Shown: piece by piece, positions 1 through 64,000 of the stretch
Layout: each line of letters starts with the position of its first letter
Position numbering within the stretch: position 1 is the first letter of the stretch
Source: Oscillospiraceae bacterium
GTDB lineage: Bacteria; Bacillota; Clostridia; Oscillospirales; Oscillospiraceae
DNA: 64,000 nt
Direction of reading: 5' to 3'
NCBI GenBank assembly: GCA_017434755.1
Contig: JAFRER010000011.1
Coordinates: 1 to 64,000 of the forward strand
The notes under the pieces: generated by a model
What the model saw: the letters and a program-made list of their open reading frames with translations, nothing else
What the model was told of the DNA's origin: nothing
The model's database searches: none
Made by a program: the position numbers and the translations under genes

Positions 1-1554
1 TACGATGGCGATATCACGGTGACTGCCGATGGTTCGTCACAGACCGTGACGCATTGCCGTACAGATGGTGTGCATGTTACTGAGGACGCGAATCCGACGA
101 TCACATCGAACGGCAAAACGACAGACCACACCCTGACCATCTATGCAACGAATGATAACGCGGTTGCCAACGTCACGCTCGGCGGGGTGAATATATACAA
201 TGATCCTTATAATGACGGGCCGGCTGCGGTAATCACTGAAGGCTCGGGCTCTGTGGTCATCGAGCTGGACGGGACGAACACCGTAACGAGCGGCACTGAT
301 CATGCCGGTGTGGAGAAAAACAACAACGGCACGCTGACCATCACGGACACCAACAAAGACGGAGGTTCGTTGGAGGCGACCGGCGGCGATCGCGGTGCAG
401 GGATCGGCGGCGGAAACGGCGCTGACGGCACGAATATCACGATCAGCGGCGGCGAAGTCACTGCGACCGGCGGCCAGTCCGGTGCGGGCATCGGCGGCGG
501 AATGAGAGGTGCCGGAACAGATATCACGATCAGCGGCGGTACCGTCACCGCTACCGGCGGCATGAACGGTGCGGGCATCGGCGGCGGAATGAGAGGTGCC
601 GGAACAGATATCACCATCAGCGGCGGAACGGTCACCGCAGTCGGCGTCTTGGCTGCGGGTATCGGTGGCGGATGGAATGGAGACGGCACGAATATCACAA
701 TCACCGGCGGCGAAGTCACTGCGACTGGCGGCGAGTACGGCGCGGGTATCGGCGGCGGAGAATATCGTTCCGGCACGGATATCACGATCAGCGGCGGTAC
801 CGTCACCGCTACCGGCGGCATGAACGGTGCGGGCATCGGCGGTGGAGACACAAGTGCTGGGTCGGATATCACGATCAGCGGCGGTACCGTCACCGCTACC
901 GGTGAAAGACGCGGCGCGGGCATCGGCGGCGGCAATGCCGGTGCCGGGTCGAATATCACGATCAGCGGCGACGCTACGGTCACCGCTACCGGCAATTACG
1001 GCGGTGCGGGGATCGGCGGCGGCGGCAGCAATACCGGATCCGATATCACGATCAGCGGGGACGCGCAGGTGCATGTCACAGGGAGTCAAGAATCGACAGC
1101 CGGGGATTTTTCATTCGGGGCCGGGGCTGCCATCGGCAACGGCGGCGGGTATTCAAGGGATGATAATCCCCCTGCCGGCGACGAGATCGATCCGGATATC
1201 TCCACCCTTACTGCGTCCGGCAGCATATCCTATTACCCCGCCGGAACGACTGTTGGACAAATGCAGGACGGAAGCGTCGAGCCGACGAAGGTCGTGCACG
1301 GAACGTATGTTCCTTTTTCCGGCGTGACTTTCTACACGCTGAGCTTCGACCTGGGCGGCGGAACGATCGACGGCAAGAGCGAGTATAAGCTGAGCGCGGT
1401 GTTCGGGCAGAAGATCGAGCTGCCGACGCCGGTAAAGGACGGCGCAACGTTCAAGGGATGGAAGACTACCATCGACGGCGAGGAGGTCATCCTTGAGGCC
1501 GGCGAGCAGTTCACAGTCAAAGGAGCAGCGAGCTTCACGGCGATCTGGGAGTAA
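1..1554 (+). CDS. Gly-rich repeat surface protein, 5'-truncated
   Basis: The reading frame is open from base 1, so the N terminus lies outside the window. Residues encoded by 361-1056 form eight tandem units of about 29 residues with the core GAGIGGG followed by (D/N)ITIS-GG-VTATG, and a ninth degenerate unit follows. This pattern suggests a beta-helix or beta-solenoid and is common in large Clostridia surface or secreted proteins. The last 75 residues (about 1327-1551) look like an InlB B-repeat (Listeria-Bacteroides repeat), with FDLGGG near its start and a terminal AIWE. No sortase motif or membrane anchor follows, so it may be secreted or attached through the missing part. The role is probably adhesion or carbohydrate binding, inferred from fold type only. 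Some repeat units are almost identical at DNA level, which points to recent unit duplication. Confidence 0.75.
   Translation, partial: YDGDITVTADGSSQTVTHCRTDGVHVTEDANPTITSNGKTTDHTLTIYATNDNAVANVTLGGVNIYNDPYNDGPAAVITEGSGSVVIELDGTNTVTSGTDHAGVEKNNNGTLTITDTNKDGGSLEATGGDRGAGIGGGNGADGTNITISGGEVTATGGQSGAGIGGGMRGAGTDITISGGTVTATGGMNGAGIGGGMRGAGTDITISGGTVTAVGVLAAGIGGGWNGDGTNITITGGEVTATGGEYGAGIGGGEYRSGTDITISGGTVTATGGMNGAGIGGGDTSAGSDITISGGTVTATGERRGAGIGGGNAGAGSNITISGDATVTATGNYGGAGIGGGGSNTGSDITISGDAQVHVTGSQESTAGDFSFGAGAAIGNGGGYSRDDNPPAGDEIDPDISTLTASGSISYYPAGTTVGQMQDGSVEPTKVVHGTYVPFSGVTFYTLSFDLGGGTIDGKSEYKLSAVFGQKIELPTPVKDGATFKGWKTTIDGEEVILEAGEQFTVKGAASFTAIWE
361..1056 (+). repeat. 87-nt tandem coding repeats (8 units)
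   Basis: Units start at about 361, 448, 535, 622, 706, 793, 880 and 967. Most are 87 nt; one is 84 and the last is 90. Each encodes one 29-residue GAGIGGG/ITIS unit. The repeats lie wholly inside the coding frame, so this is a protein repeat and not a CRISPR array. Confidence 0.9.
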
Positions 1555-1557
1555 GAT

Positions 1558-1756
1558 AAAGATTCTTCACTTCGGACAGAATGACAACGGGGGATAAGAT
1601 CCCTCGACAGGGACAGTTCGACTCCGGCGATTCATTCATCGCTAAGCTCGAATTCATCGGGAGTCTGTTGCGGCCGTTCGGTTGACCCCAAATCAAAGAT
1701 TTGGACCGAACAGGCTCGGGATGACAATGTAGGGACCGAACAGGCTCGGGATGACA
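1558..1756. repeat. Dispersed repeat A, composite copy
   Basis: This holds the motif AAGATCCCTCGAC...CTCGGGATGACA together with a longer palindromic body that contains CCCAAATC-AAA-GATTTGG. Closely related copies occur at 4388-4556, 6601-6840 (partly inverted) and 31109-31284. Short versions occur at 32615-32642 and inside the portal and scaffold genes. No gene is seen in this stretch. It looks like a MITE- or REP-type element. Confidence 0.8.
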
Positions 1757-1759
1757 TTA

Positions 1760-1790
1760 AAAAGAAAGCCCTTTGGGGCTTTCTATTTTG
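1760..1790 (+). terminator. Rho-independent terminator
   Basis: AGAAAGCCC (1763-1771) pairs with GGGCTTTCT (1775-1783) and is followed by ATTTT. It would end transcription from the repeat-protein gene upstream. Confidence 0.7.
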
Positions 1791-1800
1791 CTCTGCTATG

Positions 1801-1828
1801 TTTACATAATACAGTTTACGATAAATTA
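1801..1828. repeat. Two 14-bp TTTACATAATACAG-like units
   Basis: TTTACATAATACAG (1801-1814) is followed in phase by TTTACGATAAATTA (1815-1828). The same 14-bp unit occurs at 2428-2455, five times at 4578-4647, and once at 10826-10839. Confidence 0.6.
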
Positions 1829-1856
1829 CTTCAATACAAATCCCTCGTAAAATACA

Positions 1857-1888
1857 AAACCGGAACCCAATGAAATGGATCCGGTTTT
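1857..1888. terminator. Hairpin, possible bidirectional terminator
   Basis: AAAACCGGA and TCCGGTTTT form the arms, with A and T runs at the two ends. It lies in the non-coding stretch 1555-2035, which otherwise holds repeat copies only. Confidence 0.5.
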
Positions 1889-2035
1889 GAGAGGCGGAAC
1901 TGCGGAACGAACGAGAGGCGGCTTTGCTATCATTCTATAGAGCCGCCGCGAGCGATATGGAGCATTGTGACGCCCGAGGGGGGGAGAACGCATCACATGC
2001 TCCTGTGTTACGATGGGGCAAAGGAGTGTATTTTC

Positions 2036-2416
2036 ATGGCTTATGCGGCTATTGCGGGATTCGGCGGGAAGAAGACCGGGAAGGTCAACCACGAGCGGGT
2101 CACGATCAACGGGATCGTCTTCGACTCGATCGCCGAGGCCGACCGCTACAGGGTCCTGCGGGTGATGGAGAAGACCGGGAAGATCTCGGATCTCGTGTGC
2201 CATCCGCGCTGGGAGATCATCCCCGCCCAGAATCCGGAGGGACACCGGGGCTTTCAGCCGGCGCACTATACGGCGGACTTCTCATATGTGAAGGACGGGA
2301 AGCTCATCGTGGAGGACGTGAAGAGCGAATACACCCGGCAGGAAGAGGATTACAAGCTCCGGCGCAAGCTCATGCTGCTGGTGCACGGCATCTATGTGGA
2401 AGAGGTCATCATCTGA
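2036..2416 (+). CDS. DUF1064 phage nuclease-like protein
   Basis: This 126-residue protein matches the DUF1064 pattern: an early G-I-x-F-x-S block (GIVFDS), then E-A-xRY, a KISDL stretch, YTADFSY, and EDVKSEYT followed by a K-rich helix. The D...(E)DxK arrangement is what is expected of a PD-(D/E)XK nuclease fold; that assignment rests on family knowledge. Such genes often sit just before terminase genes in phages, as here. The start at 2036 was chosen because AAGGAG at 2021-2026 is 9 nt upstream and homology begins there; the frame is open further upstream without support. The gene begins the + strand phage module. The exact substrate is unknown; it may process phage DNA during packaging or recombination. 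Confidence 0.75.
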   Translation: MAYAAIAGFGGKKTGKVNHERVTINGIVFDSIAEADRYRVLRVMEKTGKISDLVCHPRWEIIPAQNPEGHRGFQPAHYTADFSYVKDGKLIVEDVKSEYTRQEEDYKLRRKLMLLVHGIYVEEVII

Positions 2417-2427
2417 ACAGCTTTCTG

Positions 2428-2455
2428 TTGACGGAAAACAGTTTACATAATAATA
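2428..2455. repeat. Two 14-bp units upstream of terS
   Basis: TTGACGGAAAACAG (2428-2441) is followed in phase by TTTACATAATAATA (2442-2455), 7 bp before the small terminase start. It is the same unit type as the five-copy array upstream of the portal gene and may be a shared regulatory element. Confidence 0.55.
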
Positions 2456-2462
2456 ATCACGA

Positions 2463-2933
2463 ATGAAACCAAGCGAAATCGACTGGACAAAGATCCGAAA
2501 TGAATATGTCACCGGCACCTGCGGACTTCACTCTCTTGCCGCCAAATACAGGATCGACCGGAGAAACATCGAAAGACACAGCAGCAAAGAGGGCTGGGTC
2601 GCCGCCCGGGAGGAATACCGGAAGCGTGTGAGTGCCCTGGCGGAGGAGAAGGCCGCGGAAAAGCAGGCGGAGGAATTTGCCGCCTACATCGACGAGGCAC
2701 GCGGGGACTTTATCCGGGACCACCGGGAGATCCAGAAAAAGATCGACGAGACGATCCACTACGGGGAGGCCTTCAGCCCGCGGGACCTGAAGAATCTGTC
2801 GGGCCTGCTGGCCGATCTCATGCGCGTCTACAAGGACATGCGGGAGGAGATCCGGGCCGCGGATGACGGTGACGGAGCCACCTACAGGATCGAGTTCGTG
2901 CCGGGCGAATGGGAGGAGGACGGCGGGCCGTGA
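2463..2933 (+). CDS. terS: Phage terminase small subunit
   Basis: This 156-residue protein begins with a helix-turn-helix-like region (about residues 8-45; LAAKYRIDRRNIERH is the likely recognition part). A charged, Ala/Glu-rich helical segment (about 45-130) follows, then an acidic tail. That is the usual layout of small terminase subunits: a DNA-binding N terminus, an oligomerisation core, and a C terminus that contacts the large subunit. It recognises phage DNA and directs the motor to the packaging site. It sits directly before the large terminase gene and its TGA overlaps the proposed GTG start of that gene. No clear ribosome site is seen; the AT-rich leader holds two 14-bp repeat units. 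Confidence 0.8.
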   Translation: MKPSEIDWTKIRNEYVTGTCGLHSLAAKYRIDRRNIERHSSKEGWVAAREEYRKRVSALAEEKAAEKQAEEFAAYIDEARGDFIRDHREIQKKIDETIHYGEAFSPRDLKNLSGLLADLMRVYKDMREEIRAADDGDGATYRIEFVPGEWEEDGGP

Positions 2934-4366
2934 CGGTGCTGAAGCTGAGCAGCCCCTCGGAAAAGCAGAGGCAGTTCATGCGGGACGGGCACAGGTACCT
3001 GGCCTTCGGAGGCGCCCGCGGCGGGGGAAAGAGCCATGCCGTACGGCTGGACGCCGTGGTGAAGGCGTTCAAGTATCCGGGGATCTCGATCCTGATCGTC
3101 CGCAAGACCTATCCGGAGCTGATCGAGAACCACATCAAGCCCATGACGCGGTGGCTCAACTGCTATGCCCCCGACAAGGCCGACCGGCACGCGTTCTACA
3201 ACGATCAGCGGAAGCAGATATCCTTCCGGAACGGCAGCACGATCCTCTTCCGCTACTGCGATACCGAGCGGGATGCCGAGCGGTTCCAGGGCACCGAATG
3301 CGACATCCTCTATGTGGACGAGGCCACGCAGCAGCCCGAGGAGACCATGAAGAAGCTCACCGCCTGCGTCCGCGGCGTCAACGCCTTTCCGAAGCAGGTG
3401 CGCTATACCTGCAACCCCGGAGGCGAAGGCCACAGCTGGGTGAAGCGGCTGTTCATCGACCGGGCGTTCAACGAGGGCGAAGATCCAGAGGACTATGCCT
3501 TCATCCAGAGCTCCGTATACGACAACAAGGCGCTTATGCATATGGATCCCGACTATGTCCGGCAGCTGGAGGCGCTGCCGCCGCATCTGAGGGACATGTG
3601 GCTCAACGGCAACTGGGACGTGTTCGAGGGACAGTTCTTCGAGGACATCCGTCTCGTGCCGGATCTGAACAAAGCCCACGAGGCCGGCTGCGACGATCCC
3701 CCCGAGATCCTGAAGAAGGAGGGCCGCTGGTGCCATGTGATCGAACCCTTCGACATCACGGTCGGGGAGCGGGCGGGATGGAGGATCCTGCGCTCCTATG
3801 ACTTCGGATACGGAAAGCCATTTTCCGTGGGCTGGTGGGCTATCGACTACGACGGGGTGATGTACCGCGTGCTGGAGCTTTACGGCTGCACGAAAGCGCC
3901 GAATGAGGGCATCCGCTGGACGCCCGATCAGCAGTTTGCCGAGATCGCGAGGATCGAGCGGGAGCACCCCTGGCTCAAGGGAAGGCGCATCGACGGGGTG
4001 GCGGATCCCGCCATCTGGGACGCCTCAAGGGGCGAAAGCGTCGCCGATACGGCCCTGCGCTACGGGATCTATTTCACACCGGGAGACAACAACCGGATCC
4101 CCGGCTGGATGCAGTTCCACTACCGGCTGCAGTTCGATGAGCATGGCTACAGCCGCTGCTATGTGTTCAGCAGCTGCAAGGCCTTCATCCGGACGATCCC
4201 GCTGATGATCTATGACGACCATCACCCCGAGGATCTCGACACCGAGCTCGAGGACCATGTGGCGGACGAATGCCGGTATGCGTTCATGTCGAGGCCGGTG
4301 GCGCCGATCCGGCCGGCGGAGAAGAGGAGCTTTCTGAGCGACCCGCTGAATCAGTTCAGGAGATAA
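2930..4366 (+). CDS. terL: Phage terminase large subunit
   Basis: This 478-residue packaging motor couples ATP hydrolysis to DNA translocation into the procapsid and cuts the DNA. Walker A is GGARGGGKS at about residues 27-35 and Walker B is ILYVDEAT near 125-132. The C-terminal RNase H-like nuclease shows acidic residues in YDFGYG (near 290), GVADPAIWD (near 357) and DTELEDHVADECRYA (near 437). The GTG at 2930 was chosen over an ATG at 2909: GGAGGA at 2912-2917 lies at a suitable distance, and the GTG overlaps the TGA of terS, which suggests translational coupling. The length is normal for podovirus-like TerL. Its partners are TerS upstream and the portal downstream. Confidence 0.93.
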   Translation: MTVLKLSSPSEKQRQFMRDGHRYLAFGGARGGGKSHAVRLDAVVKAFKYPGISILIVRKTYPELIENHIKPMTRWLNCYAPDKADRHAFYNDQRKQISFRNGSTILFRYCDTERDAERFQGTECDILYVDEATQQPEETMKKLTACVRGVNAFPKQVRYTCNPGGEGHSWVKRLFIDRAFNEGEDPEDYAFIQSSVYDNKALMHMDPDYVRQLEALPPHLRDMWLNGNWDVFEGQFFEDIRLVPDLNKAHEAGCDDPPEILKKEGRWCHVIEPFDITVGERAGWRILRSYDFGYGKPFSVGWWAIDYDGVMYRVLELYGCTKAPNEGIRWTPDQQFAEIARIEREHPWLKGRRIDGVADPAIWDASRGESVADTALRYGIYFTPGDNNRIPGWMQFHYRLQFDEHGYSRCYVFSSCKAFIRTIPLMIYDDHHPEDLDTELEDHVADECRYAFMSRPVAPIRPAEKRSFLSDPLNQFRR

Positions 4367-4387
4367 GGCGGTATACAGACAACCGAC

Positions 4388-4556
4388 TGTCATCCTGAGG
4401 GAGCGAAGCGATCCGAAGGATCTTGACGATAAGATCCATCGACTACGGACAGTTCGACTCCGACGATTCATTCATCGCCTAAGCTCGAATTCATCGGGAG
4501 TCTGTTGCGGCCGTTCGGTTGACCCCAAATCATAGATTTGGACCGGGCAGTCTGAC
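4388..4556. repeat. Dispersed repeat A, composite copy
   Basis: It starts with TGTCATCCTGAGGGAGCG and runs through the long body shared with 1558-1756, including the CCCAAATC/GATTTGG palindrome. With the 14-bp array it fills the gap between terL and the portal gene; no gene is seen there. Confidence 0.8.
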
Positions 4557-4577
4557 AACGAGCCTGCGAGGACGAGG

Positions 4578-4647
4578 TTGACAGAATTTGATTAACAGAA
4601 AAAAGTTAACAGAAGATAATTGACAGAAGATAGTTGACATAATATAG
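4578..4647 (+). repeat. Five phased 14-bp units upstream of the portal gene
   Basis: The units are 4578-4591, 4592-4605, 4606-4619, 4620-4633 and 4634-4647, with consensus TTRACAGAAGATAR. They are head to tail with no spacer and end 9 bp before the portal start, so the last unit supplies part of the ribosome site region. Each unit starts with a TTGACA- or TTAACA-like hexamer. The array may bind a regulator or act in packaging; the function is unknown. Confidence 0.85.
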
Positions 4648-4656
4648 GAGAGGCGA

Positions 4657-6591
4657 ATGGACGAGAAGACACGGACGGAGGAAAGATCCCTCGACAGGCT
4701 CGGGATGACGGAGGGGGAAGGCTTTGAGCCGGTGATAACGGAGGAAACGCTGCGAAAGTGGAACCTGCTGCTGGCGAAGTACAAGGCCGGGAAGGCGCAT
4801 CTGGACCAGCGGGTGCTGGACGCGGAGCGCTGGTGGAAGCTGCGCAACGAGTTCAACGAGGAAGTGCGGTCCGATCCGAAGAACGACGGGTTCCGAAGCA
4901 GGTCCTCGTGGCTCCACAACGTGATCGTGAACAAGCACGCCGACGCCCTCGACGCCTATCCGCAGCCGAACATCCTGCCCCGGGAGGAGGGCGACCGGCT
5001 CACCGCCTGGGCGCTGACGAAGATCGTGCCGGTGGTGCTGAAGCAGAACCGCTTCGCCGCGACCTACGACGAGGTGATGTGGCAGAAGCTCAAGACCGGC
5101 ACCGGGATCTACAAGGTCATCTGGGACGCGAACAGGCTCAACGGGCTCGGAGACATCAACGTGACCCGCCGGGACATCCTCAATCTCTTCTGGGAGCCGG
5201 GGATCCGGCACCTGCAGGACAGCCGGATGCTCTTCGACGTGGAGATGGTCGAGAAGGACGTGCTGCTGGAGCAGTATCCCGATCTGGAGGACAGGCGGCT
5301 GAGCAGTTTCATCGTCCCCGTGAAGCAGCCGACGGACGACAACGTGTCTTCGGACAGCAAGGTCGCCGTGATCGACGTCTACTACAAGAAGGGCGGCAAG
5401 CTGCACTACTGCAAGTATGCGGGGGATGCGATCCTCTACGCCACGGAGAACGACCCTGAGCGGGCCGGGCGGGGCCTTTACGACCACGGGCTCTATCCTT
5501 ATGTCTTCGACACGCTCTATCCCGTGGAGGGCTCTCCGGCGGGCTACGGCTACGTGGACGTGTGCTCCAACAGCCAGATGCGGATCGACCTGCTGGGCAC
5601 CGCCCTGATCCGCAACTCCATGGCGGGAGCCACGCCGCGCTACTTCATCCGCCAGGATGGCGGCGTGAACGAGCAGGAGTTTCTCAACATCGAAAACACC
5701 ATCGTCCATGTGACGGGCAACCTCGGAGAGGACGCGGTGCGGCCGATCGGCTACACGGGGCTCAGCGGAAACTACATCAGCGTGCTGGAGCAGACGGTGA
5801 ACGAACTGCGGGAGACCTCGGGCAACACCGAGACGAGTACCGGCACGATCTCCGGCGGCGTGACGGCAGCGGCGGCCATCGCCGCCCTGCAGGAGGCCTC
5901 GGGCAAAGGGTCGAGGGCGTCCATCCGGGCGAGCTACGAGGCCTACGCCGAGGTGGTGAACATCGTGATCGAGCTGATAAGGCAGTTCTACGACGCGCCG
6001 AGGCAGTTTCGCATCACGGGGAGCCTGGGCGTGCAGAAGTTCCTGGATTTTTCCAACGAGAGCATGCAGCCCCAGGCGCAGGGCCTGTTCGGCGGGGTGG
6101 ACATGGGATACCGTCTGCCGCTCTACGACATCGACATCGTGCCCGAGAAGAACAACGCCTATACGCAGCTGAGCAACAACGAGCTGGCGCTGCAGTTCTT
6201 CGGGCTGGGCTTCTTCGACCCCGCCAACGCCGACCAGGCGCTGCTGACGCTGGACATGATGGACTTCGACGGGAAGGAGGAGATCATGCAGCAGGTGGAG
6301 GCGAAGGGCACGCTGGCCCGGCAGATGGCCCGGTGGCAGCAGCTGGCGCTGGGGCTTGCGCAGAAGTATGAGCCGGAGCTGGCGGAAGGGCTCGCGGCCG
6401 CGGTGACGGGGGAGCGGACACCTCATCAGTCAGCTTCCCCTCAAGGGGAAGCCTTGCGGGGCAGGAGGCCGAAGGCACAGCTTTCCAGGGAGAAGCGGGA
6501 GAAGATCAGCCTTGACGGCGCGAAGAAGAAGGAAGGGAAGAAGATGCGCGAGGCGCGCAGGAGAGCGAACGAGGCGGCACTGCCGAAATAA
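4657..6591 (+). CDS. Phage portal protein (P22-like)
   Basis: This 644-residue protein would form the dodecameric ring at the capsid vertex through which DNA enters and leaves. The core (about residues 25-560) resembles podovirus/P22-type portals: an N-terminal wing with a long helical part, a central block including GYVDVCSNSQMRIDLLG, an alanine-rich channel-helix region (GGVTAAAAIAALQEASG), then an Asn/Gln-rich segment (NNAYTQLSNNELALQFF). The start has AGGAGAGG just upstream. Residues about 9-18 (RSLDRLGMTE) and about 588-610 are encoded by dispersed repeats inserted in frame; the terminal region is Lys/Arg-rich. The family assignment is good at the level of portal; the exact subfamily is inferred. 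Confidence 0.85.
   Translation: MDEKTRTEERSLDRLGMTEGEGFEPVITEETLRKWNLLLAKYKAGKAHLDQRVLDAERWWKLRNEFNEEVRSDPKNDGFRSRSSWLHNVIVNKHADALDAYPQPNILPREEGDRLTAWALTKIVPVVLKQNRFAATYDEVMWQKLKTGTGIYKVIWDANRLNGLGDINVTRRDILNLFWEPGIRHLQDSRMLFDVEMVEKDVLLEQYPDLEDRRLSSFIVPVKQPTDDNVSSDSKVAVIDVYYKKGGKLHYCKYAGDAILYATENDPERAGRGLYDHGLYPYVFDTLYPVEGSPAGYGYVDVCSNSQMRIDLLGTALIRNSMAGATPRYFIRQDGGVNEQEFLNIENTIVHVTGNLGEDAVRPIGYTGLSGNYISVLEQTVNELRETSGNTETSTGTISGGVTAAAAIAALQEASGKGSRASIRASYEAYAEVVNIVIELIRQFYDAPRQFRITGSLGVQKFLDFSNESMQPQAQGLFGGVDMGYRLPLYDIDIVPEKNNAYTQLSNNELALQFFGLGFFDPANADQALLTLDMMDFDGKEEIMQQVEAKGTLARQMARWQQLALGLAQKYEPELAEGLAAAVTGERTPHQSASPQGEALRGRRPKAQLSREKREKISLDGAKKKEGKKMREARRRANEAALPK
4681..4709. repeat. Short repeat A inside the portal gene
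   Basis: GAAAGATCCCTCGACAGGCT followed by CGGGATGAC matches the short form of repeat A. It is translated in frame as part of the portal N terminus (ERSLDRLGMT). Confidence 0.85.
6419..6487. repeat. Dispersed repeat B inside the portal gene
   Basis: It contains CACCTCATCAGTCAGCTTCC and the palindrome CTTCCCCTCAAGGGGAAG. The second copy region is in the scaffold gene (30562-30680). It is translated in frame near the portal C terminus. Confidence 0.8.
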
Positions 6592-6600
6592 GGAGGCGCA

Positions 6601-6840
6601 GAAGCCTGTCCGGTCGAAATCTTTGATTTCGGGTCAACCGGGCGGCCGCAACAGGAACCCGAAGAGAGCGAGCGTAAGAGAAGCTCGATTCGACGGTTCC
6701 GAACTGTTCGGGCGATAGACGCTCCGCTTCCGAAATAAGGGGCAGGACATGGGCGTTGCCTGTCATCTTGAGCGAAGTGCCGCAGGCACGAAGTCGAAAG
6801 ATCTTGACGTTAAGATCCCTCGACTGCGCTCGGGATGACA
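6601..6840. repeat. Dispersed repeat A, inverted plus direct copies
   Basis: Bases 6601-6718 are a reverse-oriented relative of the long repeat A body (GAAATCTTTGATTTCGGGTC is visible). Bases 6761-6840 are a direct copy with TGTCATCTTGAGCG and AAGATCCCTCGACTGCGCTC. Together they fill the 317-bp gap between the portal and Prp genes; no gene is seen there. Confidence 0.8.
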
Positions 6841-6908
6841 TGGGCCGCCGGGGGCGACGGCCCCTGCAGTGTGATAAGGGAGACAGCCGTAATCAGGGAG
6901 ATAGAAAC

Positions 6909-7211
6909 ATGATCACGATCGAGATAAAAAAAGAGCCGCTGCGGATCGTCAGCAGGGGCCACGCCACGGGGGCGGGGCTGGCGGGAGCGAATCTCGTCTG
7001 CTGCGCGGTGAGCACGCTGCTGTATACGCTGCTCTCGGCGGTGGAGGACAGCGGCGCGCTTTCGGACGTGAGCCTGGCGGACGGGTTCATGGACCTTGCC
7101 ATCGGGCCGGGAGAGAGAGCCGCCTGCATGGTGCATACGGTGGTCACCGGGCTCGAGAGCCTCGCGGCCCAGTATCCCGAAAGCATCAAGATACGGAAGG
7201 AGGGCGGCTGA
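6909..7211 (+). CDS. Prp-like cysteine protease, phage-encoded
   Basis: This 100-residue protein matches ribosomal-processing cysteine protease Prp, which in Firmicutes removes the N-terminal extension of ribosomal protein L27. The catalytic region reads SRGHATGAGLAGANLVCCAV, with His18 and a Cys pair at 31/32 followed by AVS. In canonical Prp, His and Cys are 12 residues apart; here the first Cys is 13 away, so there is a one-residue loop insertion, and the usual Asp before V-C is Asn28. The tail (GLESLAAQYPESIKI) also fits the family. AGGGAG lies 8 nt before the ATG; the frame is open upstream only through a repeat. Its place inside the head module, and the LQLFAE motifs in scaffold and capsid, point to procapsid processing instead of a ribosomal role. 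It overlaps the next gene by one base. Confidence 0.85.
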   Translation: MITIEIKKEPLRIVSRGHATGAGLAGANLVCCAVSTLLYTLLSAVEDSGALSDVSLADGFMDLAIGPGERAACMVHTVVTGLESLAAQYPESIKIRKEGG

Positions 7212-8374
7212 TGGCCACGGAGAAGGAGAAGGAGGAGCTCCTCGAACAGGCGGAGGAAGGGCCCGCAGGCGCGAGCGGAAGCGGACGCACTGCGGAGGTT
7301 TCCCCGGGTCTGTCGTATGAGGAATGGACGGACCGGATCAAAGGAGCCATGGAAAGTGACGGGGGCTATCAGGCAGCCATGGCGAAGCTTGCGGAGGTCG
7401 AGGGCTCCCGTCCCGAGTACGCGGGGACCTATGACGACGACATCCTCCGGGCCTACGACAAGATCCTGCGCCGGGAGGGCTTCCGCTACAGTCTGGACGA
7501 CGACGCGCTCTATCAGCAGTACGCGGACCGGTTCATGGCGGCGGGGAAGCTGGCCATGCGGGACACGATGGGACAGGCGTCCGCGCTGACAGGGGGATAC
7601 GGCTCGAGCTACGGGCAGGCGGCCGGGCAGCAGACCTACGACGCCTGGCTGCAGGGGCTGGGCGACGTGGCCCTCGAGATGTACGACCGGGCATACGGAC
7701 GCTACCGGGACGAGGGAAAGGCCCTGACGGAGGCCTATGAGCGCGCGAGGGACATGGGCGGCGAGGAATACGCCCGGTATCAGGATGCGCTGGGGCAGTG
7801 GAACAAGGACCGCAGCTACGCGGCCGATGCCGCAGGCGAGGCCCGGGACCGGGCCTACAGGACCGACAGCGAGGCGTGGGACCGCTACCGGCAGGAGAGG
7901 CAGTTCGAATACGATAAGCAGACGGACTATGCCGCCACGCTGGCCAAGTACGGCGACTTCTCCGGCTATGCGGAGCTGTTCGGCGAGGACCGGGCTGCGC
8001 AGATGCGGAAGGTGTGGATCGCGGGGAACTTCGACCTTGCGTACAACTCCGGCATGATCAGCGCGGACGAGTACCGCGCCATGACGGGGAAGTGGCCTCC
8101 CGGCTACAGCACGGGCGGCGGAGGAGGCGGCGGCACCAGGAAGAAGGACAGCGGCAACCGCTACGACGCGGTGCTCACCGAGGTGCGCATCATGGACGCC
8201 AGCGGCAGCAGCACCGGCACCATCCAGAACAAGCTGGACAGCGCCTACGGCGCGGGGGCCCTCACAAAGCCGCAGTACACCTGGCTGACCAGCAACTTCG
8301 GCAGCGGGAACACGAGCGGCAATACCGGCAGCAGCGGCGTGAAGAAACCCGGGCAGGGGATGCAGCTGGCGTAA
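7211..8374 (+). CDS. Putative phage internal virion or ejection protein
   Basis: The protein has 387 residues and no domain that can be named with certainty. It is rich in Tyr, Asp, Ala and Gly, with a helical centre (about residues 60-230) full of short ARYQDALGQWNKDRSYA-like blocks. Other features are a Gly run near 300 (GGGGGGG), a Lys-rich patch, and a low-complexity Ser/Gly/Asn tail. Proteins of this composition occur in the head-tail region of Firmicutes podoviruses and prophages. Its ATG overlaps the Prp stop (TGATG), so translation is likely coupled. Its position after portal and protease suggests an internal head protein ejected with the DNA, or a tail component. The function is inferred from context only. 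A strong hairpin follows, and this is the last + gene before the cargo. Confidence 0.6.
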   Translation: MATEKEKEELLEQAEEGPAGASGSGRTAEVSPGLSYEEWTDRIKGAMESDGGYQAAMAKLAEVEGSRPEYAGTYDDDILRAYDKILRREGFRYSLDDDALYQQYADRFMAAGKLAMRDTMGQASALTGGYGSSYGQAAGQQTYDAWLQGLGDVALEMYDRAYGRYRDEGKALTEAYERARDMGGEEYARYQDALGQWNKDRSYAADAAGEARDRAYRTDSEAWDRYRQERQFEYDKQTDYAATLAKYGDFSGYAELFGEDRAAQMRKVWIAGNFDLAYNSGMISADEYRAMTGKWPPGYSTGGGGGGGTRKKDSGNRYDAVLTEVRIMDASGSSTGTIQNKLDSAYGAGALTKPQYTWLTSNFGSGNTSGNTGSSGVKKPGQGMQLA

Positions 8375-8383
8375 GGCAATAAA

Positions 8384-8415
8384 AAAAGCAGGACAGCGGG
8401 TGCTGTCCTGCTTTT
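8384..8415. terminator. Bidirectional terminator
   Basis: AAAAGCAGGACAGC pairs with GCTGTCCTGCTTTT around a short loop. It lies between convergent genes and marks the border between the left phage segment and the cargo. Confidence 0.85.
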
Positions 8416-8645
8416 CATTTGTTTGGACTTGGGCCCGGGCGCGTTATGCTCGGGCGCGTAAATTTCACGCCGCAATTGTTGCAGACGTAGCCCGGAACAA
8501 GATTTTCCGGCGTAACAGGCTCCAGGCTCACGTCGGAGCTGAGGCAGTACGGGCATTTCACCGTGTAGGGCTTATACTCCCCGGAGATCCCGTCGGCGCC
8601 GGTGACTTTTTCCAGCTTTTCCTCGTCCAGTTTGTTCTCAGCCAT
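8415..8645 (-). CDS. Zinc-ribbon microprotein with leader-like N terminus
   Basis: This 76-residue protein has two parts. Residues 1-22 (LDEEKLEKVTGADG is the core) resemble the double-glycine type leader of bacteriocin-like peptides, although the second Gly of GG is replaced by Ala. Residues about 30-62 hold CPYC and CNNC, a four-Cys zinc ribbon. A Pro-rich tail follows. The start was chosen because AAAGGAG sits just before the ATG; the frame continues upstream without a ribosome site. A relative of similar layout lies at 33315-33536. No peptide transporter or maturation enzyme is near, so secretion is only a possibility. The alternative is a small metal-binding adaptor protein. Confidence 0.65.
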   Translation of the reverse strand: MAENKLDEEKLEKVTGADGISGEYKPYTVKCPYCLSSDVSLEPVTPENLVPGYVCNNCGVKFTRPSITRPGPSPNK

Positions 8646-8726
8646 GGTGTTTCTCCTTTTGATCGTTTCCTCTGTATCTGTTATTACGAAGCATAGCACA
8701 GGAGGGACAGCCCGGCAAACGGGGAT

Positions 8727-9188
8727 TCAGCGGTCCAGCCATTCCTTCAGGCGGCGGAACACTTCCTCCTTATCTTCCGCAGGGATCGCCCCGCTCCTGT
8801 TCAGCGCATAATGATGCCCGAACTCGCTGTCCGTATACGTGTTCCCGTTGAGCACGACGGGCTTGTCATACCGCGGCCTCACGTGTATATGCAGATGCGG
8901 GTCCGGCGCAGGGTCCTTATAGAAGCTGTTCATCAGACAGCTCCAGTTGCACAGAGCCGCCCCTAAAACAGCCTTCAGGCAGGCCTCCGTTTTCCGGATC
9001 AGCTCGCGCAGCTCGTCCCATTCCTCCTCCGTCAGCTCCGACAGGGAAGGGCAATGACGCTTCAGGACCACGATGCAGCGGCCGGGAAGATCCTGTTCAT
9101 CCGCCAGGAAAACCGACCAGGATCTGCTTTCGTACAGCTGAAACCGCCTGCCTTCTTCCGAAAGATCGCACCAATCACAATGTTCCAT
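8727..9188 (-). CDS. HIT family protein
   Basis: This 153-residue protein contains the histidine triad HLHIHVRP (H-x-H-x-H) near its C-terminal third, the active site of HIT nucleotide hydrolases and transferases. An N-terminal CDWC pair may bind zinc. HIT proteins act on nucleoside phosphoramidates, dinucleoside polyphosphates or similar; the substrate here cannot be named. The start at 9188 has AGGAG 6 nt upstream; a further upstream start lacks one. It is probably cotranscribed with the methyltransferase gene upstream (27 bp gap). Confidence 0.85.
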   Translation of the reverse strand: MEHCDWCDLSEEGRRFQLYESRSWSVFLADEQDLPGRCIVVLKRHCPSLSELTEEEWDELRELIRKTEACLKAVLGAALCNWSCLMNSFYKDPAPDPHLHIHVRPRYDKPVVLNGNTYTDSEFGHHYALNRSGAIPAEDKEEVFRRLKEWLDR

Positions 9189-9214
9189 CTTCTTCTCCTG
9201 AAAACCGCTCTGTG

Positions 9215-10000
9215 TCATCCGTTTTTCCGGAGGATATCCAGCGTGTGGTGGGAGGCCCCGATCAGGTCCTGCCGCTCACAGACGGCAAAATGATACTCCA
9301 GCCATTTTTCGAAGGTCTCGTCGTCCATCTCGTCGATGAATTCCCGTTTGTAATTGGTCGCGCCGTCGGTGGCGACGAGCTTGAGCCGCTCCAGCGGGAA
9401 TTGGGCGTCCAGCGCGGCGATATCCTCCGTGCGCACCAGTTCGAAGATCTCCTTCGGATCGCTGACGCAATGCCAGTCCGGTGTGAGCATGCAGCCTTCC
9501 AGGACCTCGTGCAGATGGTTCATCCCGAAGACGTACTGGATGACCGTCGGCTCGTTCATGCAGTAGGCGACCAGGATGATCCCGCCGGGTCTCGTCACGC
9601 GGACGGCCTCGGAAAGCGCCTTCAGCTTATCCTCTTCCGTGTAAAGGTGATACATCGGGCCGAGCAGCATCGTCAGGGAAAAGGCTGCGTCCGGCAGGAA
9701 GGACAGATCCAGGGCGTTGCCCTGCAGCGCCGTGATCGGCTCCGAGCCGTCCAGCTTGGCTTTCAGCAGCTCCAGATTGCGGGGGACCAGCTCCACGGCC
9801 GTGACCCGGAAGCCCTCCTTCGCCAGGGCGACGCTGTAGCGCCCGGTCCCGGCTCCGATCTCCAGAACGGCCGGGTCCTCCATCCCGGAAAGATACGCAT
9901 GGATATACTTCATGGTCGTGAGGTATTCCACCTGCCCGTGACGGGAGAGAAGGCGGCCCTCCTCGTTGTAGCTGTTATAGTAATCCTCCAGATAGCTCAT
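9215..10000 (-). CDS. Class I SAM-dependent methyltransferase
   Basis: This 261-residue protein has a Rossmann-type AdoMet fold. Motif I is VLEIGAGTGRYSVAL (near residue 45), followed by an acidic end of strand 2 (VTAVELVP). NALDLSF is motif II-like, and MLLGPMYHLY with the RPGGIILVAY block is typical of small-molecule methyltransferases. The substrate is unknown. The start gives homology from the first residue; longer frame upstream is not supported. It is followed by the HIT gene. The divergent DUF6442/HTH pair lies upstream. Confidence 0.85.
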   Translation of the reverse strand: MSYLEDYYNSYNEEGRLLSRHGQVEYLTTMKYIHAYLSGMEDPAVLEIGAGTGRYSVALAKEGFRVTAVELVPRNLELLKAKLDGSEPITALQGNALDLSFLPDAAFSLTMLLGPMYHLYTEEDKLKALSEAVRVTRPGGIILVAYCMNEPTVIQYVFGMNHLHEVLEGCMLTPDWHCVSDPKEIFELVRTEDIAALDAQFPLERLKLVATDGATNYKREFIDEMDDETFEKWLEYHFAVCERQDLIGASHHTLDILRKNG

Positions 10001-10129
10001 CGGTTTTCTCCTGTGACCAAGTATAGGGAAATGATACCACACAAGGCTCGGCCGAACAAGAAGAAAGCAGGCGCGGCGCAGCCCGGTCTGCCCTGCCGAA
10101 ATTTTGCAAAGAAAACTTGGAAAAACCGG

Positions 10130-10158
10130 TTGACAAGTAAACTTGGCAGTGCTATAGT
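10130..10158 (+). promoter_or_regulatory. Sigma-A promoter for the DUF6442/HTH pair
   Basis: TTGACA (10130-10135), a 17-bp spacer and TATAGT (10153-10158) form a near-consensus promoter. Confidence 0.85.
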
Positions 10159-10178
10159 GTTGACAACAAAACTTGGCA
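10130..10178 (+). promoter_or_regulatory. Two 19-bp direct repeats, likely operator
   Basis: TTGACAAGTAAACTTGGCA (10130-10148) and TTGACAACAAAACTTGGCA (10160-10178) are exactly 30 bp apart, about three helical turns. A third AAACTTGG occurs at 10113-10120. They overlap the -35 and the start region, which suits autorepression by the HTH protein encoded second in the operon. Confidence 0.65.
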
Positions 10179-10199
10179 TCAAGGAGGTTTGATGAAAAA

Positions 10200-10526
10200 A
10201 TGGATCGGGAAGAAATACTGGCAAAAGCGCAGAGCGAGGGAAAGCAGAGGGATCTGCCGGACCTTGAAGCCCAGAAAAACGGCGCCTGGACTGCGTATAT
10301 CCTCGGCGTGATACTGCTCATCCTTGTGGACACCGTGAACGGCTTTGTGCTGCACTACGTGAACCGCGGCGCGGACTTTGCGCTGTTTTCTATGGCGTTT
10401 GTGGTGTTTCTGACGAAGTATCTTCGCCTGCGGAAGAAGCATGAGCTGATCATGACGATCATCTGGGGCGTGCTGGCACTTTCCATGCTGGTCGTATGGA
10501 TCCTGCAGCTGACGGGGGTGCTTTGA
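10200..10526 (+). CDS. DUF6442 family membrane protein
   Basis: The product has 108 residues. A hydrophilic start (MDREEILAKAQSEGKQRD) is typical of DUF6442. Three hydrophobic segments follow at about residues 33-50, 58-76 and 84-104, so it is a small integral membrane protein. AAGGAGG at 10181-10187 serves the start; an ATG at 10192 is in another frame. The family commonly pairs with a small Xre-type regulator, and here the stop overlaps the start of such a gene (TGATG). The function is unknown. Confidence 0.75.
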   Translation: MDREEILAKAQSEGKQRDLPDLEAQKNGAWTAYILGVILLILVDTVNGFVLHYVNRGADFALFSMAFVVFLTKYLRLRKKHELIMTIIWGVLALSMLVVWILQLTGVL

Positions 10527-10735
10527 TGGAAGACGGACTTGTCCTGCACAACCGGCTTGCGTCTGCAAGAAAAGAGAGGGGACTGTCCCAGGCGGAGCTG
10601 GCGAAACTGGTCGGCGTTTCCCGCAACACGATCAGTTCCATCGAAACCGGGCAGTTCAACCCGACGGCCAAGCTGGCGCTGATCATCTGCATCGCGCTGG
10701 ATAAGGAGTTTGAAGAGCTGTTCTATTTCGAGTAA
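10526..10735 (+). CDS. Xre-type transcription regulator
   Basis: This 69-residue single-domain Cro/CI-type helix-turn-helix protein has the motif LSQAELAKLVGVSRNTISSI, followed by the typical ETGQFNPT and a C-terminal dimer helix. The length matches the YozG-like subfamily. The start overlaps the DUF6442 stop, so the two are one operon. It probably binds the CTTGGCA-containing repeats at 10130-10178 and represses its own operon; this is inferred. Confidence 0.9.
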   Translation: MEDGLVLHNRLASARKERGLSQAELAKLVGVSRNTISSIETGQFNPTAKLALIICIALDKEFEELFYFE

Positions 10736-10780
10736 GCCGCAGGGGAAATAAGAGCCCGGCCGCCGGCTGCGGACTGCATA

Positions 10781-10811
10781 AAAAAGGAGCACCCGGAAGG
10801 GTGCTCTTTTT
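10781..10811. terminator. Terminator, GAGCACCC family
   Basis: GAGCACCC and GGGTGCTC form the arms, flanked by A and T runs. It serves the convergent HTH and lipoprotein genes. Near-identical hairpins lie at 12301-12333 and 13911-13944. Confidence 0.8.
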
Positions 10812-10825
10812 GGGTTTCTATCTGG

Positions 10826-10839
10826 TTTACATAATATTA
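10826..10839. repeat. Single 14-bp TTTACATAATATTA unit
   Basis: One copy of the 14-bp unit seen in phase at 1801-1828, 2428-2455 and 4578-4647; here it stands alone between a terminator and the end of a lipoprotein gene. Confidence 0.4.
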
Positions 10840-10848
10840 AGGGGCAGC

Positions 10849-12216
10849 TTATTCGTACAGATAAAGCGTGCCGGAGGCGGAGACGAGCTCGATATCGCCC
10901 AGTACGACGGCGGCATAATTGGCATATCTGTTCAGGATCGACGTTCTGTTCCTTATAGTGAAATACAGCTTCGGTTCGAGATAGTAAGCTTTCAGAATAT
11001 CTTCCTTTTTAAACGAATTGTGCGAGCATTGATCGAGCGGATACAGCAGCTTATAGGAATGGTTTTCGAAATCGATGTCCATGGAATCCGAGTCCACCAG
11101 ATACTGCGTATACCGCACATCCACGGTGATATCCGAATCGTACCGGTGGTCCGGGTGCACCGTAAAGCCATCCCGGAGGTAGAAGCCGGAGCCGGCAAAC
11201 ATGGCGGCGGGCTCGCCGGAGGAATATCTCTGTACAGAGGTGTTGTTCTCCGGGATCTCCACGTACTCGAAATAATCGAGGAAGTTCTCCGCGGTGAGCT
11301 CCACTTCCAGCACCGGCGGGGCCGGCTTGAGATGCTCTATATAGGCCCGGGCCTCGCCGTACCGGCCGGATGCAAGCAGACCGATCAGCTCCTCCCAGGC
11401 GGCATATTCCGCCGGGACAGCAGGCAGCTCCGCAGGGGCTTCAGCCGCATTCTCCGGGCCGGCGGGCTCCCCGGTGCTCAGGTAGAGCGTTCCCGAGGCG
11501 GAGACGATCTCGATCTTATCCTCCGGGATAAGGGTGCTGTGCTCGCCTTTGATCCCGAGCCAGGTCTCGTCGACACCGACATAATAAAACGGCGCCGTGT
11601 TTTCCCTGTAGTTCACGTAGGATCCGCTGACCATCTTGTCGCGAAGGGATATATCCCGGTCCGCCGGCTTTCCGGTGGTCGTGTATGTGCCGTTTTCAGG
11701 ATCCGTTTCGATCTTTCTGCCGTTCTGATACCACCAGGACTCATATTTCACGCCCAGGTCCAGATGGCAGTCCCAGGCCTTCTCCGGCAGGATGGTAAAG
11801 CCTTCCTTCAGATAATAGCCTGTCCGGTAAGCGACCGTCGTGATGTTCCCGGCGGAGCCGCTCATCGTATAGAAGTTGTTTTTCGGGAGTTCCACATACT
11901 CGAAATAATCGAGGAAGTTCTCCGTGGTGATCTCCACCTCCTCGTAGGGCGGCAGCACGGGCTCGGGCTCCAGCGCATCCACACAGGCGATGGCGGCATC
12001 GTAATCCGCGGCATCCATCGCGTCCACCAGCTCCTGATACTTCCGGTATTCCTCCGGGATCGCCGGCGCTTCCTCCCCGGCGGCCGCAGGCGCCGCCGCG
12101 GGCACTTCCTCCGGCCCTCCTGAGGGCACCGTCTGCTCAACGGAGGCGATCTCTCCGCAGGCGCAGAGGGCAAGGCACAGGGACAGGATCAGCAGCAGAA
12201 TGACAGCTCTTTTCAT
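10849..12216 (-). CDS. Lipoprotein with two VSASGTLY domains
   Basis: This 455-residue lipoprotein has a signal peptide with lipobox LCAC (Cys20), so it would be anchored on the outer face of the membrane. After a Pro/Ala/Glu-rich linker come two copies of a domain of about 150-170 residues. Each opens with ENFLDYFEYVE(L/I)P and ends with IE(I/L)VSASGTLYL. The copies are separated by a helical linker. A single-domain paralogue is encoded at 13960-14604. No enzymatic motif is seen; a binding or sensing role at the surface is possible. The start is the MKRAVILL signal peptide. It is followed by a hairpin of the GAGCACCC family. Confidence 0.75.
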   Translation of the reverse strand: MKRAVILLLILSLCLALCACGEIASVEQTVPSGGPEEVPAAAPAAAGEEAPAIPEEYRKYQELVDAMDAADYDAAIACVDALEPEPVLPPYEEVEITTENFLDYFEYVELPKNNFYTMSGSAGNITTVAYRTGYYLKEGFTILPEKAWDCHLDLGVKYESWWYQNGRKIETDPENGTYTTTGKPADRDISLRDKMVSGSYVNYRENTAPFYYVGVDETWLGIKGEHSTLIPEDKIEIVSASGTLYLSTGEPAGPENAAEAPAELPAVPAEYAAWEELIGLLASGRYGEARAYIEHLKPAPPVLEVELTAENFLDYFEYVEIPENNTSVQRYSSGEPAAMFAGSGFYLRDGFTVHPDHRYDSDITVDVRYTQYLVDSDSMDIDFENHSYKLLYPLDQCSHNSFKKEDILKAYYLEPKLYFTIRNRTSILNRYANYAAVVLGDIELVSASGTLYLYE

Positions 12217-12300
12217 ATGGGTCTCCCTTTTCAAATATGGTTTCCATGGTTCTTTATACGGAGTATAGCACAGAAAGAACGGCAATAACAACAGCAGAGT

Positions 12301-12333
12301 AAAAGAAAGAACACCCGGAAGGGTGCTCTTTCT
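12301..12333. terminator. Terminator, GAGCACCC family
   Basis: A hairpin around CACCCGGAAGGGTG with A- and T-rich flanks. It lies after the AbiEii gene on the minus strand and is nearly identical to those at 10781 and 13911. Confidence 0.7.
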
Positions 12334-12361
12334 GTCTTCAAAACTCAACATGAAACGATTT

Positions 12362-13228
12362 CTATCGCGCGGTCAGTTTTTCCGTGATGGACAGGAAGAA
12401 CTCTCTGCTCCACAGATCCAGCGACGCCGGATCGCGGATGAAAGGAAGCACGTCCCTTTTTGCCTGCGCATAGTCTATGCTCTCGAAGCGCCGGTATAGG
12501 ATCTCCTTGATCTCGTCCAGGGTCATGTCTTCCCTTGCCTGCTCAAAGCCCGAATCCACCAGTCTTGCGTTCAGGTGCCTCAGATCCACCGGCGTACCGC
12601 CGGAAAGATAAAACACGTAATCATAAAGATCTCTGCCTTTGACCCTGTTTTTCCAGGCGCGGCAGATGACAGCATGGAGCTTTCCGGCAAACAGGGAAGG
12701 CATATCATACAGATTGATCTCATACGGGATCGGAAGCAGTCTGAACTGACGCTCAAAGCCCGCATAAGGCGGCGGTGTCGTATCGACTTCGAACTTGACC
12801 TTGATCAGCTCAGAGCCGACGACCGAGGCGGCCAGTTCCTCATCCGCATAGCACAGCAGGATATGTTCCCGAGTATTGCCTTTCAGAAAGGCGGACAGGA
12901 CATCGGAATCCTTTCCTTTTGCTTTCGCTTCTGCCCTGAAGCGGAATCCGTATGCGCCGAGTTCCTTTTCCAGCGCAGGCAGGAAAGGATCCAGACGGAA
13001 ATCCGGATCGGGAGCCATCAGTGAAAAGTCCAGATCCTCCGAGAAGCGGTCGAGCCCGTGGAAAATGCGCAGGGCTGTCCCTCCGTAGAAAGCTGCCGTC
13101 TGAAAGAATCCGGCACGGGACAGACCGCACAGGATGATCTCCTGCACAACTTCCTTGATGCTGTTTTTCTTGTCGCCCAGGGTCTCGGACCTGTGCCGGG
13201 CAAGCATCTGCTCAATGATGTTATTCAT
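12362..13228 (-). CDS. abiEii: AbiEii-type nucleotidyltransferase toxin
   Basis: This 288-residue protein belongs to the AbiEii/AbiGii toxin family, a type IV toxin with a DNA polymerase beta-like nucleotidyltransferase fold. The visible motifs are YGGTALR followed by RFSEDLDFS (the GG...DxD core) and the distal KLHAVICRAWKNRVKGRDLYDY region. Family members transfer nucleotides to tRNA or similar targets and arrest growth, which can abort phage infection. It overlaps the antitoxin gene by 8 bp and lies downstream of it, the standard order. It appears complete and intact. Confidence 0.9.
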   Translation of the reverse strand: MNNIIEQMLARHRSETLGDKKNSIKEVVQEIILCGLSRAGFFQTAAFYGGTALRIFHGLDRFSEDLDFSLMAPDPDFRLDPFLPALEKELGAYGFRFRAEAKAKGKDSDVLSAFLKGNTREHILLCYADEELAASVVGSELIKVKFEVDTTPPPYAGFERQFRLLPIPYEINLYDMPSLFAGKLHAVICRAWKNRVKGRDLYDYVFYLSGGTPVDLRHLNARLVDSGFEQAREDMTLDEIKEILYRRFESIDYAQAKRDVLPFIRDPASLDLWSREFFLSITEKLTAR

Positions 13229-13814
13229 GCCGTTTCATCTCCTTCAGCATGGCGATCAGCAGGCGGTGGTTCTTCGTCTTATACAGGCCGGCAAGCTCTG
13301 CCATTTCGTTAAGATCCGCGCTGCGGAAGGCCGCCTCATCGATGCGCAGATCGTCGAACAGAAGCTGCCGGAGCTCCGTTCTGTTCGAGCAGGGCGAGCA
13401 GGTATACAGCCGGTCGCAGACAGCCTTCTCCGCCGATGCGATCATATAACCGTATCCGTTCTCCACACGAAGCTCGGTCCCGTAGGGGAAAGCGGCAGCA
13501 GGAACATCCCGGAAGGTGAAGACGCCGTAGGGCGTCTGATACTGCTTCTTTTTCTTTTTGCCGCAGGTCGCGCATGTAAAGGCATATACGGCCTCGGGGA
13601 TCAGACCGTGCCATGCCAGCGCATATTCAAAAGACAGATAGGACGGACCGTAGATGATCCCGGCCAGACAGTATCCCGGAACGCTGCGGTCTGTTTCGTA
13701 GAGGCCCCTGATGACCGGTATCAGTTCTCCGTCCCGGACCATCCTGCCGATCTTCGCGGCCGGATTCACATAGGAGCTGTTCTGTTGGAGCAGCATTGCT
13801 GTTGTCTTTATCAT
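13221..13814 (-). CDS. abiEi: AbiEi-type antitoxin
   Basis: This 197-residue protein has an N-terminal winged-helix region (about residues 1-45, with NPAAKIGRMVRDGELIPV then GLYE) and a C-terminal domain that includes a CATCGKKKKK segment. The layout fits AbiEi-like antitoxins, which repress their own operon and neutralise AbiEii without stable binding. The start was chosen by homology and because a promoter (TTGATT, 17 bp, TATTAT) lies just upstream, flanked by an inverted repeat. A longer upstream frame is not supported. Confidence 0.85.
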   Translation of the reverse strand: MIKTTAMLLQQNSSYVNPAAKIGRMVRDGELIPVIRGLYETDRSVPGYCLAGIIYGPSYLSFEYALAWHGLIPEAVYAFTCATCGKKKKKQYQTPYGVFTFRDVPAAAFPYGTELRVENGYGYMIASAEKAVCDRLYTCSPCSNRTELRQLLFDDLRIDEAAFRSADLNEMAELAGLYKTKNHRLLIAMLKEMKRHE

Positions 13815-13862
13815 ATTTTCACCACCAACTGCAATAATACTGCATTTGCCGGTGAAAATCAA
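13815..13862 (-). promoter_or_regulatory. AbiE promoter with flanking inverted repeat
   Basis: On the minus strand, TTGATT (13857-13862) and TATTAT (13834-13839) are 17 bp apart. ATTTTCACC (13815-13823) and GGTGAAAAT (13851-13859) are perfect inverted repeats that bracket the -10 and end next to the start codon. AbiEi proteins are known to autorepress through inverted repeats, which fits this layout. Confidence 0.7.
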
Positions 13863-13910
13863 GCGTTTTTCAGGAAAAAGACAGGGACGGTCCTCTGCCT
13901 TGTCATAAGA

Positions 13911-13944
13911 GAAAAAGAAAGAGCACCCGGACGGGTGCTCTTTT
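13911..13944. terminator. Terminator, GAGCACCC family
   Basis: AAAGAGCACCC pairs with GGGTGCTCTTT. It lies at the 3' end of the single-domain lipoprotein gene. Confidence 0.8.
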
Positions 13945-13959
13945 GATATATGTCTTCGC

Positions 13960-14604
13960 TTATTCGTAGAAGTACAGCGTGCCGGAGGCGGAGACAAGCT
14001 CGATGTCGGTGAGGATGCGGCTGCCGATCTCTTCGCCGTTGCTCAGATAGGGATTAGCGAAACAGATCACGTAGGACCACGGATCGTCCGATGTGAGCCG
14101 GTAGGGAGCTCCCTTTTCAGACTCATCGTATGATGCAGTCCAGGACGGCGCTCCGGTCACTGTATAGGAACAGTTCTCCAGATCCACCGTGATGCCCTGA
14201 TTATCGCCGAAGGACAGGGCATTGCACCGGATTCCGGCCTCCACCTTGCAGTCCTGCGTGTTCTCCTCCGCCAGAGCGTATCCGTCCTTCAGGTAAAAGC
14301 CGGTCCAGAAGACGATCTCCGTCACGTTGCCGGCGGAATCCTTTTCGATTTTTCTGTTGTATTCCGGGAACTCCACATACTCGAAGTAATCGAAGAAGTT
14401 CTCGGTGGTGATGGTAAGCTCAACGACAGAGGGAGCCGCCGGTTCGGGTTCCGGCTCGGGTGCCGGTTCCGGCGCTGCCTCCATCATCGGGGCGGGAGCC
14501 GGATCAGCTGCCTGCACCGGTGCGGGCAGCGGGGCAGGGGAACCGCAGGCGCAGAGGCCGAGGCACAGGGACAGGATCAGAATTACAAGTACGGCTCTTT
14601 TCAT
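13960..14604 (-). CDS. Lipoprotein with one VSASGTLY domain
   Basis: This 214-residue lipoprotein has a signal peptide nearly identical to that of the protein at 10849-12216 and the lipobox LCAC (Cys20). A Pro/Ala/Glu-rich spacer (about residues 22-60) is followed by one domain that opens with ENFFDYFEYVEFP and ends with IELVSASGTLYFYE. It is therefore a paralogue of the two-domain lipoprotein; the AbiE pair lies between them. The function is unknown. It is close to the HEAT-like gene upstream (25 bp gap), so they may be cotranscribed. Confidence 0.75.
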   Translation of the reverse strand: MKRAVLVILILSLCLGLCACGSPAPLPAPVQAADPAPAPMMEAAPEPAPEPEPEPAAPSVVELTITTENFFDYFEYVEFPEYNRKIEKDSAGNVTEIVFWTGFYLKDGYALAEENTQDCKVEAGIRCNALSFGDNQGITVDLENCSYTVTGAPSWTASYDESEKGAPYRLTSDDPWSYVICFANPYLSNGEEIGSRILTDIELVSASGTLYFYE

Positions 14605-14629
14605 GGTGTTCCTCCTGCTTTTCCGCTGC

Positions 14630-16282
14630 TCACGGATTGTAGGTGTAATAGTCGCCGTAAATCGATTTGCTGGTGTCGTTCAGGATGGTCTCGTGGGTGC
14701 TTTTTCCGCAGCTTTTGCACTCATAGTAGCGGTGCTGCTCGATGGTGCCCTCGCAGACGACGCTCGCCCGGATCTCCCCGCCGCAGTCGGCGCACACGTT
14801 ATGCTCGACGGTGACATGCCCTTTGTCAAGGCCCAGATCCATCATGCGCTTCGCCGCCAGGCTGCGGGTGCGGGAGCGCTTGGCCTTCAGGGCCGTTGTC
14901 TTGAGAGAGACGAAGTCGCTGAGCTGTTCCACGGCGTGCTCGCTGCCGAGATCATAAAGCTGAAAGATCTCAACGATACGCGGCGCGTTCGTGGCGACCG
15001 CGAGATAGCGCTCGCACAGCTCCCTCCTGTACGGATAGTCCGGGTACTGCAGGATGGCCTCATACAGGGCGTCCTCATCCTGCAGGACGTAAGGATGGAA
15101 CCGCACGCCTTTCCCAATGCTGTCTTTCAGCAGCATGAACAGATACGGCTGTCCGCCCTCCGTCTCCGCCAGCTTTTCCAGGATATCCCTGTACAGGAGT
15201 TTTTCGCTGCCGACGGACGAGGCGACCTCATAAAGCGCCGCGGGATCGCGGATCCGCCCGAGGACGGTTTTCCGGTCGATATGTCCGTTGTTCCGCAGCA
15301 GATCGATGAGGTAAGTTTCGTTTTGGATATATTTTGAAGCGTATTCCGCCGTGAAGACGGATCCGTTATCCTCCTTCGCCAGCTGATAGAGCAGATCCTC
15401 ATCCAGCCTGCGGACAGCGGAGTTCAGCAGGTCCTTCTTTTCCTGCTCGATCCTCTTTACCTTATTCACAAACTTGGAGGCATAGTACACCGGCGAATAA
15501 TTATAGCTGACATATTTGACCTTCGCCGTATGGGCGAAGCGGTAAAGGGCGGCGTTCGAGGTGACCGTGTCCAGCAGCTGCTGCGTGGCGGCGATCAGCT
15601 CCTTGTCGTCTCCCTTATCGACCTCTTTGAGGACGGTGTCGACGATCCGCTCGTCGATCGCTTCGGTGTTTTCATCGATGCGGCTGCGGAAAAAGGCCGC
15701 CCGCCTGTAATTATGAGTGTCAATACAGTTAAGAAGCATGCGCTTGAGCCTTTTCCGCCAGTTGGGAGCCAGCTCCTTCAGCCGTGCGAGGGCAGCGTCG
15801 GCGACCGGCTCTGCGGCGCCCCGGACGACCTGCTCGAGGCAGTCGACATCCTGCAGGCGTTCCACGGCATAAAGAGCGGGATCCCTGTCTGCATAGGCCG
15901 TCACATAAACCAGTTCATTCGGATCCGTCAGCGCCGAGAGGATCTCCCGCTGCGTATCGGGCTGCGCGTGCCGCAGAGCGGACATGAGCGTATCCCAATC
16001 CCGTATGGGATTTGCGGCGCAGGCTTTCAGCAGCTCCGCATTGTCCGGGGCGAGCTCGATCAGCCTTCGGAGCGCGGTCTGGATCGTTATAGCGGAGACC
16101 GCCGCCAGTGACACGGCGGCGTTGTCCGTGAGCGCCAGGGCGAACAGTTTATCATTGTCCTTGATCTTTGCGACTGCGCTTACATCTCCGGGGATCCGTA
16201 TCCGGCCGCTCCGGACTTTCTCCAGCGTCTTTTTCGCTTCCTCCTTGGTCGAGTAGGAAGGCGCGTGATTGAACAGACCCAT
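14630..16282 (-). CDS. HEAT-like repeat protein with C-terminal zinc ribbon
   Basis: This 550-residue soluble protein consists of alpha-helical repeats of about 25-35 residues (for example IKDNDKLFALALTDNAAV and LTDPNELVYVTAYADRD), resembling HEAT or Armadillo solenoids. The C-terminal 70 residues carry CADC and CKSC, a zinc ribbon. It starts with MGLF, as does the next gene upstream (16320-17792), and the two are paralogues. Such solenoids usually act as protein-binding scaffolds; no partner is evident. There is no signal peptide. Confidence 0.7.
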   Translation of the reverse strand: MGLFNHAPSYSTKEEAKKTLEKVRSGRIRIPGDVSAVAKIKDNDKLFALALTDNAAVSLAAVSAITIQTALRRLIELAPDNAELLKACAANPIRDWDTLMSALRHAQPDTQREILSALTDPNELVYVTAYADRDPALYAVERLQDVDCLEQVVRGAAEPVADAALARLKELAPNWRKRLKRMLLNCIDTHNYRRAAFFRSRIDENTEAIDERIVDTVLKEVDKGDDKELIAATQQLLDTVTSNAALYRFAHTAKVKYVSYNYSPVYYASKFVNKVKRIEQEKKDLLNSAVRRLDEDLLYQLAKEDNGSVFTAEYASKYIQNETYLIDLLRNNGHIDRKTVLGRIRDPAALYEVASSVGSEKLLYRDILEKLAETEGGQPYLFMLLKDSIGKGVRFHPYVLQDEDALYEAILQYPDYPYRRELCERYLAVATNAPRIVEIFQLYDLGSEHAVEQLSDFVSLKTTALKAKRSRTRSLAAKRMMDLGLDKGHVTVEHNVCADCGGEIRASVVCEGTIEQHRYYECKSCGKSTHETILNDTSKSIYGDYYTYNP

Positions 16283-16319
16283 CCTGTGTTCTCCTTCTTA
16301 TCTGTCTGAGGGCGCGGGA

Positions 16320-17792
16320 TCAGGGATCGTGCCAGCGTGCCCCGTGCCACGAGACCCAGTGCACGGTGACGGTGTTGCGGCCGTACTGGTCCTCGTCCTC
16401 GCGCTCGTATTCCCCGGTCTCAAAGCCGAATTTCTCCAGGGCCTCGGGCGGCAGGCTGCCGGCCAGCGCCATAAAGATCCGCTTCTCGTCCTCCGGACGC
16501 AGCATGCTCTTATACCTGGGGGTATTGCCCAGATAGGCCGTCACGGCCGCGTCCCGCAGGGCGCCGATGCCGTCCGCGTCATCCAGATCGGTCCGGTAAA
16601 GGCCCCGGATGCAGTCGCAGGCCATGCTGTAGCCGTAGGAGGGTTCCTTTATGAAAGGCATCAGCTGATCGGGGCTGCATTTTTCCCGGATCAGGGACGC
16701 TGTCAGTCTCAGCACATCCTGCCAGACATAGTTGTCGTGCCGGACGGCGATCCGGTCCCGCGAGCGAGCTTCTTCGTAAAGCTCCGGAAGCTCCTCGGCG
16801 GGGACAAGGGGGATAAACTTGCGGAAGGCCGCCGCCCGGACATCCTCGCGGACGGCGACCATGCGGATGCCCCGGAGGGTCGCCGGGTCCTCAAAGCATT
16901 CGACAAGGCGGACAGTCTCGTCGCCGCCCTTTTTGTCGTTGATGATCAGGCGGAAGAGCCTTTCCCGCTGCGGTTCCGGCAGGGGCTGTTCCTCCATGCC
17001 GTTGCGCAGGCCGGAGACCGCCCATCTGCGGATATCCGGATCGGACTCCCGCTGCAGCACGTCGATGAGCGCGTCCGCGTCCCGCAGCCGCTTCACCGCT
17101 TCTTTCCGTTCCTCTGTGGAGGATGTGCCGCAGGCGATCTGCCGCAGCATCTGCTGATCGTCCAGCTTGGAGATGGCGGCACAGCGCGCCCGCTCCGTCG
17201 GGGCCTCACAGGCGACCTTCCGAAGGGCCGCCGGGTCGGACAGGATATAGGCGCAGTGGACGGCGCATTCCCGGTCGCTCATGGCCACCTTCAGCGCCTG
17301 CTCGGGGTCGCGCACCAGTCTGGCGGCGTCATCCGCGGTCCACCTGTCGCGGCTCTGCACGGCGATCTGCGCCAGCACGGCCTGATCGGTAATGCGCTTT
17401 ACCGCGCTGCGTCTGGCGGCCTCATGGGCCGCGCCCATCGCCATGGCGGCAAGCTGATCCCGATCGTCCACCGCCTCCGCGGCGAACTTTGCGACCTCCC
17501 GGTTCCCGGCGCGCATCGCGATGCCGTACAGCAGCGCCTTGTCCCGGATGCGCCGGACCGCGGGCCCGCCCACATAGTCCCCGTACTCGGGAGCGGACAG
17601 GGCGAGCTTCGCCAGCATCGTTTGGTCGGTGATGCCGCCCACGGCCGCCTCTTTCACGCGGCCGTTATACGCTGTCGTCGCGATCTCGAACAGCTTGTTC
17701 CGGTCGCTGATCCGCCGGACGGCCGCGACCGTTCTGTCTATTTTATTGGGATCGTCTGTCTCTTTCAGCCAGACGGGCCGGAACAGTCCCAT
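16320..17792 (-). CDS. HEAT-like repeat protein
   Basis: This 490-residue protein has clear helical repeats of the form (I/L)xDxxxLxxIAxxxxxxxVxxAAV, for example ITDQTMLAKLAL, ITDQAVLAQIAV and LDDQQMLRQIAC. It is a solenoid of at least eight units in residues 25-260, with a less regular C-terminal half. It lacks the zinc ribbon of its paralogue downstream. The start at MGLFRPVW has GGGAGGG upstream. The role is unknown; a scaffold or binding role is inferred from the fold. Confidence 0.7.
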   Translation of the reverse strand: MGLFRPVWLKETDDPNKIDRTVAAVRRISDRNKLFEIATTAYNGRVKEAAVGGITDQTMLAKLALSAPEYGDYVGGPAVRRIRDKALLYGIAMRAGNREVAKFAAEAVDDRDQLAAMAMGAAHEAARRSAVKRITDQAVLAQIAVQSRDRWTADDAARLVRDPEQALKVAMSDRECAVHCAYILSDPAALRKVACEAPTERARCAAISKLDDQQMLRQIACGTSSTEERKEAVKRLRDADALIDVLQRESDPDIRRWAVSGLRNGMEEQPLPEPQRERLFRLIINDKKGGDETVRLVECFEDPATLRGIRMVAVREDVRAAAFRKFIPLVPAEELPELYEEARSRDRIAVRHDNYVWQDVLRLTASLIREKCSPDQLMPFIKEPSYGYSMACDCIRGLYRTDLDDADGIGALRDAAVTAYLGNTPRYKSMLRPEDEKRIFMALAGSLPPEALEKFGFETGEYEREDEDQYGRNTVTVHWVSWHGARWHDP

Positions 17793-17817
17793 GCGAAGCC
17801 CTCCCGTTGTTTGTTTA

Positions 17818-18024
17818 TCAGCACTTCGGCTTCTTCTGCAGATCCCGCTCCGCTTCCTTCCGGTCCGCATACAGGCGCGACACGGGGATGCGGATGCCGC
17901 CGGTCTCCACGTCCGTGAAGCGGACGGCCGCGAGGTTGCCGCTGATCTTGAGGATGAAGACTTCCCGCACCCGGTAGGCCGATTCGATGATCCATGCGAT
18001 CTGGCCCGGTGTGAACGCGCTCAC
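17818..18024 (-). CDS. Small conserved protein of unknown function
   Basis: This 68-residue protein starts SAFTPGQIAWIIESAYRV after its initiator, then has alternating hydrophobic strands (VFILKISGNLAAVRF) and ends with a Lys-rich tail. The GTG at 18024 was chosen because GGAGG lies about 8 nt upstream; a GTG at 18033 falls inside that ribosome site. It is upstream of the HEAT-like genes on the same strand (25 bp gap) and probably leads their operon. No function can be assigned. Confidence 0.5.
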   Translation of the reverse strand: MSAFTPGQIAWIIESAYRVREVFILKISGNLAAVRFTDVETGGIRIPVSRLYADRKEAERDLQKKPKC

Positions 18025-18128
18025 GGGGATCACCTCCGTTCATGAATGAGATAATCATACCACAGAAAAGCACGGTTGAAAACCTATTGCCCCGCCTCTT
18101 GTCCGGCACAGGAAACAGCAATCAGAAA

Positions 18129-18165
18129 CAACAGCAGGGCACCCCTTTCGGGATGCCCTGCTGTT
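18129..18165. terminator. Terminator, AGGGCACCCC family
   Basis: CAGCAGGGCA and TGCCCTGCTG form the arms around a CCCCTTTCGGGA loop. Similar hairpins lie at 19981-20014 and 20950-20975. Confidence 0.75.
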
Positions 18166-18249
18166 CGTTATATGAACGTTATCATCTGTGCTTATCGTTT
18201 GCCGGTCGCGATAGCCGCACGGGCCGGCGCGGCGGCTGCGTCGCGAGGG

Positions 18250-19902
18250 TCAGGGGTTGTATTGGAGGAAGGCCTCCGTGATCTCCCCGTCCACGACGGT
18301 CAGTTCAAAGGTGTAAATGGACAGCTCGTCCCCGTAGCGTTCACGGATCTCGGATACCGACCAGGCCCGGGACGCTTCCCCGTGCTCCATCGCGTACACC
18401 TCATCCATGATCTGCAGGCCGGGCTCCGCAATGAGGACGTGCTCCCCGGCATCCCGCATGACCAGAGCCCCGGAAGGCCAAAGAAGGAGCCACCGGTTTC
18501 CGACCCGCAGGATGCAGCTGTAGTCATCCAGATAATAGATGTTGCTGCCGGACTGCATGTCCGCCGTGATCTCGCTCACGACGGCGGTATAACCGCCCAT
18601 GTCCACCGGGCTGCCGACCCGCAGCGCGGTCACGAAGGACTCCTCGTATTCGACGGGTTCCAGCAGCTTCACAGTAAAGAACTCGTCCTCCATCTCCAAT
18701 ATGTGCGCATAATGCGTCCTGTCCTCGACCGGCTCGGAGGACTCCGGCGGAACGGACGGCTCGGAGTATTCCAACGATGACGCGGGATCCGCGGTATGGA
18801 TGATATCGAAGCCTGCGAGCCATGTGCTTCGCCCCATCAGCTCCATGCCCGGCCGGCATATATAAGAGACCTTCGCCCCGAAGAGACCATGGGAGTGGTC
18901 GACGGCGCCGTAGCATGCCCGGGCAAGCTGCAGCGAATCTTCAATGGTCCAGTAATTCGGCCTGCTGAGCTTGTAATCGTCACCGAGCGATGCGATGGCA
19001 TCCTGACAGAAGGGCGACTGAGGGCCGACCAGAAAGGATTCCGAGATCAGTCGGAGCATGTTCAGGTTGTAACCGCGCCCGATGGTCTTGGAATTGACAA
19101 AAACGACCGCCGCGCCTTTGTCCAGCAGCACCCGCGCCATCTCCTCGTCTTTTCCGGAAAAACAGGTGCCCAGATAGATGAAGGCGTTTTCAAAGGCTCC
19201 GTCCTCAAAATTCTGACTGAAAAAGGCGGGACGCAGACCGACATAGTCAGTCACGTTGATGCGGAAGGAATTGCTCTCGTCCAGACCGTAGGTCTCTGCA
19301 AGTTTTTCGGACCAGGGGATGCTGGTGGAGAGACAATAGCCGCGCTTCTTGCTGTAGCCTCCGTGACCTTGCCAGAGGATCACCTTGGATCCGCCCAGAG
19401 AGAGGATGCGCTCCAGGGTCACCTCATCGTCGTTCACGTCGTCGATGCGCTCGAAACGCCAGAGGTCGGGCTGCGACTGTGCCAGAGCCTCGGCCACGGT
19501 ATCCGGTGCGTCCAGGTCATGGACATAGCCGTATTCCTCTTTTTCTACTCTGTTCTCCCCGTTATAGGGCTGTATGGTGACGATCTCCAGAGGCCCGCTG
19601 CCGGAGTCCATGCCCTCAATGAGGGGGATGTAGAGATGGTCCGGGCCTTCGGCGACCTCCATGAGCACGCTGTATTCGTCTTTTGAGCAGGAGAGGACGG
19701 CGGGATCCTTCAGAGCGGCCTTGTAGACCGCGTCAATGGCATCCTGCACCTGTGCTTCGGGGACCGTGCCGTCAGCGTTCGTATAGGGATCGGCGGCGGC
19801 ATAGACCTTCAAAAGGTCCGCGGGCCCGGCGGCCTTTCTGCCGCAGCCTGCGAGACCGAGGCACAGAACAAGGGCAAGGAGCAGAAGAATGTGTTTTTTC
19901 AT
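18250..19902 (-). CDS. Lipoprotein with caspase/gingipain-like His-Cys dyad
   Basis: This 550-residue lipoprotein has a signal peptide with lipobox LAGC (Cys20). Residues about 120-300 show features of clan CD cysteine peptidases: a hydrophobic strand ending in VILWQGHGGY (His180), then after 60 residues FIYLGTCFSG (Cys247), then AAVVFVNSKT. This His-Gly-Gly ... Cys order is that of caspase, gingipain, clostripain and CHAT-type proteins. The rest includes a Pro/Ser/Glu-rich linker (about 375-395) and a C-terminal beta-rich domain. A surface protease or an inactive relative are both possible. The start is the signal peptide MKKHILLLL. It stands alone between two hairpins of one family. Confidence 0.65.
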   Translation of the reverse strand: MKKHILLLLALVLCLGLAGCGRKAAGPADLLKVYAAADPYTNADGTVPEAQVQDAIDAVYKAALKDPAVLSCSKDEYSVLMEVAEGPDHLYIPLIEGMDSGSGPLEIVTIQPYNGENRVEKEEYGYVHDLDAPDTVAEALAQSQPDLWRFERIDDVNDDEVTLERILSLGGSKVILWQGHGGYSKKRGYCLSTSIPWSEKLAETYGLDESNSFRINVTDYVGLRPAFFSQNFEDGAFENAFIYLGTCFSGKDEEMARVLLDKGAAVVFVNSKTIGRGYNLNMLRLISESFLVGPQSPFCQDAIASLGDDYKLSRPNYWTIEDSLQLARACYGAVDHSHGLFGAKVSYICRPGMELMGRSTWLAGFDIIHTADPASSLEYSEPSVPPESSEPVEDRTHYAHILEMEDEFFTVKLLEPVEYEESFVTALRVGSPVDMGGYTAVVSEITADMQSGSNIYYLDDYSCILRVGNRWLLLWPSGALVMRDAGEHVLIAEPGLQIMDEVYAMEHGEASRAWSVSEIRERYGDELSIYTFELTVVDGEITEAFLQYNP

Positions 19903-19980
19903 ACTATCTACCTTCCGTAAAGGCGGTTTCTCTCTTGCGTTCAGTATATCATCCGGCGCGGGATACGGCAACCGGAAACA

Positions 19981-20014
19981 AAAAGCAGGGCACCCCGATC
20001 GGGATGCCCTGTGC
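19981..20014. terminator. Terminator, AGGGCACCCC family
   Basis: AGCAGGGCACCCC pairs imperfectly with GGGATGCCCTGTGCT around GAT. It follows the ADP-ribosylglycohydrolase gene on the minus strand. Confidence 0.7.
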
Positions 20015-20021
20015 TGCGTTA

Positions 20022-20858
20022 TCAGCACTCTTTGTCCACGGTGGCGGCATAGTAATCGCGGACGATGGTCTTCAGCCTTTCGTCCAGATAGGCCTCCGCT
20101 TTCGCCCATATGTCATCCGGGACGCCCCAGTATGCCTCGGCCATGGCGCCGGTGATCGCGCCGATCGTGTCGCTGTCGCCGCCCACGTATATGGCGTTGC
20201 GTATGGCGTCCTCGAAGGACCTGCTCTCGAGGAAGGCCGCGAGGGCAGGCGGCATGGTGTACTTCGAGGCCTCGGTGAACTCGTTGTTCCTCGCGAACCA
20301 GGCGCAGGATTCCAGCTCATATTCCTCTTCGGCCCGCTTCCGCAGCTGCTCCATGCTCTCGCCGTGGCGGGCCCTCCAGATCAGCTCCGCGGTGAGGCCT
20401 GCTGCCTTCATCGCATATGGATGATCGTGGGTCACCTCGGAGGTCGCCTCGCCGAGCTTATACGCCTCCTCCGCCGTTCCGCCGGTCATGCCGGCCGCCG
20501 AGCAGCGCATGGGGGCTCCGTTGCCCCAGCTGTTATAGGGCTTGGGATCTTTCGAGCAGAGCCAGTCCCCGAACCTGCCGCCGTAACCGGCATACGGATA
20601 ATAGTTTCCGAATGCCTGCATCACGGCCACAAGCGTGTCGAACAGGGAGTCTTTCCGGTTGCCGTCGTCCTCCGCCCAGCCGTTCCACATCGCGATCGCG
20701 TGCGCCACGGCGGCGGTCATCACCGAATCGTCCGTGAACGAGCATCTCTTCCCGAACAGCGGGAACTCCTTCGAGCGGAAATTATCGAACTCATAGATCG
20801 AGCCCACGATATCCCCGATCATTGCGCCTTTCAGGCCTCCGTTATGCAGCTTATCCAT
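20022..20858 (-). CDS. ADP-ribosylglycohydrolase family protein
   Basis: This 278-residue protein fits the DraG/ARH family, which removes ADP-ribose from proteins or other acceptors using two Mg ions. Metal-binding motifs are FTDDSVMT (residues about 41-48) and GGDSDTIGAITGA (about 225-237), both diagnostic. GAMIGDIVGSIYEF is at the start. The length is normal. It could oppose ADP-ribosylation in this region, for example by the DarT-like protein at 26182-27555, but that link is only suggested by proximity. Confidence 0.9.
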   Translation of the reverse strand: MDKLHNGGLKGAMIGDIVGSIYEFDNFRSKEFPLFGKRCSFTDDSVMTAAVAHAIAMWNGWAEDDGNRKDSLFDTLVAVMQAFGNYYPYAGYGGRFGDWLCSKDPKPYNSWGNGAPMRCSAAGMTGGTAEEAYKLGEATSEVTHDHPYAMKAAGLTAELIWRARHGESMEQLRKRAEEEYELESCAWFARNNEFTEASKYTMPPALAAFLESRSFEDAIRNAIYVGGDSDTIGAITGAMAEAYWGVPDDIWAKAEAYLDERLKTIVRDYYAATVDKEC

Positions 20859-20949
20859 ACTGAAAACCTCCGTTCTTTTTTGTTGCTTGTATTATGCCAC
20901 AGATGAACGGACGTTTGGTCGCTTCACAAGCGACATTGGAAAGAACAGA

Positions 20950-20975
20950 CAGGGCACCCCTTTCGGGATGCCCTG
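20950..20975. terminator. Terminator, AGGGCACCCC family
   Basis: CAGGGCACCCC and GGGATGCCCTG form the arms. It follows the Cys-rich protein gene at 21008-21307 on the minus strand. Confidence 0.7.
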
Positions 20976-21007
20976 CTTGCTGCTGCATTATTATTGCGAC
21001 ACTGGAA

Positions 21008-21307
21008 TTATGCTGTTGTTCCATCCAGCCAGATGCAGTACTTTTTGCACGCCGGATAATCCCTGACGTTGCAGAAGCGCCTGCAGTAGCCGGGGTAGAT
21101 GTCGTTGCTTTTCGGATAAAAGTCTGCAGGGGCTTCAACATCCGACCGGTACTGGATAACATAGTATTCGTCTCGTTCAGGTACAGCAGGGAGATACTCG
21201 GGATCCACATACAGGTACATCCAGTTGCCGCAGGCGCATTCATATGTACGTCGGTTCTTCTTCCGCATGAATGCCTTGCAGAGCGGACAGACTGTGGAAA
21301 AGACCAT
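21008..21307 (-). CDS. Cys-rich small protein
   Basis: This 99-residue protein has CPLC near residue 7, then CAC near 24, and a C-terminal CRRFC...CKKYC cluster, so one or two zinc sites are likely. Aromatic residues (YLYVDPEYLP) are frequent in the middle. It has no recognised family. It begins 1 bp after the stop of the DUF6591 lipoprotein gene and is probably cotranscribed with it. Confidence 0.55.
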   Translation of the reverse strand: MVFSTVCPLCKAFMRKKNRRTYECACGNWMYLYVDPEYLPAVPERDEYYVIQYRSDVEAPADFYPKSNDIYPGYCRRFCNVRDYPACKKYCIWLDGTTA

Positions 21308-21308
21308 T

Positions 21309-21863
21309 TTAACCCAGCGCTTTCAGCAGCTTCTGCTCGCAGCGCAGGAGCACCTCGCTGAAATACAGCGACTCGGCCGGGGTCATGGTGCTCGTGTCGT
21401 AATTGTTCACCGCGGCGGTGAACTTCGAGTACTCGGACATGATCGAGGCGTACTGCGTCAGAAGGCTCAGATCGGTTGGATTCTTCATGTACTTCTGCAT
21501 GAACTCCACGTACTCGTCGATGAAATCTTCATATGAAGTGAGGAATTCCATGAGCTCCGGCGATATCTCCGAGGAGCCTTCTTCGGCAGGCTCCTCTATC
21601 GTTTCCGGCACCGTCTCCAGCTCGGGTTCAGGCTCCGGATCCGGCAGCGGTTCAGCAGATGGCTCAGGCTCTGTGCTCGGCTCAGGTGACGGCAGCTGCA
21701 CAGGCGTAGCTGTCGCTGCGGGCTCCGGTGTCTGCGCCTGTTCGGATGCGGTGCTGCCGCAGGCGGAGAGGACTATGATAACTATGATCGGAATGATCGT
21801 CAACACAAGCAGGATGTTGAATAATCTATTGTACTTTTTCGCACCAAGTTTGTCGTAAAGCAT
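21309..21863 (-). CDS. DUF6591-like lipoprotein
   Basis: This 184-residue protein has a hydrophobic N-terminal segment (LLVLTIIPIIVIIVLSAC) with a probable lipobox LSAC. A long Pro/Glu/Ser/Thr-rich spacer (about residues 42-105) follows, then a helical domain whose YEDFIDEYVEFMQKYMKNP and SEYSKFTAAVNNYD are characteristic of DUF6591. It would be an extracytoplasmic lipoprotein of unknown role, common in Clostridia. The start at 21863 (MLYDKLGAKK) precedes the membrane segment; a farther start lacks support. Confidence 0.75.
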   Translation of the reverse strand: MLYDKLGAKKYNRLFNILLVLTIIPIIVIIVLSACGSTASEQAQTPEPAATATPVQLPSPEPSTEPEPSAEPLPDPEPEPELETVPETIEEPAEEGSSEISPELMEFLTSYEDFIDEYVEFMQKYMKNPTDLSLLTQYASIMSEYSKFTAAVNNYDTSTMTPAESLYFSEVLLRCEQKLLKALG

Positions 21864-21890
21864 TATAAACCACCAATAAAACAACTGTTT

Positions 21891-22121
21891 TCAATTATCG
21901 AACAGGGGACAGGCGTCCATACAGCTCGGATAGACCGGGTTTCCGCAGGCACGGCAGCCTTCTCCCGGAAGCTCCTTGCGGCCGGACATCAATGAGAGCA
22001 TTGTAGGTATGGGCTGATTCTCGACAGCGTTCGGAGCGAGGTACATATCGCAAGCTGCACAGTAGAAGTCGCTGTTTTCCATGAGTACCACTTCGCTCCC
22101 GCAAATAGGACAGTAAGACAT
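21891..22121 (-). CDS. Zinc-ribbon microprotein (MSYC type)
   Basis: This 76-residue protein has four CxxC or CxxxC pairs: CPIC, CAAC, CRAC and a terminal CMDAC, so two zinc sites are likely. Its N-terminal half (MSYCPICGSEVVLMENSDFYC) closely resembles the 50-residue protein encoded at 23942-24094. AGGAGG lies upstream of the ATG. It lies upstream of the DUF6591 gene on the same strand (27 bp gap). The function is unknown. Confidence 0.65.
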   Translation of the reverse strand: MSYCPICGSEVVLMENSDFYCAACDMYLAPNAVENQPIPTMLSLMSGRKELPGEGCRACGNPVYPSCMDACPLFDN

Positions 22122-22200
22122 AAGATTTCCTCCTTTTTTAATTGAATTATAACAGCGAGAAGCTCAGTCCGTTCCCACCTCTTCGGTGGGAACGGTTTGC

Positions 22201-22674
22201 TTATTCTGAGCTAATGGTGATCGGCTTCTGATTACAACGGATAAGCAGATCATTGACCTTCTCAATGTCGTAAATGCCGCATTGGAAGACCTTTATCAGC
22301 ACGATGTCCCGCGGCAGGCGAATGAACAAAGGCGCCATCCCATACAGGATCAGCGCCTCCTGTGTCTCGCACAGATCAAACCTCGCGGCAAGGCAGATCC
22401 GCAGGATAACATCCCGGTCGACGGTATGTTTTTCTCCCGAGATTAACTTATAACCGTAGCCTTCCGAGAGATCCGCAGCGAGGAAGATGTTCTGCTGGAG
22501 CAGGCCTTTTTCTTTAAACTTCGACCGCATATAGTCGGAAAAAGGATGCGGACCAGTGAACAACCGGGCCTTGAACATTTCAAGGAATGACGGCAGTTCA
22601 GGCGGACTGAGTGACTCAAACGTTGTGCAGAGGATCGGGTCCGGCTGGGGGAAACAGATGAAATGATCTTCCAT
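22201..22674 (-). CDS. Helix-turn-helix-like protein of Clostridia type
   Basis: This 157-residue protein carries a central pattern found in a group of Clostridia proteins related to Xre regulators: GYKLISGEKHTVDRDVILRI, then LAARFDLCETQEALILYGM, then a second repeat-like part (RDIVLIKVFQCGIYDIEKVN). The first part looks like the end of a helix-turn-helix plus dimer helices. Members often sit beside signalling or conflict genes. AGGAG precedes the start. A DNA-binding role is inferred and not certain, as the recognition helix is poorly conserved. Confidence 0.5.
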   Translation of the reverse strand: MEDHFICFPQPDPILCTTFESLSPPELPSFLEMFKARLFTGPHPFSDYMRSKFKEKGLLQQNIFLAADLSEGYGYKLISGEKHTVDRDVILRICLAARFDLCETQEALILYGMAPLFIRLPRDIVLIKVFQCGIYDIEKVNDLLIRCNQKPITISSE

Positions 22675-22801
22675 GAAAACACACTCCTAATATAGATTGA
22701 AGCCGACCCGATAGCTCAGGTCGGCGCCCTATAATAGAATGTGTATTTTTTTCAAATCCATATCTGGTTAGTACTATTGTGCAAATAAGAACTACGATTA
22801 C

Positions 22802-22830
22802 TTGATACCAAACTATTCAAATGGTATGAT
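22802..22830 (+). promoter_or_regulatory. Promoter for the HNH gene
   Basis: TTGATA (22802-22807), 17 bp, TATGAT (22825-22830). The surrounding 22680-22906 is AT-rich and has no gene. ATGGTAT occurs twice near the -10. Confidence 0.55.
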
Positions 22831-22906
22831 TATTATACTAATGGTATTTCTTTTTTATCATAATTATCACATATTTGCTATTTGAGATTAACAGAGGTAT
22901 CTAATA

Positions 22907-23788
22907 ATGACTTTTGACTATGTGCCCAAAACCTACGACTGTGCTTATGATAAGTTCTATAGCTATTTAGATTATTGGATGCTAGATCGCTTTTTTTGCT
23001 TCGTTGATGAATTTGATATTGTCGGTGTTCGATGGAGCCAGCCGACTACAATCAGCAAAGAGTATTTTTTGAGATTATTAGTTGAGGGATCTTCTGCAAG
23101 AGCACATGGTAATGGCAAGAATAGCTTTGGGAAAAGCGATGACGTGTCAACCGAGATGATGCAGTTTCATTCTCTTCTTGATCACGGTGCAATGTGGAAG
23201 ACCAAAAATGGTAGTGTTATATGTTCTGCTATAACATATGAATCCAATGACAATATTATTAGTAGTTTTTTGAACATGCGGCAGAATCTTTTCTCTACAA
23301 CACAATACCCTTTTTTACAGGAAAACCTGATTCTTGAGTTTCTTGATGAAAAAAAGTTCAGGTTCAACAGGAAAGCGGATGATGAAGATCATTTTATTCT
23401 CATATACTATGATGAGGAGCATAAAGAATCGGATTCTATACGTTCATATGACGATTTGCTAAGGAAAGCAATAGCATATTCAGCGCCAGGTAGTTTCCGA
23501 AGCCATTATACTAGTTCATTTACAAGAAACCGTTATGTAAGTGATTTTGCAAAACTCCGCGCAAATGGATTCTGTCAATTATGTGGACAGGAAGCTCCTT
23601 TCCTCGATCGAAACGAGATTCCATATCTTGAAACTCATCACATTATAAGTTTGGCAGATGGCGGAGAAGATTCTATAGATAACACGGTGGCGTTATGTCC
23701 AAATTGTCATAGAAAGATGCACTCAGCTGATCCAGATCTTCTGACTGAAGATATAAAAAAACTGCTTTCCATTGCTTCTTTGTATTAA
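22907..23788 (+). CDS. HNH endonuclease, AT-rich foreign gene
   Basis: This 293-residue protein has a C-terminal HNH nuclease domain (about residues 222-285): CQLCG, then ETHHIISLADGGEDS, then NTVALCPNCHRKMH. The two Cys pairs bind zinc and the first His of HH is the likely general base. The N-terminal 200 residues belong to no family recognised here and may read DNA modification or sequence. The gene is clearly richer in A and T than its neighbours, which suggests recent transfer. It lies in the defence cluster and on the opposite strand to its neighbours. A restriction role is inferred. Confidence 0.8.
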   Translation: MTFDYVPKTYDCAYDKFYSYLDYWMLDRFFCFVDEFDIVGVRWSQPTTISKEYFLRLLVEGSSARAHGNGKNSFGKSDDVSTEMMQFHSLLDHGAMWKTKNGSVICSAITYESNDNIISSFLNMRQNLFSTTQYPFLQENLILEFLDEKKFRFNRKADDEDHFILIYYDEEHKESDSIRSYDDLLRKAIAYSAPGSFRSHYTSSFTRNRYVSDFAKLRANGFCQLCGQEAPFLDRNEIPYLETHHIISLADGGEDSIDNTVALCPNCHRKMHSADPDLLTEDIKKLLSIASLY

Positions 23789-23941
23789 GCGCTGATTTCA
23801 AGTAATGAATACCTCATTCCTGCGTTTTGCAGATGTGGGGCGTTCATCTCGTGAAGTAATAAAGAGGACAGATTTGTCTGTTGTTTTGTGCTCTCTCGTA
23901 TGATAGAATCAAATCACCTTCACAGGAGGGGAGGTGAGGAA

Positions 23942-24094
23942 ATGCTATACTGTTCGATGTGTGGAGGACTCTTAGCTCTGGAGTCAGATGGAGATTATTA
24001 CTGTAAGGACTGCGATGTATACTATGTTATCCCAGAGAGCCAGAAGAAGCTTTACGAGGAGCCGGATCCATACGAAGCAGAACTGGAAAAGTGA
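23942..24094 (+). CDS. Zinc-ribbon microprotein (MLYC type)
   Basis: This 50-residue protein begins MLYCSMCGGLLALESDGDYY and has a second pair CKDC, a single four-Cys zinc ribbon followed by an acidic tail. It resembles the N-terminal half of the protein at 21891-22121. Two overlapping GGAGG-like sites precede the ATG. The family and function are unknown. Confidence 0.6.
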   Translation: MLYCSMCGGLLALESDGDYYCKDCDVYYVIPESQKKLYEEPDPYEAELEK

Positions 24095-24156
24095 GCTAAT
24101 AAGAGAAAAAGATAATCAAATACTTAACAGACACTTTGAAAAAAGACTGAACAGAT

Positions 24157-24197
24157 AAAAAGAAAGCATCCGCTTAAATGGCGGATGCTCTCTTTTT
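24157..24197. terminator. Bidirectional terminator
   Basis: GCATCCGC and GCGGATGC form the arms, with AAAAAGAAA before and CTCTTTTT after. It separates the convergent microprotein gene and EVE-like gene. Confidence 0.8.
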
Positions 24198-24202
24198 ATC
24201 TG

Positions 24203-24598
24203 CTATACTGCTCCTCTTATATACTTCTCCAGTTCCGGCGGGACTTTTCGCTGGCTGCGGATTGATGCATTCAGGCCGTTCATGAGCAGCAGCTGATAGG
24301 AGAGCAGGGGGGTATCATAGAACTCTATAAGCTTCAGATCCATATACCGACGGAATGATCGGGTACAGAATTCTTCGTCCAGAGTATACCCATCGTCTTC
24401 ACCTATATCACAAGGAATATTAACGGATTCAACCACACATTTGCAGCGGATCGCCTTCACAGGAGCTGATACATAGATATAGGCTATATCACCCGGAGAC
24501 ATGTTGCACTGCTGGTGCCACACAACATGCCCATATTCCTGAAATGCGCCTTCCGCATTATAGATATCCGGGCTGCAGGGAATAAGCCAGCTTGCCAT
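24203..24598 (-). CDS. EVE-like (PUA fold) protein
   Basis: This 131-residue protein opens with WLIPCSPDIYNAEGAF, then VVWHQQCNMSPGDIAYIYVS and APVKAIRCKCVVESVNIP, the pattern of EVE-like PUA-fold proteins. EVE and related domains bind modified bases and are frequent in restriction systems. It is downstream of hsdM on the same strand (57 bp gap), so it may read the mark made by that methyltransferase or detect foreign modified DNA. There is no nuclease motif; effector action would need a partner. Confidence 0.75.
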   Translation of the reverse strand: MASWLIPCSPDIYNAEGAFQEYGHVVWHQQCNMSPGDIAYIYVSAPVKAIRCKCVVESVNIPCDIGEDDGYTLDEEFCTRSFRRYMDLKLIEFYDTPLLSYQLLLMNGLNASIRSQRKVPPELEKYIRGAV

Positions 24599-24655
24599 GG
24601 GCCTACCTCCAGATTATGTTTCTTCCGCAAATCACTCGAAATAACGTCCTTTAGA

Positions 24656-26146
24656 TCATTCATTTGTAAGCGTGGCCATCAACTCGCTGAAGCTTGTCAT
24701 AGCCGACTGCAGGTTCTCGATGATATCTCCAGCAAGAACGTCAGGGTCCGGGAGGTTCTCCAGATCAGCAAGAGACTTATCTTTGATCCAGAAGATATCA
24801 AGACTCAGCTTGTCCCTCGCAAGAATCTCATCAATTGAAAATCTGCGGAATCGGCCATCAGGGTTCTCCTCTGACCATGTCTCCCTGCGTTCGTGGCGGT
24901 TATCCGGATTATAGCAGCGTATGAAATCGTCCAGGTCCTCTTCCTTCATTGGATTCTTTTTCAGCGTAAAATGCATATTGGTGCGGAAATCGTAATACCA
25001 GATCTCTTTCGTCTGCGTTTCCGCGCTGGCCGGTCTCTTTTCAAAGAATAGGACATTTGCTTTCACACCGGGCTTATAGAAGATGCCTGTAGGCAAACGA
25101 AGAATCGTATGAAGATCTGTAGTATCCAGAAGTTTTTTCCGTACTGTCTCTCCTGCACCGCCCTCAAAAAGAACATTATCAGGAAGCACAACTGCGGCTC
25201 TGCCATTAGCTTTTAAGAGCGTATTGATATGCTGAACAAAGTTAAACTGCTTATTGGAAGTTGTCGTCCAGAAATCAGTCCGGTTATAGACAAGATCTTC
25301 GCTTTCCTGCTCTCCTTCCTCATTAGTAAAGGTCATGGAGGATTTTTTGCCGAAAGGAGGATTTGTGAGAACAATATCCACCCGGTATCCGGGATCCATC
25401 AAAAGGGCATCGCCCAGTGTAACCGGAACCTCTCCGTAAATATCTCCGACGTTGTGGAGATAGAGATTCATAAGGCACATTTTATATGTGTTTGGAACCA
25501 GCTCGTTACCAAAGAATGTGCCGTTCTTCAGGAATTCTTTCTGCTCACGATCCAACGGATATCTGCCGGGAGCTGTCAGATAATCCAACGCAGACAGGAA
25601 AAAACCGCCGGAACCGCAGCATGGATCCGTAATTGTTTCGCCGGGCTTGGGCTGTATGCATTTGACCATTGCCTTGATAAGCGGGCGCGGGGTAAAATAC
25701 TGTCCTGCACCGCTCTTGACGTCCTCCGCGTTCTTCTGAAGGAGTTCCTCATAGATCGTGCCCTTCACGTCGGAAGACATGGACACCCAGTTTTCAGCGT
25801 TCACCATCTGCACGACTCGGTACAGAATTGCAATATTATTGATCTTATTGGTTGCCTGCTTGAAAATCTTACCGAGGGTGCCGGGCTGCTGCCCCAGAGT
25901 ATCCAGAATGGAGCGGTACTTTTCCTCCAGTTCAGACCCCTTCAGCGTGTTCATATCAGTCCAGGAGCATCCCTCCGGAATACCCATGGACTTGTTATAG
26001 GGAGGCCGGGAATACTCGTCTGCCATTTTCAGAAAAATCAAGTATGTGAGCTGTTCCAGGAAATCTCCGTATGTTACGCCGTCGTCCCGGAGGACATTGC
26101 ACATTCCCCATACTTTGGAGATGATTGATGATGTTTGTTCAGCCAT
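24656..26146 (-). CDS. hsdM: Type I restriction-modification methyltransferase subunit
   Basis: This 496-residue N6-adenine methyltransferase has the helical HsdM_N domain at residues about 1-125. The AdoMet-binding region contains AGQYFTPRPLIKAM and DPCCGSGGFFLSALDYL, and the catalytic motif is NPPFGKK. The length is normal. AGTAGGA lies 8 nt before the ATG. HsdM needs an HsdS specificity subunit to act in a type I system, and none is visible nearby; HsdR is also absent. The gene stands between a DarT-like gene (35 bp upstream) and an EVE-like gene (57 bp downstream), all on minus. It may use an HsdS from elsewhere or be a part of a different defence system. Confidence 0.93.
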   Translation of the reverse strand: MAEQTSSIISKVWGMCNVLRDDGVTYGDFLEQLTYLIFLKMADEYSRPPYNKSMGIPEGCSWTDMNTLKGSELEEKYRSILDTLGQQPGTLGKIFKQATNKINNIAILYRVVQMVNAENWVSMSSDVKGTIYEELLQKNAEDVKSGAGQYFTPRPLIKAMVKCIQPKPGETITDPCCGSGGFFLSALDYLTAPGRYPLDREQKEFLKNGTFFGNELVPNTYKMCLMNLYLHNVGDIYGEVPVTLGDALLMDPGYRVDIVLTNPPFGKKSSMTFTNEEGEQESEDLVYNRTDFWTTTSNKQFNFVQHINTLLKANGRAAVVLPDNVLFEGGAGETVRKKLLDTTDLHTILRLPTGIFYKPGVKANVLFFEKRPASAETQTKEIWYYDFRTNMHFTLKKNPMKEEDLDDFIRCYNPDNRHERRETWSEENPDGRFRRFSIDEILARDKLSLDIFWIKDKSLADLENLPDPDVLAGDIIENLQSAMTSFSELMATLTNE

Positions 26147-26181
26147 CTTTATTTCCTACTTTCTGCCTAATAGTCTCAGCT

Positions 26182-27555
26182 TCAGCTTGTATTCTTGCAT
26201 CCTCCCAGAATTGACCTTTCAAAAGAAGAACCATCTTCGTAAATTACTCTTAGTTTGTGCTCATAGCCTTCCGGGGTATTGATGAATCTCCACCTGATCA
26301 CAAAATCCGTATCATTGCTTTTGACCACATCGTAATCATACAATGCGTTTCTTATGTATCTGCTGCGTTCCGTCAGATTGCTGAACATGGTGCTGTCAAC
26401 CGAATATCTTTTATCCTTCCCGAGAAGGATCTCAGCGTTCTTCATATCGGCCGGAGTACGGAACACGATCATCTTCAGAAACTTCAAATCTACTTCATCA
26501 GGATACAAGAATTCAGCGTTCCGTTTTCTGGTGATCTCCGAAGTATAACCTTCGACCGGACCCCTTGATAAAGCCGTTTCCCAGTCGAATTCCAAAGCTT
26601 TCTCAAGATTCGCAGTGATAAGAGTATCTAATGCCCTCGCATTTCCGTCCGTTACAGCAATGCCGTTATGATACAGAAGCTTTTCACTGAACAGCAGAGC
26701 GACCGGTATAGGAACATTCCCTTCTTCCGGGGACTTATCCTCTTGAAAGATCCCTTCATTACGGTAAAAAGTTGGGGTCTTCTCTTTATAGTAAAACCGA
26801 ACACTGTCTCTGACAAAACGCGCTGTTCTTTCTACGATACTGGCTTCAGCCCCGTCTTTGAAACCTGCCAGTTTTGAATTATTTCTGCTGTATAAGCAGC
26901 CCGTTTTCATGATCTTCAGGAAATTCTGAAAATCTGTATGATGATGGAGATATTCAAAACCATTTGCTTTTAGTTTATTTATCAGATTATAGGTGTTTAT
27001 TGAAACGTTTTTCAGCATTACGTTTCTTGCGCGTGAAAACTCATCGTCAACACTATATGCGGAAATGAAATAATCATTTTCCATTGAGTTGAGCTGTTGG
27101 ATCGGAATTGCATCCTCTGATAAGGACTGATAGAACGAAAGGATCTTATTCTTTTTTTCTTCGATCGCTTTCTGTGCAGCAAGTTCACGTTCTATCTCAG
27201 CGATCCTCATTCTCTCACGCCAAGCTGCTTGCTCTTTTTCTTTTCTTTCCTGTTCTGCTTTTCTCTGTGCTGCTATTCTTTCTTTTTCACGCTCTTTCCG
27301 AATGCTTTCTTCTTCTTTTTCTCTAAACTTTTTCTGTTCTTCTTTGTATAGTGCTACCTTGATTTCTTCTTCAATTTCAGCTTGGACATCCGGGTCCACT
27401 GCTTTCAGAAACTTTACAAAAGTATCAGGAGAAGGATATTGGAATCGTGCAGATCTTGAAGGAAACTGAACTGTTATTATTCTATCATCCTGGTCTATTA
27501 CTGTGCCGGTACCGCATGTAATATGTTTTACTCGTTTATTCAACAGATTCATCAT
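26182..27555 (-). CDS. DarT-like ADP-ribosyltransferase with SH3-like N domain
   Basis: This 457-residue protein has three parts. Residues 1-55 form a small beta domain (KRVKHITCGTGTVIDQDDR, then ITVQFPSRSARF). Residues about 65-140 are a highly charged coiled coil. Residues about 190-440 resemble the DarT/DUF4433 family, which ADP-ribosylates thymidine in single-stranded DNA: FEYLHHHTDFQNFLKIMKTG then CLYSRN, VRFYYKEKTPTFYRNEG, then VALLFSEKLL and AVTDGNA. The start at 27555 follows AAGGG; a GTG 6 nt upstream lacks support. No DarG macrodomain antitoxin is present. It leads the group DarT-like, hsdM, EVE-like. The ART assignment rests on motif order; the target is unknown. Confidence 0.7.
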   Translation of the reverse strand: MMNLLNKRVKHITCGTGTVIDQDDRIITVQFPSRSARFQYPSPDTFVKFLKAVDPDVQAEIEEEIKVALYKEEQKKFREKEEESIRKEREKERIAAQRKAEQERKEKEQAAWRERMRIAEIERELAAQKAIEEKKNKILSFYQSLSEDAIPIQQLNSMENDYFISAYSVDDEFSRARNVMLKNVSINTYNLINKLKANGFEYLHHHTDFQNFLKIMKTGCLYSRNNSKLAGFKDGAEASIVERTARFVRDSVRFYYKEKTPTFYRNEGIFQEDKSPEEGNVPIPVALLFSEKLLYHNGIAVTDGNARALDTLITANLEKALEFDWETALSRGPVEGYTSEITRKRNAEFLYPDEVDLKFLKMIVFRTPADMKNAEILLGKDKRYSVDSTMFSNLTERSRYIRNALYDYDVVKSNDTDFVIRWRFINTPEGYEHKLRVIYEDGSSFERSILGGCKNTS

Positions 27556-27715
27556 TTTCACCCTTATCAGTAAGAAATAAGCAGTCCAAATGAAAAATAA
27601 TGAAATATTATATCATAGAACAAATATGTTTAAAACAAATTCATTGGATCAGCCAACTTCTTTTCCACCGTGGACTTCGGTTTGCGGTGTTTTTTGGCTT
27701 CTTTTGTACGTTGAT

Positions 27716-27758
27716 GGGGGAGAATGATTTCAAACGTTTCCTTTATAATGGGTTTGAA
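27716..27758 (+). repeat. 43-bp direct repeat, copy 1
   Basis: GGGGGAGAATGATTTC, then AAACGTTTCCTTTATAATGG and GTTTGAA. It matches 29916-29958 with three differences and lies exactly 2,200 bp from it. The stretch 27556-27854 holds no gene otherwise. Confidence 0.8.
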
Positions 27759-27854
27759 CTGTTGCGAATACTGCAGCAGTTGTGCTGCGCGCAAGGCTGC
27801 CTGTCCGGAAGATCTCCCGGAGTATGTCTCTCTTGTTTTTCAGTTCACCAGTTA

Positions 27855-28913
27855 TTATTTCTCTTCTCCGCTCCAGACATAGGCTGTGTAGCGGCCGCCG
27901 CCGATTTTGCTTATCTTGCCCTTCTCAAGCAGGTCGGCAAGCGTGCGTTCGACCGTTATCGGGCTGATATCCGGGAATCTTTCCAGAATGTCCGCTTTGG
28001 TGATCTTCCCGACATGTGTGCGTGCCATTTCTCTTATCCTCTCCGGCTTTGAAAGACCGTTCACCGTCATCAGCTGCACACGGCCGCTGAATTCTCTGTA
28101 TGCCGCCACGATGATCCCCAGCATGTAGCGGACGAAAGGCGCATAGTCATTGCTTTCCTTGTGCCAGTTGGTGGAGCTCTCCTGCAGGACATCGTAATAC
28201 GTGTCCTTCGTATCGGCTGTCAGCTTTTCAAGGCTTATGTATTTGCCTACGATGTAGCCTGCTCTGTACAGGAGAAGCAGAGTCAGCAGGCGGCTCATGC
28301 GGCCGTTTCCGTCGTTGAAGGGATGGATGCAGAGGAAGTCCAGGACAAAGACGGGGATCAGCAGCAGCGGATCCATCTCCGTGTCGGAGAGGGCAAGCTC
28401 GAAAGCCTGACAGAGCCGGTCGACCGTGTCCGGCGTCTCCCATGCGGGCACCGGCTGAAAGCGCACCCTTGCACTTCCGTCCGGAAGAGTCTCGGTAATG
28501 CAGTTATCCGCGTTTTTGAAGCTGCCGCCTATGGAGCTGCCGCTGAACTTGAACAGCTCCCTGTGAAGCTGCAGGATCATCGGAGGACGGGGAGGGATAT
28601 ATTCATAGTTCTCGTGGATCGTGTTGAGGACATCTCTGTATCCCGCGATCTCTTTCTCGCTTCTTGTTTTGGGCGCGGTCTTGTCCAGCACGATCATCCT
28701 GAGCCTGTCGCTCGTCGTGACGATGCCTTCGATGCGGTTGGACGCTTCCGTGCTCTGGATCCGGACGACATCAAGGAATTTAGCAAGCATATTGCTTTTC
28801 GCTTCAATGAACAGCGCCTGTTCTCCCCGGTATTCATGGATCGCCGTCAAAAGCGCTACCACGTCCGGAGTAAGAAGGGAGTTGTATTCTTTTTTGAAAT
28901 CAAACGCTCTCAT
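27855..28913 (-). CDS. Fic family protein with N-terminal inhibitory motif
   Basis: This 352-residue protein has the catalytic Fic motif HPFNDGNGRMSRLL (residues about 196-209), which transfers AMP or a related group to protein hydroxyls. An N-terminal inhibitory helix reads TEASNRIEGI (S/T-x-x-x-E-G), as in class II Fic proteins, so the enzyme is self-inhibited. The flap region lies around CITETLPDGSARVRFQPVP. The C-terminal 60 residues (ITKADILERFPDISPITVER) look like a winged helix-turn-helix and could bind the palindromes around its own promoter. A strong consensus promoter lies upstream. It is intact. Confidence 0.9.
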   Translation of the reverse strand: MRAFDFKKEYNSLLTPDVVALLTAIHEYRGEQALFIEAKSNMLAKFLDVVRIQSTEASNRIEGIVTTSDRLRMIVLDKTAPKTRSEKEIAGYRDVLNTIHENYEYIPPRPPMILQLHRELFKFSGSSIGGSFKNADNCITETLPDGSARVRFQPVPAWETPDTVDRLCQAFELALSDTEMDPLLLIPVFVLDFLCIHPFNDGNGRMSRLLTLLLLYRAGYIVGKYISLEKLTADTKDTYYDVLQESSTNWHKESNDYAPFVRYMLGIIVAAYREFSGRVQLMTVNGLSKPERIREMARTHVGKITKADILERFPDISPITVERTLADLLEKGKISKIGGGRYTAYVWSGEEK

Positions 28914-28935
28914 GGTTCTGCCTCATCTCCGGTTT

Positions 28936-28967
28936 AATTGCATCATTTTTACTATTTTGATGCAATT
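28936..28967. promoter_or_regulatory. Palindromic operator downstream of the Fic -10
   Basis: AATTGCATCA (28936-28945) and TGATGCAATT (28958-28967) are a perfect 10-bp inverted repeat covering the transcription start region of the Fic gene. The half-site TGATGCA is shared with the palindrome at 29000-29035. Confidence 0.75.
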
Positions 28968-28969
28968 GA

Positions 28970-28998
28970 ATTATAATCCCTTCTTTACTCCGTGTCAA
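28970..28998 (-). promoter_or_regulatory. Perfect sigma-A promoter for the Fic gene
   Basis: On the minus strand, TTGACA (28993-28998), exactly 17 bp, TATAAT (28970-28975). Confidence 0.9.
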
Positions 28999-28999
28999 T

Positions 29000-29035
29000 T
29001 CAACTGCATCATTTTCCGATAAATGATGCAGTTGA
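29000..29035. promoter_or_regulatory. 15-bp palindrome upstream of the Fic -35
   Basis: TCAACTGCATCATTT (29000-29014) and AAATGATGCAGTTGA (29021-29035) are perfect arms with a 6-bp centre, next to the -35. With the operator at 28936-28967 it brackets the promoter, which suggests tight repression. Confidence 0.8.
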
Positions 29036-29055
29036 TTACGGGGGTGAGGCAATTG

Positions 29056-29092
29056 AAAAGGACGGCCCTTTTTGAAGGAGCCGTCCTGTTTT
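29056..29092 (-). terminator. Terminator after the ferredoxin-like gene
   Basis: GGACGGC and GCCGTCC form the arms with AAAA before and TTTT after. Confidence 0.75.
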
Positions 29093-29111
29093 ATTTCCAT
29101 TGTACGCCCGG

Positions 29112-29783
29112 TCAGCCGAGAATCTCGCCGTTGCGGGAGATCGTGACCACCTGCCACGGGATGAACCGGCCGCTCTCGCGGATGGCTTTCTCCGCGGCGC
29201 GCTGCAGTCCGCCGCAGCAGGGCACCTCCATGCGCAGGAGGATGACGCTCCGGATGTCGTTGGACCGGAGGATCGCCGCGAGCTTTTCACTGTAGTCCAC
29301 GGCGTCCAGCTTGGGGCAGCCGATGACGGTGACTCTCCCTTTCATGAAGTCCTCGTGGATGCCTGCGTAGGCATAGGCCGTGCAGTCGGCGGCGATGAGC
29401 AGATCAGTCCCGTCAAAGAACGGCGCCCGTTCGGGAACGAGCTTGATCTGGCAGGGCCACTGGGCAAGGCGGGAGACCTGCGTCCCGCCGCCGGGCAGCT
29501 CCGGATCACCGGAGCAGGGCTCCGTTTGCTCAGCCGCCGCTTTCACGGCTTTGGCAGCCATCACCGCGGCCTCATCGTATGCGGGTGCCTCGCGCTCCTC
29601 AAAACGGATCGCTCCTGCGGGACATTGGGGCAGGCAGTCGCCGAGACCGTCACAGAAGTTCTCCCGGACGAGTCTCGCCTTCCCGTCCACGATGTCTATG
29701 GCGCCCTCGTGGCAGGCGGCGGCGCACAGGCCGCAGCCGGTGCATTTTTCCTCATCGATGTGTATGATCCTTCGTATCATCAT
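29112..29783 (-). CDS. 4Fe-4S ferredoxin-like protein
   Basis: This 223-residue protein has two [4Fe-4S] sites in residues 1-60: CTGCGLCAAACHEGAI is canonical CxxCxxCxxxC, and CDGLGDCLPQCPAGAI is a variant with a longer first spacing. The C-terminal part (about residues 105-223) contains LLIAADCTAYAYAG, VIGCPKLD and EVPCCGGLQ, so more Cys ligands or a substrate site are possible. Proteins of this build are widespread electron-transfer or sensor proteins in anaerobes. AAGGAG precedes the start. It is monocistronic, ending at a hairpin, and lies between the two 43-bp repeats together with the Fic gene. Confidence 0.8.
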   Translation of the reverse strand: MMIRRIIHIDEEKCTGCGLCAAACHEGAIDIVDGKARLVRENFCDGLGDCLPQCPAGAIRFEEREAPAYDEAAVMAAKAVKAAAEQTEPCSGDPELPGGGTQVSRLAQWPCQIKLVPERAPFFDGTDLLIAADCTAYAYAGIHEDFMKGRVTVIGCPKLDAVDYSEKLAAILRSNDIRSVILLRMEVPCCGGLQRAAEKAIRESGRFIPWQVVTISRNGEILG

Positions 29784-29915
29784 CGTTCTCCTTTTTCGTT
29801 TCTGTGCCGAGTATACACCATCCGGCCCCCGTGATGCAAGGAAACGGCGTCCGGCGTCCGGGTCAGTTCGGGTTATGGAGCGCTCAGGGTAATATAAAAC
29901 CGGACATAGCTGACG

Positions 29916-29958
29916 GGGGGAGAATGATTTCGAAGGCTTCCTTTATAATGGGTTTGAA
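29916..29958 (+). repeat. 43-bp direct repeat, copy 2
   Basis: It matches 27716-27758 at 40 of 43 positions. It lies 46 bp upstream of the scaffold gene, at the right border of the cargo. The rest of 29784-30004 shows no gene. Confidence 0.8.
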
Positions 29959-30004
29959 AGAGCCCGGCATCTCTCTAAACTGTACGCTATTACGGAGGCA
30001 TCCT

Positions 30005-31111
30005 ATGCAGAAAATGATTTCGGGCGTGATCGCCGATGACGCCGGTCGGCACTTGAGGTGGGATCTCCAGCTCTTCGCGGAAGGCGCAACCGGCGGGGAA
30101 GGAACAGGAGAGGGAACACCTGCATCCGCGGATCAGGGGCAGACGGGGGAAAGATCCCTCGACAGGCTCGGGATGACATCGGATGAAATTGACTCGATCG
30201 AGGATTTAGGTATACCGAAGGAACGCCTGGAACGGTACAAGGCCGTTCGGGGGAGGAAAGATCCTTCGACTGCGCTTCGCTCCGCTCAGGATGACACGGA
30301 AGATCCTTCGACTGCGCTGCGCTCCGCTCAGGATGACAGAGGGGGAGAAGATCCGGACGCGAAGTGGGACGGGATCCTGAAGGACCCGGAATACAACCGG
30401 CGGATACAGGACATCGTTCAGAAGCGGGTCTCGGGGATGAAGGCCTCGCTGGAAGCCCTGGCTCCCGTTCTGGAGACCCTCGGACAGAAATATGGCATGG
30501 ACGTTTCGGACATCCGGAAGATGGATCTGGAGGAGCTCGCCAAGCACGTGGCGGAGGAGTTTCCACCTCATCAGTCAGCTTCGCTGACAGCTTCCCATGG
30601 CAGTTCGGTCACGACACAGGGGACCACCTCATCCGTCAGCCTTTCAGCTGACACCTTCCCCTCAAGGGGAAGGCTTGAAGGCCAGGATCAAGGGGAAGCC
30701 GTTAAGGAGAGCGGGGAGGAGCAGGCGAGGCGCCGGTATTTCGACGATCTCGTCCGGCAGGGGGAACTGCTGAAGGAGAAGATCCCGAACTTCGACCTGC
30801 AGCGGGAGCTGGAGGATCCGCGCTTTGCAAGGATGACCGCGCCGGGAGGGGGGTGGACCGTGGAGCAGGCCTTCAACGCCGTCCACCACGACGCCCTTGT
30901 CCGGATAGCGGTGGAACAGGCCGCGCGGGAGGCCGCAAGGGCGCTGTCCAACAGCGTGCAGGCGGGAAAGAGCATGCCCGTTGAGAACGGTTCCGTCCAA
31001 CGGTCCGCCATCGGAACGGAGACGAAGCTCTACAGCGCCATGAGCCCAGAGGAGAGGGCTGCGTATAAAAAGCAGCTGCAGAGCGGGAGGATCCGGTTTA
31101 GTAATAAATAA
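30005..31111 (+). CDS. Phage scaffold-like protein with Prp-type cleavage site
   Basis: This 368-residue protein lies just before the major capsid gene and is rich in charged helices, as expected of a scaffold: WDGILKDPEYNRRIQDIVQK and VLETLGQKYGMDVSDIRK, with a C-terminal block ending SGRIRFSNK. Near the start, residues 19-26 read WDLQLFAE, very like the L27 N-terminal sequence cut by Prp (cut expected between F24 and A25). GGAGG lies upstream of the ATG. Four dispersed repeats are inserted in frame: repeat A at 30149-30177, 30257-30295 and 30300-30338, and repeat B at 30562-30680. They make low-complexity insertions such as STALRSAQDD twice. The fold is probably maintained around them. Confidence 0.7.
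   Translation: MQKMISGVIADDAGRHLRWDLQLFAEGATGGEGTGEGTPASADQGQTGERSLDRLGMTSDEIDSIEDLGIPKERLERYKAVRGRKDPSTALRSAQDDTEDPSTALRSAQDDRGGEDPDAKWDGILKDPEYNRRIQDIVQKRVSGMKASLEALAPVLETLGQKYGMDVSDIRKMDLEELAKHVAEEFPPHQSASLTASHGSSVTTQGTTSSVSLSADTFPSRGRLEGQDQGEAVKESGEEQARRRYFDDLVRQGELLKEKIPNFDLQRELEDPRFARMTAPGGGWTVEQAFNAVHHDALVRIAVEQAAREAARALSNSVQAGKSMPVENGSVQRSAIGTETKLYSAMSPEERAAYKKQLQSGRIRFSNK
30149..30338. repeat. Three repeat A copies inside the scaffold gene
   Basis: Copies at 30149-30177 (AAGATCCCTCGACAGGCTCG), 30257-30295 and 30300-30338. The last two differ by a few bases and both encode DPSTALRSAQDD. All keep the frame open. Confidence 0.85.
30562..30680. repeat. Repeat B copies inside the scaffold gene
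   Basis: CACCTCATCAGTCAGCTTCG and CACCTCATCCGTCAGCCTTT are two copies, the second ending in the CTTCCCCTCAAGGGGAAG palindrome also found in the portal gene. Confidence 0.8.
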
Positions 31112-31284
31112 GATCCCTCGACTTTGCTCGGGATGACAGTTAAAGATCCCTCGACTCCGCTTCGGACAGTTCGCTTCCAGCGGCTCGTTCGGCGCTGTGC
31201 TTGAACTTGCCGGGAAGCTGTTGCGGCCGTTCGGTTGACCCCAAATCAGAGATTTGGACCGAACAGGCTCCACTCAAGATGACA
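31109..31284. repeat. Dispersed repeat A, composite copy
   Basis: Two short motifs (AAGATCCCTCGACT...) precede the long body with the CCCAAATC/GATTTGG palindrome. It fills the gap between scaffold and capsid genes. Confidence 0.85.
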
Positions 31285-31305
31285 ATTATGAAAAAGGAGA
31301 AATAC

Positions 31306-32616
31306 ATGACACATACATGGAATCTTCAGCTTTTTGCTGAAGCGGGAACGCTCGTAAACGCGACCGCGAACTACGTGAACGCCTATACCGGCGACGTGAC
31401 GGCGTTCGACTCGAAAAACACCCTCGCGCCCCAGATCAAGGACTTCTACGACACGGAGCTCCTGGAAAACGCGCGGACGGACACCTATTACGCCCAGCTG
31501 GCCAAGCGGGTGAACCTGCCCGCAGGGCACGGCGGAAGCGTGGAGTTTCGCAAGTGGAACACCTTCGAAAGGGCCGGGCAGCTGCAGGAGGGCGTGATCC
31601 CCACGGGACAGAAGTTCGGCCAGACCAAGCTCACCGCCGCCGTGAACCAGTTCGGCACCTACACCGCCGTGTCCGACCGCCTCGAGTACAAGGCCTATGA
31701 CGACATCATAGGCGGGGCCACCGAGGAGATGGGCGCCTCCCTCGCGGAGACACAGGAGGCCCTTATAAGGGACGCTCTGTTTGCCGGCACGAACGTGCTC
31801 TACGCGAACAAGATCACCAACGCGGACGGCTCCGTCGGCGCGCCTCCCACATCCATGGGCGGGCTCGTGGACAACGCCTCCTACAACTGCAGGATGACCG
31901 CGGAGCTCGTGAACAAGGCTGCCACGAAGCTCAAGAAGGACAAGGTGCCCAAGATCAACGGCAGGTACTACGCCGTGATCCACCCCTCCGTGGCGGAGGA
32001 CCTGCGCAACAGCGAGGGCTGGCTGGAGGCCCACAAGTACGCCCAGCCCGGCGAGATCTTCAACGGGGAGATCGGCGAGCTGCACGGCATCCGCTTCATC
32101 GAGGACACCTTCGCCCCCGTCTTCCACGGCGAGGATCTGGCGAGCGACAGCAGGACGCTCACCGTCAACTATGCCAGCGGCTACAGCGGCGCCATCACCA
32201 GCCTTGCCTTCGACGGCGGCACCGTGGCGGAGGACGAACTGATCGGCAGGGTGATCTGCATCAACGGCAAGACCGCCGTGATCACCGACAACACGGCCAG
32301 TATCCTGACCTTCGCCTCCACCGACTTCGGCAGCATCGCGGACAACACGGTCATCTACCCCGGAGAGGGCGGCGGAGAAGGCATCGCGGTCTACGCCACC
32401 TACTTCTTCGGGAAAGACGGCTTCGCCATCATCGACCCCGCCCAGGGCGGAGCGGAGATGATCGTCCACGACAAGAGCGAGATCGGCGGCCCGCTGAACC
32501 AGTTCAGCACGATAGGGTACAAATTTGAATCGAATGGTGCGACGATTTTGTATCAGGAGAGAGTGCTGCGGGTAATGAGCACTTCCTCTTATAGCTCGAC
32601 GGACGAAGGAAACTAA
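31306..32616 (+). CDS. N4-gp56 family major capsid protein
   Basis: This 436-residue protein matches the N4-gp56 family (HK97-like fold), with NTLAPQIKDFYDTELLENAR near residue 35, GGSVEFRKWNTF, AAVNQFGTYTAVSDRLE, and KVPKINGRYYAVIHPSVAED. The N terminus, residues 5-12, reads WNLQLFAE, a Prp-type cleavage motif (expected cut between F10 and A11), matching that of the scaffold. A beta-rich insertion at about residues 280-350 may be a surface domain. The start at 31306 has AAGGAG upstream; an upstream in-frame ATG (MKKEK) overlaps that site. The hairpin at 32647 follows. Confidence 0.9.
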   Translation: MTHTWNLQLFAEAGTLVNATANYVNAYTGDVTAFDSKNTLAPQIKDFYDTELLENARTDTYYAQLAKRVNLPAGHGGSVEFRKWNTFERAGQLQEGVIPTGQKFGQTKLTAAVNQFGTYTAVSDRLEYKAYDDIIGGATEEMGASLAETQEALIRDALFAGTNVLYANKITNADGSVGAPPTSMGGLVDNASYNCRMTAELVNKAATKLKKDKVPKINGRYYAVIHPSVAEDLRNSEGWLEAHKYAQPGEIFNGEIGELHGIRFIEDTFAPVFHGEDLASDSRTLTVNYASGYSGAITSLAFDGGTVAEDELIGRVICINGKTAVITDNTASILTFASTDFGSIADNTVIYPGEGGGEGIAVYATYFFGKDGFAIIDPAQGGAEMIVHDKSEIGGPLNQFSTIGYKFESNGATILYQERVLRVMSTSSYSSTDEGN

Positions 32617-32642
32617 GATCCCTCGACAAGCTCGGGATGACA
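32615..32642. repeat. Short repeat A copy
   Basis: AAGATCCCTCGACAAGCTCG followed by GGATGACA directly after the capsid stop codon. Confidence 0.8.
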
Positions 32643-32646
32643 AATA

Positions 32647-32670
32647 GGGGGCCTATTAAGGCCCCCGTTT
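32647..32670 (+). terminator. Hairpin after the capsid gene
   Basis: GGGGGCCT pairs with AGGCCCCC around ATTA, followed by GTTT. The T run is short, so it may only partly stop transcription or protect the capsid mRNA. Confidence 0.55.
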
Positions 32671-32688
32671 CAGAAAGGATATTTGAAT

Positions 32689-32931
32689 ATGGCTGTAGCG
32701 AAAAAAGCAAAAGCAAATGAGAACATAGCAGGACGCGTGGAGCTGCGCATCCCCCGCAGCAGCGCGGATGAGGATCCGAACATCTTCATCTCCGTGAACG
32801 GGAAGAACTGGCTGATCCCCAAGGGGAAGACCGTGTTCGTGCCGAGCGAGGTGGCGGAGGAATACCGGCGGAGCGTGGAGGCGAAGGAGCGCTTCATCTC
32901 CGTCGTGGAAAACAGAAGGAACACCGAATGA
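32689..32931 (+). CDS. Small phage structural-module protein
   Basis: This 80-residue protein has a Lys-rich start, then IFISVNGKNWLIPKGKTVFV and a helical end, a pattern seen in small proteins after the capsid gene in Firmicutes podoviruses. It may decorate the head or complete it; the exact role is unknown. The ATG at 32689 has AAAGGA 9 nt upstream. It overlaps the next gene (ATGA). Confidence 0.6.
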   Translation: MAVAKKAKANENIAGRVELRIPRSSADEDPNIFISVNGKNWLIPKGKTVFVPSEVAEEYRRSVEAKERFISVVENRRNTE

Positions 32932-33302
32932 CCATCGCGGAAGTCCTGACGCGGATCGACTCCATCGAGCCGAACCAGTACAGCCAGAGCGACAAGCTGG
33001 AATGGCTCAACCGGCTGGAGGGCCAGATCTTCGACGAGCTGATCCTCACGCACGAGCATGAGCCGGACATCGAATTCGAGCCCCACACCGAGACCACGGA
33101 CGAACTGCTCGTTCCATGGCCCTACGGCGGGGAAGTCTACGAATACTATCTCAAGGCGATGATCGCCGCGGCGAACCACGAGAACGTGAAATACAACACG
33201 GCGATGGCTCTGTTCAACGCCGCCTACAGCCGGTATTCGTCAACCTACAACCGGAACCACGTTCCGCTGCCGCCTTTCCCGAAGAACCGGCTGCGGTTCT
33301 GA
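32928..33302 (+). CDS. Putative head-tail adaptor protein
   Basis: This 124-residue protein is mostly helical with a conserved centre (LLVPWPYGGEVYEYYLKAMI), typical of small connector proteins that bind under the portal. Its ATG overlaps the upstream stop. The role is inferred from position and pattern. Confidence 0.65.
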   Translation: MTIAEVLTRIDSIEPNQYSQSDKLEWLNRLEGQIFDELILTHEHEPDIEFEPHTETTDELLVPWPYGGEVYEYYLKAMIAAANHENVKYNTAMALFNAAYSRYSSTYNRNHVPLPPFPKNRLRF

Positions 33303-33314
33303 GAGGATGCGAGA

Positions 33315-33536
33315 TCAGTTGTAGTTCGGGATGTAGGGATTGTCAGGGTGGGGCTTGGTCTCCATTTCACAGTACGGGCAGATGCCGAAATTCGCATCCA
33401 GTATTTTCTGCTTGATCTGCCGTCCGCAGCGCTTGCATTCGCCGTATTCGATCTCGATCAGCTCGTCACCGCCGGAAACTTTTTCTCCCGTTTCATCCGG
33501 GAGGACGACCGGGTCTTTCTCTTTGATGTTATCCAT
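33315..33536 (-). CDS. Zinc-ribbon microprotein with VSGG leader-like segment
   Basis: This 73-residue protein has LPDETGEKVSGGDELIEI at the start, with a GG that resembles double-glycine leaders, then CKRCGRQIKQ and CPYC as a zinc ribbon, and a Pro-rich tail (HPDNPYIPNYN). It shares layout with the protein at 8415-8645, including the Pro-rich end. It runs antisense between two phage genes, so it is an inserted accessory gene. The start has GAAAGGGG upstream. Confidence 0.6.
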   Translation of the reverse strand: MDNIKEKDPVVLPDETGEKVSGGDELIEIEYGECKRCGRQIKQKILDANFGICPYCEMETKPHPDNPYIPNYN

Positions 33537-33630
33537 GTGTGCAAACCCCTTTCAACAACTTTTTTCTGTCTCTGTCCGTGATTTTATCAAAAACCGCTGC
33601 TTTTCGCAACAATTCTTTCGGGAGATCGAT

Positions 33631-35379
33631 ATGCCTTTTCTGCCGCAGATAAGTGAATCAAGGACCCGCAGGGAATTCACCGACACCTTTCTCGGCTACG
33701 ACCACCGGCTGAAGATCGGCCACGGGGAATACTTCGACACGGAGAACCTGACGAACGACTTCTACCCGCTGCTTTCCACGAGAAAGAAGCGGGGCACGGT
33801 CACCGCGCTCACTTCGGGGCAGAGCATGATCGAGAAGGACGCCCTGGCCTATATCGACAACGGAGTCCTGTACTACAACGGCAACGCCACGGGCCTGACC
33901 GGCATCTCCGAAGGGGACAAGCAGCTGGTCGGCATGGGGGCGTATATCTGCATTTTCCCCGACAAACTCTATTTCAACACGCAGGACGATACGGACTTCG
34001 GCAGCATGGAGACGCATTACGCCAACGCCCCCGAGGGGAGCACCGCCGCCGTGACCTATCAGGCCTGCAAAAGCGACGGCACGCTCTACGAACAGAGGAC
34101 GGTCTCGACCACCGAGCCCGAGGATCCTTCAAACGGCGACATCTGGGTGGACTCGACAACAGGCACTTTCTATGAATGGTCGTCGGTGCAGATCACATGG
34201 GTGGAGATCCTGACCGTCTTCACGAAGATCACCTTCTCCACGATGGGACAGCTCGATGTACGGGACTATGACGGCGTCAGCATCGCCGGCTGTCCTCTCG
34301 AGGACCTGAACGGCGAGAAGATCGTCTACGCCCACGGCGGCTCCGAAACGGAGCACGATTATGTCGTGGTGGTGGGCCTGCTGCAGAGCGACCTGCCCGA
34401 TGTGCAGGGAAGGGTGACCATCGACCGGAACGTGCCAAGCATGGACTTCGTCTGCGAGGCGCAGAACCGGCTCTGGGGCTGCTTTTACGGCAACGACGGC
34501 ACGCAGAACCTCAACGAGATCTGCTGCTGTGCCCTCGGCGACTTCCGCAACTGGCGGCAGTACCTCGGCATCTCCACGGACTCGTGGACGGCCTCCGTCG
34601 GCTCGGACGGGGTGTGGACGGGAGCGGTGAACTACCTCGGCTATCCGACCTTCTTCAAGGAAAACTGCATCCACCGGGTCGTTATATCTCCCGAGGGAGC
34701 GCACCAGATTATCGAGACGGAATGCAGGGGCGTGCAGGCCGGAAGCCACAGGAGCCTGCAGATCGTGGGAGAGACGCTGTTCTACAAGAGCCGGACGGAC
34801 GTCTGCGCCTGGCAGGGCGGATTCCCGACCGGGATCTCCGAAGCCCTCGGGGACGTCAAATACTATGACGCTGTGGCGGGCACCTTCGGCAGCAAATACT
34901 ATATCAGCATGAAAGATGCCGACAACCACTGGCACCTGTTCGTCTACGACTCGGCAAAGAGCCTGTGGATCCGGGAAGACAGTCTGCACGCAAAGTGCTT
35001 CGCTGCTGTCGACGACGAACTCTACTGCATCGACACGGAGGACCGGCTGCTCGCTCTGAACGGCACCATCGGCGATCTCGAGGAAACGCTCACATGGAAA
35101 GCGGAGAGCGGGCTGCAGTACTACCAGTATCCTGACAGCAAATATGTGAGCCGCTGCAACTTCCGACTGAAGTGCAGCGGCACGATCAAGCTCTATATGG
35201 AATACGATTCTTCGGGGGAATGGATCGAGAGCGGGAGCATCGCCTCCACCGGCACGGATACCGTGACGATCCCGGTGAAACCGCGCCGCTGCGACCATCT
35301 CCGCTACAAGCTCGAAGGAACGGGAGACGTCAAGCTCTACTCCATCGCAAGGGTGTATGAGATAGGGTCAGACTATTAG
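33631..35379 (+). CDS. Phage tail or head-closure structural protein
   Basis: This 582-residue beta-rich protein has repeated short blocks such as DKLYFNTQDD, NRLWGCFYGNDG, DVCAWQGGFPTGISEALGD and KYYISMKD, which suggests a beta-propeller-like core. Proteins of this kind follow the adaptor gene in P22-like and other podoviruses and form head closure or the tail hub. GGGAGA precedes the ATG at 33631; the long upstream frame is antisense to the microprotein gene and not likely translated. The role is inferred. Confidence 0.65.
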   Translation: MPFLPQISESRTRREFTDTFLGYDHRLKIGHGEYFDTENLTNDFYPLLSTRKKRGTVTALTSGQSMIEKDALAYIDNGVLYYNGNATGLTGISEGDKQLVGMGAYICIFPDKLYFNTQDDTDFGSMETHYANAPEGSTAAVTYQACKSDGTLYEQRTVSTTEPEDPSNGDIWVDSTTGTFYEWSSVQITWVEILTVFTKITFSTMGQLDVRDYDGVSIAGCPLEDLNGEKIVYAHGGSETEHDYVVVVGLLQSDLPDVQGRVTIDRNVPSMDFVCEAQNRLWGCFYGNDGTQNLNEICCCALGDFRNWRQYLGISTDSWTASVGSDGVWTGAVNYLGYPTFFKENCIHRVVISPEGAHQIIETECRGVQAGSHRSLQIVGETLFYKSRTDVCAWQGGFPTGISEALGDVKYYDAVAGTFGSKYYISMKDADNHWHLFVYDSAKSLWIREDSLHAKCFAAVDDELYCIDTEDRLLALNGTIGDLEETLTWKAESGLQYYQYPDSKYVSRCNFRLKCSGTIKLYMEYDSSGEWIESGSIASTGTDTVTIPVKPRRCDHLRYKLEGTGDVKLYSIARVYEIGSDY

Positions 35380-35396
35380 GTGGACGTGGACAGCTT

Positions 35397-36218
35397 TTAC
35401 GGGTTTGTATCCACCCACATGGCAGGGCGGATGCCGCTGCTTACTCCCATAGAATCTTTATTGAAAGTATGATGATCTAAAAGACCCTTTGGTGTTACAA
35501 CTATTTGTCGATACAAAGTTCCATTCTTATCAGATCGAATACTTTCGCAGGAGCGAAGCCACCATGAAGTGCTTTCTCTGGTGGAGTATTGGAATCCGCA
35601 TTTGCGTGAATCGTCGTTCGGAAAATACTTTTCAACTTCTTCTTCGCTCAAAAGAAAAAGCATATCATTTGTTTGATGAGACGATTCAATATTCGTTACA
35701 CAGATCCTGTCTTGTTCCTCCGGTAAAAACGCGACTGAATAGAATTCGGAGTTCAAAGACCTGCGCAGATCATTTATACTCCAATCCTTGCCAGCACTGG
35801 TGTCATTATAAAGAATATACCTGCTCACCAGCAGCAGTTTTCCGTTCTGTTTTTCCAACACGATCCATTCGATGGGTTCGGGACCGTCCGCTACGCTGCC
35901 GTTCTGCTCGTATTTGCCGAATGTGACGATATCACCGATCCGGGCACCGGCAAACGGATCCGCTCCGCTGGCCGATGCATTGCCGCCGGAGAAAGGACCT
36001 GCCTGAAGTGTGCGGAAGGCAACGAAGCCGCCGACCAGCAGGCAGAGGATCAGAAGGGGAATGCCGATGAGAAGGACAAGCCTTTTCTTCGGTTTCTTCT
36101 TTTGTGAAACGCCGGAAGCAGCGCCCGACTCAAGTGCATCAAGCCGGCCGCGGACTTCGGAGAGCTCCCGCTCGATGCTTTCGAGCCGTTTGAGCACTTC
36201 GCTGATTTGTTCGTCCAT
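35397..36218 (-). CDS. DUF6273 membrane protein
   Basis: This 273-residue protein has an N-terminal coiled coil (residues about 1-35), a Lys-rich stretch, one transmembrane segment (about 46-68: LVLLIGIPLLILCLLVGG), and an external domain of the DUF6273 type (IGDIVTFGKYEQN, IEWIVLEKQNGKLLLVSRYI, then SWWLRSC and SGIRPAMWV). AAAGGAG precedes the ATG. It is antisense to the flanking phage genes and separated from them, so it is probably an accessory gene carried by the element. The function is unknown. Confidence 0.75.
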   Translation of the reverse strand: MDEQISEVLKRLESIERELSEVRGRLDALESGAASGVSQKKKPKKRLVLLIGIPLLILCLLVGGFVAFRTLQAGPFSGGNASASGADPFAGARIGDIVTFGKYEQNGSVADGPEPIEWIVLEKQNGKLLLVSRYILYNDTSAGKDWSINDLRRSLNSEFYSVAFLPEEQDRICVTNIESSHQTNDMLFLLSEEEVEKYFPNDDSRKCGFQYSTRESTSWWLRSCESIRSDKNGTLYRQIVVTPKGLLDHHTFNKDSMGVSSGIRPAMWVDTNP

Positions 36219-36335
36219 AAAAACTCCTTTCTGCAATCGCGAGCGAACAATGGTTTTTTCCATCCTATCACACCCGCCGCTGGTCCGCAACAGCGGAGCG
36301 GGCAGGAACGGCTCGTGTAAACAAACAGGACCGGA

Positions 36336-36365
36336 ACCCGGCAAAGCGGATCCGATCCTGAGAAT
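36336..36365 (-). terminator. Terminator of the antisense lipoprotein gene
   Basis: On the minus strand CAGGATCGGATCC pairs, with G-U pairs, with GGTTCCGGTCCTG, followed by TTTGTTT. Confidence 0.6.
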
Positions 36366-36396
36366 GGGTGTTCTGCTTTTTCAATAGGATGCCCGA

Positions 36397-37194
36397 TCAC
36401 TGGGCGGGGTTGATCGCTACCGCCTCAAAATGCGCGACGGATGACAAGGTCAGCGCAAGCTCTCCCGAGGTCTTTCGTGTATCGCTTACCGCCGTGAAGT
36501 CCGTTTTGCCGCCCGCATCGATCCCCAGGGCATCCGACATGAGCTGGCCGACAAGATGCCCGTCCTTGTCAAAGAGATTCACATAAACAAGAACATAGCT
36601 GACGAAATGATCGCCGGGATTCCCGACCGTGCCGGCGGCCGTGATGCCTCCGCTGCTTTCGTCCAGCCTCAGATCCGTTATCGGAAGGTTCAGAAGATAG
36701 TTTTCCTCATAGGAATGCGGGGGGATCTGATACACCGGCTCCGCAGACGCAACAGCGGCCGAGCCGTCCGTCATCCGCTCCGTCAGCGTATTGATATAAT
36801 ACCAGGATGACTCGCCTGGAGATATGATCTGCGGATAGGCGAATGTGCCGGGCAGCTGGGCGGAAGAGGTGATCGATCTGCCGCTGCTGTCCTTCAGCTC
36901 CCAGAACGCGGCGGACAGGGACAGCAGGGTCTTCCCGGTGTTCGTGATCCGGTAAGATCCCTGAAAATGTTCTCCGTCTGTCCCCGGATAGGTCCGGAAA
37001 TAGACGTTGTCGATTACGTAGTCCGTATCTTTGCCTTTGCCGGAGGAGGCGGAACTGCCTGCGGGAGCGGCACTGCCGGAGCTGCCGGCGCCGGAAGAAG
37101 GCTCCTTGCCGCCGGAGGGTGACTCCTTGCTGCCGCATGCGCAGCAGGAAACGGTCATTATCAGGACTAAGAGGATAACAAATAATCTTTTCAT
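36397..37194 (-). CDS. Lipoprotein in the phage tail region
   Basis: This 265-residue lipoprotein has a signal peptide with lipobox CCAC (mature Cys20). A Ser/Gly-rich spacer (about residues 22-55) is followed by a beta-sandwich-like domain (residues about 60-265) resembling FxLYD-type extracellular domains: GSYRITNTGKTLLSLSAAFW, and later VSYVLVYVNLFDKDGHLVG. It lies antisense in the tail gene cluster beside the DUF6273 gene. A lysogenic conversion role at the cell surface is possible but not shown. Confidence 0.7.
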   Translation of the reverse strand: MKRLFVILLVLIMTVSCCACGSKESPSGGKEPSSGAGSSGSAAPAGSSASSGKGKDTDYVIDNVYFRTYPGTDGEHFQGSYRITNTGKTLLSLSAAFWELKDSSGRSITSSAQLPGTFAYPQIISPGESSWYYINTLTERMTDGSAAVASAEPVYQIPPHSYEENYLLNLPITDLRLDESSGGITAAGTVGNPGDHFVSYVLVYVNLFDKDGHLVGQLMSDALGIDAGGKTDFTAVSDTRKTSGELALTLSSVAHFEAVAINPAQ

Positions 37195-37313
37195 GGTCTG
37201 GACTCCGATTTGCTTCTCAGTTTTATGGGACGAACGATGGTCCGTCCGTTTTTACATGCTACCACACTCGCGCCAGATCCGCAACAGCGGGCTGCCCGAA
37301 AGGAGGTTCTCCT

Positions 37314-37505
37314 ATGACAACAACACACGAACTTCCGCCGATCCTACGGGGGACGGAACTTGCTCGTCGCAAAGCTCCATATCGTCTCGCCCTGACCGCA
37401 AGCGGCAGGTCTCGCTCGTTCCGCTGCTCCTCACCTCATCCGCAAACCCGCCGGCGCTGGGCTTTGCGGCTGGTTGAGAGATACAGGACAGGAGGCAGCA
37501 TTTGA
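37314..37505 (+). CDS. Short reading frame duplicating the tail-protein N terminus
   Basis: A 63-codon frame with AGGAGG upstream encodes MTTTHELPPILRG, nearly the same first residues as the next gene (HELPPILRG shared). It then turns Arg-rich without similarity. Its stop overlaps the TTG start of the next gene (TTGA). It could be a decayed or partial duplicate of the tail gene start, or a real leader peptide for coupling. The codons for the shared peptide differ at third positions between the copies. Confidence 0.4.
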   Translation: MTTTHELPPILRGTELARRKAPYRLALTASGRSRSFRCSSPHPQTRRRWALRLVERYRTGGSI

Positions 37506-38299
37506 CAGCATTACACGAATTACCTCCGATTCTAAGAGGGAATGAACAGGAACAATTATTATTGCTGCGGGACTATCTCGTCCGGCTGGCGCAATCCCTG
37601 AACGCCGTGGACAGCGCCACCATCGTCACGTCCTCCACCAGCGACAAGGTCACGAAGCGGGTCACCGACGACCTGAAGCAGCAGGCAGCGGATCTGCGCA
37701 GTCTGATCATCAAGACCGCCGACGCCCTCGACGTCCGCATCGAAACGAACGCGGAGGGCATCGACGGCATCAACGGCACGATCTCCACGCTGGGGAACAC
37801 CTATGTGACGCAGTCGGCCTTCGGCACGTACAAGGAATCCGTGCTGCAGACCATCGAGAACACGGCGAAGGCCACCATCGAAAGCTATGGCTACGCCTCG
37901 CAGATCAGCGCCCTGAACGCAGGACTCGATTCCTTCAGCGAATACCTTACGCTCATCGACGGGGAGATCCGCAGGGGCGTGATCGAGGACCCACTCACGC
38001 ATCAGGACGTGCTCGGCATCGCTATCTCGCAGTCGCTTGTCTTCACGTCCGGCACGGTGGAGCAGGACGGCCTGACCTACTACCGGATCGATTCCTCGCA
38101 GGCGCAGACCTTCGGCCTGTACACCTCCACGGGCTGGCAGTTCTGGATCAACGGAAGGAAGGTGGGCTGGTTTGACTCCACGTCTTCGTCCGCCCTGCAC
38201 GTGGCCTCCGCCATCATCGAGAGCGGGCTCCGCTTCGGGGAGGACTGGATCCTCGACCAGAACAGCAACGGCATCGGCCTGCGCTACATAGGGAGCTGA
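37502..38299 (+). CDS. Phage tail-associated protein
   Basis: This 265-residue protein starts at a TTG with GGAGG 6 nt upstream. Residues 1-40 (HELPPILRG, then LLLLRDYLVRLAQSL) and 50-135 are helical and coiled-coil-like (KQQAADLRSLIIKTADALDV), like the shaft of tail fibres. The C-terminal half is beta-rich with YYRIDSSQAQTFGLYTSTGW and WFDSTSSSALHVASAI, then GLRYIGS. It probably belongs to the tail tip or fibre. No enzymatic motif is seen. Confidence 0.6.
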   Translation: MTALHELPPILRGNEQEQLLLLRDYLVRLAQSLNAVDSATIVTSSTSDKVTKRVTDDLKQQAADLRSLIIKTADALDVRIETNAEGIDGINGTISTLGNTYVTQSAFGTYKESVLQTIENTAKATIESYGYASQISALNAGLDSFSEYLTLIDGEIRRGVIEDPLTHQDVLGIAISQSLVFTSGTVEQDGLTYYRIDSSQAQTFGLYTSTGWQFWINGRKVGWFDSTSSSALHVASAIIESGLRFGEDWILDQNSNGIGLRYIGS

Positions 38300-38302
38300 G
38301 TA

Positions 38303-40828
38303 ATGGCAACAGCTAAATTATGGTGGAACGGCTCGGCGTGGGTAACGAGTGATACCACAGCCGCGTCAAAAACTTCGTATTATACAAACAATCCGGGCAT
38401 CAGAGCCGCTATCAAGCTCGTTGCCTTTGATGACGCAACGATAAAGCTGTATGCAGCACTGTCGCCGGACGGACAATCCGGCGAGAGCAACACACTTTCC
38501 GGAACGTTCAGCACTTCTTACGGTGGCGTATCGGCAGATGTGCATAACTGGGACAGAAGCGGCGGCGCAGACCTGCGTGAAAAGTGGTCATCGGCAACAG
38601 CCGCGACAACAGGCACTATCTCATGGAGCACCGGCAGTTCCGACATCACAGGCACGTACTATCGCGGCGGCGCAAAGTATTACAGCCGGCTCCAATGGAC
38701 AGGTTCTCAGATTGTTGGATCTTCACCTTTCTGCACCGTCTCGTTTGATGACAACGGAGGTTCCGGCGGCCCGTCTGCGCAGACCATCTGCAAAGGCGCT
38801 TCTTCCGCTTTGTCAAGCACTGTTCCGACGCGCGCGGGTTATTCTTTTCTCGGTTGGGGAACATCTTCTGCTTCCGCTTCTGCGACATATTCCCCCGGCG
38901 GTTCTGTTGTCTTTTCCGCCGATACGACTCTTTACGCAGTCTGGCAGGCCAATGGCTACGGACTGACGGTCACGAAACCGGCTGCGGCCGCGATAACGAT
39001 CCTCAGGAACGGAGAAACCTTCTCCGGAAACACCGTTTATCACGATGATGTCCTTGCCATAACGGCAACACCGGCCCCGGGCTACAGGATAACTGCTCTG
39101 CAGGTCAACGGCTCGGATTTCGTTTCCGGCGGCACACATACTGTTTCCGGAGCCGTGGCGATAGCGGCAGACGCTGTCGCTCAGTCTTCCACTATCGCCA
39201 CATACGACAGATCCGTCAATACCCTTGATACATTCTCCCTCACCGTAAACAGATACAGCACCTCCCACTACAACAAGCTCCGATACTACGACAGCGGCGG
39301 CACGCTGCTGCACACCTCGGCCGTCTTCACGGAGAGCACGTCACTGACGGTTCCGCAGAGCTGGTTCGATGCCTTCGGCACCGTTACGGCGATCATGGTA
39401 ACGGCGGTGCTCACCACATACACGGATCCGGAATGCACAACGGTCACCGGCGTGACGGACAGCTGCACCTTCACCGTGGCGGCGGACGCCACGATGAAGC
39501 CGACACTGGCGGCAGGCTGCGTAACCCTGACGCCGTACAACACCGGCACGGGAGCCGCGAGCCTTACAAATCCGGGATATGTAAAAGGATATTCCAAGGT
39601 CCGGGCTGTATTTGACACAAGCAAGATCACGCATGCTGCAGGAGCTTCAGCCGGAACGTATGCGATATCCGTTCAGGGCACGGCCACGAGCGGGAGCAAT
39701 ACAACGCTTGTATCGAGCAATACGGTAACGGCAGCCGGCACGCTTACGATCACCTGCACCGTAACGGACAGCAGAGGACGGAGCACAGCAGCCACGCAGA
39801 CGATCTCCGTCAACGACTATGCGAATCCGGCGATAGCCTCGCTCAATTGCTATCGCTGTGACAGCTCCGGCGCGGAAGACGAGAATGATCCATACATGGC
39901 CGTTACGGCTGCCTGCACGTTTACTGCATTGGCAGATAATGCCATATCCATTGAGATCTTTGCAAAGCCTACCGGCGGCTCTTACACATCCTACGGGACC
40001 ACGCCCAATGCCACAAAGAAGATCATCGGTGGCTCGTTCCTCGCGGATACTTCCTATTATGTGAAAGTCACGGTAACGGACACGGTAGGGAACAGTGCAT
40101 CCACTGAGATGAGTATGCCCAGAAGGTCCTGGGTCTTCCACATGAGGAATTCTCTTGGCGGCCCAGGCGCTGCATTCGGGAAGGTCACGGAGCATGACAA
40201 TGCTCTCCAGCTCGCATCCGGATGGGATTTCATGATGGGCGATACATCCATGTCCGAGGCCGAGCTTCAGGCCTTGCTGAACGGCGGCTCCGGCGTTACC
40301 GATGTAGAAGTCGACGGTTCGTCTGTCGTGACGGACGGAGTGGCAGAGATACCCGACACAATCCATGTGGGAGCATCTGCTCCGGCAGACCCAAAGACGA
40401 AGATATGGCTCGACACGGACGAACAGGGCGTTTCCGTTGTGACAAGCGTAAATGGGCAGAGCGGTGCTGTAACACTTCCGTTTTTAACGATGGAACTATT
40501 ATGGACGAACCCTTCCCCATCAAGCGATTTTGCGGCACAGACGCTTTCTTTGGATTTGAGCGGCTATACAGCGGGAGCAATTGTTTTTGCCCCCTCAAAG
40601 AGTGACTACACATTATCATCTCCGCAGTTTTTTCTCATGAACAATGCCACGCAACGAATGATTTGTACTGTTTGGGCGATTTTCCAATACAGAGATATAA
40701 CAGTATCGACATCGGGCATTACCTTTTCTGCGGGCAGGAGAATAAACACTTATAACAGCGGTTCAAGCGTACAAAGCAACGGTGAAATCATACCGATCTT
40801 CATCTACGGCATAAAGGGGATAACATGA
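38303..40828 (+). CDS. Tail fibre protein (DUF859-like) with InlB-type domain
   Basis: This 841-residue protein has a beta-rich N-terminal part and, at about residues 145-215, an InlB B-repeat-like domain (GYSFLGWGTSSASASATY, ending TTLYAVWQ). Several Ig-like or fibronectin-like segments follow (residues about 300-610), and the end is like DUF859 phage tail proteins (SWVFHMRNSLGGPGAAFGKV). The last 150 residues form a distal head with VTSVNGQSGAVTLP before it, typical of fibre tips. It is probably the main receptor-binding fibre. It overlaps the next gene by ATGA. Confidence 0.75.
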   Translation: MATAKLWWNGSAWVTSDTTAASKTSYYTNNPGIRAAIKLVAFDDATIKLYAALSPDGQSGESNTLSGTFSTSYGGVSADVHNWDRSGGADLREKWSSATAATTGTISWSTGSSDITGTYYRGGAKYYSRLQWTGSQIVGSSPFCTVSFDDNGGSGGPSAQTICKGASSALSSTVPTRAGYSFLGWGTSSASASATYSPGGSVVFSADTTLYAVWQANGYGLTVTKPAAAAITILRNGETFSGNTVYHDDVLAITATPAPGYRITALQVNGSDFVSGGTHTVSGAVAIAADAVAQSSTIATYDRSVNTLDTFSLTVNRYSTSHYNKLRYYDSGGTLLHTSAVFTESTSLTVPQSWFDAFGTVTAIMVTAVLTTYTDPECTTVTGVTDSCTFTVAADATMKPTLAAGCVTLTPYNTGTGAASLTNPGYVKGYSKVRAVFDTSKITHAAGASAGTYAISVQGTATSGSNTTLVSSNTVTAAGTLTITCTVTDSRGRSTAATQTISVNDYANPAIASLNCYRCDSSGAEDENDPYMAVTAACTFTALADNAISIEIFAKPTGGSYTSYGTTPNATKKIIGGSFLADTSYYVKVTVTDTVGNSASTEMSMPRRSWVFHMRNSLGGPGAAFGKVTEHDNALQLASGWDFMMGDTSMSEAELQALLNGGSGVTDVEVDGSSVVTDGVAEIPDTIHVGASAPADPKTKIWLDTDEQGVSVVTSVNGQSGAVTLPFLTMELLWTNPSPSSDFAAQTLSLDLSGYTAGAIVFAPSKSDYTLSSPQFFLMNNATQRMICTVWAIFQYRDITVSTSGITFSAGRRINTYNSGSSVQSNGEIIPIFIYGIKGIT

Positions 40829-41214
40829 GTGTACTGAGAATAAAAGACGGAAACAGTTGGGTAGAGATCCCTGCGTCCGGCGCAGGTGTTCCGCAGGGCG
40901 GCAATGCAGGGGATGTCCTTACCAAAGCGTCTTCCACCGATTATGACGCAGGATGGGTGACGCCATACCGTGCAGAAGCAAGGACAGTTAGCGTTACAAT
41001 TCCAGCAAACAGTAGTACCACTTCCGTTACAGCAACCGTTCCGAGTGGATATACTTTTATTTGTTGGCTCACTCCCGCCCCTGTCGGATGGGGAGGCGCT
41101 ATCTGGTATTCCTCATCTACCATTTTAGAGCCTTCAACCGCCATATGGACAACAAGCAGCAGCGGCAGCGCAAGACAAGTAGTTTGCCCATATCTGATCG
41201 CTTACACGGGGTAA
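40825..41214 (+). CDS. Short tail fibre-like protein
   Basis: This 129-residue protein carries the linker GVPQGGNAGDVLTKASSTDY, common at the base of fibre tip domains, followed by a small beta domain ending in VVCPYLIAYTG. It overlaps the stop of the preceding fibre gene and may be a second receptor-binding tip or fibre accessory protein. Confidence 0.65.
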   Translation: MSVLRIKDGNSWVEIPASGAGVPQGGNAGDVLTKASSTDYDAGWVTPYRAEARTVSVTIPANSSTTSVTATVPSGYTFICWLTPAPVGWGGAIWYSSSTILEPSTAIWTTSSSGSARQVVCPYLIAYTG

Positions 41215-41241
41215 GCATATCTGCTGCATAAAGGGGATAAC

Positions 41242-41880
41242 ATGAGCAAGCAAACCATATGGAATTATTTCAAGAGGCATACACAGCTTTCGGATGAGGC
41301 CATCGCCGGGATCATGGGAAACTTTGAGGCTGAGAGCAACAATGAGAGCTGCCGCGTTCAGGGTGATTTCACCGCCGATCGAAGGACCAGCCGGGAATAT
41401 GCTCAGAAGGTGAATTCCGGAGCGATCTCTCCGCAGCAATGGCAGAGTGATGCACGCGGCTTTGGCCTGGCTCAATGGACATATTTCAGCCGTAAAGCGA
41501 ACCTGCTTTCAACGGCACAGTCCTACGGCACCGGCATTGAGGACGAGACAACGCAGATCCGTTTCTTTCTGGCTGAGATGCAGACGGAATTCGTGAGCAC
41601 ATGGAGAGCTCTGCTGAACGATCCTACGATCCTCGAAGCCGCAAGGCTCGTCTGCGTAAACTATGAGCGGCCGGCCGTGAACAACGTGGCCGCACGGGCT
41701 GACTGCGGGCAGACGATCTATAATCAATTCCATGGTAAGGATGTTGAGCCTGAGCCGGATCCCGACCCTGCTCCGGAGCCGAAGGACGACCTGCTGAGGG
41801 AGTGGATCGGGTACGAGCAGGCGGAGGCAGACCGGCACCTTGCAAAGGCGGCGGAACTGAAAGCGAGGCTGAAAACATGA
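41242..41880 (+). CDS. Phage tail lysozyme-type endolysin
   Basis: This 212-residue protein's residues about 1-150 match the phage tail lysozyme family (phi29 gp13-like): IAGIMGNFEAESNNES at the start with the catalytic Glu in the FEAES region, then GFGLAQWTYFSRKANLL and ARLVCVNYERPA. A Pro/Asp/Glu linker (EPDPDPAPEPKDD) and a helical tail follow. It degrades peptidoglycan; located with the holin genes it is the likely lysis enzyme. It overlaps the next gene (ATGA). Confidence 0.8.
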   Translation: MSKQTIWNYFKRHTQLSDEAIAGIMGNFEAESNNESCRVQGDFTADRRTSREYAQKVNSGAISPQQWQSDARGFGLAQWTYFSRKANLLSTAQSYGTGIEDETTQIRFFLAEMQTEFVSTWRALLNDPTILEAARLVCVNYERPAVNNVAARADCGQTIYNQFHGKDVEPEPDPDPAPEPKDDLLREWIGYEQAEADRHLAKAAELKARLKT

Positions 41881-42152
41881 CCCAGACGACAGCGACCATC
41901 ATCGCGGTGATCATCAGCTCCGGGGCATCCCTGCTGATCTCCATCCTCACGATCATCTCCCAGAGCAAAAAGCAGGCGGCGGAAATGGACAAAAAAATAG
42001 CGGTCATCGAAACGAAGATGGACCACATGAAGGAGGACATCGCAGCGCACAACCGATATGCGCAGATGTTCTCGGAGAATATACCGGCGATCCGGCAGCA
42101 CATGACCGACACCGACCGCCGGCTGGACAATATAGAAAGGAGGCTGGTATGA
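41877..42152 (+). CDS. XhlA-like holin-associated protein
   Basis: This 91-residue protein has one N-terminal membrane segment (residues about 6-27: TIIAVIISSGASLLISILTI) followed by a coiled coil (KKQAAEMDKKIAVIETKMDH and onward). It resembles XhlA or haemolysin-type lysis proteins, although the membrane segment is N-terminal. It overlaps both neighbours and works in cell lysis by inference. Confidence 0.65.
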   Translation: MTQTTATIIAVIISSGASLLISILTIISQSKKQAAEMDKKIAVIETKMDHMKEDIAAHNRYAQMFSENIPAIRQHMTDTDRRLDNIERRLV

Positions 42153-42355
42153 AACTGCCGGATCGCGTATATGATATCCTGAAATGGCTTTCCCTTGTTT
42201 TTTTCAATGCTGCAGGAATTCTTTTCAAAACATTGGCTTCCATATGGGGCTGGCCTTACGGGGAAGAAGTGCTTACCACCTGCGCGGCTGTCGCCCTCTT
42301 TATCGGGGCATTGATCGGTGTTTCTTCCGCACAGTATTACAAGGACAAAAACTGA
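42149..42355 (+). CDS. Phage holin
   Basis: This 68-residue protein starts MKLPDRVYDILKWLSLVFF, has a second membrane segment (VLTTCAAVALFIGALIGVSS) and a short charged tail, which fits Dp-1-type phage holins. It forms membrane lesions that let the endolysin reach the wall. It is the last phage gene before the tRNA. Confidence 0.85.
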   Translation: MKLPDRVYDILKWLSLVFFNAAGILFKTLASIWGWPYGEEVLTTCAAVALFIGALIGVSSAQYYKDKN

Positions 42356-42388
42356 CCGGTTTTTCTGCAGTTTTCAGGGAAAAACAGA

Positions 42389-42427
42389 AAACCCGCAAGG
42401 CTTGTATTTTCAATGCCTTGCGGGTTT
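42389..42427. terminator. Bidirectional terminator
   Basis: AAACCCGCAAGGC (42389-42401) pairs with GCCTTGCGGGTTT (42415-42427) in a perfect 13-bp stem. It serves both the holin gene and the tRNA on the opposite strand. Confidence 0.9.
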
Positions 42428-42431
42428 TCCC

Positions 42432-42507
42432 TGGTCCGAGTGGGGCGATTTGAACGCCCGGCCTCTTGAACCCCATTCAAGCACGCTACCAACTGCGCTA
42501 CACCCGG
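42432..42507 (-). tRNA. tRNA-Pro (GGG)
   Basis: The 76-nt gene on the minus strand folds as a cloverleaf. The acceptor stem is CCGGGTG/CACTCGG with one G-U pair, and the anticodon arm is CTTGA-ATGGGGT-TCAAG with anticodon GGG. The T arm is GGGCG-TTCAAAT-CGCCC, the discriminator is A, and CCA is encoded. Its 3' end points at the phage lysis genes, the usual geometry of an integration site. Confidence 0.95.
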
Positions 42508-42528
42508 ATTTCTTTTTCGTGCTCGAAT

Positions 42529-42557
42529 AATATAGCACACCTGCCGGCAGATTGCAA
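42529..42557 (-). promoter_or_regulatory. tRNA-Pro promoter
   Basis: On the minus strand, TTGCAA (42552-42557), 17 bp, TATATT (42529-42534), about 20 bp before the tRNA. Confidence 0.8.
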
Positions 42558-42670
42558 GCGTTTTTGACCGCCCGCGCAATAAAATCAAATAAAGGCGTTC
42601 GCGGACTTTACTTTACCGCCGCGATGAAATACAATAATACAATAAGCAAAAACGGGAAGGAGGAGCAGCC

Positions 42671-43960
42671 ATGGCGCAGACAGTCATCACCATCGTCATA
42701 TTCATTGCCATGATCGTCAGCTACAGCCTGAACAGGATCCCCATGGCGCTGACGTCCATGATCGGCATGCTGCTGCTGGTGATCACGGGCTGTGTCAGCT
42801 CGTCCTCCGTTCTTTCCACCATCGGCAGCGGCACGGTGCTCACGATGATCTCCATGTTCATCATCGCCGCCGGCCTCCAGCGGACGCAGATGGTGGATAA
42901 GCTGTCGGGGCTGGTGTACAGAGTTTCAAAGGGCTCGTTCACGAAGGTCCTGGCGGGCTATGTCCTCGTGACGTTCATCCTCGGGCAGTTCCTTCCGTCC
43001 ACGACGGCGATCGTCGCGCTGGTCTGCCCGCTGGTGGTCTCCATGTGCAGGGAGATGAAGATCAATCCCTCCAAGATGCTCTTCTCGGTGGCCATCGTCG
43101 GCGTGGCGGCCTCATGGACATTCACCCCGATCGGCCCTTACGCCGCCAACTACATCGAGAGCAACGGCATGCTCGCCGAATACGGCATCACGGGTGTTGA
43201 GTTCACGATCTTTGACGAGATGATCGACAAGATCCCGTGCACGATCGTGGTGATCCTCTGGGCGATCTTCTTCGCCCCGAAGTTTGCGCCGGATATCCCA
43301 GACCCCATGCTTAGCAGCTTCACGGGACCGGCGAAGAAGGAGAAGGCTCCGCTGGGGCCCGTCCGCGAAGTGATCGGCTACGGGGTGTTCGCCGCGGTGA
43401 TCATCTGCCTGATGTTCCGGTCCTTCGGGCTTCCCTCGTGGGTCATCCCCGCCTGCGGGGCCTGCATCGTCGTGCTGAGCGGCGTGCTGACCGAGCGGGA
43501 GGCGATCAGCAGCATGGGGCTGGATATCATCATGATCTATGTCGGCGCGGCGGTGCTGGGCAACGCCTTTGCCGCCACGGGCGCCGGGGAGATCATCGGC
43601 GACGCGGTATCCGCCGTGCTCGGCCGGACGGGGAACAGCTATCTGATCGGCGCGGCGTTCTTCGCGGCGGCTTATATCATGACGTCGCTGCTGTATAACA
43701 GGGCCGTCAGCAAGATCCTCATCCCGATCGTCCTCCTGAGCAGCATCAGCATGAACTGCGACCCGCGGGGCCTCATGCGGATGTGCTATATCGGGAGCAT
43801 GTGCTCGCTGATCACGCCGATGGCGACCACGGCCGTCCCGATGATCATGGGCGCCGCCGGCTATACGCAGAGGGACCTCGTCCGGATGAACATCCTCCCG
43901 GCGATCCTCATGTGCGTGGTGACGGTGCTGTTCGTGATGACAAGATTTCCCTGCTTCTGA
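42671..43960 (+). CDS. SLC13-family permease
   Basis: This 429-residue integral membrane protein has about 10-12 transmembrane segments and belongs to the SLC13/DASS (arsenite/Na+ symporter-related) superfamily. Typical features are GQFLPSTTAIVALVCPLV (the SNT-like motif region with Ser-Thr-Thr) in the first half and MTSLLYNRAVSKILIPIVLL in the second inverted repeat. These proteins take up dicarboxylates, sulfate or similar anions with Na+. The substrate cannot be told. GGAAGGAGG precedes the start. It is the first chromosomal gene after the tRNA. Confidence 0.85.
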   Translation: MAQTVITIVIFIAMIVSYSLNRIPMALTSMIGMLLLVITGCVSSSSVLSTIGSGTVLTMISMFIIAAGLQRTQMVDKLSGLVYRVSKGSFTKVLAGYVLVTFILGQFLPSTTAIVALVCPLVVSMCREMKINPSKMLFSVAIVGVAASWTFTPIGPYAANYIESNGMLAEYGITGVEFTIFDEMIDKIPCTIVVILWAIFFAPKFAPDIPDPMLSSFTGPAKKEKAPLGPVREVIGYGVFAAVIICLMFRSFGLPSWVIPACGACIVVLSGVLTEREAISSMGLDIIMIYVGAAVLGNAFAATGAGEIIGDAVSAVLGRTGNSYLIGAAFFAAAYIMTSLLYNRAVSKILIPIVLLSSISMNCDPRGLMRMCYIGSMCSLITPMATTAVPMIMGAAGYTQRDLVRMNILPAILMCVVTVLFVMTRFPCF

Positions 43961-43963
43961 AAG

Positions 43964-43994
43964 ACTGTCCCGCTCCCTGACCGGAACGGGACGT
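43964..43994 (+). terminator. Weak hairpin after the permease gene
   Basis: GTCCCG and CGGGAC form the arms; there is no clear T run, so it may be an attenuator or RNA-stability element. Confidence 0.35.
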
Positions 43995-44031
43995 TCTGCT
44001 TGCAATACAATTTGGACAGGTGGTGCGGGTA

Positions 44032-44193
44032 ATGAAGATAAAGCTTCGCGCTGTTGAAAAAACGAGCCCCGCGAAGGAAAAGCGCAGGGCCGAAAAAGCC
44101 CGGTTCGGCTCCTGCCGGAACGCGGACGAGAAGAAGGCCATGAAGAAGGCCGACCGATTCAACAGAAAGACTTCCGGAGGTGAAGACCGGTGA
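44032..44193 (+). CDS. Small basic protein upstream of GH3
   Basis: A 53-residue frame, very rich in Lys, Arg and Glu (MKIKLRAVEKTSPAKEKRR, then KKAMKKADRFNRK). Its TGA overlaps the GTG start of the glycosidase gene (GTGA), which suggests translational coupling. The upstream ribosome site is weak (GGTGG). It may be a true small protein or a leader frame; no homologue can be named. Confidence 0.45.
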   Translation: MKIKLRAVEKTSPAKEKRRAEKARFGSCRNADEKKAMKKADRFNRKTSGGEDR

Positions 44194-46583
44194 GCATCGA
44201 GTTCCTGATCTCTCATATGAGCCTTGAGGAAAAGGCCTCGCTTATGTCCGGGGCAGATTTCTGGCACACCAAGGCGGTGGAAAGGCTCGGGATCCCCGCC
44301 GCCATGATGAGCGACGGCCCGCACGGACTGCGGAAAGTGATCGGCTCGGCCAAGACGCCGGACGTGAGCAATTCCGTTCCGGCCACCTGCTTCCCGACGG
44401 CCTCCGCCCTGGCGAACAGCTGGGACGAGGAAATGGTCGAGGAGATGGGAAGGCTCCTGGGACTTGAGGCGGCCAACGAGGACGTGGGCGTGCTGCTGGG
44501 GCCGGGACTCAACATCAAGAGAGACCCGCTCTGCGGCCGGAACTTCGAATATTTCTCCGAGGACCCCTTCCTTGCCGGAAAGCTTGCCGCCGCCATGGTG
44601 AGAGGCATCCAGTCCAACGGCATATACGCCTGCCCGAAGCACTTTGCCGCCAATTCGCAGGAGCATCTGCGGATGACGGTGGACTCCGTGGTGGATGAGC
44701 GGACGCTGCGGGAGATCTATCTGGCCGCGTTCGAGACCGCCGTGAAGGAAGGCGGGGCCAAATGTGTCATGAGCTCCTACAACCGCGTGAACGGGACCTA
44801 TTCGAGCGAGAACCCCCATCTCCTGCGGGACATCCTGTACGGCGAATGGGGCTTCGACGGCATGGTGGTGACCGACTGGGGCGCCAACAACGACCGGGTC
44901 GCGGGCATCAAGGCGGGCTGCACGCTGGAGATGCCGGGCTGTGAAGGGATCACCGACCGGCAGATCGTGGAGGCGGTCCGGGCAGGGGAGCTGGATGAGG
45001 CGGTATTGGACGAGCAGGTGAAGCGGCTTCTGGAGATGGTGTTCACAACGGGGAAAGCCGTCGGCCCGAGAAGATTCGACATGTTCAAGCAGCATCTGTT
45101 CGCCGCGAAAGCCGCGGGGGAGACGGCCGTTCTGCTCAAGAACGAGGACGGGATCCTCCCGCTCGGCATGGAGAAGACCGTTGCCATAATAGGCGATTTT
45201 GCGTTCAAACCGCGCTATCAGGGGGCGGGCAGCTCGCTGGTGAACGCGTGGAACCCGCTCGACCCGGCGGAGTGCCTCGAAAAGACGGGGCTCCGGATCA
45301 AGGGGAAGGCGAAGGGCTTCAAACGGGACGGCAAGCGCAGTTCGAAGCTCATGAAGGAGGCCGTCAGCCTCGCGCGCGAGTCGGACATCGTGCTTTACTA
45401 CATGGGGCTCGAAGAGGGAGACGAGGCGGAAGGACTCGACCGGGAGAGCATCGCGATCCCGGCCAATCAGATCAACCTGCTCAAGGTCCTCTCGGAAGTG
45501 AATGAGAACATCGTTGTGATCCTCAGCTGCGGCGGCGTGGTGGACACGTCGTGGGACTGCCTCTGCAAGGCGCTGGTGCACGGCTTCCTCTCCGGACAGG
45601 CCGCTCCGCTCGCCATGGCGGAGCTGCTGACGGGAAAGCGGAACTTCAGCGGGAAGCTCTCCGAGACCTTCCCGATCCGGTATGAGGACGGGCCCGCGTC
45701 GAAGTGGTATCCCGGCCGCGAGAGGACAGCGGAATACCGCGAGGGCATCTTCGTGGGCTACCGGTATTATGAGACGGCGGAAGTGCCGGTGAAATACCCC
45801 TTCGGCTTCGGCCTGAGCTACACATCCTTCGAATACTCCGGCCTGAAGCTGAACGGCGATCGCGTGAGCTTCACGGTGAAGAACACGGGGGACAGGGCCG
45901 GGGCGGAGATCGCGCAGCTGTATGTTTCCGCAAGGACCGGCGGCGTGTTCAGACCGGCGAAGGAGCTGAAGGGCTTCCGCCGGGTGGAGCTGGCGCCCGG
46001 TGAGGAGAAGACCTTGGAGATCGGGCTGGACGACCGCTCCTTTGCCGTGTGGAACACCGCGGCGGGGGACTGGGTGGTGGAGCCCGGCAGGTACAGCATC
46101 CTGATCGGGGCCTCCTGCTCCGATATCCGGCTCGGCGCCGAGATTGAAAAGACCGGCGAGCCGCAGCCGAATCCCTATGATGACGAGATCTTTGCGGCGT
46201 ATTATTCCTGCGAGCCGGACCTCGTTTCAGACGGGGCCTTCGGGAAGCTGCTCGGCTATCCGATCCCCGAAGCCCTGTGGGACCGCACGAAGGCCATGAC
46301 GCCGAACGACACGATCGCCCAGGGAGAGTATCTCTCCGGCGGCCTCGGGAAGTTCATCTACAATGCGGTGGTGTTCTTCCGGGAGCTCTGCCTCCTGCGC
46401 GGGGACAAGATGAGCGCGGCCAACACCATGTTCCTCCTGAACGCGACCTACCGCTCCGCGGCCAGAATGTCCGGAAAGATCGACGACAGGACGCTGGAAC
46501 TCGTCCTTGCAGTCATAAACCGGGAGGAGGGCGCGGTGAGAAGGCTCTTTGAGGCCCTGAAGGCAGGGAAGCGCGATGCCTGA
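44190..46583 (+). CDS. Glycoside hydrolase family 3 beta-glucosidase
   Basis: This 797-residue enzyme has the GH3 N-terminal barrel and C-terminal domain. MSDGPHGLRKV and GPGLNIKRDPLCGRNFEYFS are typical substrate-site blocks. The nucleophile Asp lies in MVVTDWGANNDR (residue about 230). A fibronectin-like end contains FGFGLSYTSFEYS and PAKELKGFRRV. It lacks a signal peptide, so it acts on imported beta-linked sugars in the cytoplasm. Residues beyond about 660 form an additional helical C-terminal extension. It overlaps the HAD gene by 8 bp, so the two are cotranscribed. Confidence 0.93.
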   Translation: MSIEFLISHMSLEEKASLMSGADFWHTKAVERLGIPAAMMSDGPHGLRKVIGSAKTPDVSNSVPATCFPTASALANSWDEEMVEEMGRLLGLEAANEDVGVLLGPGLNIKRDPLCGRNFEYFSEDPFLAGKLAAAMVRGIQSNGIYACPKHFAANSQEHLRMTVDSVVDERTLREIYLAAFETAVKEGGAKCVMSSYNRVNGTYSSENPHLLRDILYGEWGFDGMVVTDWGANNDRVAGIKAGCTLEMPGCEGITDRQIVEAVRAGELDEAVLDEQVKRLLEMVFTTGKAVGPRRFDMFKQHLFAAKAAGETAVLLKNEDGILPLGMEKTVAIIGDFAFKPRYQGAGSSLVNAWNPLDPAECLEKTGLRIKGKAKGFKRDGKRSSKLMKEAVSLARESDIVLYYMGLEEGDEAEGLDRESIAIPANQINLLKVLSEVNENIVVILSCGGVVDTSWDCLCKALVHGFLSGQAAPLAMAELLTGKRNFSGKLSETFPIRYEDGPASKWYPGRERTAEYREGIFVGYRYYETAEVPVKYPFGFGLSYTSFEYSGLKLNGDRVSFTVKNTGDRAGAEIAQLYVSARTGGVFRPAKELKGFRRVELAPGEEKTLEIGLDDRSFAVWNTAAGDWVVEPGRYSILIGASCSDIRLGAEIEKTGEPQPNPYDDEIFAAYYSCEPDLVSDGAFGKLLGYPIPEALWDRTKAMTPNDTIAQGEYLSGGLGKFIYNAVVFFRELCLLRGDKMSAANTMFLLNATYRSAARMSGKIDDRTLELVLAVINREEGAVRRLFEALKAGKRDA

Positions 46584-47436
46584 GACGATGTTCGACAGGG
46601 AAAAGTGCCCCGTGGCCGCCTTCGACCTGGACGGCACCCTTGTCCGGGAATTCGCGCTCACGCCTTCCGACGCCGTCGTGAAGGCGCTGGAGGCGCTGAA
46701 GGAGTCCGGCGTGTATGTGGTGCTCTCCTCGGGGAGGGACCTTTCCCAGATCAGCCCCGGGATGCTCAAGTGTTTCAGCTATGCCGTGCTCACCAACGGC
46801 TCGTGCGTCGTGGACGTTTCGAGCGGGGAACTGATCTGGTCGCGCAGGATCGGCTGGCACAGCCTGTACAGGGCCATGAAGAAGCTCGAAAAGCTCGGCG
46901 GATACAGCTTCCTGATGCAAAACGGCCTCATCCGGGCCACGGAGGAAGGCGAGAGGCTGGTGGCCGCCACCATGCTGAAAAACATGGGGAAGGATGACAA
47001 TATCATCGGCGGCTACTCGGGCGACGGCACACGCTACCGGAAGGCCCTGGAGGCGGTCAATCCCTTCGCGAAGCCCACCTACAAGGTGCAGGTCTTCTTC
47101 CGGGACAGGGATTCCTGCTCGAAGGCGCTGGAAGCGCTGCAGGGCGACAGGGAGCTGGCGGTCCTGACGATGTTCGGCACCACGCTGGAGATCACGGCAA
47201 GGGGCGTTACCAAGGCGGCGGCCCTGGATGTGTTGTGTGAAAGGCTCGGCTTCGGGCCGGGGGCTTACGCGGCCTTCGGGGACAGCCGGAACGATCTGGA
47301 GATGCTGCAGGGCTCGGCCTTCGCCGTGGCCATGGAAAACGGCGAGCAGTGCGTAAAGGATATTGCCGATTATATTGCTCCGCCCGTCAGCGAGGACGGC
47401 GCGGCAAAGGCCGTATGCCGGCTGTACGGCGTATAG
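46576..47436 (+). CDS. HAD-superfamily (Cof-type) phosphatase
   Basis: This 286-residue protein has HAD motif I FDLDGTLV (residues 16-23), motif II VLSSGRD, a type IIB cap domain, the conserved GVTKAAALDVL with its Lys, and motif IV FGDSRNDLEML. Such enzymes remove phosphate from sugar phosphates or cofactors. The overlap with the GH3 gene suggests dephosphorylation of a sugar phosphate in the same pathway. Confidence 0.9.
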   Translation: MPETMFDREKCPVAAFDLDGTLVREFALTPSDAVVKALEALKESGVYVVLSSGRDLSQISPGMLKCFSYAVLTNGSCVVDVSSGELIWSRRIGWHSLYRAMKKLEKLGGYSFLMQNGLIRATEEGERLVAATMLKNMGKDDNIIGGYSGDGTRYRKALEAVNPFAKPTYKVQVFFRDRDSCSKALEALQGDRELAVLTMFGTTLEITARGVTKAAALDVLCERLGFGPGAYAAFGDSRNDLEMLQGSAFAVAMENGEQCVKDIADYIAPPVSEDGAAKAVCRLYGV

Positions 47437-47442
47437 GGAAAG

Positions 47443-47483
47443 TAAAACAGCGCGCCCCGGAGGTTCACCGGGACGCGCTGTTT
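47443..47483. terminator. Bidirectional terminator
   Basis: AAACAGCGCG and CGCGCTGTTT with inner CCCCGG/CCGGGA arms. It lies between the convergent HAD and MATE genes. Confidence 0.85.
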
Positions 47484-47506
47484 CTTCATATTCTTCTTTC
47501 CGTCCG

Positions 47507-48874
47507 TCAGTCCACGACGGGGGTGATCCCTTGCTTTCGCAGCTTTTTCAGCTTCGCCGTAAAGAGGATGATGCCCAGCGCGGCGCACAGCACCCAGGCG
47601 AGAGGCGTTGTGACGCAGATGGAGGTAAAACCGATCAGGGGAGCGAGCAGGGGAGTGAACACACCTCTGGCGAAGAGCTCGGACAGGCCGGTGATCAGAG
47701 CGGCATAGCCGCTTCCCAGACCGATGTTGGCACCTCTGAATACATGCAGGAAGCCGAGGATGAACATGAACGGGCACATCCATCTCAGATACTGCTCCAC
47801 AAAAGCGAGCATTTCATCGTTCGACTCGGTGATAAAGATCCGGATGATCGGATGCCTGAAAATATAGGTGAGGGCAGAGAAGAAAACAAGATACAGGAAG
47901 GAAAGCACGGATATCTGGAAAACGCCCTTCTTGATCCGGACGAAGTCGCCTGCGCCGTAATTCTGCCCCACATAGGTGGAAACCATCGTGCTCACAGCGA
48001 ACATCACGGTCTCCATCAGCCGCTGCATCTTCAGACAGATGGTCTGCGCGGCCACGGCCGACGAACCGAAGCTGTTGAGCACCTTGGAGACGATCAGGAT
48101 CCCCGCGGCGGTCACGCACATGTTCAGACCCATCGGGATCCCGATCTTCAGGGCGTCCCAGACTTCCGGCCAGATGTTCCGGAAGGACTCTTTTGAGGGG
48201 ATCAGCTCGGGGAATCTGACTTTCGTATAGAAAAAGCAGGCTACTCCGGAGATGAGCTGGGAGGCGACCGTCGCGATGGCTGCCCCGGCGACATCCCAGC
48301 CGAAGGCGATGATGAACAGCAGGTCGAGGAAGATGTTCAGAACGGAACAGATCGCCAGGAAGATCAGGGGCGTCCGGCTGTCGCCCACGGCTCTCAGGAT
48401 GGAGGAGAGCATGTTATACAGGATCGTGGCCGGAAGGCCCGCGTAGATGATCATCAGGTAGATCCGGGCATGGGGATACATATCGCTTCCGGTGTCCAGC
48501 GCTCGCAGCAGGGCCCCCGTAAGACTGACGAAAACAGCCGTCAGGATGACCGCCTCCAGCAGGGAAATGACATAATGGGCCGCGATGCTCCGCTCTATGC
48601 CCTTTTTGTCACCCGCGCCGAAACGCTGGGAGGTCAGGACGGAACAGCCGGCGGCATTGCCTATGGCAAAACCCATGGCAAAAAACATAAGCGCGCCCGT
48701 GATGCCGACGGCTGCGAGCTTGACGACGCCGAGCGTCCTGCCGACGATCATGGTGTCGAAAAAGCTGTATAATTCCTGAAGAAGATTTCCCACCACAACG
48801 GGGATGGTGAAGAGGATCATGCATTTGAGGATGTTCCCCGTTGTCATGTCGATCGCTTTTGTTTTCGTTCTCAT
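47507..48874 (-). CDS. MATE family efflux protein 1
   Basis: This 455-residue protein has about 12 transmembrane segments and two homologous halves. It starts TTGNILKCMILFTIPVVVGN and LYSFFDTMIVGRTLG as in MATE multidrug/Na+ or H+ antiporters, and SILRAVGDSRTPL follows. The start at 48874 has a GGAAGGA site and gives a standard N terminus. It is divergent from the other two MATE genes and separated from them by 181 bp. The substrate is unknown. Confidence 0.9.
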   Translation of the reverse strand: MRTKTKAIDMTTGNILKCMILFTIPVVVGNLLQELYSFFDTMIVGRTLGVVKLAAVGITGALMFFAMGFAIGNAAGCSVLTSQRFGAGDKKGIERSIAAHYVISLLEAVILTAVFVSLTGALLRALDTGSDMYPHARIYLMIIYAGLPATILYNMLSSILRAVGDSRTPLIFLAICSVLNIFLDLLFIIAFGWDVAGAAIATVASQLISGVACFFYTKVRFPELIPSKESFRNIWPEVWDALKIGIPMGLNMCVTAAGILIVSKVLNSFGSSAVAAQTICLKMQRLMETVMFAVSTMVSTYVGQNYGAGDFVRIKKGVFQISVLSFLYLVFFSALTYIFRHPIIRIFITESNDEMLAFVEQYLRWMCPFMFILGFLHVFRGANIGLGSGYAALITGLSELFARGVFTPLLAPLIGFTSICVTTPLAWVLCAALGIILFTAKLKKLRKQGITPVVD

Positions 48875-48901
48875 AAGATCCTTCCGGAACGATCGGGTAC
48901 C

Positions 48902-48921
48902 GATCTGTAATGATCTGTAAT
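48902..48921. repeat. Tandem 10-bp repeat between MATE genes
   Basis: GATCTGTAAT occurs twice in direct tandem in the divergent promoter region, a possible regulator site. Confidence 0.5.
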
Positions 48922-48993
48922 AATAAACAATATAATTATAATAATACAGAATCTTCCGCAAAGCAAATATTTTTACACAATATATTTTATTTA

Positions 48994-49023
48994 TTGTTTT
49001 ATCTGGAGCGTCTGTGGTATAAT
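48994..49023 (+). promoter_or_regulatory. Promoter for MATE 2 and 3
   Basis: TTGTTT (48994-48999), 18 bp, TATAAT (49018-49023), about 30 bp before the start codon. Confidence 0.6.
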
Positions 49024-49055
49024 CAGGACAATAAGTTTTTCTTCCGGAGACTGAG

Positions 49056-50441
49056 ATGAAATACCCGCTGTTTACAAAAGACCGGTCCTTCTATCGCACG
49101 CTGGTGATCCTCGCCATCCCGATCGCCCTCCAGAACTTTATCTCCTACGGCGTGAACTTCATGGACAACCTGATGATCGGCAAGCTCGGCGAGACAGACA
49201 TCGCCGGGGTCTACATCGGGAACCAGTTCCAGACGGTCGTGCAGCTGATGGTCAACGGCATTACGGGAAGCCTTACCATCCTCGGCGCGCAGTACTGGGG
49301 AAAAGGGGATACCCGCAGCATCCGCCGGCTCACGGCGGTGAGCGTGCGGTGCGCGCTCGTTCTGGGGCTGTTCTTCACGCTGATCGCCCTTGCGCTCCCG
49401 CGGCCGATCCTGTCGTTCTTCAGCGATGATCCGCTGGTGCTGGATTCCGGCGTGAAGTATCTCACGATCGTTTGCTGGTCCTATATATTCTTCTGCTACA
49501 GCATGACGCTCGTGGCATCGATGCAGGCCGTGGAGCAGGTGAAGATAGGGCTCTATATCACGATCCTCGCGCTCTTCACGAACGTCGGGCTGAACTATGT
49601 GCTCATTTTCGGAAAACTGGGCTTTCCGGCCATGGGCGTAAGAGGCGCCGCGCTGGCCACGCTGATCTCCAGGATCATAGAAGCCGGCGTCATGACGGCC
49701 TATGTCACGCTGGCAGACAAAAAGCTGGGATTCCGGATAAAGTCGTTCTTCCTGAACGGGGAAGGGCTTTTCCGCGATCTGGTCCGCTGCGGCGCGCCGA
49801 TCATGGGAGCCTGGATCGTATGGGCGATAAACAATCTCGCAGCGACAGCCATTATGGGGCGTGTTGGAACGGAAGCCGTTTCGGCCGTCAGTATAGCAAA
49901 TAATCTCAGTCAGCTTCTGTTCATGGCAGTTCTCGGCCTTGCCGCCGCCCTGGGGATCATCACGAGCAAGACGGTCGGTGCCGGCGAATATGAGAAGATG
50001 AAAGGTTATGCCATTACCGCGCAGATCATTTTTCTCATCGTCGGAATAGTCGTGGCAGCTTTCTTCTATCTGATCAAGGACACCGTGATCGGTTTTTACA
50101 ATCTTACGGAAGTGACACGCGAGATAACGGACCAGTTCATGATCGTCCTGGTGGTCGCGCAGGTGGGCCGCTGCTATCAGGCGACCTGTCTGCAGGGGCT
50201 CGTCCGCGCGGGCGGAGATACGAGCTTCATGCTCAAGAACGACAGCATCTTCGTCTTCGGCGTGGTCCTGCCTTCGGCGCTCATTGCGCTTCATCTGAAT
50301 GCGCCTGCATGGGTGATCTATGCCTGTCTGCAGTCCGATCAGATCCTGAAGTGCTTCGTTGCCGTGGTGAAGATAAACCGGTTCAAATGGATGAAGAATC
50401 TTACGCGTTCCGCCATTGCGGAGGAAGCGGTAAGGGATTGA
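49056..50441 (+). CDS. MATE family efflux protein 2
   Basis: This 461-residue, 12-segment MATE transporter begins with TLVILAIPIALQNFISYGVN and FMDNLMIGKLGETDIAGVYI. It is less like MATE 1 than MATE 3 is. GGAGA precedes the ATG. It forms an operon with the next gene (4 bp gap). Confidence 0.9.
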   Translation: MKYPLFTKDRSFYRTLVILAIPIALQNFISYGVNFMDNLMIGKLGETDIAGVYIGNQFQTVVQLMVNGITGSLTILGAQYWGKGDTRSIRRLTAVSVRCALVLGLFFTLIALALPRPILSFFSDDPLVLDSGVKYLTIVCWSYIFFCYSMTLVASMQAVEQVKIGLYITILALFTNVGLNYVLIFGKLGFPAMGVRGAALATLISRIIEAGVMTAYVTLADKKLGFRIKSFFLNGEGLFRDLVRCGAPIMGAWIVWAINNLAATAIMGRVGTEAVSAVSIANNLSQLLFMAVLGLAAALGIITSKTVGAGEYEKMKGYAITAQIIFLIVGIVVAAFFYLIKDTVIGFYNLTEVTREITDQFMIVLVVAQVGRCYQATCLQGLVRAGGDTSFMLKNDSIFVFGVVLPSALIALHLNAPAWVIYACLQSDQILKCFVAVVKINRFKWMKNLTRSAIAEEAVRD

Positions 50442-50445
50442 AACG

Positions 50446-51807
50446 ATGAAAAAGAGCGGAATGATAGACCTTACCCGCGGGTCCGTGCTGAAGGTGATAT
50501 TCCTCTTCGCGGTCCCCGTGATCATAGGGAACTATCTGCAGGAAATGTACAATACGGTCGATACCCTCATCGTGGGCCACACGCTGGGGGTGACCAAGCT
50601 CGCGGCGGTGGGAGCGACGTCATCGCTCGCCTTCATGGTGACCGGCTTCCTTATAGGCAATGCCGGCGGCTGCGCCATAACCACCTCCCAGTACTACGGC
50701 GCGGAGAACCGTGAGGGGGTCAAGAGGAGCGTGGCCGCGAATTTCACCATAGCAGCTCTATTCTCCGTTGGGTTCACGCTTCTGTTCTCGCTCCTCGTGA
50801 TGCCGCTCCTGCGGCTCCTGAACACCCCGGCAGACATCATAGACGACACATACATCTATCTTCTGATCATCTATCTGGGCATCCCCGCGACGGTGCTGTA
50901 CAACACGATATCCTCCATTCTCCGTTCGGTGGGGGACAGCAGGACACCGCTGTATTTCCTGATCTTTTCCTCGCTGCTGAACATAGGACTCGATTTCCTC
51001 TGCATCATCGGATTCGGATGGGGCGTTGCCGGGGCGGCGATCGCGACCGTGTTCTCGCAGCTCGTTTCAGGCGTCCTGTGCCTTGTCTATACCGGGAGGA
51101 AGTATCCGGAGCTTCTGCCGGAGAGAAGACACTTCCGCAGCATATGGCCGGAAGTCGGCGCCTCCCTGAAGATCGGCGTTCCGATGGGCCTGCAGGTATC
51201 GATGGTCTCGCTGGGGGTCATCGTGATCGCAAGGGTCCTCAACGGGATGGGTTCCTCCGCCGTGGCCGCTTCATCGGTCGGACTGAGGATACAGCGGCTC
51301 ATAGAGATGTTCACGATATCGCTCGGAACGGTCATCGGCACCTATGTGGGGATCAACTACGGGGCGCGTGACTTCGGCCGGATCCGCAGCGGCGTGAAGA
51401 AGACATGGCTGATCTGTTTTCTCTATCATATGACCGTGCCTTTGATCGCCCTGTATTTCAGGACGCCGCTGGTCAGGCTGTTCCTGGAGGCCGAAGCGGT
51501 CGAGGCGACCGGCTATGCCGAGCTGCACCTTCTGTGCATCTGCCCGTTCATGTGGATCCTGAGCTTCCTGCATGTATACAGGGGCGCCGTGACAGGCCTC
51601 GGGATGGGATTTGCGTCCTTTCTCGGGGGAGTTGCCGAACTCATCATGCGGGTGACATTCTCGCTTTTCCTCGCTCCCGTGATCGGCTACGCGGCACTGG
51701 CCCTGACCGGCCCCGCGGCATGGTTCCCGTGTGCCGTGATGATGTTCGTTCTGTTTTACGTCAGAATGAGGAAGATCGAAGAGAAGGGTCTGCCGGAAAC
51801 TGTCTGA
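50446..51807 (+). CDS. MATE family efflux protein 3
   Basis: This 453-residue MATE transporter is close in sequence to MATE 1: MIDLTRGSVLKVIFLFAVP, DTLIVGHTLGVTKLAAVGA, ISSILRSVGDSRTPL, and the end with FLHVYRGAVTGLGMGF. MATE 1 and 3 are probably ancient paralogues on opposite strands. It follows MATE 2 by 4 bp. The substrate is unknown. Confidence 0.9.
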   Translation: MKKSGMIDLTRGSVLKVIFLFAVPVIIGNYLQEMYNTVDTLIVGHTLGVTKLAAVGATSSLAFMVTGFLIGNAGGCAITTSQYYGAENREGVKRSVAANFTIAALFSVGFTLLFSLLVMPLLRLLNTPADIIDDTYIYLLIIYLGIPATVLYNTISSILRSVGDSRTPLYFLIFSSLLNIGLDFLCIIGFGWGVAGAAIATVFSQLVSGVLCLVYTGRKYPELLPERRHFRSIWPEVGASLKIGVPMGLQVSMVSLGVIVIARVLNGMGSSAVAASSVGLRIQRLIEMFTISLGTVIGTYVGINYGARDFGRIRSGVKKTWLICFLYHMTVPLIALYFRTPLVRLFLEAEAVEATGYAELHLLCICPFMWILSFLHVYRGAVTGLGMGFASFLGGVAELIMRVTFSLFLAPVIGYAALALTGPAAWFPCAVMMFVLFYVRMRKIEEKGLPETV

Positions 51808-51876
51808 AATTGTGCTGTTTATACAAAACACCGCGGATCCGGAGAAAATCATTCGGTCAAAATCATGCCTGATCGG

Positions 51877-51906
51877 TTGACATCGGATCTGATTCGGTGC
51901 TATATT
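51877..51906 (+). promoter_or_regulatory. Promoter for the sugar ABC operon
   Basis: TTGACA (51877-51882), 18 bp, TATATT (51901-51906). It is followed by a 145-bp AT-rich leader without a gene. Confidence 0.7.
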
Positions 51907-52057
51907 TAGCTTAGATTATCATATCATTTAAGTATTTGTTTAATGAATTAGAACGTTGATTATTCACTTTATGGCCTGTTTCATGAATCGGTTTCTTTTT
52001 GTAAATAAAACGGCATGCGCCGTTTTAAATATCAAACACATAAATGGAGGAAAAGAA

Positions 52058-53110
52058 ATGAAGAAAACCCTGGCAATCATTCTTGCGGTCATTATGATCG
52101 CGGCAGTATTCGCGGGCTGCGGCAAATCCGCATCCGGCGGTGCTGTTAAAGTGGCAGTTCTCGTTCCGAATGCCGACCACGGCTGGACAGGCGCTGTCAT
52201 GACCTATGCGCAGGAGCATGCGAAAGAAATCAGCGCCGGCGGAAAATACAACGTCACGGTGATCACTTCCACGGATGCCACCAACCAGATCCAGCAGGTG
52301 GAAGACCTCATAGCGAACAAGACCGCTACCCATGTTGTCATCCTCCCGCAGGACAACTCCCTTGAAGCCACGATGAAGAAGCTCGCCGCCAGCGGCATCC
52401 CCTTCACCATGTTCGACCGTGTCATCGACTCCGTTGCTGACAGCGCAGTTGCCGCCGTCAAGGGCGACAACAACGGCATAGGTGCGGAGACCGCAAAACG
52501 CTTTATCGAAAAGGGAATGAAGCCCGGCGACAAGATCCTCATCATCCCCGGTGACAACTCGTCCGTTCCCACCATGCGCAACGACGGCTTCTTCGCCGTC
52601 CTGAAAGAGAACGGCTGGTCCGATGATCAGATCGCAGCCATCGAATCCACCGACTACACCGGCTGGAGCCGCGCAAAAGGCCATGAGCTCTTCGTCAACT
52701 GGCTCGACTCCAACACGGTCGACACCATCAAGAACACCAAGTGGATCTTCACGCACGACGATGAGATCGCCATGGGCATGCTCGAGGCTCTGAAATCCGA
52801 CGAGATCAGCGCCGAGAAGAAGCAGGCCTTCTATGATGCGGGTGTCCATCTCGGAACCTCTTCCGGACTGAACGAGATCTACTCCGTCCTTAAGGGCATC
52901 CACCAGAAAGACTACACCGCTGAAGTCGCCGGCCTTGCCGACCTCTTCTCCGTGACCTATGACCCTGCAATGATTAAGATCGCTATTGATGATATGATCA
53001 CCTCTATTGAGGGCGGAACTGTTCCCAAGGATCACGTCATCCCCGTTTCCGTTGTCGATGCCAGCAATGTTGACCAGTTCCAGGGCTTCGGCGACGCAGT
53101 ATCCAAGTAA
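52058..53110 (+). CDS. Sugar ABC transporter substrate-binding lipoprotein
   Basis: This 350-residue protein has a signal peptide with lipobox FAGC (Cys20), then a periplasmic-binding protein fold of the ribose/galactose/arabinose type: KVAVLVPNADHGWTGAVM, then VVILPQDNSLEATMKKLA and PFTMFDRV. It captures a sugar outside the cell and delivers it to the permease. GGAGG precedes the start. It heads the operon binding protein, ATPase, permease, MFS. The sugar could be a hexose or pentose; the motif FDRV near the hinge does not decide. Confidence 0.9.
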   Translation: MKKTLAIILAVIMIAAVFAGCGKSASGGAVKVAVLVPNADHGWTGAVMTYAQEHAKEISAGGKYNVTVITSTDATNQIQQVEDLIANKTATHVVILPQDNSLEATMKKLAASGIPFTMFDRVIDSVADSAVAAVKGDNNGIGAETAKRFIEKGMKPGDKILIIPGDNSSVPTMRNDGFFAVLKENGWSDDQIAAIESTDYTGWSRAKGHELFVNWLDSNTVDTIKNTKWIFTHDDEIAMGMLEALKSDEISAEKKQAFYDAGVHLGTSSGLNEIYSVLKGIHQKDYTAEVAGLADLFSVTYDPAMIKIAIDDMITSIEGGTVPKDHVIPVSVVDASNVDQFQGFGDAVSK

Positions 53111-53195
53111 TATCACAGCCGCTTAGATCTTGATTTCGCGGGCATCTTTACGGTGCCCGCGAATACTTGAAAGATGAAATGGAAGGAGAACCGTC

Positions 53196-54701
53196 ATGGA
53201 ACTGCTTAAGATGACGGATATAAGCAAATCGTTCTCCGGCGTTACCGTTCTTTCCCACGTGGATTTCAGCGTGGAAAAGGGCGAGGTGCATGCCCTTCTC
53301 GGTGAAAACGGAGCGGGAAAATCCACCTTGATGAATATTCTCGCGGGCGTGCATCAGCGCGATTCGGGCCAGATCGTTTTTGACGGCGAGGTCATGGAGG
53401 ATATTTCCGTCCAAAAGACCGAGCAGGCCGGTATCGCGTTCGTCCATCAGGAGCTCAACCTGTTCAACGACCTCAAAGTATACGAGAACATGTTCCTCCG
53501 CAAAGAGATCCTGACAAAGCTGCATACGCTCAACAAAAGCGCCATGATCGCCAGGGCGAGGGAGCTGTTTGAATCAATGGGGGTGGATATCGAGCCGGAT
53601 GTCCTCGTTTCCGAGCTTGAACCGAGCAAAAAGCAGATCCTGGAGATCTCGAAGGCGATCTTTGCCAATGCCAAGCTGATCATCCTCGACGAGCCCACGA
53701 CCTCTCTGAACAACAACGAGATCGACCACCTGTTCGGGATCGTCCGCCGGCTCAAGGAACAGGGAAAGTCCTTTATCTTCATTTCCCACAAGATGAACGA
53801 GATTTTTACCATTGCGGATACCTATACGGTCCTCCGCAACGGATGCTTTATAAATGCCGGCAGGATCGCCGACACTTCCCCCGAGGAAGTGACACGCATG
53901 ATGGTCGGCAACAGCTTTTCCGCCGAAGGAGTCTATCAGAAGCGTGAACTCGGTGACGTGGTGCTTTCGCTTGAACACGCCACCGGACAGGGCTTCGAGG
54001 ACGTCAGTTTTCAGGTGAGAAAAGGGGAGGTCCTCGGAATGACCGGTCTGAAAGGGGCCGGCGTCAGCCAGACGATGCAGACCATATTCGGCGCAAGACC
54101 GCTGCTTGGCGGAAAGATACTCATCAACGGCAAGGAGATCAAGCACGAGAACATCCATTTGGCCATGACGGAAAAGGTCGGAATGATCCCTTCAAACAGG
54201 AAGGAAAACTCCATTATCCCGGACTTCTCGCTCCTTGAAAACAACTATGTTTCCGAGCATACCCTCAGCTCCCGCAGGCAGTATATAAACAAAAAGAAAG
54301 AGCTTGCGATCTTCGAAAAACACAAACAGGCGCTGAATATCAAAGCGAACAGCCCGGATGATTCGATCCTTTCTCTGTCCGGCGGAAACCAGCAGAAAGT
54401 GATCCTTGCCAGATGGCTCACGACCCAGGCGGATATCCTGCTGCTGGACAATCCGACACAGGGCATCGACGTCGGCGCCAAAGCCGAGATCTACAAGCTG
54501 ATCATGGATCTTGCCGATCAGGGGAAGACGATCCTGGTCAATACGCTTGAAATACCGGAGATACAGAAGATAGCGGACCGCTGTGCGGTGTTCTATCACG
54601 GACATATCCAGACCATACTTCCGCGTGAGGAAATCAATGAGGAACTTGTAATGCTTTATGCCACGAACGTCAGGCAGGCAACGGAGGAGCAAAATGGATA
54701 A
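53196..54701 (+). CDS. Sugar ABC transporter ATPase (RbsA/MglA type)
   Basis: This 501-residue protein has two fused ABC domains. The N-terminal one has GENGAGKST and IILDEPTTSL, but its signature is unusual (LEPSKKQ in place of LSxxQ). The C-terminal one has a degenerate Walker A (GLKGAGVSQ) and an intact LSGGNQQKV and DNPTQGID, the normal pattern for this family in which only one site is fully active. It powers sugar import together with the permease. It overlaps the permease gene by 8 bp. Confidence 0.93.
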   Translation: MELLKMTDISKSFSGVTVLSHVDFSVEKGEVHALLGENGAGKSTLMNILAGVHQRDSGQIVFDGEVMEDISVQKTEQAGIAFVHQELNLFNDLKVYENMFLRKEILTKLHTLNKSAMIARARELFESMGVDIEPDVLVSELEPSKKQILEISKAIFANAKLIILDEPTTSLNNNEIDHLFGIVRRLKEQGKSFIFISHKMNEIFTIADTYTVLRNGCFINAGRIADTSPEEVTRMMVGNSFSAEGVYQKRELGDVVLSLEHATGQGFEDVSFQVRKGEVLGMTGLKGAGVSQTMQTIFGARPLLGGKILINGKEIKHENIHLAMTEKVGMIPSNRKENSIIPDFSLLENNYVSEHTLSSRRQYINKKKELAIFEKHKQALNIKANSPDDSILSLSGGNQQKVILARWLTTQADILLLDNPTQGIDVGAKAEIYKLIMDLADQGKTILVNTLEIPEIQKIADRCAVFYHGHIQTILPREEINEELVMLYATNVRQATEEQNG

Positions 54702-55698
54702 CAAGACAGTCAAAACGAAAAAATCGATCGGGACGATCGCCAGCAACTACAGCTTCGTTCTCATCGCGCTCGGTATCTTTATAGCATACCTGATCGTTAA
54801 CGGCGGAGCCACCACCTGGAGCGGCGTGATGAATATCCTCCGGCACTCGGCAGTGGTCGGCATCATCGCTTTCGGTATGGGCCTTGCCATCATAACCGGC
54901 GGCATCGATCTTTCCGTCGGCTCCATGCTGTGCCTTGTTTCAAGCTTCGGCGTGGTGGTGTTCAACGCGACGGGCAGCATCTTTGTCACACTGCTTTTCA
55001 CGCTCGCGGCCGGAGCGCTCTGCGGCGCGATCAACGGCGTGCTGATCGGCTATGCCAAGATGCCGGCCTTCATCGTGACGCTCGCAACGATGCTGATCTA
55101 CAGGTCGGTAGCCCAGTATTATCTGCGTACAACGGGCGTATCGATCTACAACATGAACGGCACGCTCTCCAGATACAACGCGTTCTACGGCTTCGGTCAG
55201 GCGAAGTTTCTTACGGTCCCGCTGGTCGGGATCGTGCTGATCCTGGTTACCGTGCTGATGGTGTTCATGGCAACGAACACCAAGTTCGGCAAAACCATCT
55301 ATGCCGTCGGAAGCAACGAGAGAGCGGCGCTGCTGGCCGGTATCCATGTAGACAAGACGAGGGTGCTCGTATACGTTATCTGCGGTCTCCTCTGCGGACT
55401 GAGCGCATTCCTCTGGATGGCGATGAACGGTTCCGTTGACCCGGCTACCCTGGGCAAGAGCAACGAGATGTACGCCATTGCGGCCGTCGTCATAGGCGGC
55501 ATCAGCATGGCCGGCGGAAAAGGCAGACTGCTCGGCGTGCTCTTCGGCGCCATGAGCTACACGATCATCGACAAGATCATCGCTTCTCTGGGTGTGGATG
55601 CTCTCATCAACGACACCATCAAGGGGACGATCCTCCTGCTGGCGGTATTCATCCAGATCATGCTTCCGCTCCTGCGCAGCAGAGCAAAGGCGAAATGA
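54694..55698 (+). CDS. Sugar ABC transporter permease (RbsC type)
   Basis: This 334-residue protein has about 8-10 transmembrane segments; AFGMGLAIITGGIDLSVGSM is the family hallmark and GNEMYAIAAVVIGG-like SNEMYAIAAVVIGGISMAGG follows near the end. It forms the membrane channel for sugar import. GGAGG precedes the ATG inside the 3' end of the ATPase gene. Its stop overlaps the MFS start (ATGA). Confidence 0.93.
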   Translation: MDNKTVKTKKSIGTIASNYSFVLIALGIFIAYLIVNGGATTWSGVMNILRHSAVVGIIAFGMGLAIITGGIDLSVGSMLCLVSSFGVVVFNATGSIFVTLLFTLAAGALCGAINGVLIGYAKMPAFIVTLATMLIYRSVAQYYLRTTGVSIYNMNGTLSRYNAFYGFGQAKFLTVPLVGIVLILVTVLMVFMATNTKFGKTIYAVGSNERAALLAGIHVDKTRVLVYVICGLLCGLSAFLWMAMNGSVDPATLGKSNEMYAIAAVVIGGISMAGGKGRLLGVLFGAMSYTIIDKIIASLGVDALINDTIKGTILLLAVFIQIMLPLLRSRAKAK

Positions 55699-56921
55699 AC
55701 GGGGAGCGGCTTTCCGGTTCGAAAAAACTGCTGATAGCCCTGTGCTTCGTGATGTATTTGCTCTACGGCATGTACTTCGGCGGCTTCGGAGCAAATTCAG
55801 GCAATATGATGGCCTTTTTCGGGATAAGCGAATCCCGGCAGGGCATGATCATGACGGTGCAGTCGATCGGCTGCATCGTCATGGCAGTTATACTGGGAGT
55901 CATCGGCGAGCGTGTCAACAAGCTGAAGGGCCTGCTCCTCGGTGTGCTCGTGATGGGCCTGGCCGGCATACTCATCGGCACGATCCCGGCATTCCGGGCG
56001 CAGGGGAGCGGCTACGGCACGATGCTGTGCTTTTCCGTGATCGGCGGTATCGGCTATATCACGATCGACCTTTTGATGAACGGTGCGGTCGCTGATGTGT
56101 TCAGAGAGAAAAAGTCCACGCTGCTTCCTCTGGTCCACGCCTTTTACGGCGGGGGATCCATGCTCGCGCCTCTGTTCGTATCGATGCTGGCGGACCCTTC
56201 AAAACCGGCCAGTTTTTCGGTTCCTTATCTTGTGACGGGATGCTGCGCGGTCATCCTGGGGATCGTGTTCTTTACCTGCGTCAGAAAGGTGACCCCGGAC
56301 ACGCTGTACGCGGATATGGCACCGATAAGGGCGAGAGCCGCAGCCAATCCGTTCGAGGTGTTCCGGGATATACGGGCCTGGCAGTATTTTCTCTGCTGTT
56401 TTCTTTATCTGAGTTTTCAGACCGGTCTTGTCGCCTGGCTCCCCCGGTTCTTTGAAGTCCGGCTCGGTACGCCGTATGAGACCGCCAACAGCATGCTGAC
56501 GCTGTATTTCCTCGGCGCGCTGGTCATACGGCTGATCTCGCCTGCAGTCTACAGACGTTTGTCCGCCAGGATCTACTATCTGCTCAGCATCAGTGCGTCT
56601 GTCGCGGTGTTCGCGGTGTTCCTGCTGCTTCCGTCCGCGCCGCTGATGCTTCTGCGGCTGCTTCTTGTTGTGACGGGGCTCCTGCAGGGGATAGCGGTCC
56701 CGAGCCTTCAGCTTCTGGTTACAGACGATTTTGCCGACAGAACGGCATCGGCCTCTTCGGCGATCGTCCTCGGGGTCTCTCTCTCCGCGCTTCTTGCGCC
56801 GGTCATCATGGGCGCCATCATAGAATCAGCGGGATATCTTGCTTCCATGTGGTTCATAACCGTGCTTCTGGCGCTTTCGGTCGCTGTTCTTGTTACGGTG
56901 AAGCATAAAGCGACGGAATAA
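55695..56921 (+). CDS. MFS transporter
   Basis: This 408-residue protein has about 12 transmembrane segments with FGISESRQGMIMTVQSIGCI in the first half and LGVIGERVNKLKGLLLGVLV as the loop 2-3 motif A region. It belongs to the sugar/FucP-like part of the major facilitator superfamily by general look. It is translationally coupled to the ABC permease, so it probably moves a related sugar or exports a product. The substrate is unknown. Confidence 0.85.
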   Translation: MNGERLSGSKKLLIALCFVMYLLYGMYFGGFGANSGNMMAFFGISESRQGMIMTVQSIGCIVMAVILGVIGERVNKLKGLLLGVLVMGLAGILIGTIPAFRAQGSGYGTMLCFSVIGGIGYITIDLLMNGAVADVFREKKSTLLPLVHAFYGGGSMLAPLFVSMLADPSKPASFSVPYLVTGCCAVILGIVFFTCVRKVTPDTLYADMAPIRARAAANPFEVFRDIRAWQYFLCCFLYLSFQTGLVAWLPRFFEVRLGTPYETANSMLTLYFLGALVIRLISPAVYRRLSARIYYLLSISASVAVFAVFLLLPSAPLMLLRLLLVVTGLLQGIAVPSLQLLVTDDFADRTASASSAIVLGVSLSALLAPVIMGAIIESAGYLASMWFITVLLALSVAVLVTVKHKATE

Positions 56922-56937
56922 ATGACACTTATATCGC

Positions 56938-56977
56938 AAAGTCCCTGATGTGCCTGAAAGCGCATCAGGGACTTTTT
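56938..56977 (+). terminator. Terminator of the sugar operon
   Basis: AAAGTCCCTGATG and CATCAGGGACTTT arms, then TTTT. Confidence 0.9.
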
Positions 56978-57073
56978 GTCGTTTTAGTCAAAAATACGTC
57001 TGAAAATTGTGTAATATTGCCAATTATGTTCCACTTTTGACAATCTAAAGTTGCCGTATCGTCCAAATAGCTG

Positions 57074-57102
57074 TTGACTGCGGGCCGCGCGGAGATTATA
57101 AT
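57074..57102 (+). promoter_or_regulatory. Promoter of the OYE operon
   Basis: TTGACT (57074-57079), 17 bp, TATAAT (57097-57102), about 75 bp before the 75-residue gene. The stretch 56978-57073 holds no gene. Confidence 0.8.
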
Positions 57103-57177
57103 AACGGTTAAGATGTGACTGGTATGCTCTATAACAGTCCTTTTTCATGAATACCAATTTGGAGGAGAGAAAAATAC

Positions 57178-57405
57178 ATGAAGAAGAAATCAAGCCTGAA
57201 GAAGAAAGCAAAGAAACTGCTTGTCCTCGTCTGCCTGGGTGGAGTGGGCTACCTTCTCGTAAAGCTGCTCAAGACTGACGCAGCAAAGGAAAAGCTTTTC
57301 AACATCCTCGGCGAAGACACCTACCTCGCGATCGAAGACAAAGCCTATCTGCTCGGCGATCTGCTGATGTGGCCGATCGACTTTGTCAGAGCACTTCTTC
57401 CGTGA
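57178..57405 (+). CDS. Small membrane protein upstream of the OYE gene
   Basis: This 75-residue protein has a Lys-rich start, one membrane segment (LLVLVCLGGVGYLLVKLL), an acidic helix and a second amphipathic segment near the end (LLMWPIDFVRALLP). GGAGGAG precedes the ATG. It lies 37 bp before the reductase gene behind a strong promoter, so the two are likely cotranscribed. No family is recognised; it might anchor the reductase to the membrane. Confidence 0.6.
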   Translation: MKKKSSLKKKAKKLLVLVCLGGVGYLLVKLLKTDAAKEKLFNILGEDTYLAIEDKAYLLGDLLMWPIDFVRALLP

Positions 57406-57442
57406 TTTGAGCGGAAAATTAAAATTGTAAAGGAGTTATTTG

Positions 57443-59503
57443 ATGAATCCGAAATACGAGCCTCTATTTACACCGTTCAAAATCGGAGATGTAGAGATCC
57501 CTAACCGCATTGTTCAGTGCTCCATGGGCGGAACCACGCTGTTCGGCTGGCTGGAGCCCTCCCACTTCGACCTTGAAGGCGCAGACTTCCTGCTCAAGAG
57601 AGCAAAAGACGGCGTCGGCCTTGTCCTTCCCGGCATGCAGGTCATCCGCGATACCATGGGAAGAAAATGGCTTGACTCCAACCGTCAGATGTACCGTGTG
57701 CTGAAACCCTACATGGACGAGTACCACAAGACCGGCAGCAAGCTGTTCATCCAGCTGGCCGGCGGCTTCGGCCGTTCCATGGCGGTCACTCCCTGGATGG
57801 CGGCCCTTGCCAGAAACGATCTTCTCAACAAGCTCGCAAGCCCGATCGTCGACGTTCAGTACGCCTGCGCTTCCGCTTCCGCCACGCCCAACCGCTGGGC
57901 CGATAACCTCACCTCCCGTCCCTTCACCGTAGAAGAGATCCAGGAGATGGTATGGCACTTCGGCGCCACCGCGAAGAAGCTCCGCGAGGCCGGCATCGAC
58001 GGCGTTGAGATCCACGCCGTCCACGAAGGCTACAACCTCGACCAGTTCGCCATTGCGAACATGAACTTCCGTACCGACCAGTACGGCGGATCCCTTGAGA
58101 ACCGTCTCCGTTTCGCGACCGAGATCGTTCAGGAGATCCACAAGCAGGCCGGCGACGACTTCCCGGTATCTCTCCGTTACTCCGTACGCTCCTGCACCAA
58201 GGGCTGGAGAAAGGGCGCAATGCCCGGCGAGGAGTTCGAGGAGTTTGGCCGTGACATGGCAGAGTCCGAGAAGGCGGTCAAGATCCTGCAGGATGCCGGA
58301 TACGCCTTCCTCAACTGCGACAACGGCACCTACGATGCCTGGTACTGGGCTCATCCGCCTCAGTACATGCCGGACAACTGCAACCTTGCAGATGTTGAGC
58401 ACATCCGTCAGTTCATAGATATCCCCGTAGCCTGCGCAGGCCGTATGGATCCTGTCAAGGCCGCCGAGGAGATCGCCGCCGGACGTCTCGACGCAGTTGC
58501 GATTGCCCGTCAGAACCTCGTCGATGAAAACTGGATCACCAAGATCAAACAGGGCCGTGAAGACGAGATCCGTCCCTGCATCCGCTGCCACAACGGCTGC
58601 TTCAACTTCTCCAAGGCTGCCGGCACCGAAAACATGCAGGCTCTCGGCGATTCTCTGCACCTTGCACGCTGCGCTCTGAACCCGCCCACCATGCAGCACA
58701 ACCGTTATAAGATCGTTCCCACCAAGAACCCGAAGAAGGTCGCCATCGTCGGCGGCGGCGTCGGCGGTATGGAATCCGCTCTTGTTCTCAAGAAACGCGG
58801 CCACAACCCAGTCATCTTCGAGAAAGAGGACAAGCTCGGCGGTCTGTTCCTGACTGCTTCGGCCATGACCTTCAAGGAGAACGACAAGCAGCTGCTCAAG
58901 TGGTATGAGGATGAGATAAAGAGATACGGCATCGAGGTCCGGTTCAACAGCGAGATCAAGGATGTCAACGAACTTCTCAAGAGCTTTGACGAAGTGATCG
59001 TCGCCACCGGCTCCGTTCCCAGAAACATGCCTCAGATCAAGGGCTTCGAGAAGACCCGCTCCTTCCGCGAACTGCTCCGCGAGAAGTCTGTTGAAGGCGA
59101 CAAGATCGTCTTCCTCGGCGGCGGCCAGTCCTCCTGCGAAGCGGCATACGATCTCGTCCTTGCCGGCAAGCACCCGATCATAGTCGAGTACGGCAACGAC
59201 CTCGTTGCGGCCCAGGCGACCTGCCTTGCCAATACGTCCTTCCTGCGTGACGCTATGGAATACCACAAGGTCCCCGTGTATCTGCACAGCACCATCACCG
59301 AGATCGGAGACGGCTACTGCGTGATCAAGACTCCGGATGACGCGTTCACCCAGGAGTGCGATGCGGTCGTCAACGGCGTCGGATTCGTTCCCGCTCCTCT
59401 GGGAGAGAAGGGTGCGCATATCCACCGCGTCGGTGACTGCGTTGCGATAGGCAACCTGCGTACCGTCGTATGGCGCGCATGGGATGTCTGCATGAGGATC
59501 TGA
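57443..59503 (+). CDS. OYE-family flavin/Fe-S oxidoreductase
   Basis: This 686-residue multi-domain enzyme is related to 2,4-dienoyl-CoA reductase and bile-acid BaiCD/BaiH-type enoate reductases. Residues about 1-370 are the FMN-binding barrel (EIHAVHEGYNLDQF, then DQYGGSLENRLRF). CIRCHNGCFNF plus a later CALNP Cys bind a 4Fe-4S cluster. VAIVGGGVGGMESALVL and VFLGGGQSSCEAAYDLV are the FAD- and NAD(P)H-binding sites. It reduces activated C=C bonds with NAD(P)H. The ATG at 57443 has AAGGAG 7 nt upstream. The substrate is unknown. It is followed by a strong hairpin. Confidence 0.9.
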   Translation: MNPKYEPLFTPFKIGDVEIPNRIVQCSMGGTTLFGWLEPSHFDLEGADFLLKRAKDGVGLVLPGMQVIRDTMGRKWLDSNRQMYRVLKPYMDEYHKTGSKLFIQLAGGFGRSMAVTPWMAALARNDLLNKLASPIVDVQYACASASATPNRWADNLTSRPFTVEEIQEMVWHFGATAKKLREAGIDGVEIHAVHEGYNLDQFAIANMNFRTDQYGGSLENRLRFATEIVQEIHKQAGDDFPVSLRYSVRSCTKGWRKGAMPGEEFEEFGRDMAESEKAVKILQDAGYAFLNCDNGTYDAWYWAHPPQYMPDNCNLADVEHIRQFIDIPVACAGRMDPVKAAEEIAAGRLDAVAIARQNLVDENWITKIKQGREDEIRPCIRCHNGCFNFSKAAGTENMQALGDSLHLARCALNPPTMQHNRYKIVPTKNPKKVAIVGGGVGGMESALVLKKRGHNPVIFEKEDKLGGLFLTASAMTFKENDKQLLKWYEDEIKRYGIEVRFNSEIKDVNELLKSFDEVIVATGSVPRNMPQIKGFEKTRSFRELLREKSVEGDKIVFLGGGQSSCEAAYDLVLAGKHPIIVEYGNDLVAAQATCLANTSFLRDAMEYHKVPVYLHSTITEIGDGYCVIKTPDDAFTQECDAVVNGVGFVPAPLGEKGAHIHRVGDCVAIGNLRTVVWRAWDVCMRI

Positions 59504-59542
59504 TGCTGTCAGGCTTCTGACAGCGGACTGCTGAAACATAAG

Positions 59543-59596
59543 GCTCCCCCTGTGATGGACAGAGCTTCTCTGTCGCACAGGGGGAGCATCCTTTTT
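59543..59596. terminator. Terminator after the OYE gene
   Basis: GCTCCCCCTGTG and CACAGGGGGAGC arms with an inner ACAGAGCTTCTCTGT hairpin, followed by ATCCTTTTT. Confidence 0.85.
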
Positions 59597-59646
59597 GCAT
59601 TTATGAATAGGAGGCGGCCGGTATTCGTCCCTTTACGGCCTGCTGT

Positions 59647-60492
59647 TCAGAATATGGGAAGAATGTTTGCGAGGATCCCGAACAAGACGCCCGAGACATA
59701 CAGCATCAGCAGGGTAACGTATTTCTCGCTGCTTTTCCGGTCCATCCGGAACAGAACCAGCAGGCCTACGCCGGAACCGGTGAGAAGGCCGGAGAGCATG
59801 GCTCCCGCGCTCATGCTGCCCTGCAGATACAGCTGGGTGATGACCACGCTTGCGGCGCAGTTGGGGATCAGGCCGATCAGGCCGGCGAGGAATTCCCCGA
59901 TAACGGGCCTGTTCAGGATGAAGCGGCTGATCGTATCGGGCCCGACGTATTCGATAACGAAGGAAAGAACGAGGTTAACGAGCAGAAGGAAACCGGCGAT
60001 CTTCAATGTGTGGATAACAGCGGATTTGAAGATCCCATCTTCGCACTTGCAGCCTTCCTGCTCGCACATCTCGTGTATGTGACGCTCCTTCACGAGACCG
60101 AAGCGTTTGTCGATGAGATCGATGGTCATGCCGGCGATGATGGCGGCGAGGACCTTGTAAGCAAGCACCTTCAGGATGAATCCGGCGGGCGCGGAACTGG
60201 AGATGAGTATGGGGAGCATCTCGTCCGATGTGGAGAGGAAGACAGCGAGCAGCGTTCCTCTTGTGACCAGTCCGCTCACATACAGGTTGGCTGTGGCGGC
60301 GGAAAAACCGCACTGGGGGATCACCCCGAGCGCAGCTCCGAGAACAGGCCCGAGCCTTCCGGCACGGTGGACGATCTCTACGGTCTTTTCCTCGGCCTTC
60401 GCCTCTATGAATTCTATAATGAGATACGCGGCAAACAGAAAAGGCAGCGTTTTCAGCGTATCCAGCAATGCCTCTTTTATAATATCGAGCAA
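59647..60492 (-). CDS. ArsP_2-like permease (putative arsenic or manganese transporter)
   Basis: This 281-residue membrane protein has about 8 segments, with two related halves each bearing a Gly-Pro-x-Cys-type loop: GVIPQCGFSAATANLY and GLIPNCAASVVITQLY. The cytoplasmic loop contains HIHEMCEQEGCKCEDG, a possible metal site. The family is annotated as a putative arsenic efflux or manganese transporter; transport has not been settled here. It is a single gene on the minus strand. Confidence 0.75.
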   Translation of the reverse strand: MLDIIKEALLDTLKTLPFLFAAYLIIEFIEAKAEEKTVEIVHRAGRLGPVLGAALGVIPQCGFSAATANLYVSGLVTRGTLLAVFLSTSDEMLPILISSSAPAGFILKVLAYKVLAAIIAGMTIDLIDKRFGLVKERHIHEMCEQEGCKCEDGIFKSAVIHTLKIAGFLLLVNLVLSFVIEYVGPDTISRFILNRPVIGEFLAGLIGLIPNCAASVVITQLYLQGSMSAGAMLSGLLTGSGVGLLVLFRMDRKSSEKYVTLLMLYVSGVLFGILANILPIF

Positions 60493-60583
60493 GTGAACAC
60501 CTCATAAGCAGTCGAAATCGGGATAAAACGATTTGAGTATAACCGCGACAAGAAGTTTTGTAAACCGAAAAGTAAAAATCGAC

Positions 60584-60611
60584 TTGAGTTTTTTACCATT
60601 AATAATATAAT
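60584..60611 (+). promoter_or_regulatory. galT promoter
   Basis: TTGAGT (60584-60589), 16 bp, TATAAT (60606-60611), about 40 bp before the start. Confidence 0.65.
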
Positions 60612-60652
60612 CTGATTAAGTATCACAGAATAAGCGACAGGGAAGGAACAAC

Positions 60653-62134
60653 ATGGCCGATACGTATTCACTGATAAAAGCACTGACGGACTACGCCGTA
60701 TCCGCCGGGCTCATCGCGGATGACGACAGGGTCTTCTGCACGAACGCGCTTCTCGATATCACGAAATCCGTTCCGTCCTCATCGGAAGGCGCTGTTCCGG
60801 AGGGCCTTCACGGCATTCTGGATGCCCTTGTGGAGGACGCGGCCGCCAGAGGGATCATCGAGGACGATATCGAGAGCCGGGATCTGTTCGATACGAGGCT
60901 GATGGCCGCGGTGACGCCTTTCCCCCGGGAGGTGAGACGGGTCTTCCGCGAGAAATATGCGGTCAGTCCCGAGACGGCCACGGACTGGTTCTATTCATTC
61001 TCCAAGGCGACGAACTACATCCGCACGGACAGGATAAAGAAAGACAGGAAGTGGACCTACAGCGGGAAATACGGCACGCTGGACATAACTATCAATCTTG
61101 CCAAACCGGAGAAGGATCCAAGAGCCATAGCGAAAGCAAGGAACACGGATTCGGCCAAATACCCGCTCTGCCAGCTGTGTGTGGAAAACGAGGGCTTTGC
61201 GGGAAAGATCGGACATCCCGCAAGAGGAAACCACAGGCTCATCCCGCTGACGCTCAACGGGGAGAGCTGGTTCCTGCAGTATTCGCCTTATTCCTATTAC
61301 AACGAGCACTGCATTGCGCTCAATGAAAAGCACATTCCCATGAAGGTGGACAGGGCCTCTTTCGTCAGGCTGCTGGATTTTGTCGAACTGTTCCCGCACT
61401 ATTTCATCGGCTCCAATGCCGATCTGCCCATTGTCGGAGGTTCCATACTCAGCCACGATCACTTCCAGGGCGGCCGATACGAGTTTGCCATGGCCAGAGC
61501 AGAGGTGGAGGAAGAGATCCGGTTTGACGGGTTCGAGGATATAAGTGCCGGAATAGTGGCTTGGCCAATGTCCGTGATACGTCTGAAGTCGGCTGATAAA
61601 ACACGGCTTGCGGATCTTGCGGACAGGATCCTCTGCTCCTGGAGAGCCTACAGCGATCCCTCGGCTTTCATTTTTGCCGAGACGGAAGGGGAAGGGCACA
61701 ATACGATAACTCCCATCGCGAGAAGAAGGGGAGAACTTTTTGAACTTGACCTTGTCCTGCGCAATAACATTACGACGGAGGAGCATCCGCTGGGAGTGTT
61801 CCACCCGCATGCGGAACTTCACCACATAAAAAAGGAGAACATAGGGCTGATCGAGGTCATGGGCCTGGCAGTGCTGCCCTCGAGGCTCAAGAACGAACTG
61901 GATGAAATAAAGGAGGTCCTCATATCCGGCGGGACACCGGAAGCCAGGCTTGCCGCCCATGCCGACTGGATCGCAGAGCTTCGGGAAAAGTACACATTCG
62001 ATGCGGAAAACGCCGGAATGATCCTACAAAACGAGGTCGGCGCCGTATTTGAGAGAGTTCTTGAGGATGCAGGAGTCTTTAAGCGGACACCGGAGGGGAA
62101 AGCGGCGTTCCGGCGGTTCATTTCGAGTTTCTGA
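60653..62134 (+). CDS. galT: UDP-glucose-hexose-1-phosphate uridylyltransferase
   Basis: This 493-residue enzyme is of the Gram-positive type 2 GalT family. It exchanges UMP between UDP-glucose and galactose-1-phosphate in the Leloir pathway. The N-terminal domain is followed by NEHCIALNEKHIPM and GGSILSHDHFQGGRY, with the H-D-H active-site region. GVFHPHAELHHIKKENIGLI is near the C-terminal domain. The length is normal for this type. GGAAGGA precedes the ATG. No galK or galE is nearby. Confidence 0.93.
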   Translation: MADTYSLIKALTDYAVSAGLIADDDRVFCTNALLDITKSVPSSSEGAVPEGLHGILDALVEDAAARGIIEDDIESRDLFDTRLMAAVTPFPREVRRVFREKYAVSPETATDWFYSFSKATNYIRTDRIKKDRKWTYSGKYGTLDITINLAKPEKDPRAIAKARNTDSAKYPLCQLCVENEGFAGKIGHPARGNHRLIPLTLNGESWFLQYSPYSYYNEHCIALNEKHIPMKVDRASFVRLLDFVELFPHYFIGSNADLPIVGGSILSHDHFQGGRYEFAMARAEVEEEIRFDGFEDISAGIVAWPMSVIRLKSADKTRLADLADRILCSWRAYSDPSAFIFAETEGEGHNTITPIARRRGELFELDLVLRNNITTEEHPLGVFHPHAELHHIKKENIGLIEVMGLAVLPSRLKNELDEIKEVLISGGTPEARLAAHADWIAELREKYTFDAENAGMILQNEVGAVFERVLEDAGVFKRTPEGKAAFRRFISSF

Positions 62135-62149
62135 AACAGCGGAAAAAAA

Positions 62150-62178
62150 CAAAGCAGTACCGAAAGGTACTGCTTTGA
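62150..62178. terminator. Bidirectional terminator
   Basis: CAAAGCAGTACC and GGTACTGCTTTG arms with A and T runs. It lies between convergent galT and the gene at 62188. Confidence 0.85.
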
Positions 62179-62187
62179 TCATTTGTG

Positions 62188-62598
62188 TCAACCCAGCTTA
62201 AACCCGAGAAACCGTGGCTTGAAACCTTCCATATACAGTTCGTATGTCCCGACCTGGTACCGTTCTTTCGGATACCTGTCACCATACAGGCGGCATAGCT
62301 CATAGGCAACGATTTTGCCGTTAGAAGAGGCGAGCGACATGGCCATGGGGTTGAAAAACATGCAGATCAGCATCTTGTCTGTATCCCGGGCCCGCCGGAT
62401 CTTGTATCCCCGTTTGTTGGAAGCCCAGTCACGCTCCAGTTTCTCGAGAAGCTCCGCAGCGGAAGCGGCCGGATCTTCAAGCGCGGTTATTACCGGCTCG
62501 CCTGCCGCTTTGTATTCCTCAAAGTGCGAAGGATAATCGTTTCTGGTAAAGTATTTCAGCCAGTCTCTATAGTTTGCGATCAGATCATACAGTTCCAT
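62188..62598 (-). CDS. Conserved protein of unknown function, coupled to glpK
   Basis: This 136-residue soluble protein has a helical N-terminal half (LYDLIANYRDWLKYF and ELLEKLERDWASNKRGY) and a beta-rich end (GTYELYMEGFKPRFLGF). The ATG at 62598 was chosen because AAGGAG lies 7 nt upstream inside the glpK end; an ATG at 62604 overlaps the glpK stop but is too close to the site. It is cotranscribed with glpK. No family is recognised. Confidence 0.6.
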   Translation of the reverse strand: MELYDLIANYRDWLKYFTRNDYPSHFEEYKAAGEPVITALEDPAASAAELLEKLERDWASNKRGYKIRRARDTDKMLICMFFNPMAMSLASSNGKIVAYELCRLYGDRYPKERYQVGTYELYMEGFKPRFLGFKLG

Positions 62599-62600
62599 TG

Positions 62601-64000
62601 TCATTCTCCTTCATCACTGTCGTCTGCCCAGATAAGGGCGCATCTGACAGCCTTGTGCCAGCCTTTGAGAAGCTCTTTGCGCCGGGCTTCGTTCATCTTT
62701 CTGGTGAATACATGATCCACTGCCCAGTTGCTGCGGATATCGTCAAGACTCTCCCAGTAACCGGTGGCCAGCCCGGCAAGATAAGCAGCACCGAGTGCGG
62801 TTGTCTCGATGCATTCTGGCCGTATTACGGCGCAGTCCGTGATATCGGATTGAAACTGCATAAGGAAATCGTTCGCGCATGCACCGCCGTCCACTTTCAG
62901 GGTGGTGATCTCTATGCCACTGTCCTGCTCCATGGCCTTGCAGATATCATAGGTCTGATAGGCAAGGCTTTCAAGTGTTGCGCGGACAAGGTGAGAGCGC
63001 CCGAAACCGCGTGTGATGCCGGTTATCATTCCGCGGCAGCTCTGGCTCCAGTAGGGTGCGCCGAGTCCTGTGAAGGCTGGTACCACATATGCTCCTGCTG
63101 AATCCTCCACGCTTCTGGCATATCGTTCGCTGTCTACTGCGAGTGATATCACCTTTAGCTCGTCCCGCAGCCACTGAATTGCCGCGCCTGCTACGAATAT
63201 GCTTCCCTCAAGGGCGTATTCGACATGATCCTTGAAACCGACCGCTATGGTCGTCACAAGTCCGTTCTTACTGTCAACCGGTTCCAAACCGGTATTCATC
63301 AGAAGGAAGCAGCCTGTTCCGTAAGTGTTTTTCATATCACCTGGCTTGAAGCAGCATTGCCCGAAAAGCGCGCACTGCTGATCGCCTGCGGCGCCCGCGA
63401 TGGGAATAGTGCCGCCGTACAGTTCGAACTCGGTGATGCCGTAAACGCAGCTTGATGGCTTTACCTTAGGCAGGATGCAGCGGGGAATGTCAAGCATCTC
63501 AAGCAGTTCGTCATCCCAGCTGAGAGTATGGATGTTGTACAGCATCGTGCGGCTTGCGTTGGTAACATCGGTCACATGTACTCGTCCCGCTGTAAGCTTC
63601 CATATGAGCCATGTATCGATCGTACCAAAAAGTAGTTGACCGGCATTGGCTTTCTCACGGGCACCCGGTACATTGTCCAAAAGCCATTTGATTTTCGAAC
63701 CAGAAAAATATGCATCAGGCACGAGACCCGTTTTGGCTCGTATAGTATCGCTCAGACCGCGTTTTACCAGATCGTCTATAATTCCGGACGTACGGCGGCA
63801 CTGCCACACGATAGCGTTGGCTATCGGCTCTCCCGTAACGCGGTCCCATAGGACGGTAGTCTCACGCTGGTTTGTTATGCCGATCGCTTCAATATCTGCA
63901 GCTGTAACCTGGAGTTTATCCATTGCTGCACGGGATACTTCCAGCGTGGTGTCCCAGATTTCCATGGCGTTGTGCTCCACCCAGCCCGGCTTCGGGAATA
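62601..64000 (-). CDS. glpK: Glycerol kinase, N terminus outside the window
   Basis: The frame continues past the right edge, so the first residues are missing; about 466 are present. FGGY-family features: [19 protein letters not shown] near the start of the visible part, [52 protein letters not shown], and the ATP site [19 protein letters not shown]. It converts glycerol to glycerol-3-phosphate. The C-terminal half is intact. Confidence 0.95.

What the first reader, a model, noticed from the sequence alone, without database searches (positions are those of the whole stretch)
6909..31341. Phage-encoded Prp-like protease with matching L27-type cleavage motifs in scaffold and capsid
The sequence shows a Prp-type protease (His18, Cys31/32) in the head module. 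Near the N termini of the scaffold (WDLQLFAE) and capsid (WNLQLFAE) lies a motif like the LNLQFFA site that Prp cuts in L27. Prp of the host is known to trim structural proteins in some staphylococcal phages. Here the protease is carried by the phage itself and has a one-residue loop insertion between His and Cys. A self-contained head-maturation protease with possible cross-talk to host L27 processing follows by inference.
Basis: partly seen in the sequence, partly recalled or inferred. Interest (0 to 1): 0.82.

Follow-up and report, generated by a model that had tools for sequence, protein, structure and literature searches.

The report
Phage brings its own head-trimming protease
This prophage appears to carry its own copy of Prp, the small protease that many bacteria use to trim a ribosomal protein, to trim its scaffold and capsid proteins, and it sits in a bacterium in which no other Prp was found and whose ribosomal protein needs no trimming.

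Summary
Window 6909-7211 encodes a Prp-family cysteine protease (PF04327, 46 bits; model matches S. aureus Prp, TM 0.85). Scaffold (WDLQLF|AE) and capsid (WNLQLF|AE) N-termini carry L27-type Prp sites, the only two matches to a [DN][LF]Q[LF]FA DNA pattern in the 2.3-Mb assembly. 'Cross-talk with host L27' fails: host L27 is short (MAHKKG...) and the prophage Prp is the only Prp found. In 150 sampled family genomes, 64 of 64 long-L27 genomes have Prp and 63 of 66 short-L27 genomes have none; the three exceptions lie on prophage contigs. In 94 of 107 distinct related capsid loci a Prp accompanies the site, usually 0.9-3 kb upstream. In 25 short-L27 hosts, 24 phages with a site or near-site have Prp (two inferred across contigs); the other lacks both. 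Site-bearing phages without Prp, where hosts were typed, sit in Prp-positive hosts. Phage Prps form one side of a supported branch. Best reading: a phage-encoded head-processing protease, between 80alpha (host Prp) and Cp-1 (own clan-CR protease). Cleavage is inferred. This copy has an unusual active-site loop (H-x12-C, Asn for Asp), and 21 kb of bacterial-type genes split its head module.

The parts
6909..7211 (+). Phage-encoded Prp-family cysteine protease (100 aa; His18, Cys31; loop H-x12-C, Asn28)
   Evidence: PF04327 46.1 bits, phrog_4478, AF2 pLDDT 91.6, Foldseek to SaPrp 7jvs/7kld TM 0.85
30005..31111 (+). Probable scaffold protein, N-terminal Prp-type site WDLQLF|AEG (motif at 30065-30079); start codon uncertain (30005 has GGAGG upstream)
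   Evidence: phrog_13908 (unknown function) 97.1 bits; called scaffold from its place just before the capsid gene, as in related phages
31306..32616 (+). Major capsid protein, N4-gp56 family, N-terminal site WNLQLF|AEAG (motif at 31324-31338)
   Evidence: TIGR04387 175.8 bits, cut-off 60; phrog_1357 major head protein
2909..4366 (+). Terminase large subunit
   Evidence: PF04466, PF03237, phrog_2
4657..6591 (+). P22-like portal protein
   Evidence: PF16510 87.8 bits, phrog_156
7211..8374 (+). 387-aa protein directly after Prp (start overlaps the Prp stop); same slot as 277-326-aa proteins after Prp in L281, L282, L284, L285
   Evidence: no family below E 0.01; gene order
8415..29783 (-). ~21-kb block of mostly minus-strand bacterial-type genes, several defence-like (AbiEii, HNH, HsdM, DarT, Fic, ADP-ribosylglycohydrolase), splitting the head module
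   Evidence: the slot is empty in L037 and holds a giant gene in L280-L282, L284, L285
33436..35379 (+). Internal virion protein by PHROG name
   Evidence: phrog_511 193 bits

Best explanation
The prophage encodes its own Prp, in the same gene run as terminase and portal. During head assembly it would cut the scaffold and the N4-gp56-type capsid protein after the Phe of an N-terminal [LI]-Q-x-F|A tag, leaving both with an N-terminal Ala: 10 residues lost from the capsid and about 24 from the scaffold. This is the chemistry and specificity known for host Prp on long L27 and on phage 80alpha scaffold and capsid. Here the phage cannot rely on the host, which has short L27 and no other Prp in its assembly. 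Shown here: protease family and fold, sites, gene order, co-occurrence across related phages, loop/site co-variation and host genotype. Inferred: enzyme activity, the cleavage itself, and its role in assembly.
For: (1) Family and fold. (2) The only two [DN][LF]Q[LF]FA pattern matches in the assembly are scaffold and capsid. (3) Of 160 capsid loci, 119 have at least 3.5 kb upstream and give 107 distinct capsid N-termini: 94 have site and Prp in the locus (all 94 on the same strand, 92 within 0.9-3 kb upstream), 12 have a site (one of them a near-site) and no Prp in the locus, 1 has neither. (4) Of 183 distinct capsid N-termini, 168 match [LIMFVW]Qx[FY][AGSC]; within those P1 is Phe in 167 and P1' is Ala in 167. 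The pattern preselects, but Phe and Ala dominate well beyond what it requires; Gln at P3 and F|A fit known Prp specificity (PMC9405229, passages). (5) In 25 short-L27 hosts, 24 phages with a site or near-site have their own Prp (two inferred across contigs), and the 25th (L256) has neither site nor any Prp found in its genome. (6) Canonical active-site loop goes with canonical site in 139 of 143 pairs, non-canonical loop in 3 of 8 (Fisher p 1e-5, relatedness not controlled). (7) Phage Prps are one side of a 100/96 branch against 38 host Prps. (8) Precedent: phage Cp-1 encodes a clan-CR protease that removes the first 48 aa of its head protein (PMC12445089, passage).
Against: No cleavage data. 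The window copy has Asn28 where SaPrp has Asp31, and D31A abolishes SaPrp activity (PMC9405229, passages); it also has one extra loop residue, in a stretch modelled at lower confidence (block pLDDT 67). The window is one of the three pairs in which an altered loop goes with an unaltered site, against the general co-variation. The prophage head module is split by ~21 kb and may be defective. Most phages in Prp-positive hosts also carry their own Prp (15 of 19, or of 20 with L277), so loss of host Prp is not the sole reason for carriage. In 80alpha neither scaffold nor capsid cleavage is essential (PMC5744158, passages). Tests 5 and 6 do not correct for relatedness. In many loci the gene before the capsid shows no site by my pattern (scaffold site seen in 112 of 175 candidates; 62 of 107), for instance L033.
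Confidence: 0.82

Rival explanations
1. The LQLFA tag is kept mainly as an assembly or folding signal of scaffold and capsid, and the Prp acts as a chaperone or optional trimmer; cleavage is not the selected function.
For: In 80alpha an intact scaffold N-terminus is required, but uncleavable scaffold and capsid are viable (PMC5744158, passages). [quoted passage not shown] The tag is kept in phages without their own Prp in Prp-positive hosts.
Against: His and Cys are invariant in 50 aligned sequences. The P1-P1' letters are those of the scissile bond. The active-site loop varies with the site. A capsid without a tag lies in a genome where no Prp was found (L256).
Confidence: 0.2
2. In this particular prophage the protease is impaired and the element is a defective remnant: Asn for the essential Asp, a longer loop, and a head module split by a ~21-kb block.
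For: Asn28 with H-x12-C is found once among 202 distinct Prps; ~21-kb block of bacterial-type genes; repeat elements in frame inside portal and scaffold.
Against: The same Asn/loop variant is kept in seven metagenome homologues at 64-94% identity, with His, Cys, Gly and the following helix intact. The scaffold and capsid reading frames are open and keep their sites. The block could be an assembly join.
Confidence: 0.25
3. The prophage Prp serves the host ribosome, replacing a lost host Prp (lysogenic conversion).
For: It is the only Prp found in the assembly.
Against: The host L27 has no extension to cut. In the family sample, 63 of 66 short-L27 genomes show no Prp at all.
Confidence: 0.02
4. 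Chance resemblance of LQLFA in two proteins next to an unrelated DUF464-like gene.
For: The motif is short; 1 of 100 shuffles of the window also had two matches.
Against: 0.09 matches expected; 94 of 107 related loci repeat the arrangement.
Confidence: 0.01

Closest known systems
Host Prp (YsxB, MEROPS C108) acting on phage 80alpha scaffold and capsid in Staphylococcus aureus
   Same: Same protease family and fold, and same type of N-terminal site (LQxF|A) on both scaffold and capsid (PMC5744158, PMC9405229, passages).
   Different: In 80alpha the protease is the host's and also cuts L27; here the phage encodes it, and the host shows no other Prp and no cleavable L27.
Streptococcus phage Cp-1 protease (clan CR; gene orf13, the gene assignment recalled, not from a call)
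   Same: Phage-encoded. A 104-residue protein of the Cp-1 relative SOCP matches the window model (TM 0.83); by length it is SOCP ORF14, identical to Cp-1 orf13. Gly, His and Cys align. Cp-1's protease removes the first 48 aa of the head protein (PMC12445089, passage).
   Different: orf13 is 21% identical, lies downstream of the capsid gene, and the Cp-1 head protein shows no LQxFA site in its first 110 aa.
PHROG 4478 'peptidase' / BFVD entries named 'YsxB-like protein' or 'Cysteine protease'
   Same: Phage Prp homologues already catalogued by family or annotation.
   Different: The listings seen here give no substrate, motif or host link.

Membership tests
Prp cysteine protease family (PF04327 / MEROPS C108) | Pfam profile above curated cut-off | tested here: met
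   46.1 bits, cut-off 27
Prp cysteine protease family (PF04327 / MEROPS C108) | Prp fold | tested here: met
   pLDDT 91.6; 7jvs_B E 2.2e-07, TM 0.85; 1s12_A TM 0.85
Prp cysteine protease family (PF04327 / MEROPS C108) | Catalytic His and Cys | tested here: met
   His18, Cys31 invariant in 50 aligned sequences
Prp cysteine protease family (PF04327 / MEROPS C108) | Loop Asp (SaPrp Asp31) and H-x11-C spacing | tested here: not met
   Asn28 and H-x12-C; 194 of 202 distinct Prps have G-H-x6-G-x-D-x2-C. This is a variant inside the family by the other tests
Ribosomal-processing Prp (NCBIfam equivalog) | Score over equivalog cut-off, gene between rplU and rpmA, long L27 as substrate | tested here: not met
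   Best 42.6 against 136 bits; gene in prophage head module; host L27 short
80alpha-type Prp-processed head proteins | L27-type site at the N-terminus of both scaffold and capsid | tested here: met
80alpha-type Prp-processed head proteins | Protease supplied by the host | tested here: not met
   The only Prp found in the 97.9%-complete assembly is the phage's
Phage-encoded clan-CR head protease (Cp-1 type) | Phage-encoded Prp-fold protease that cuts the major head protein | tested here: inconclusive
   Encoding and fold met; cleavage not testable here
Functional head-maturation protease | Observed N-terminal trimming of scaffold and capsid | not testable with these tools
   Needs proteomics or in-vitro assay

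The most novel reading that the evidence does not exclude
Prp and the L27 N-terminal extension together are a domesticated phage head-maturation module: a protease plus its cleavage tag moved from phage head genes onto a ribosomal protein early in the Firmicutes lineage. Lineages such as this host later shed both, while their phages kept the original. The phage and host Prps fall on two sides of one branch; the tree is unrooted and excludes neither direction.
Probability: 0.17. Interest if true: 0.87.

Novelty: new variant of a known kind. Interest (0 to 1): 0.6.

Why it matters
Prp was found because a staphylococcal phage borrows it from its host. Here a large group of phages, found mostly in records titled as gut or rumen Clostridia genomes, carries the enzyme together with the tag, including in hosts that show neither the enzyme nor the tagged ribosomal protein. 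That gives a natural background in which Prp has no L27 to cut, so its role in capsid processing, its specificity and its direction of transfer can be studied apart. It also offers an explanation, for this family, of genomes that have Prp without long L27: all three seen in the 150-genome sample are on prophage contigs.

Tried and rejected
Rejected: host L27 cross-talk (short L27, no host Prp found). Rejected: 'phages without Prp use QFFA, phages with Prp use QLFA'. Several phages that first seemed Prp-less turned out to carry Prp 12.5-18 kb upstream, and QFFA also occurs with own Prp. Weak: P2 residue shared between capsid and scaffold (90 of 109 against 65 by shuffling), not corrected for relatedness, so not used as evidence.

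Led nowhere: viral-contig search with the window Prp alone (no relative); phage isolate records (unannotated short records, one labelled a Listeria phage); Pfam on the giant gene of L281 (nothing). Literature: searches listed no paper that I could recognise as reporting a phage-encoded Prp with L27-type sites. One paper (PMC10846135, passages) brings up Prp when discussing a predicted protease, ORF22, of a Shewanella phage, without sites. The library lacks the two Wall et al. papers, so priority cannot be judged firmly.

Dropped rows: L135 (capsid alignment began inside the protein), loci with more than one Prp, and repeats. In one search, 41 of 160 loci with under 3.5 kb upstream, then 12 repeats. 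Searches used 50 of 80 genome loci. One search used 53 phage-side Prps, 8 of 30 family host Prps and the 30 best-scoring of 100 genomes with a match (119 searched).

Confidence in the best explanation went from 0.83 to 0.82 because the scaffold site is missing by pattern in a good part of the loci.
Full report
WHAT IS THERE. The window is contig C26, bases 1-64000, of a 2.34-Mb, 27-contig genome assembly (97.9% complete). It holds a prophage head module in the order probable terminase small subunit (weak PHROG match), terminase large subunit, P22-like portal, Prp (6909-7211), a 387-aa protein (7211-8374), a ~21-kb block of mostly minus-strand bacterial-type genes, probable scaffold (30005-31111), N4-gp56-family capsid (31306-32616), and further virion genes. 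The protease is a PF04327 member (46.1 bits, cut-off 27). The AlphaFold model (pLDDT 91.6) is closest to S. aureus Prp with bound substrate or inhibitor (7jvs, 7kld; TM 0.85) and also matches TM1457. Gly17, His18, Gly26 and Cys31 are invariant across 50 phage and host sequences. The loop is H-x12-C with Asn28; 194 of 202 distinct Prps have G-H-x6-G-x-D-x2-C, and this is the only one with the x12/Asn combination, which seven metagenome homologues share.

THE SITES. [quoted passage not shown] The window has 2 matches to [LF]Q[LF]FA against 0.09 expected, 1 of 100 shuffles reaching 2. The whole assembly has 2 matches to [DN][LF]Q[LF]FA, both here.

THE HOST. The host L27 begins MAHKKGMGSTKNG, with GGAGGTG upstream of its ATG and rplU ending about 40 bases before. 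No other PF04327 match exists in the assembly. In 150 genomes drawn from the family, a long-L27 pattern hits 64 and a short-L27 pattern hits 66, with no overlap; 20 match neither. All 64 long-L27 genomes have Prp. Of the 66 short-L27 genomes 63 have none and 3 have one (G000, G109, G090), each on a contig with a capsid gene of this phage type. Five of the 20 unclassified genomes have a Prp. All 30 best-scoring Prp loci in the family lie just upstream of a long L27. So in this sample Prp and the L27 extension occur or are missing together, and the Prps of short-L27 genomes are prophage-borne.

RELATED PHAGES. Capsid searches returned 80 of 233 viral-contig loci and 80 of 124 genome loci, and a Prp search 80 of 285 viral-contig loci. 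Of the 160 capsid loci, 119 have at least 3.5 kb upstream, giving 107 distinct capsid N-termini (46 viral, 61 genome): 94 with site and Prp (all same strand, median 1.7 kb upstream, range 1.0-6.4 kb), 12 with site or near-site but no Prp in the locus, 1 with neither. L037 shows the plain order terminase, portal, Prp, scaffold (NLQLFAG), capsid (NLQLFAD) without any insert. In L280-L282, L284 and L285 a gene of at least 2,500 to 5,156 codons (L284 and L285 cut by the stretch or contig end) lies between Prp and scaffold, which explains why Prp had seemed absent within 10 kb.

PHAGE AND HOST TOGETHER. By pattern 15 are long and 25 short. Reading stretches added five long ones, G193, G194, G196, G198 and G199; five stay undetermined, all with phage Prp. 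Short hosts: 21 phages with site and own Prp on the same contig; L245 and L258 with site and a Prp on another contig that looks like the continuation of the same phage (inferred from gene content); L259 with a near-site (LQLLA) and Prp on the same contig; L256 with no site and no Prp found in the genome. Long hosts: 15 with own Prp; 4 without (L262, L264, L270 with LQHFA, L278 with IQLHA); L277 unresolved. Phages with a site but no own Prp thus occur, among typed hosts, only where the host has Prp (Fisher p 0.014-0.042 by counting choice; relatedness not corrected). L109, from a viral contig, has a site, no Prp in the locus and an unknown host. Fifteen of 19-20 phages in Prp-positive hosts still carry their own, so own Prp is the rule and borrowing the exception.

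SPECIFICITY. Of 183 distinct capsid N-termini 168 match the site pattern; in these P4 is Leu 159 / Ile 9, P2 is variable (Leu 96, Phe 29, His 18, Tyr 12, Met 7, others 6), P1 is Phe 167, P1' is Ala 167. The regular expression itself required Gln at P3 and limited the other positions. The gene before the capsid shows a site in 112 of 175 candidates, so in a good part of the phages only the capsid site is evident. Where the active-site loop is canonical, 139 of 143 Prp-capsid pairs have a canonical site; where it is not, 3 of 8 do. L040, L041, L042, L044 and L172 change loop and site together; three of these (L040, L041, L044) match PF04327 only below its cut-off, so they may be decayed rather than adapted. 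The window is one of the three exceptions that keep the site with an altered loop.

ORIGIN. In a 95-sequence tree phage and family-host Prps separate at 99. In a 91-sequence tree with 30 further host Prps from across the phylum, the 53 phage-side Prps are one side of a branch at 100/96. The bootstrap had not fully settled, columns are few, and the tree is unrooted.

PLACE AMONG KNOWN SYSTEMS. Phage 80alpha uses host Prp on scaffold and capsid, and cleavage is dispensable there (PMC5744158, passages). Cp-1 encodes its own clan-CR protease that removes 48 aa of its head protein (PMC12445089, passage). A structural search of viral models links the window protein to a 104-residue protein of the Cp-1 relative SOCP, by length its ORF14, identical to Cp-1 orf13; that orf13 is the protease is recalled. 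The Cp-1 head protein has no LQxFA site in its first 110 aa. The window system combines the 80alpha substrate type with the Cp-1 mode of supply. Phage Prp homologues are already catalogued (PHROG 4478; BFVD names). I recognised no paper on their L27-type substrates in the listings, and key papers are not held.

VERDICT. Real, recurrent and well explained as a phage-encoded head-processing protease. Cleavage is inferred. The host-L27 cross-talk idea is wrong for this host. The activity of this particular variant copy and the intactness of this prophage are open.

Noticed in passing
window 8415-29783: A ~21-kb block with several defence-like genes (AbiEii, HNH, HsdM, DarT, Fic, ADP-ribosylglycohydrolase) sits inside the phage head module between the 387-aa gene after Prp and the scaffold; either cargo, a later insertion, or an assembly join.
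   Followed up: partly
window 4674-4709, 30142-30177, 30258-30338, 32606-32641; 6403-6466 and 30548-30687: Interspersed repeats (AAGATCCCTCGAC..CTCGGGATGACA and CCTCATCAGTCAGCTTCCCCTCAAGGGGAAG) lie in and between phage head genes, several in frame inside portal and scaffold. Of 5 matches to a 28-base version of the first (up to 3 mismatches) in the assembly, 3 are here and 2 on contig C22.
   Followed up: partly
L280 5671-15030, L281 5857-16044, L282 3082-18552, L284 11056-19000, L285 10263-17836: A giant gene (at least 2,500 to 5,156 codons) fills the slot between Prp and scaffold in several related phages; no Pfam domain in the one tested.
   Followed up: partly
150 family genomes: The host family sample is split about evenly between long L27 with Prp and short L27 without chromosomal Prp, suggesting joint loss or gain of a step that is essential in S. 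aureus.
   Followed up: partly
L040, L041, L042, L044, L172: Phages with altered capsid N-terminal sites (LDLFDG, LALFDG, LRMFD) have Prp-like genes with altered active-site loops (shorter, longer or not aligned at the His); some score below the Pfam cut-off.
   Followed up: partly
window 27716-27758 and 29916-29958: A 43-bp direct repeat (93%), the second copy just before the scaffold gene; possible end of a mobile segment.
   Followed up: no
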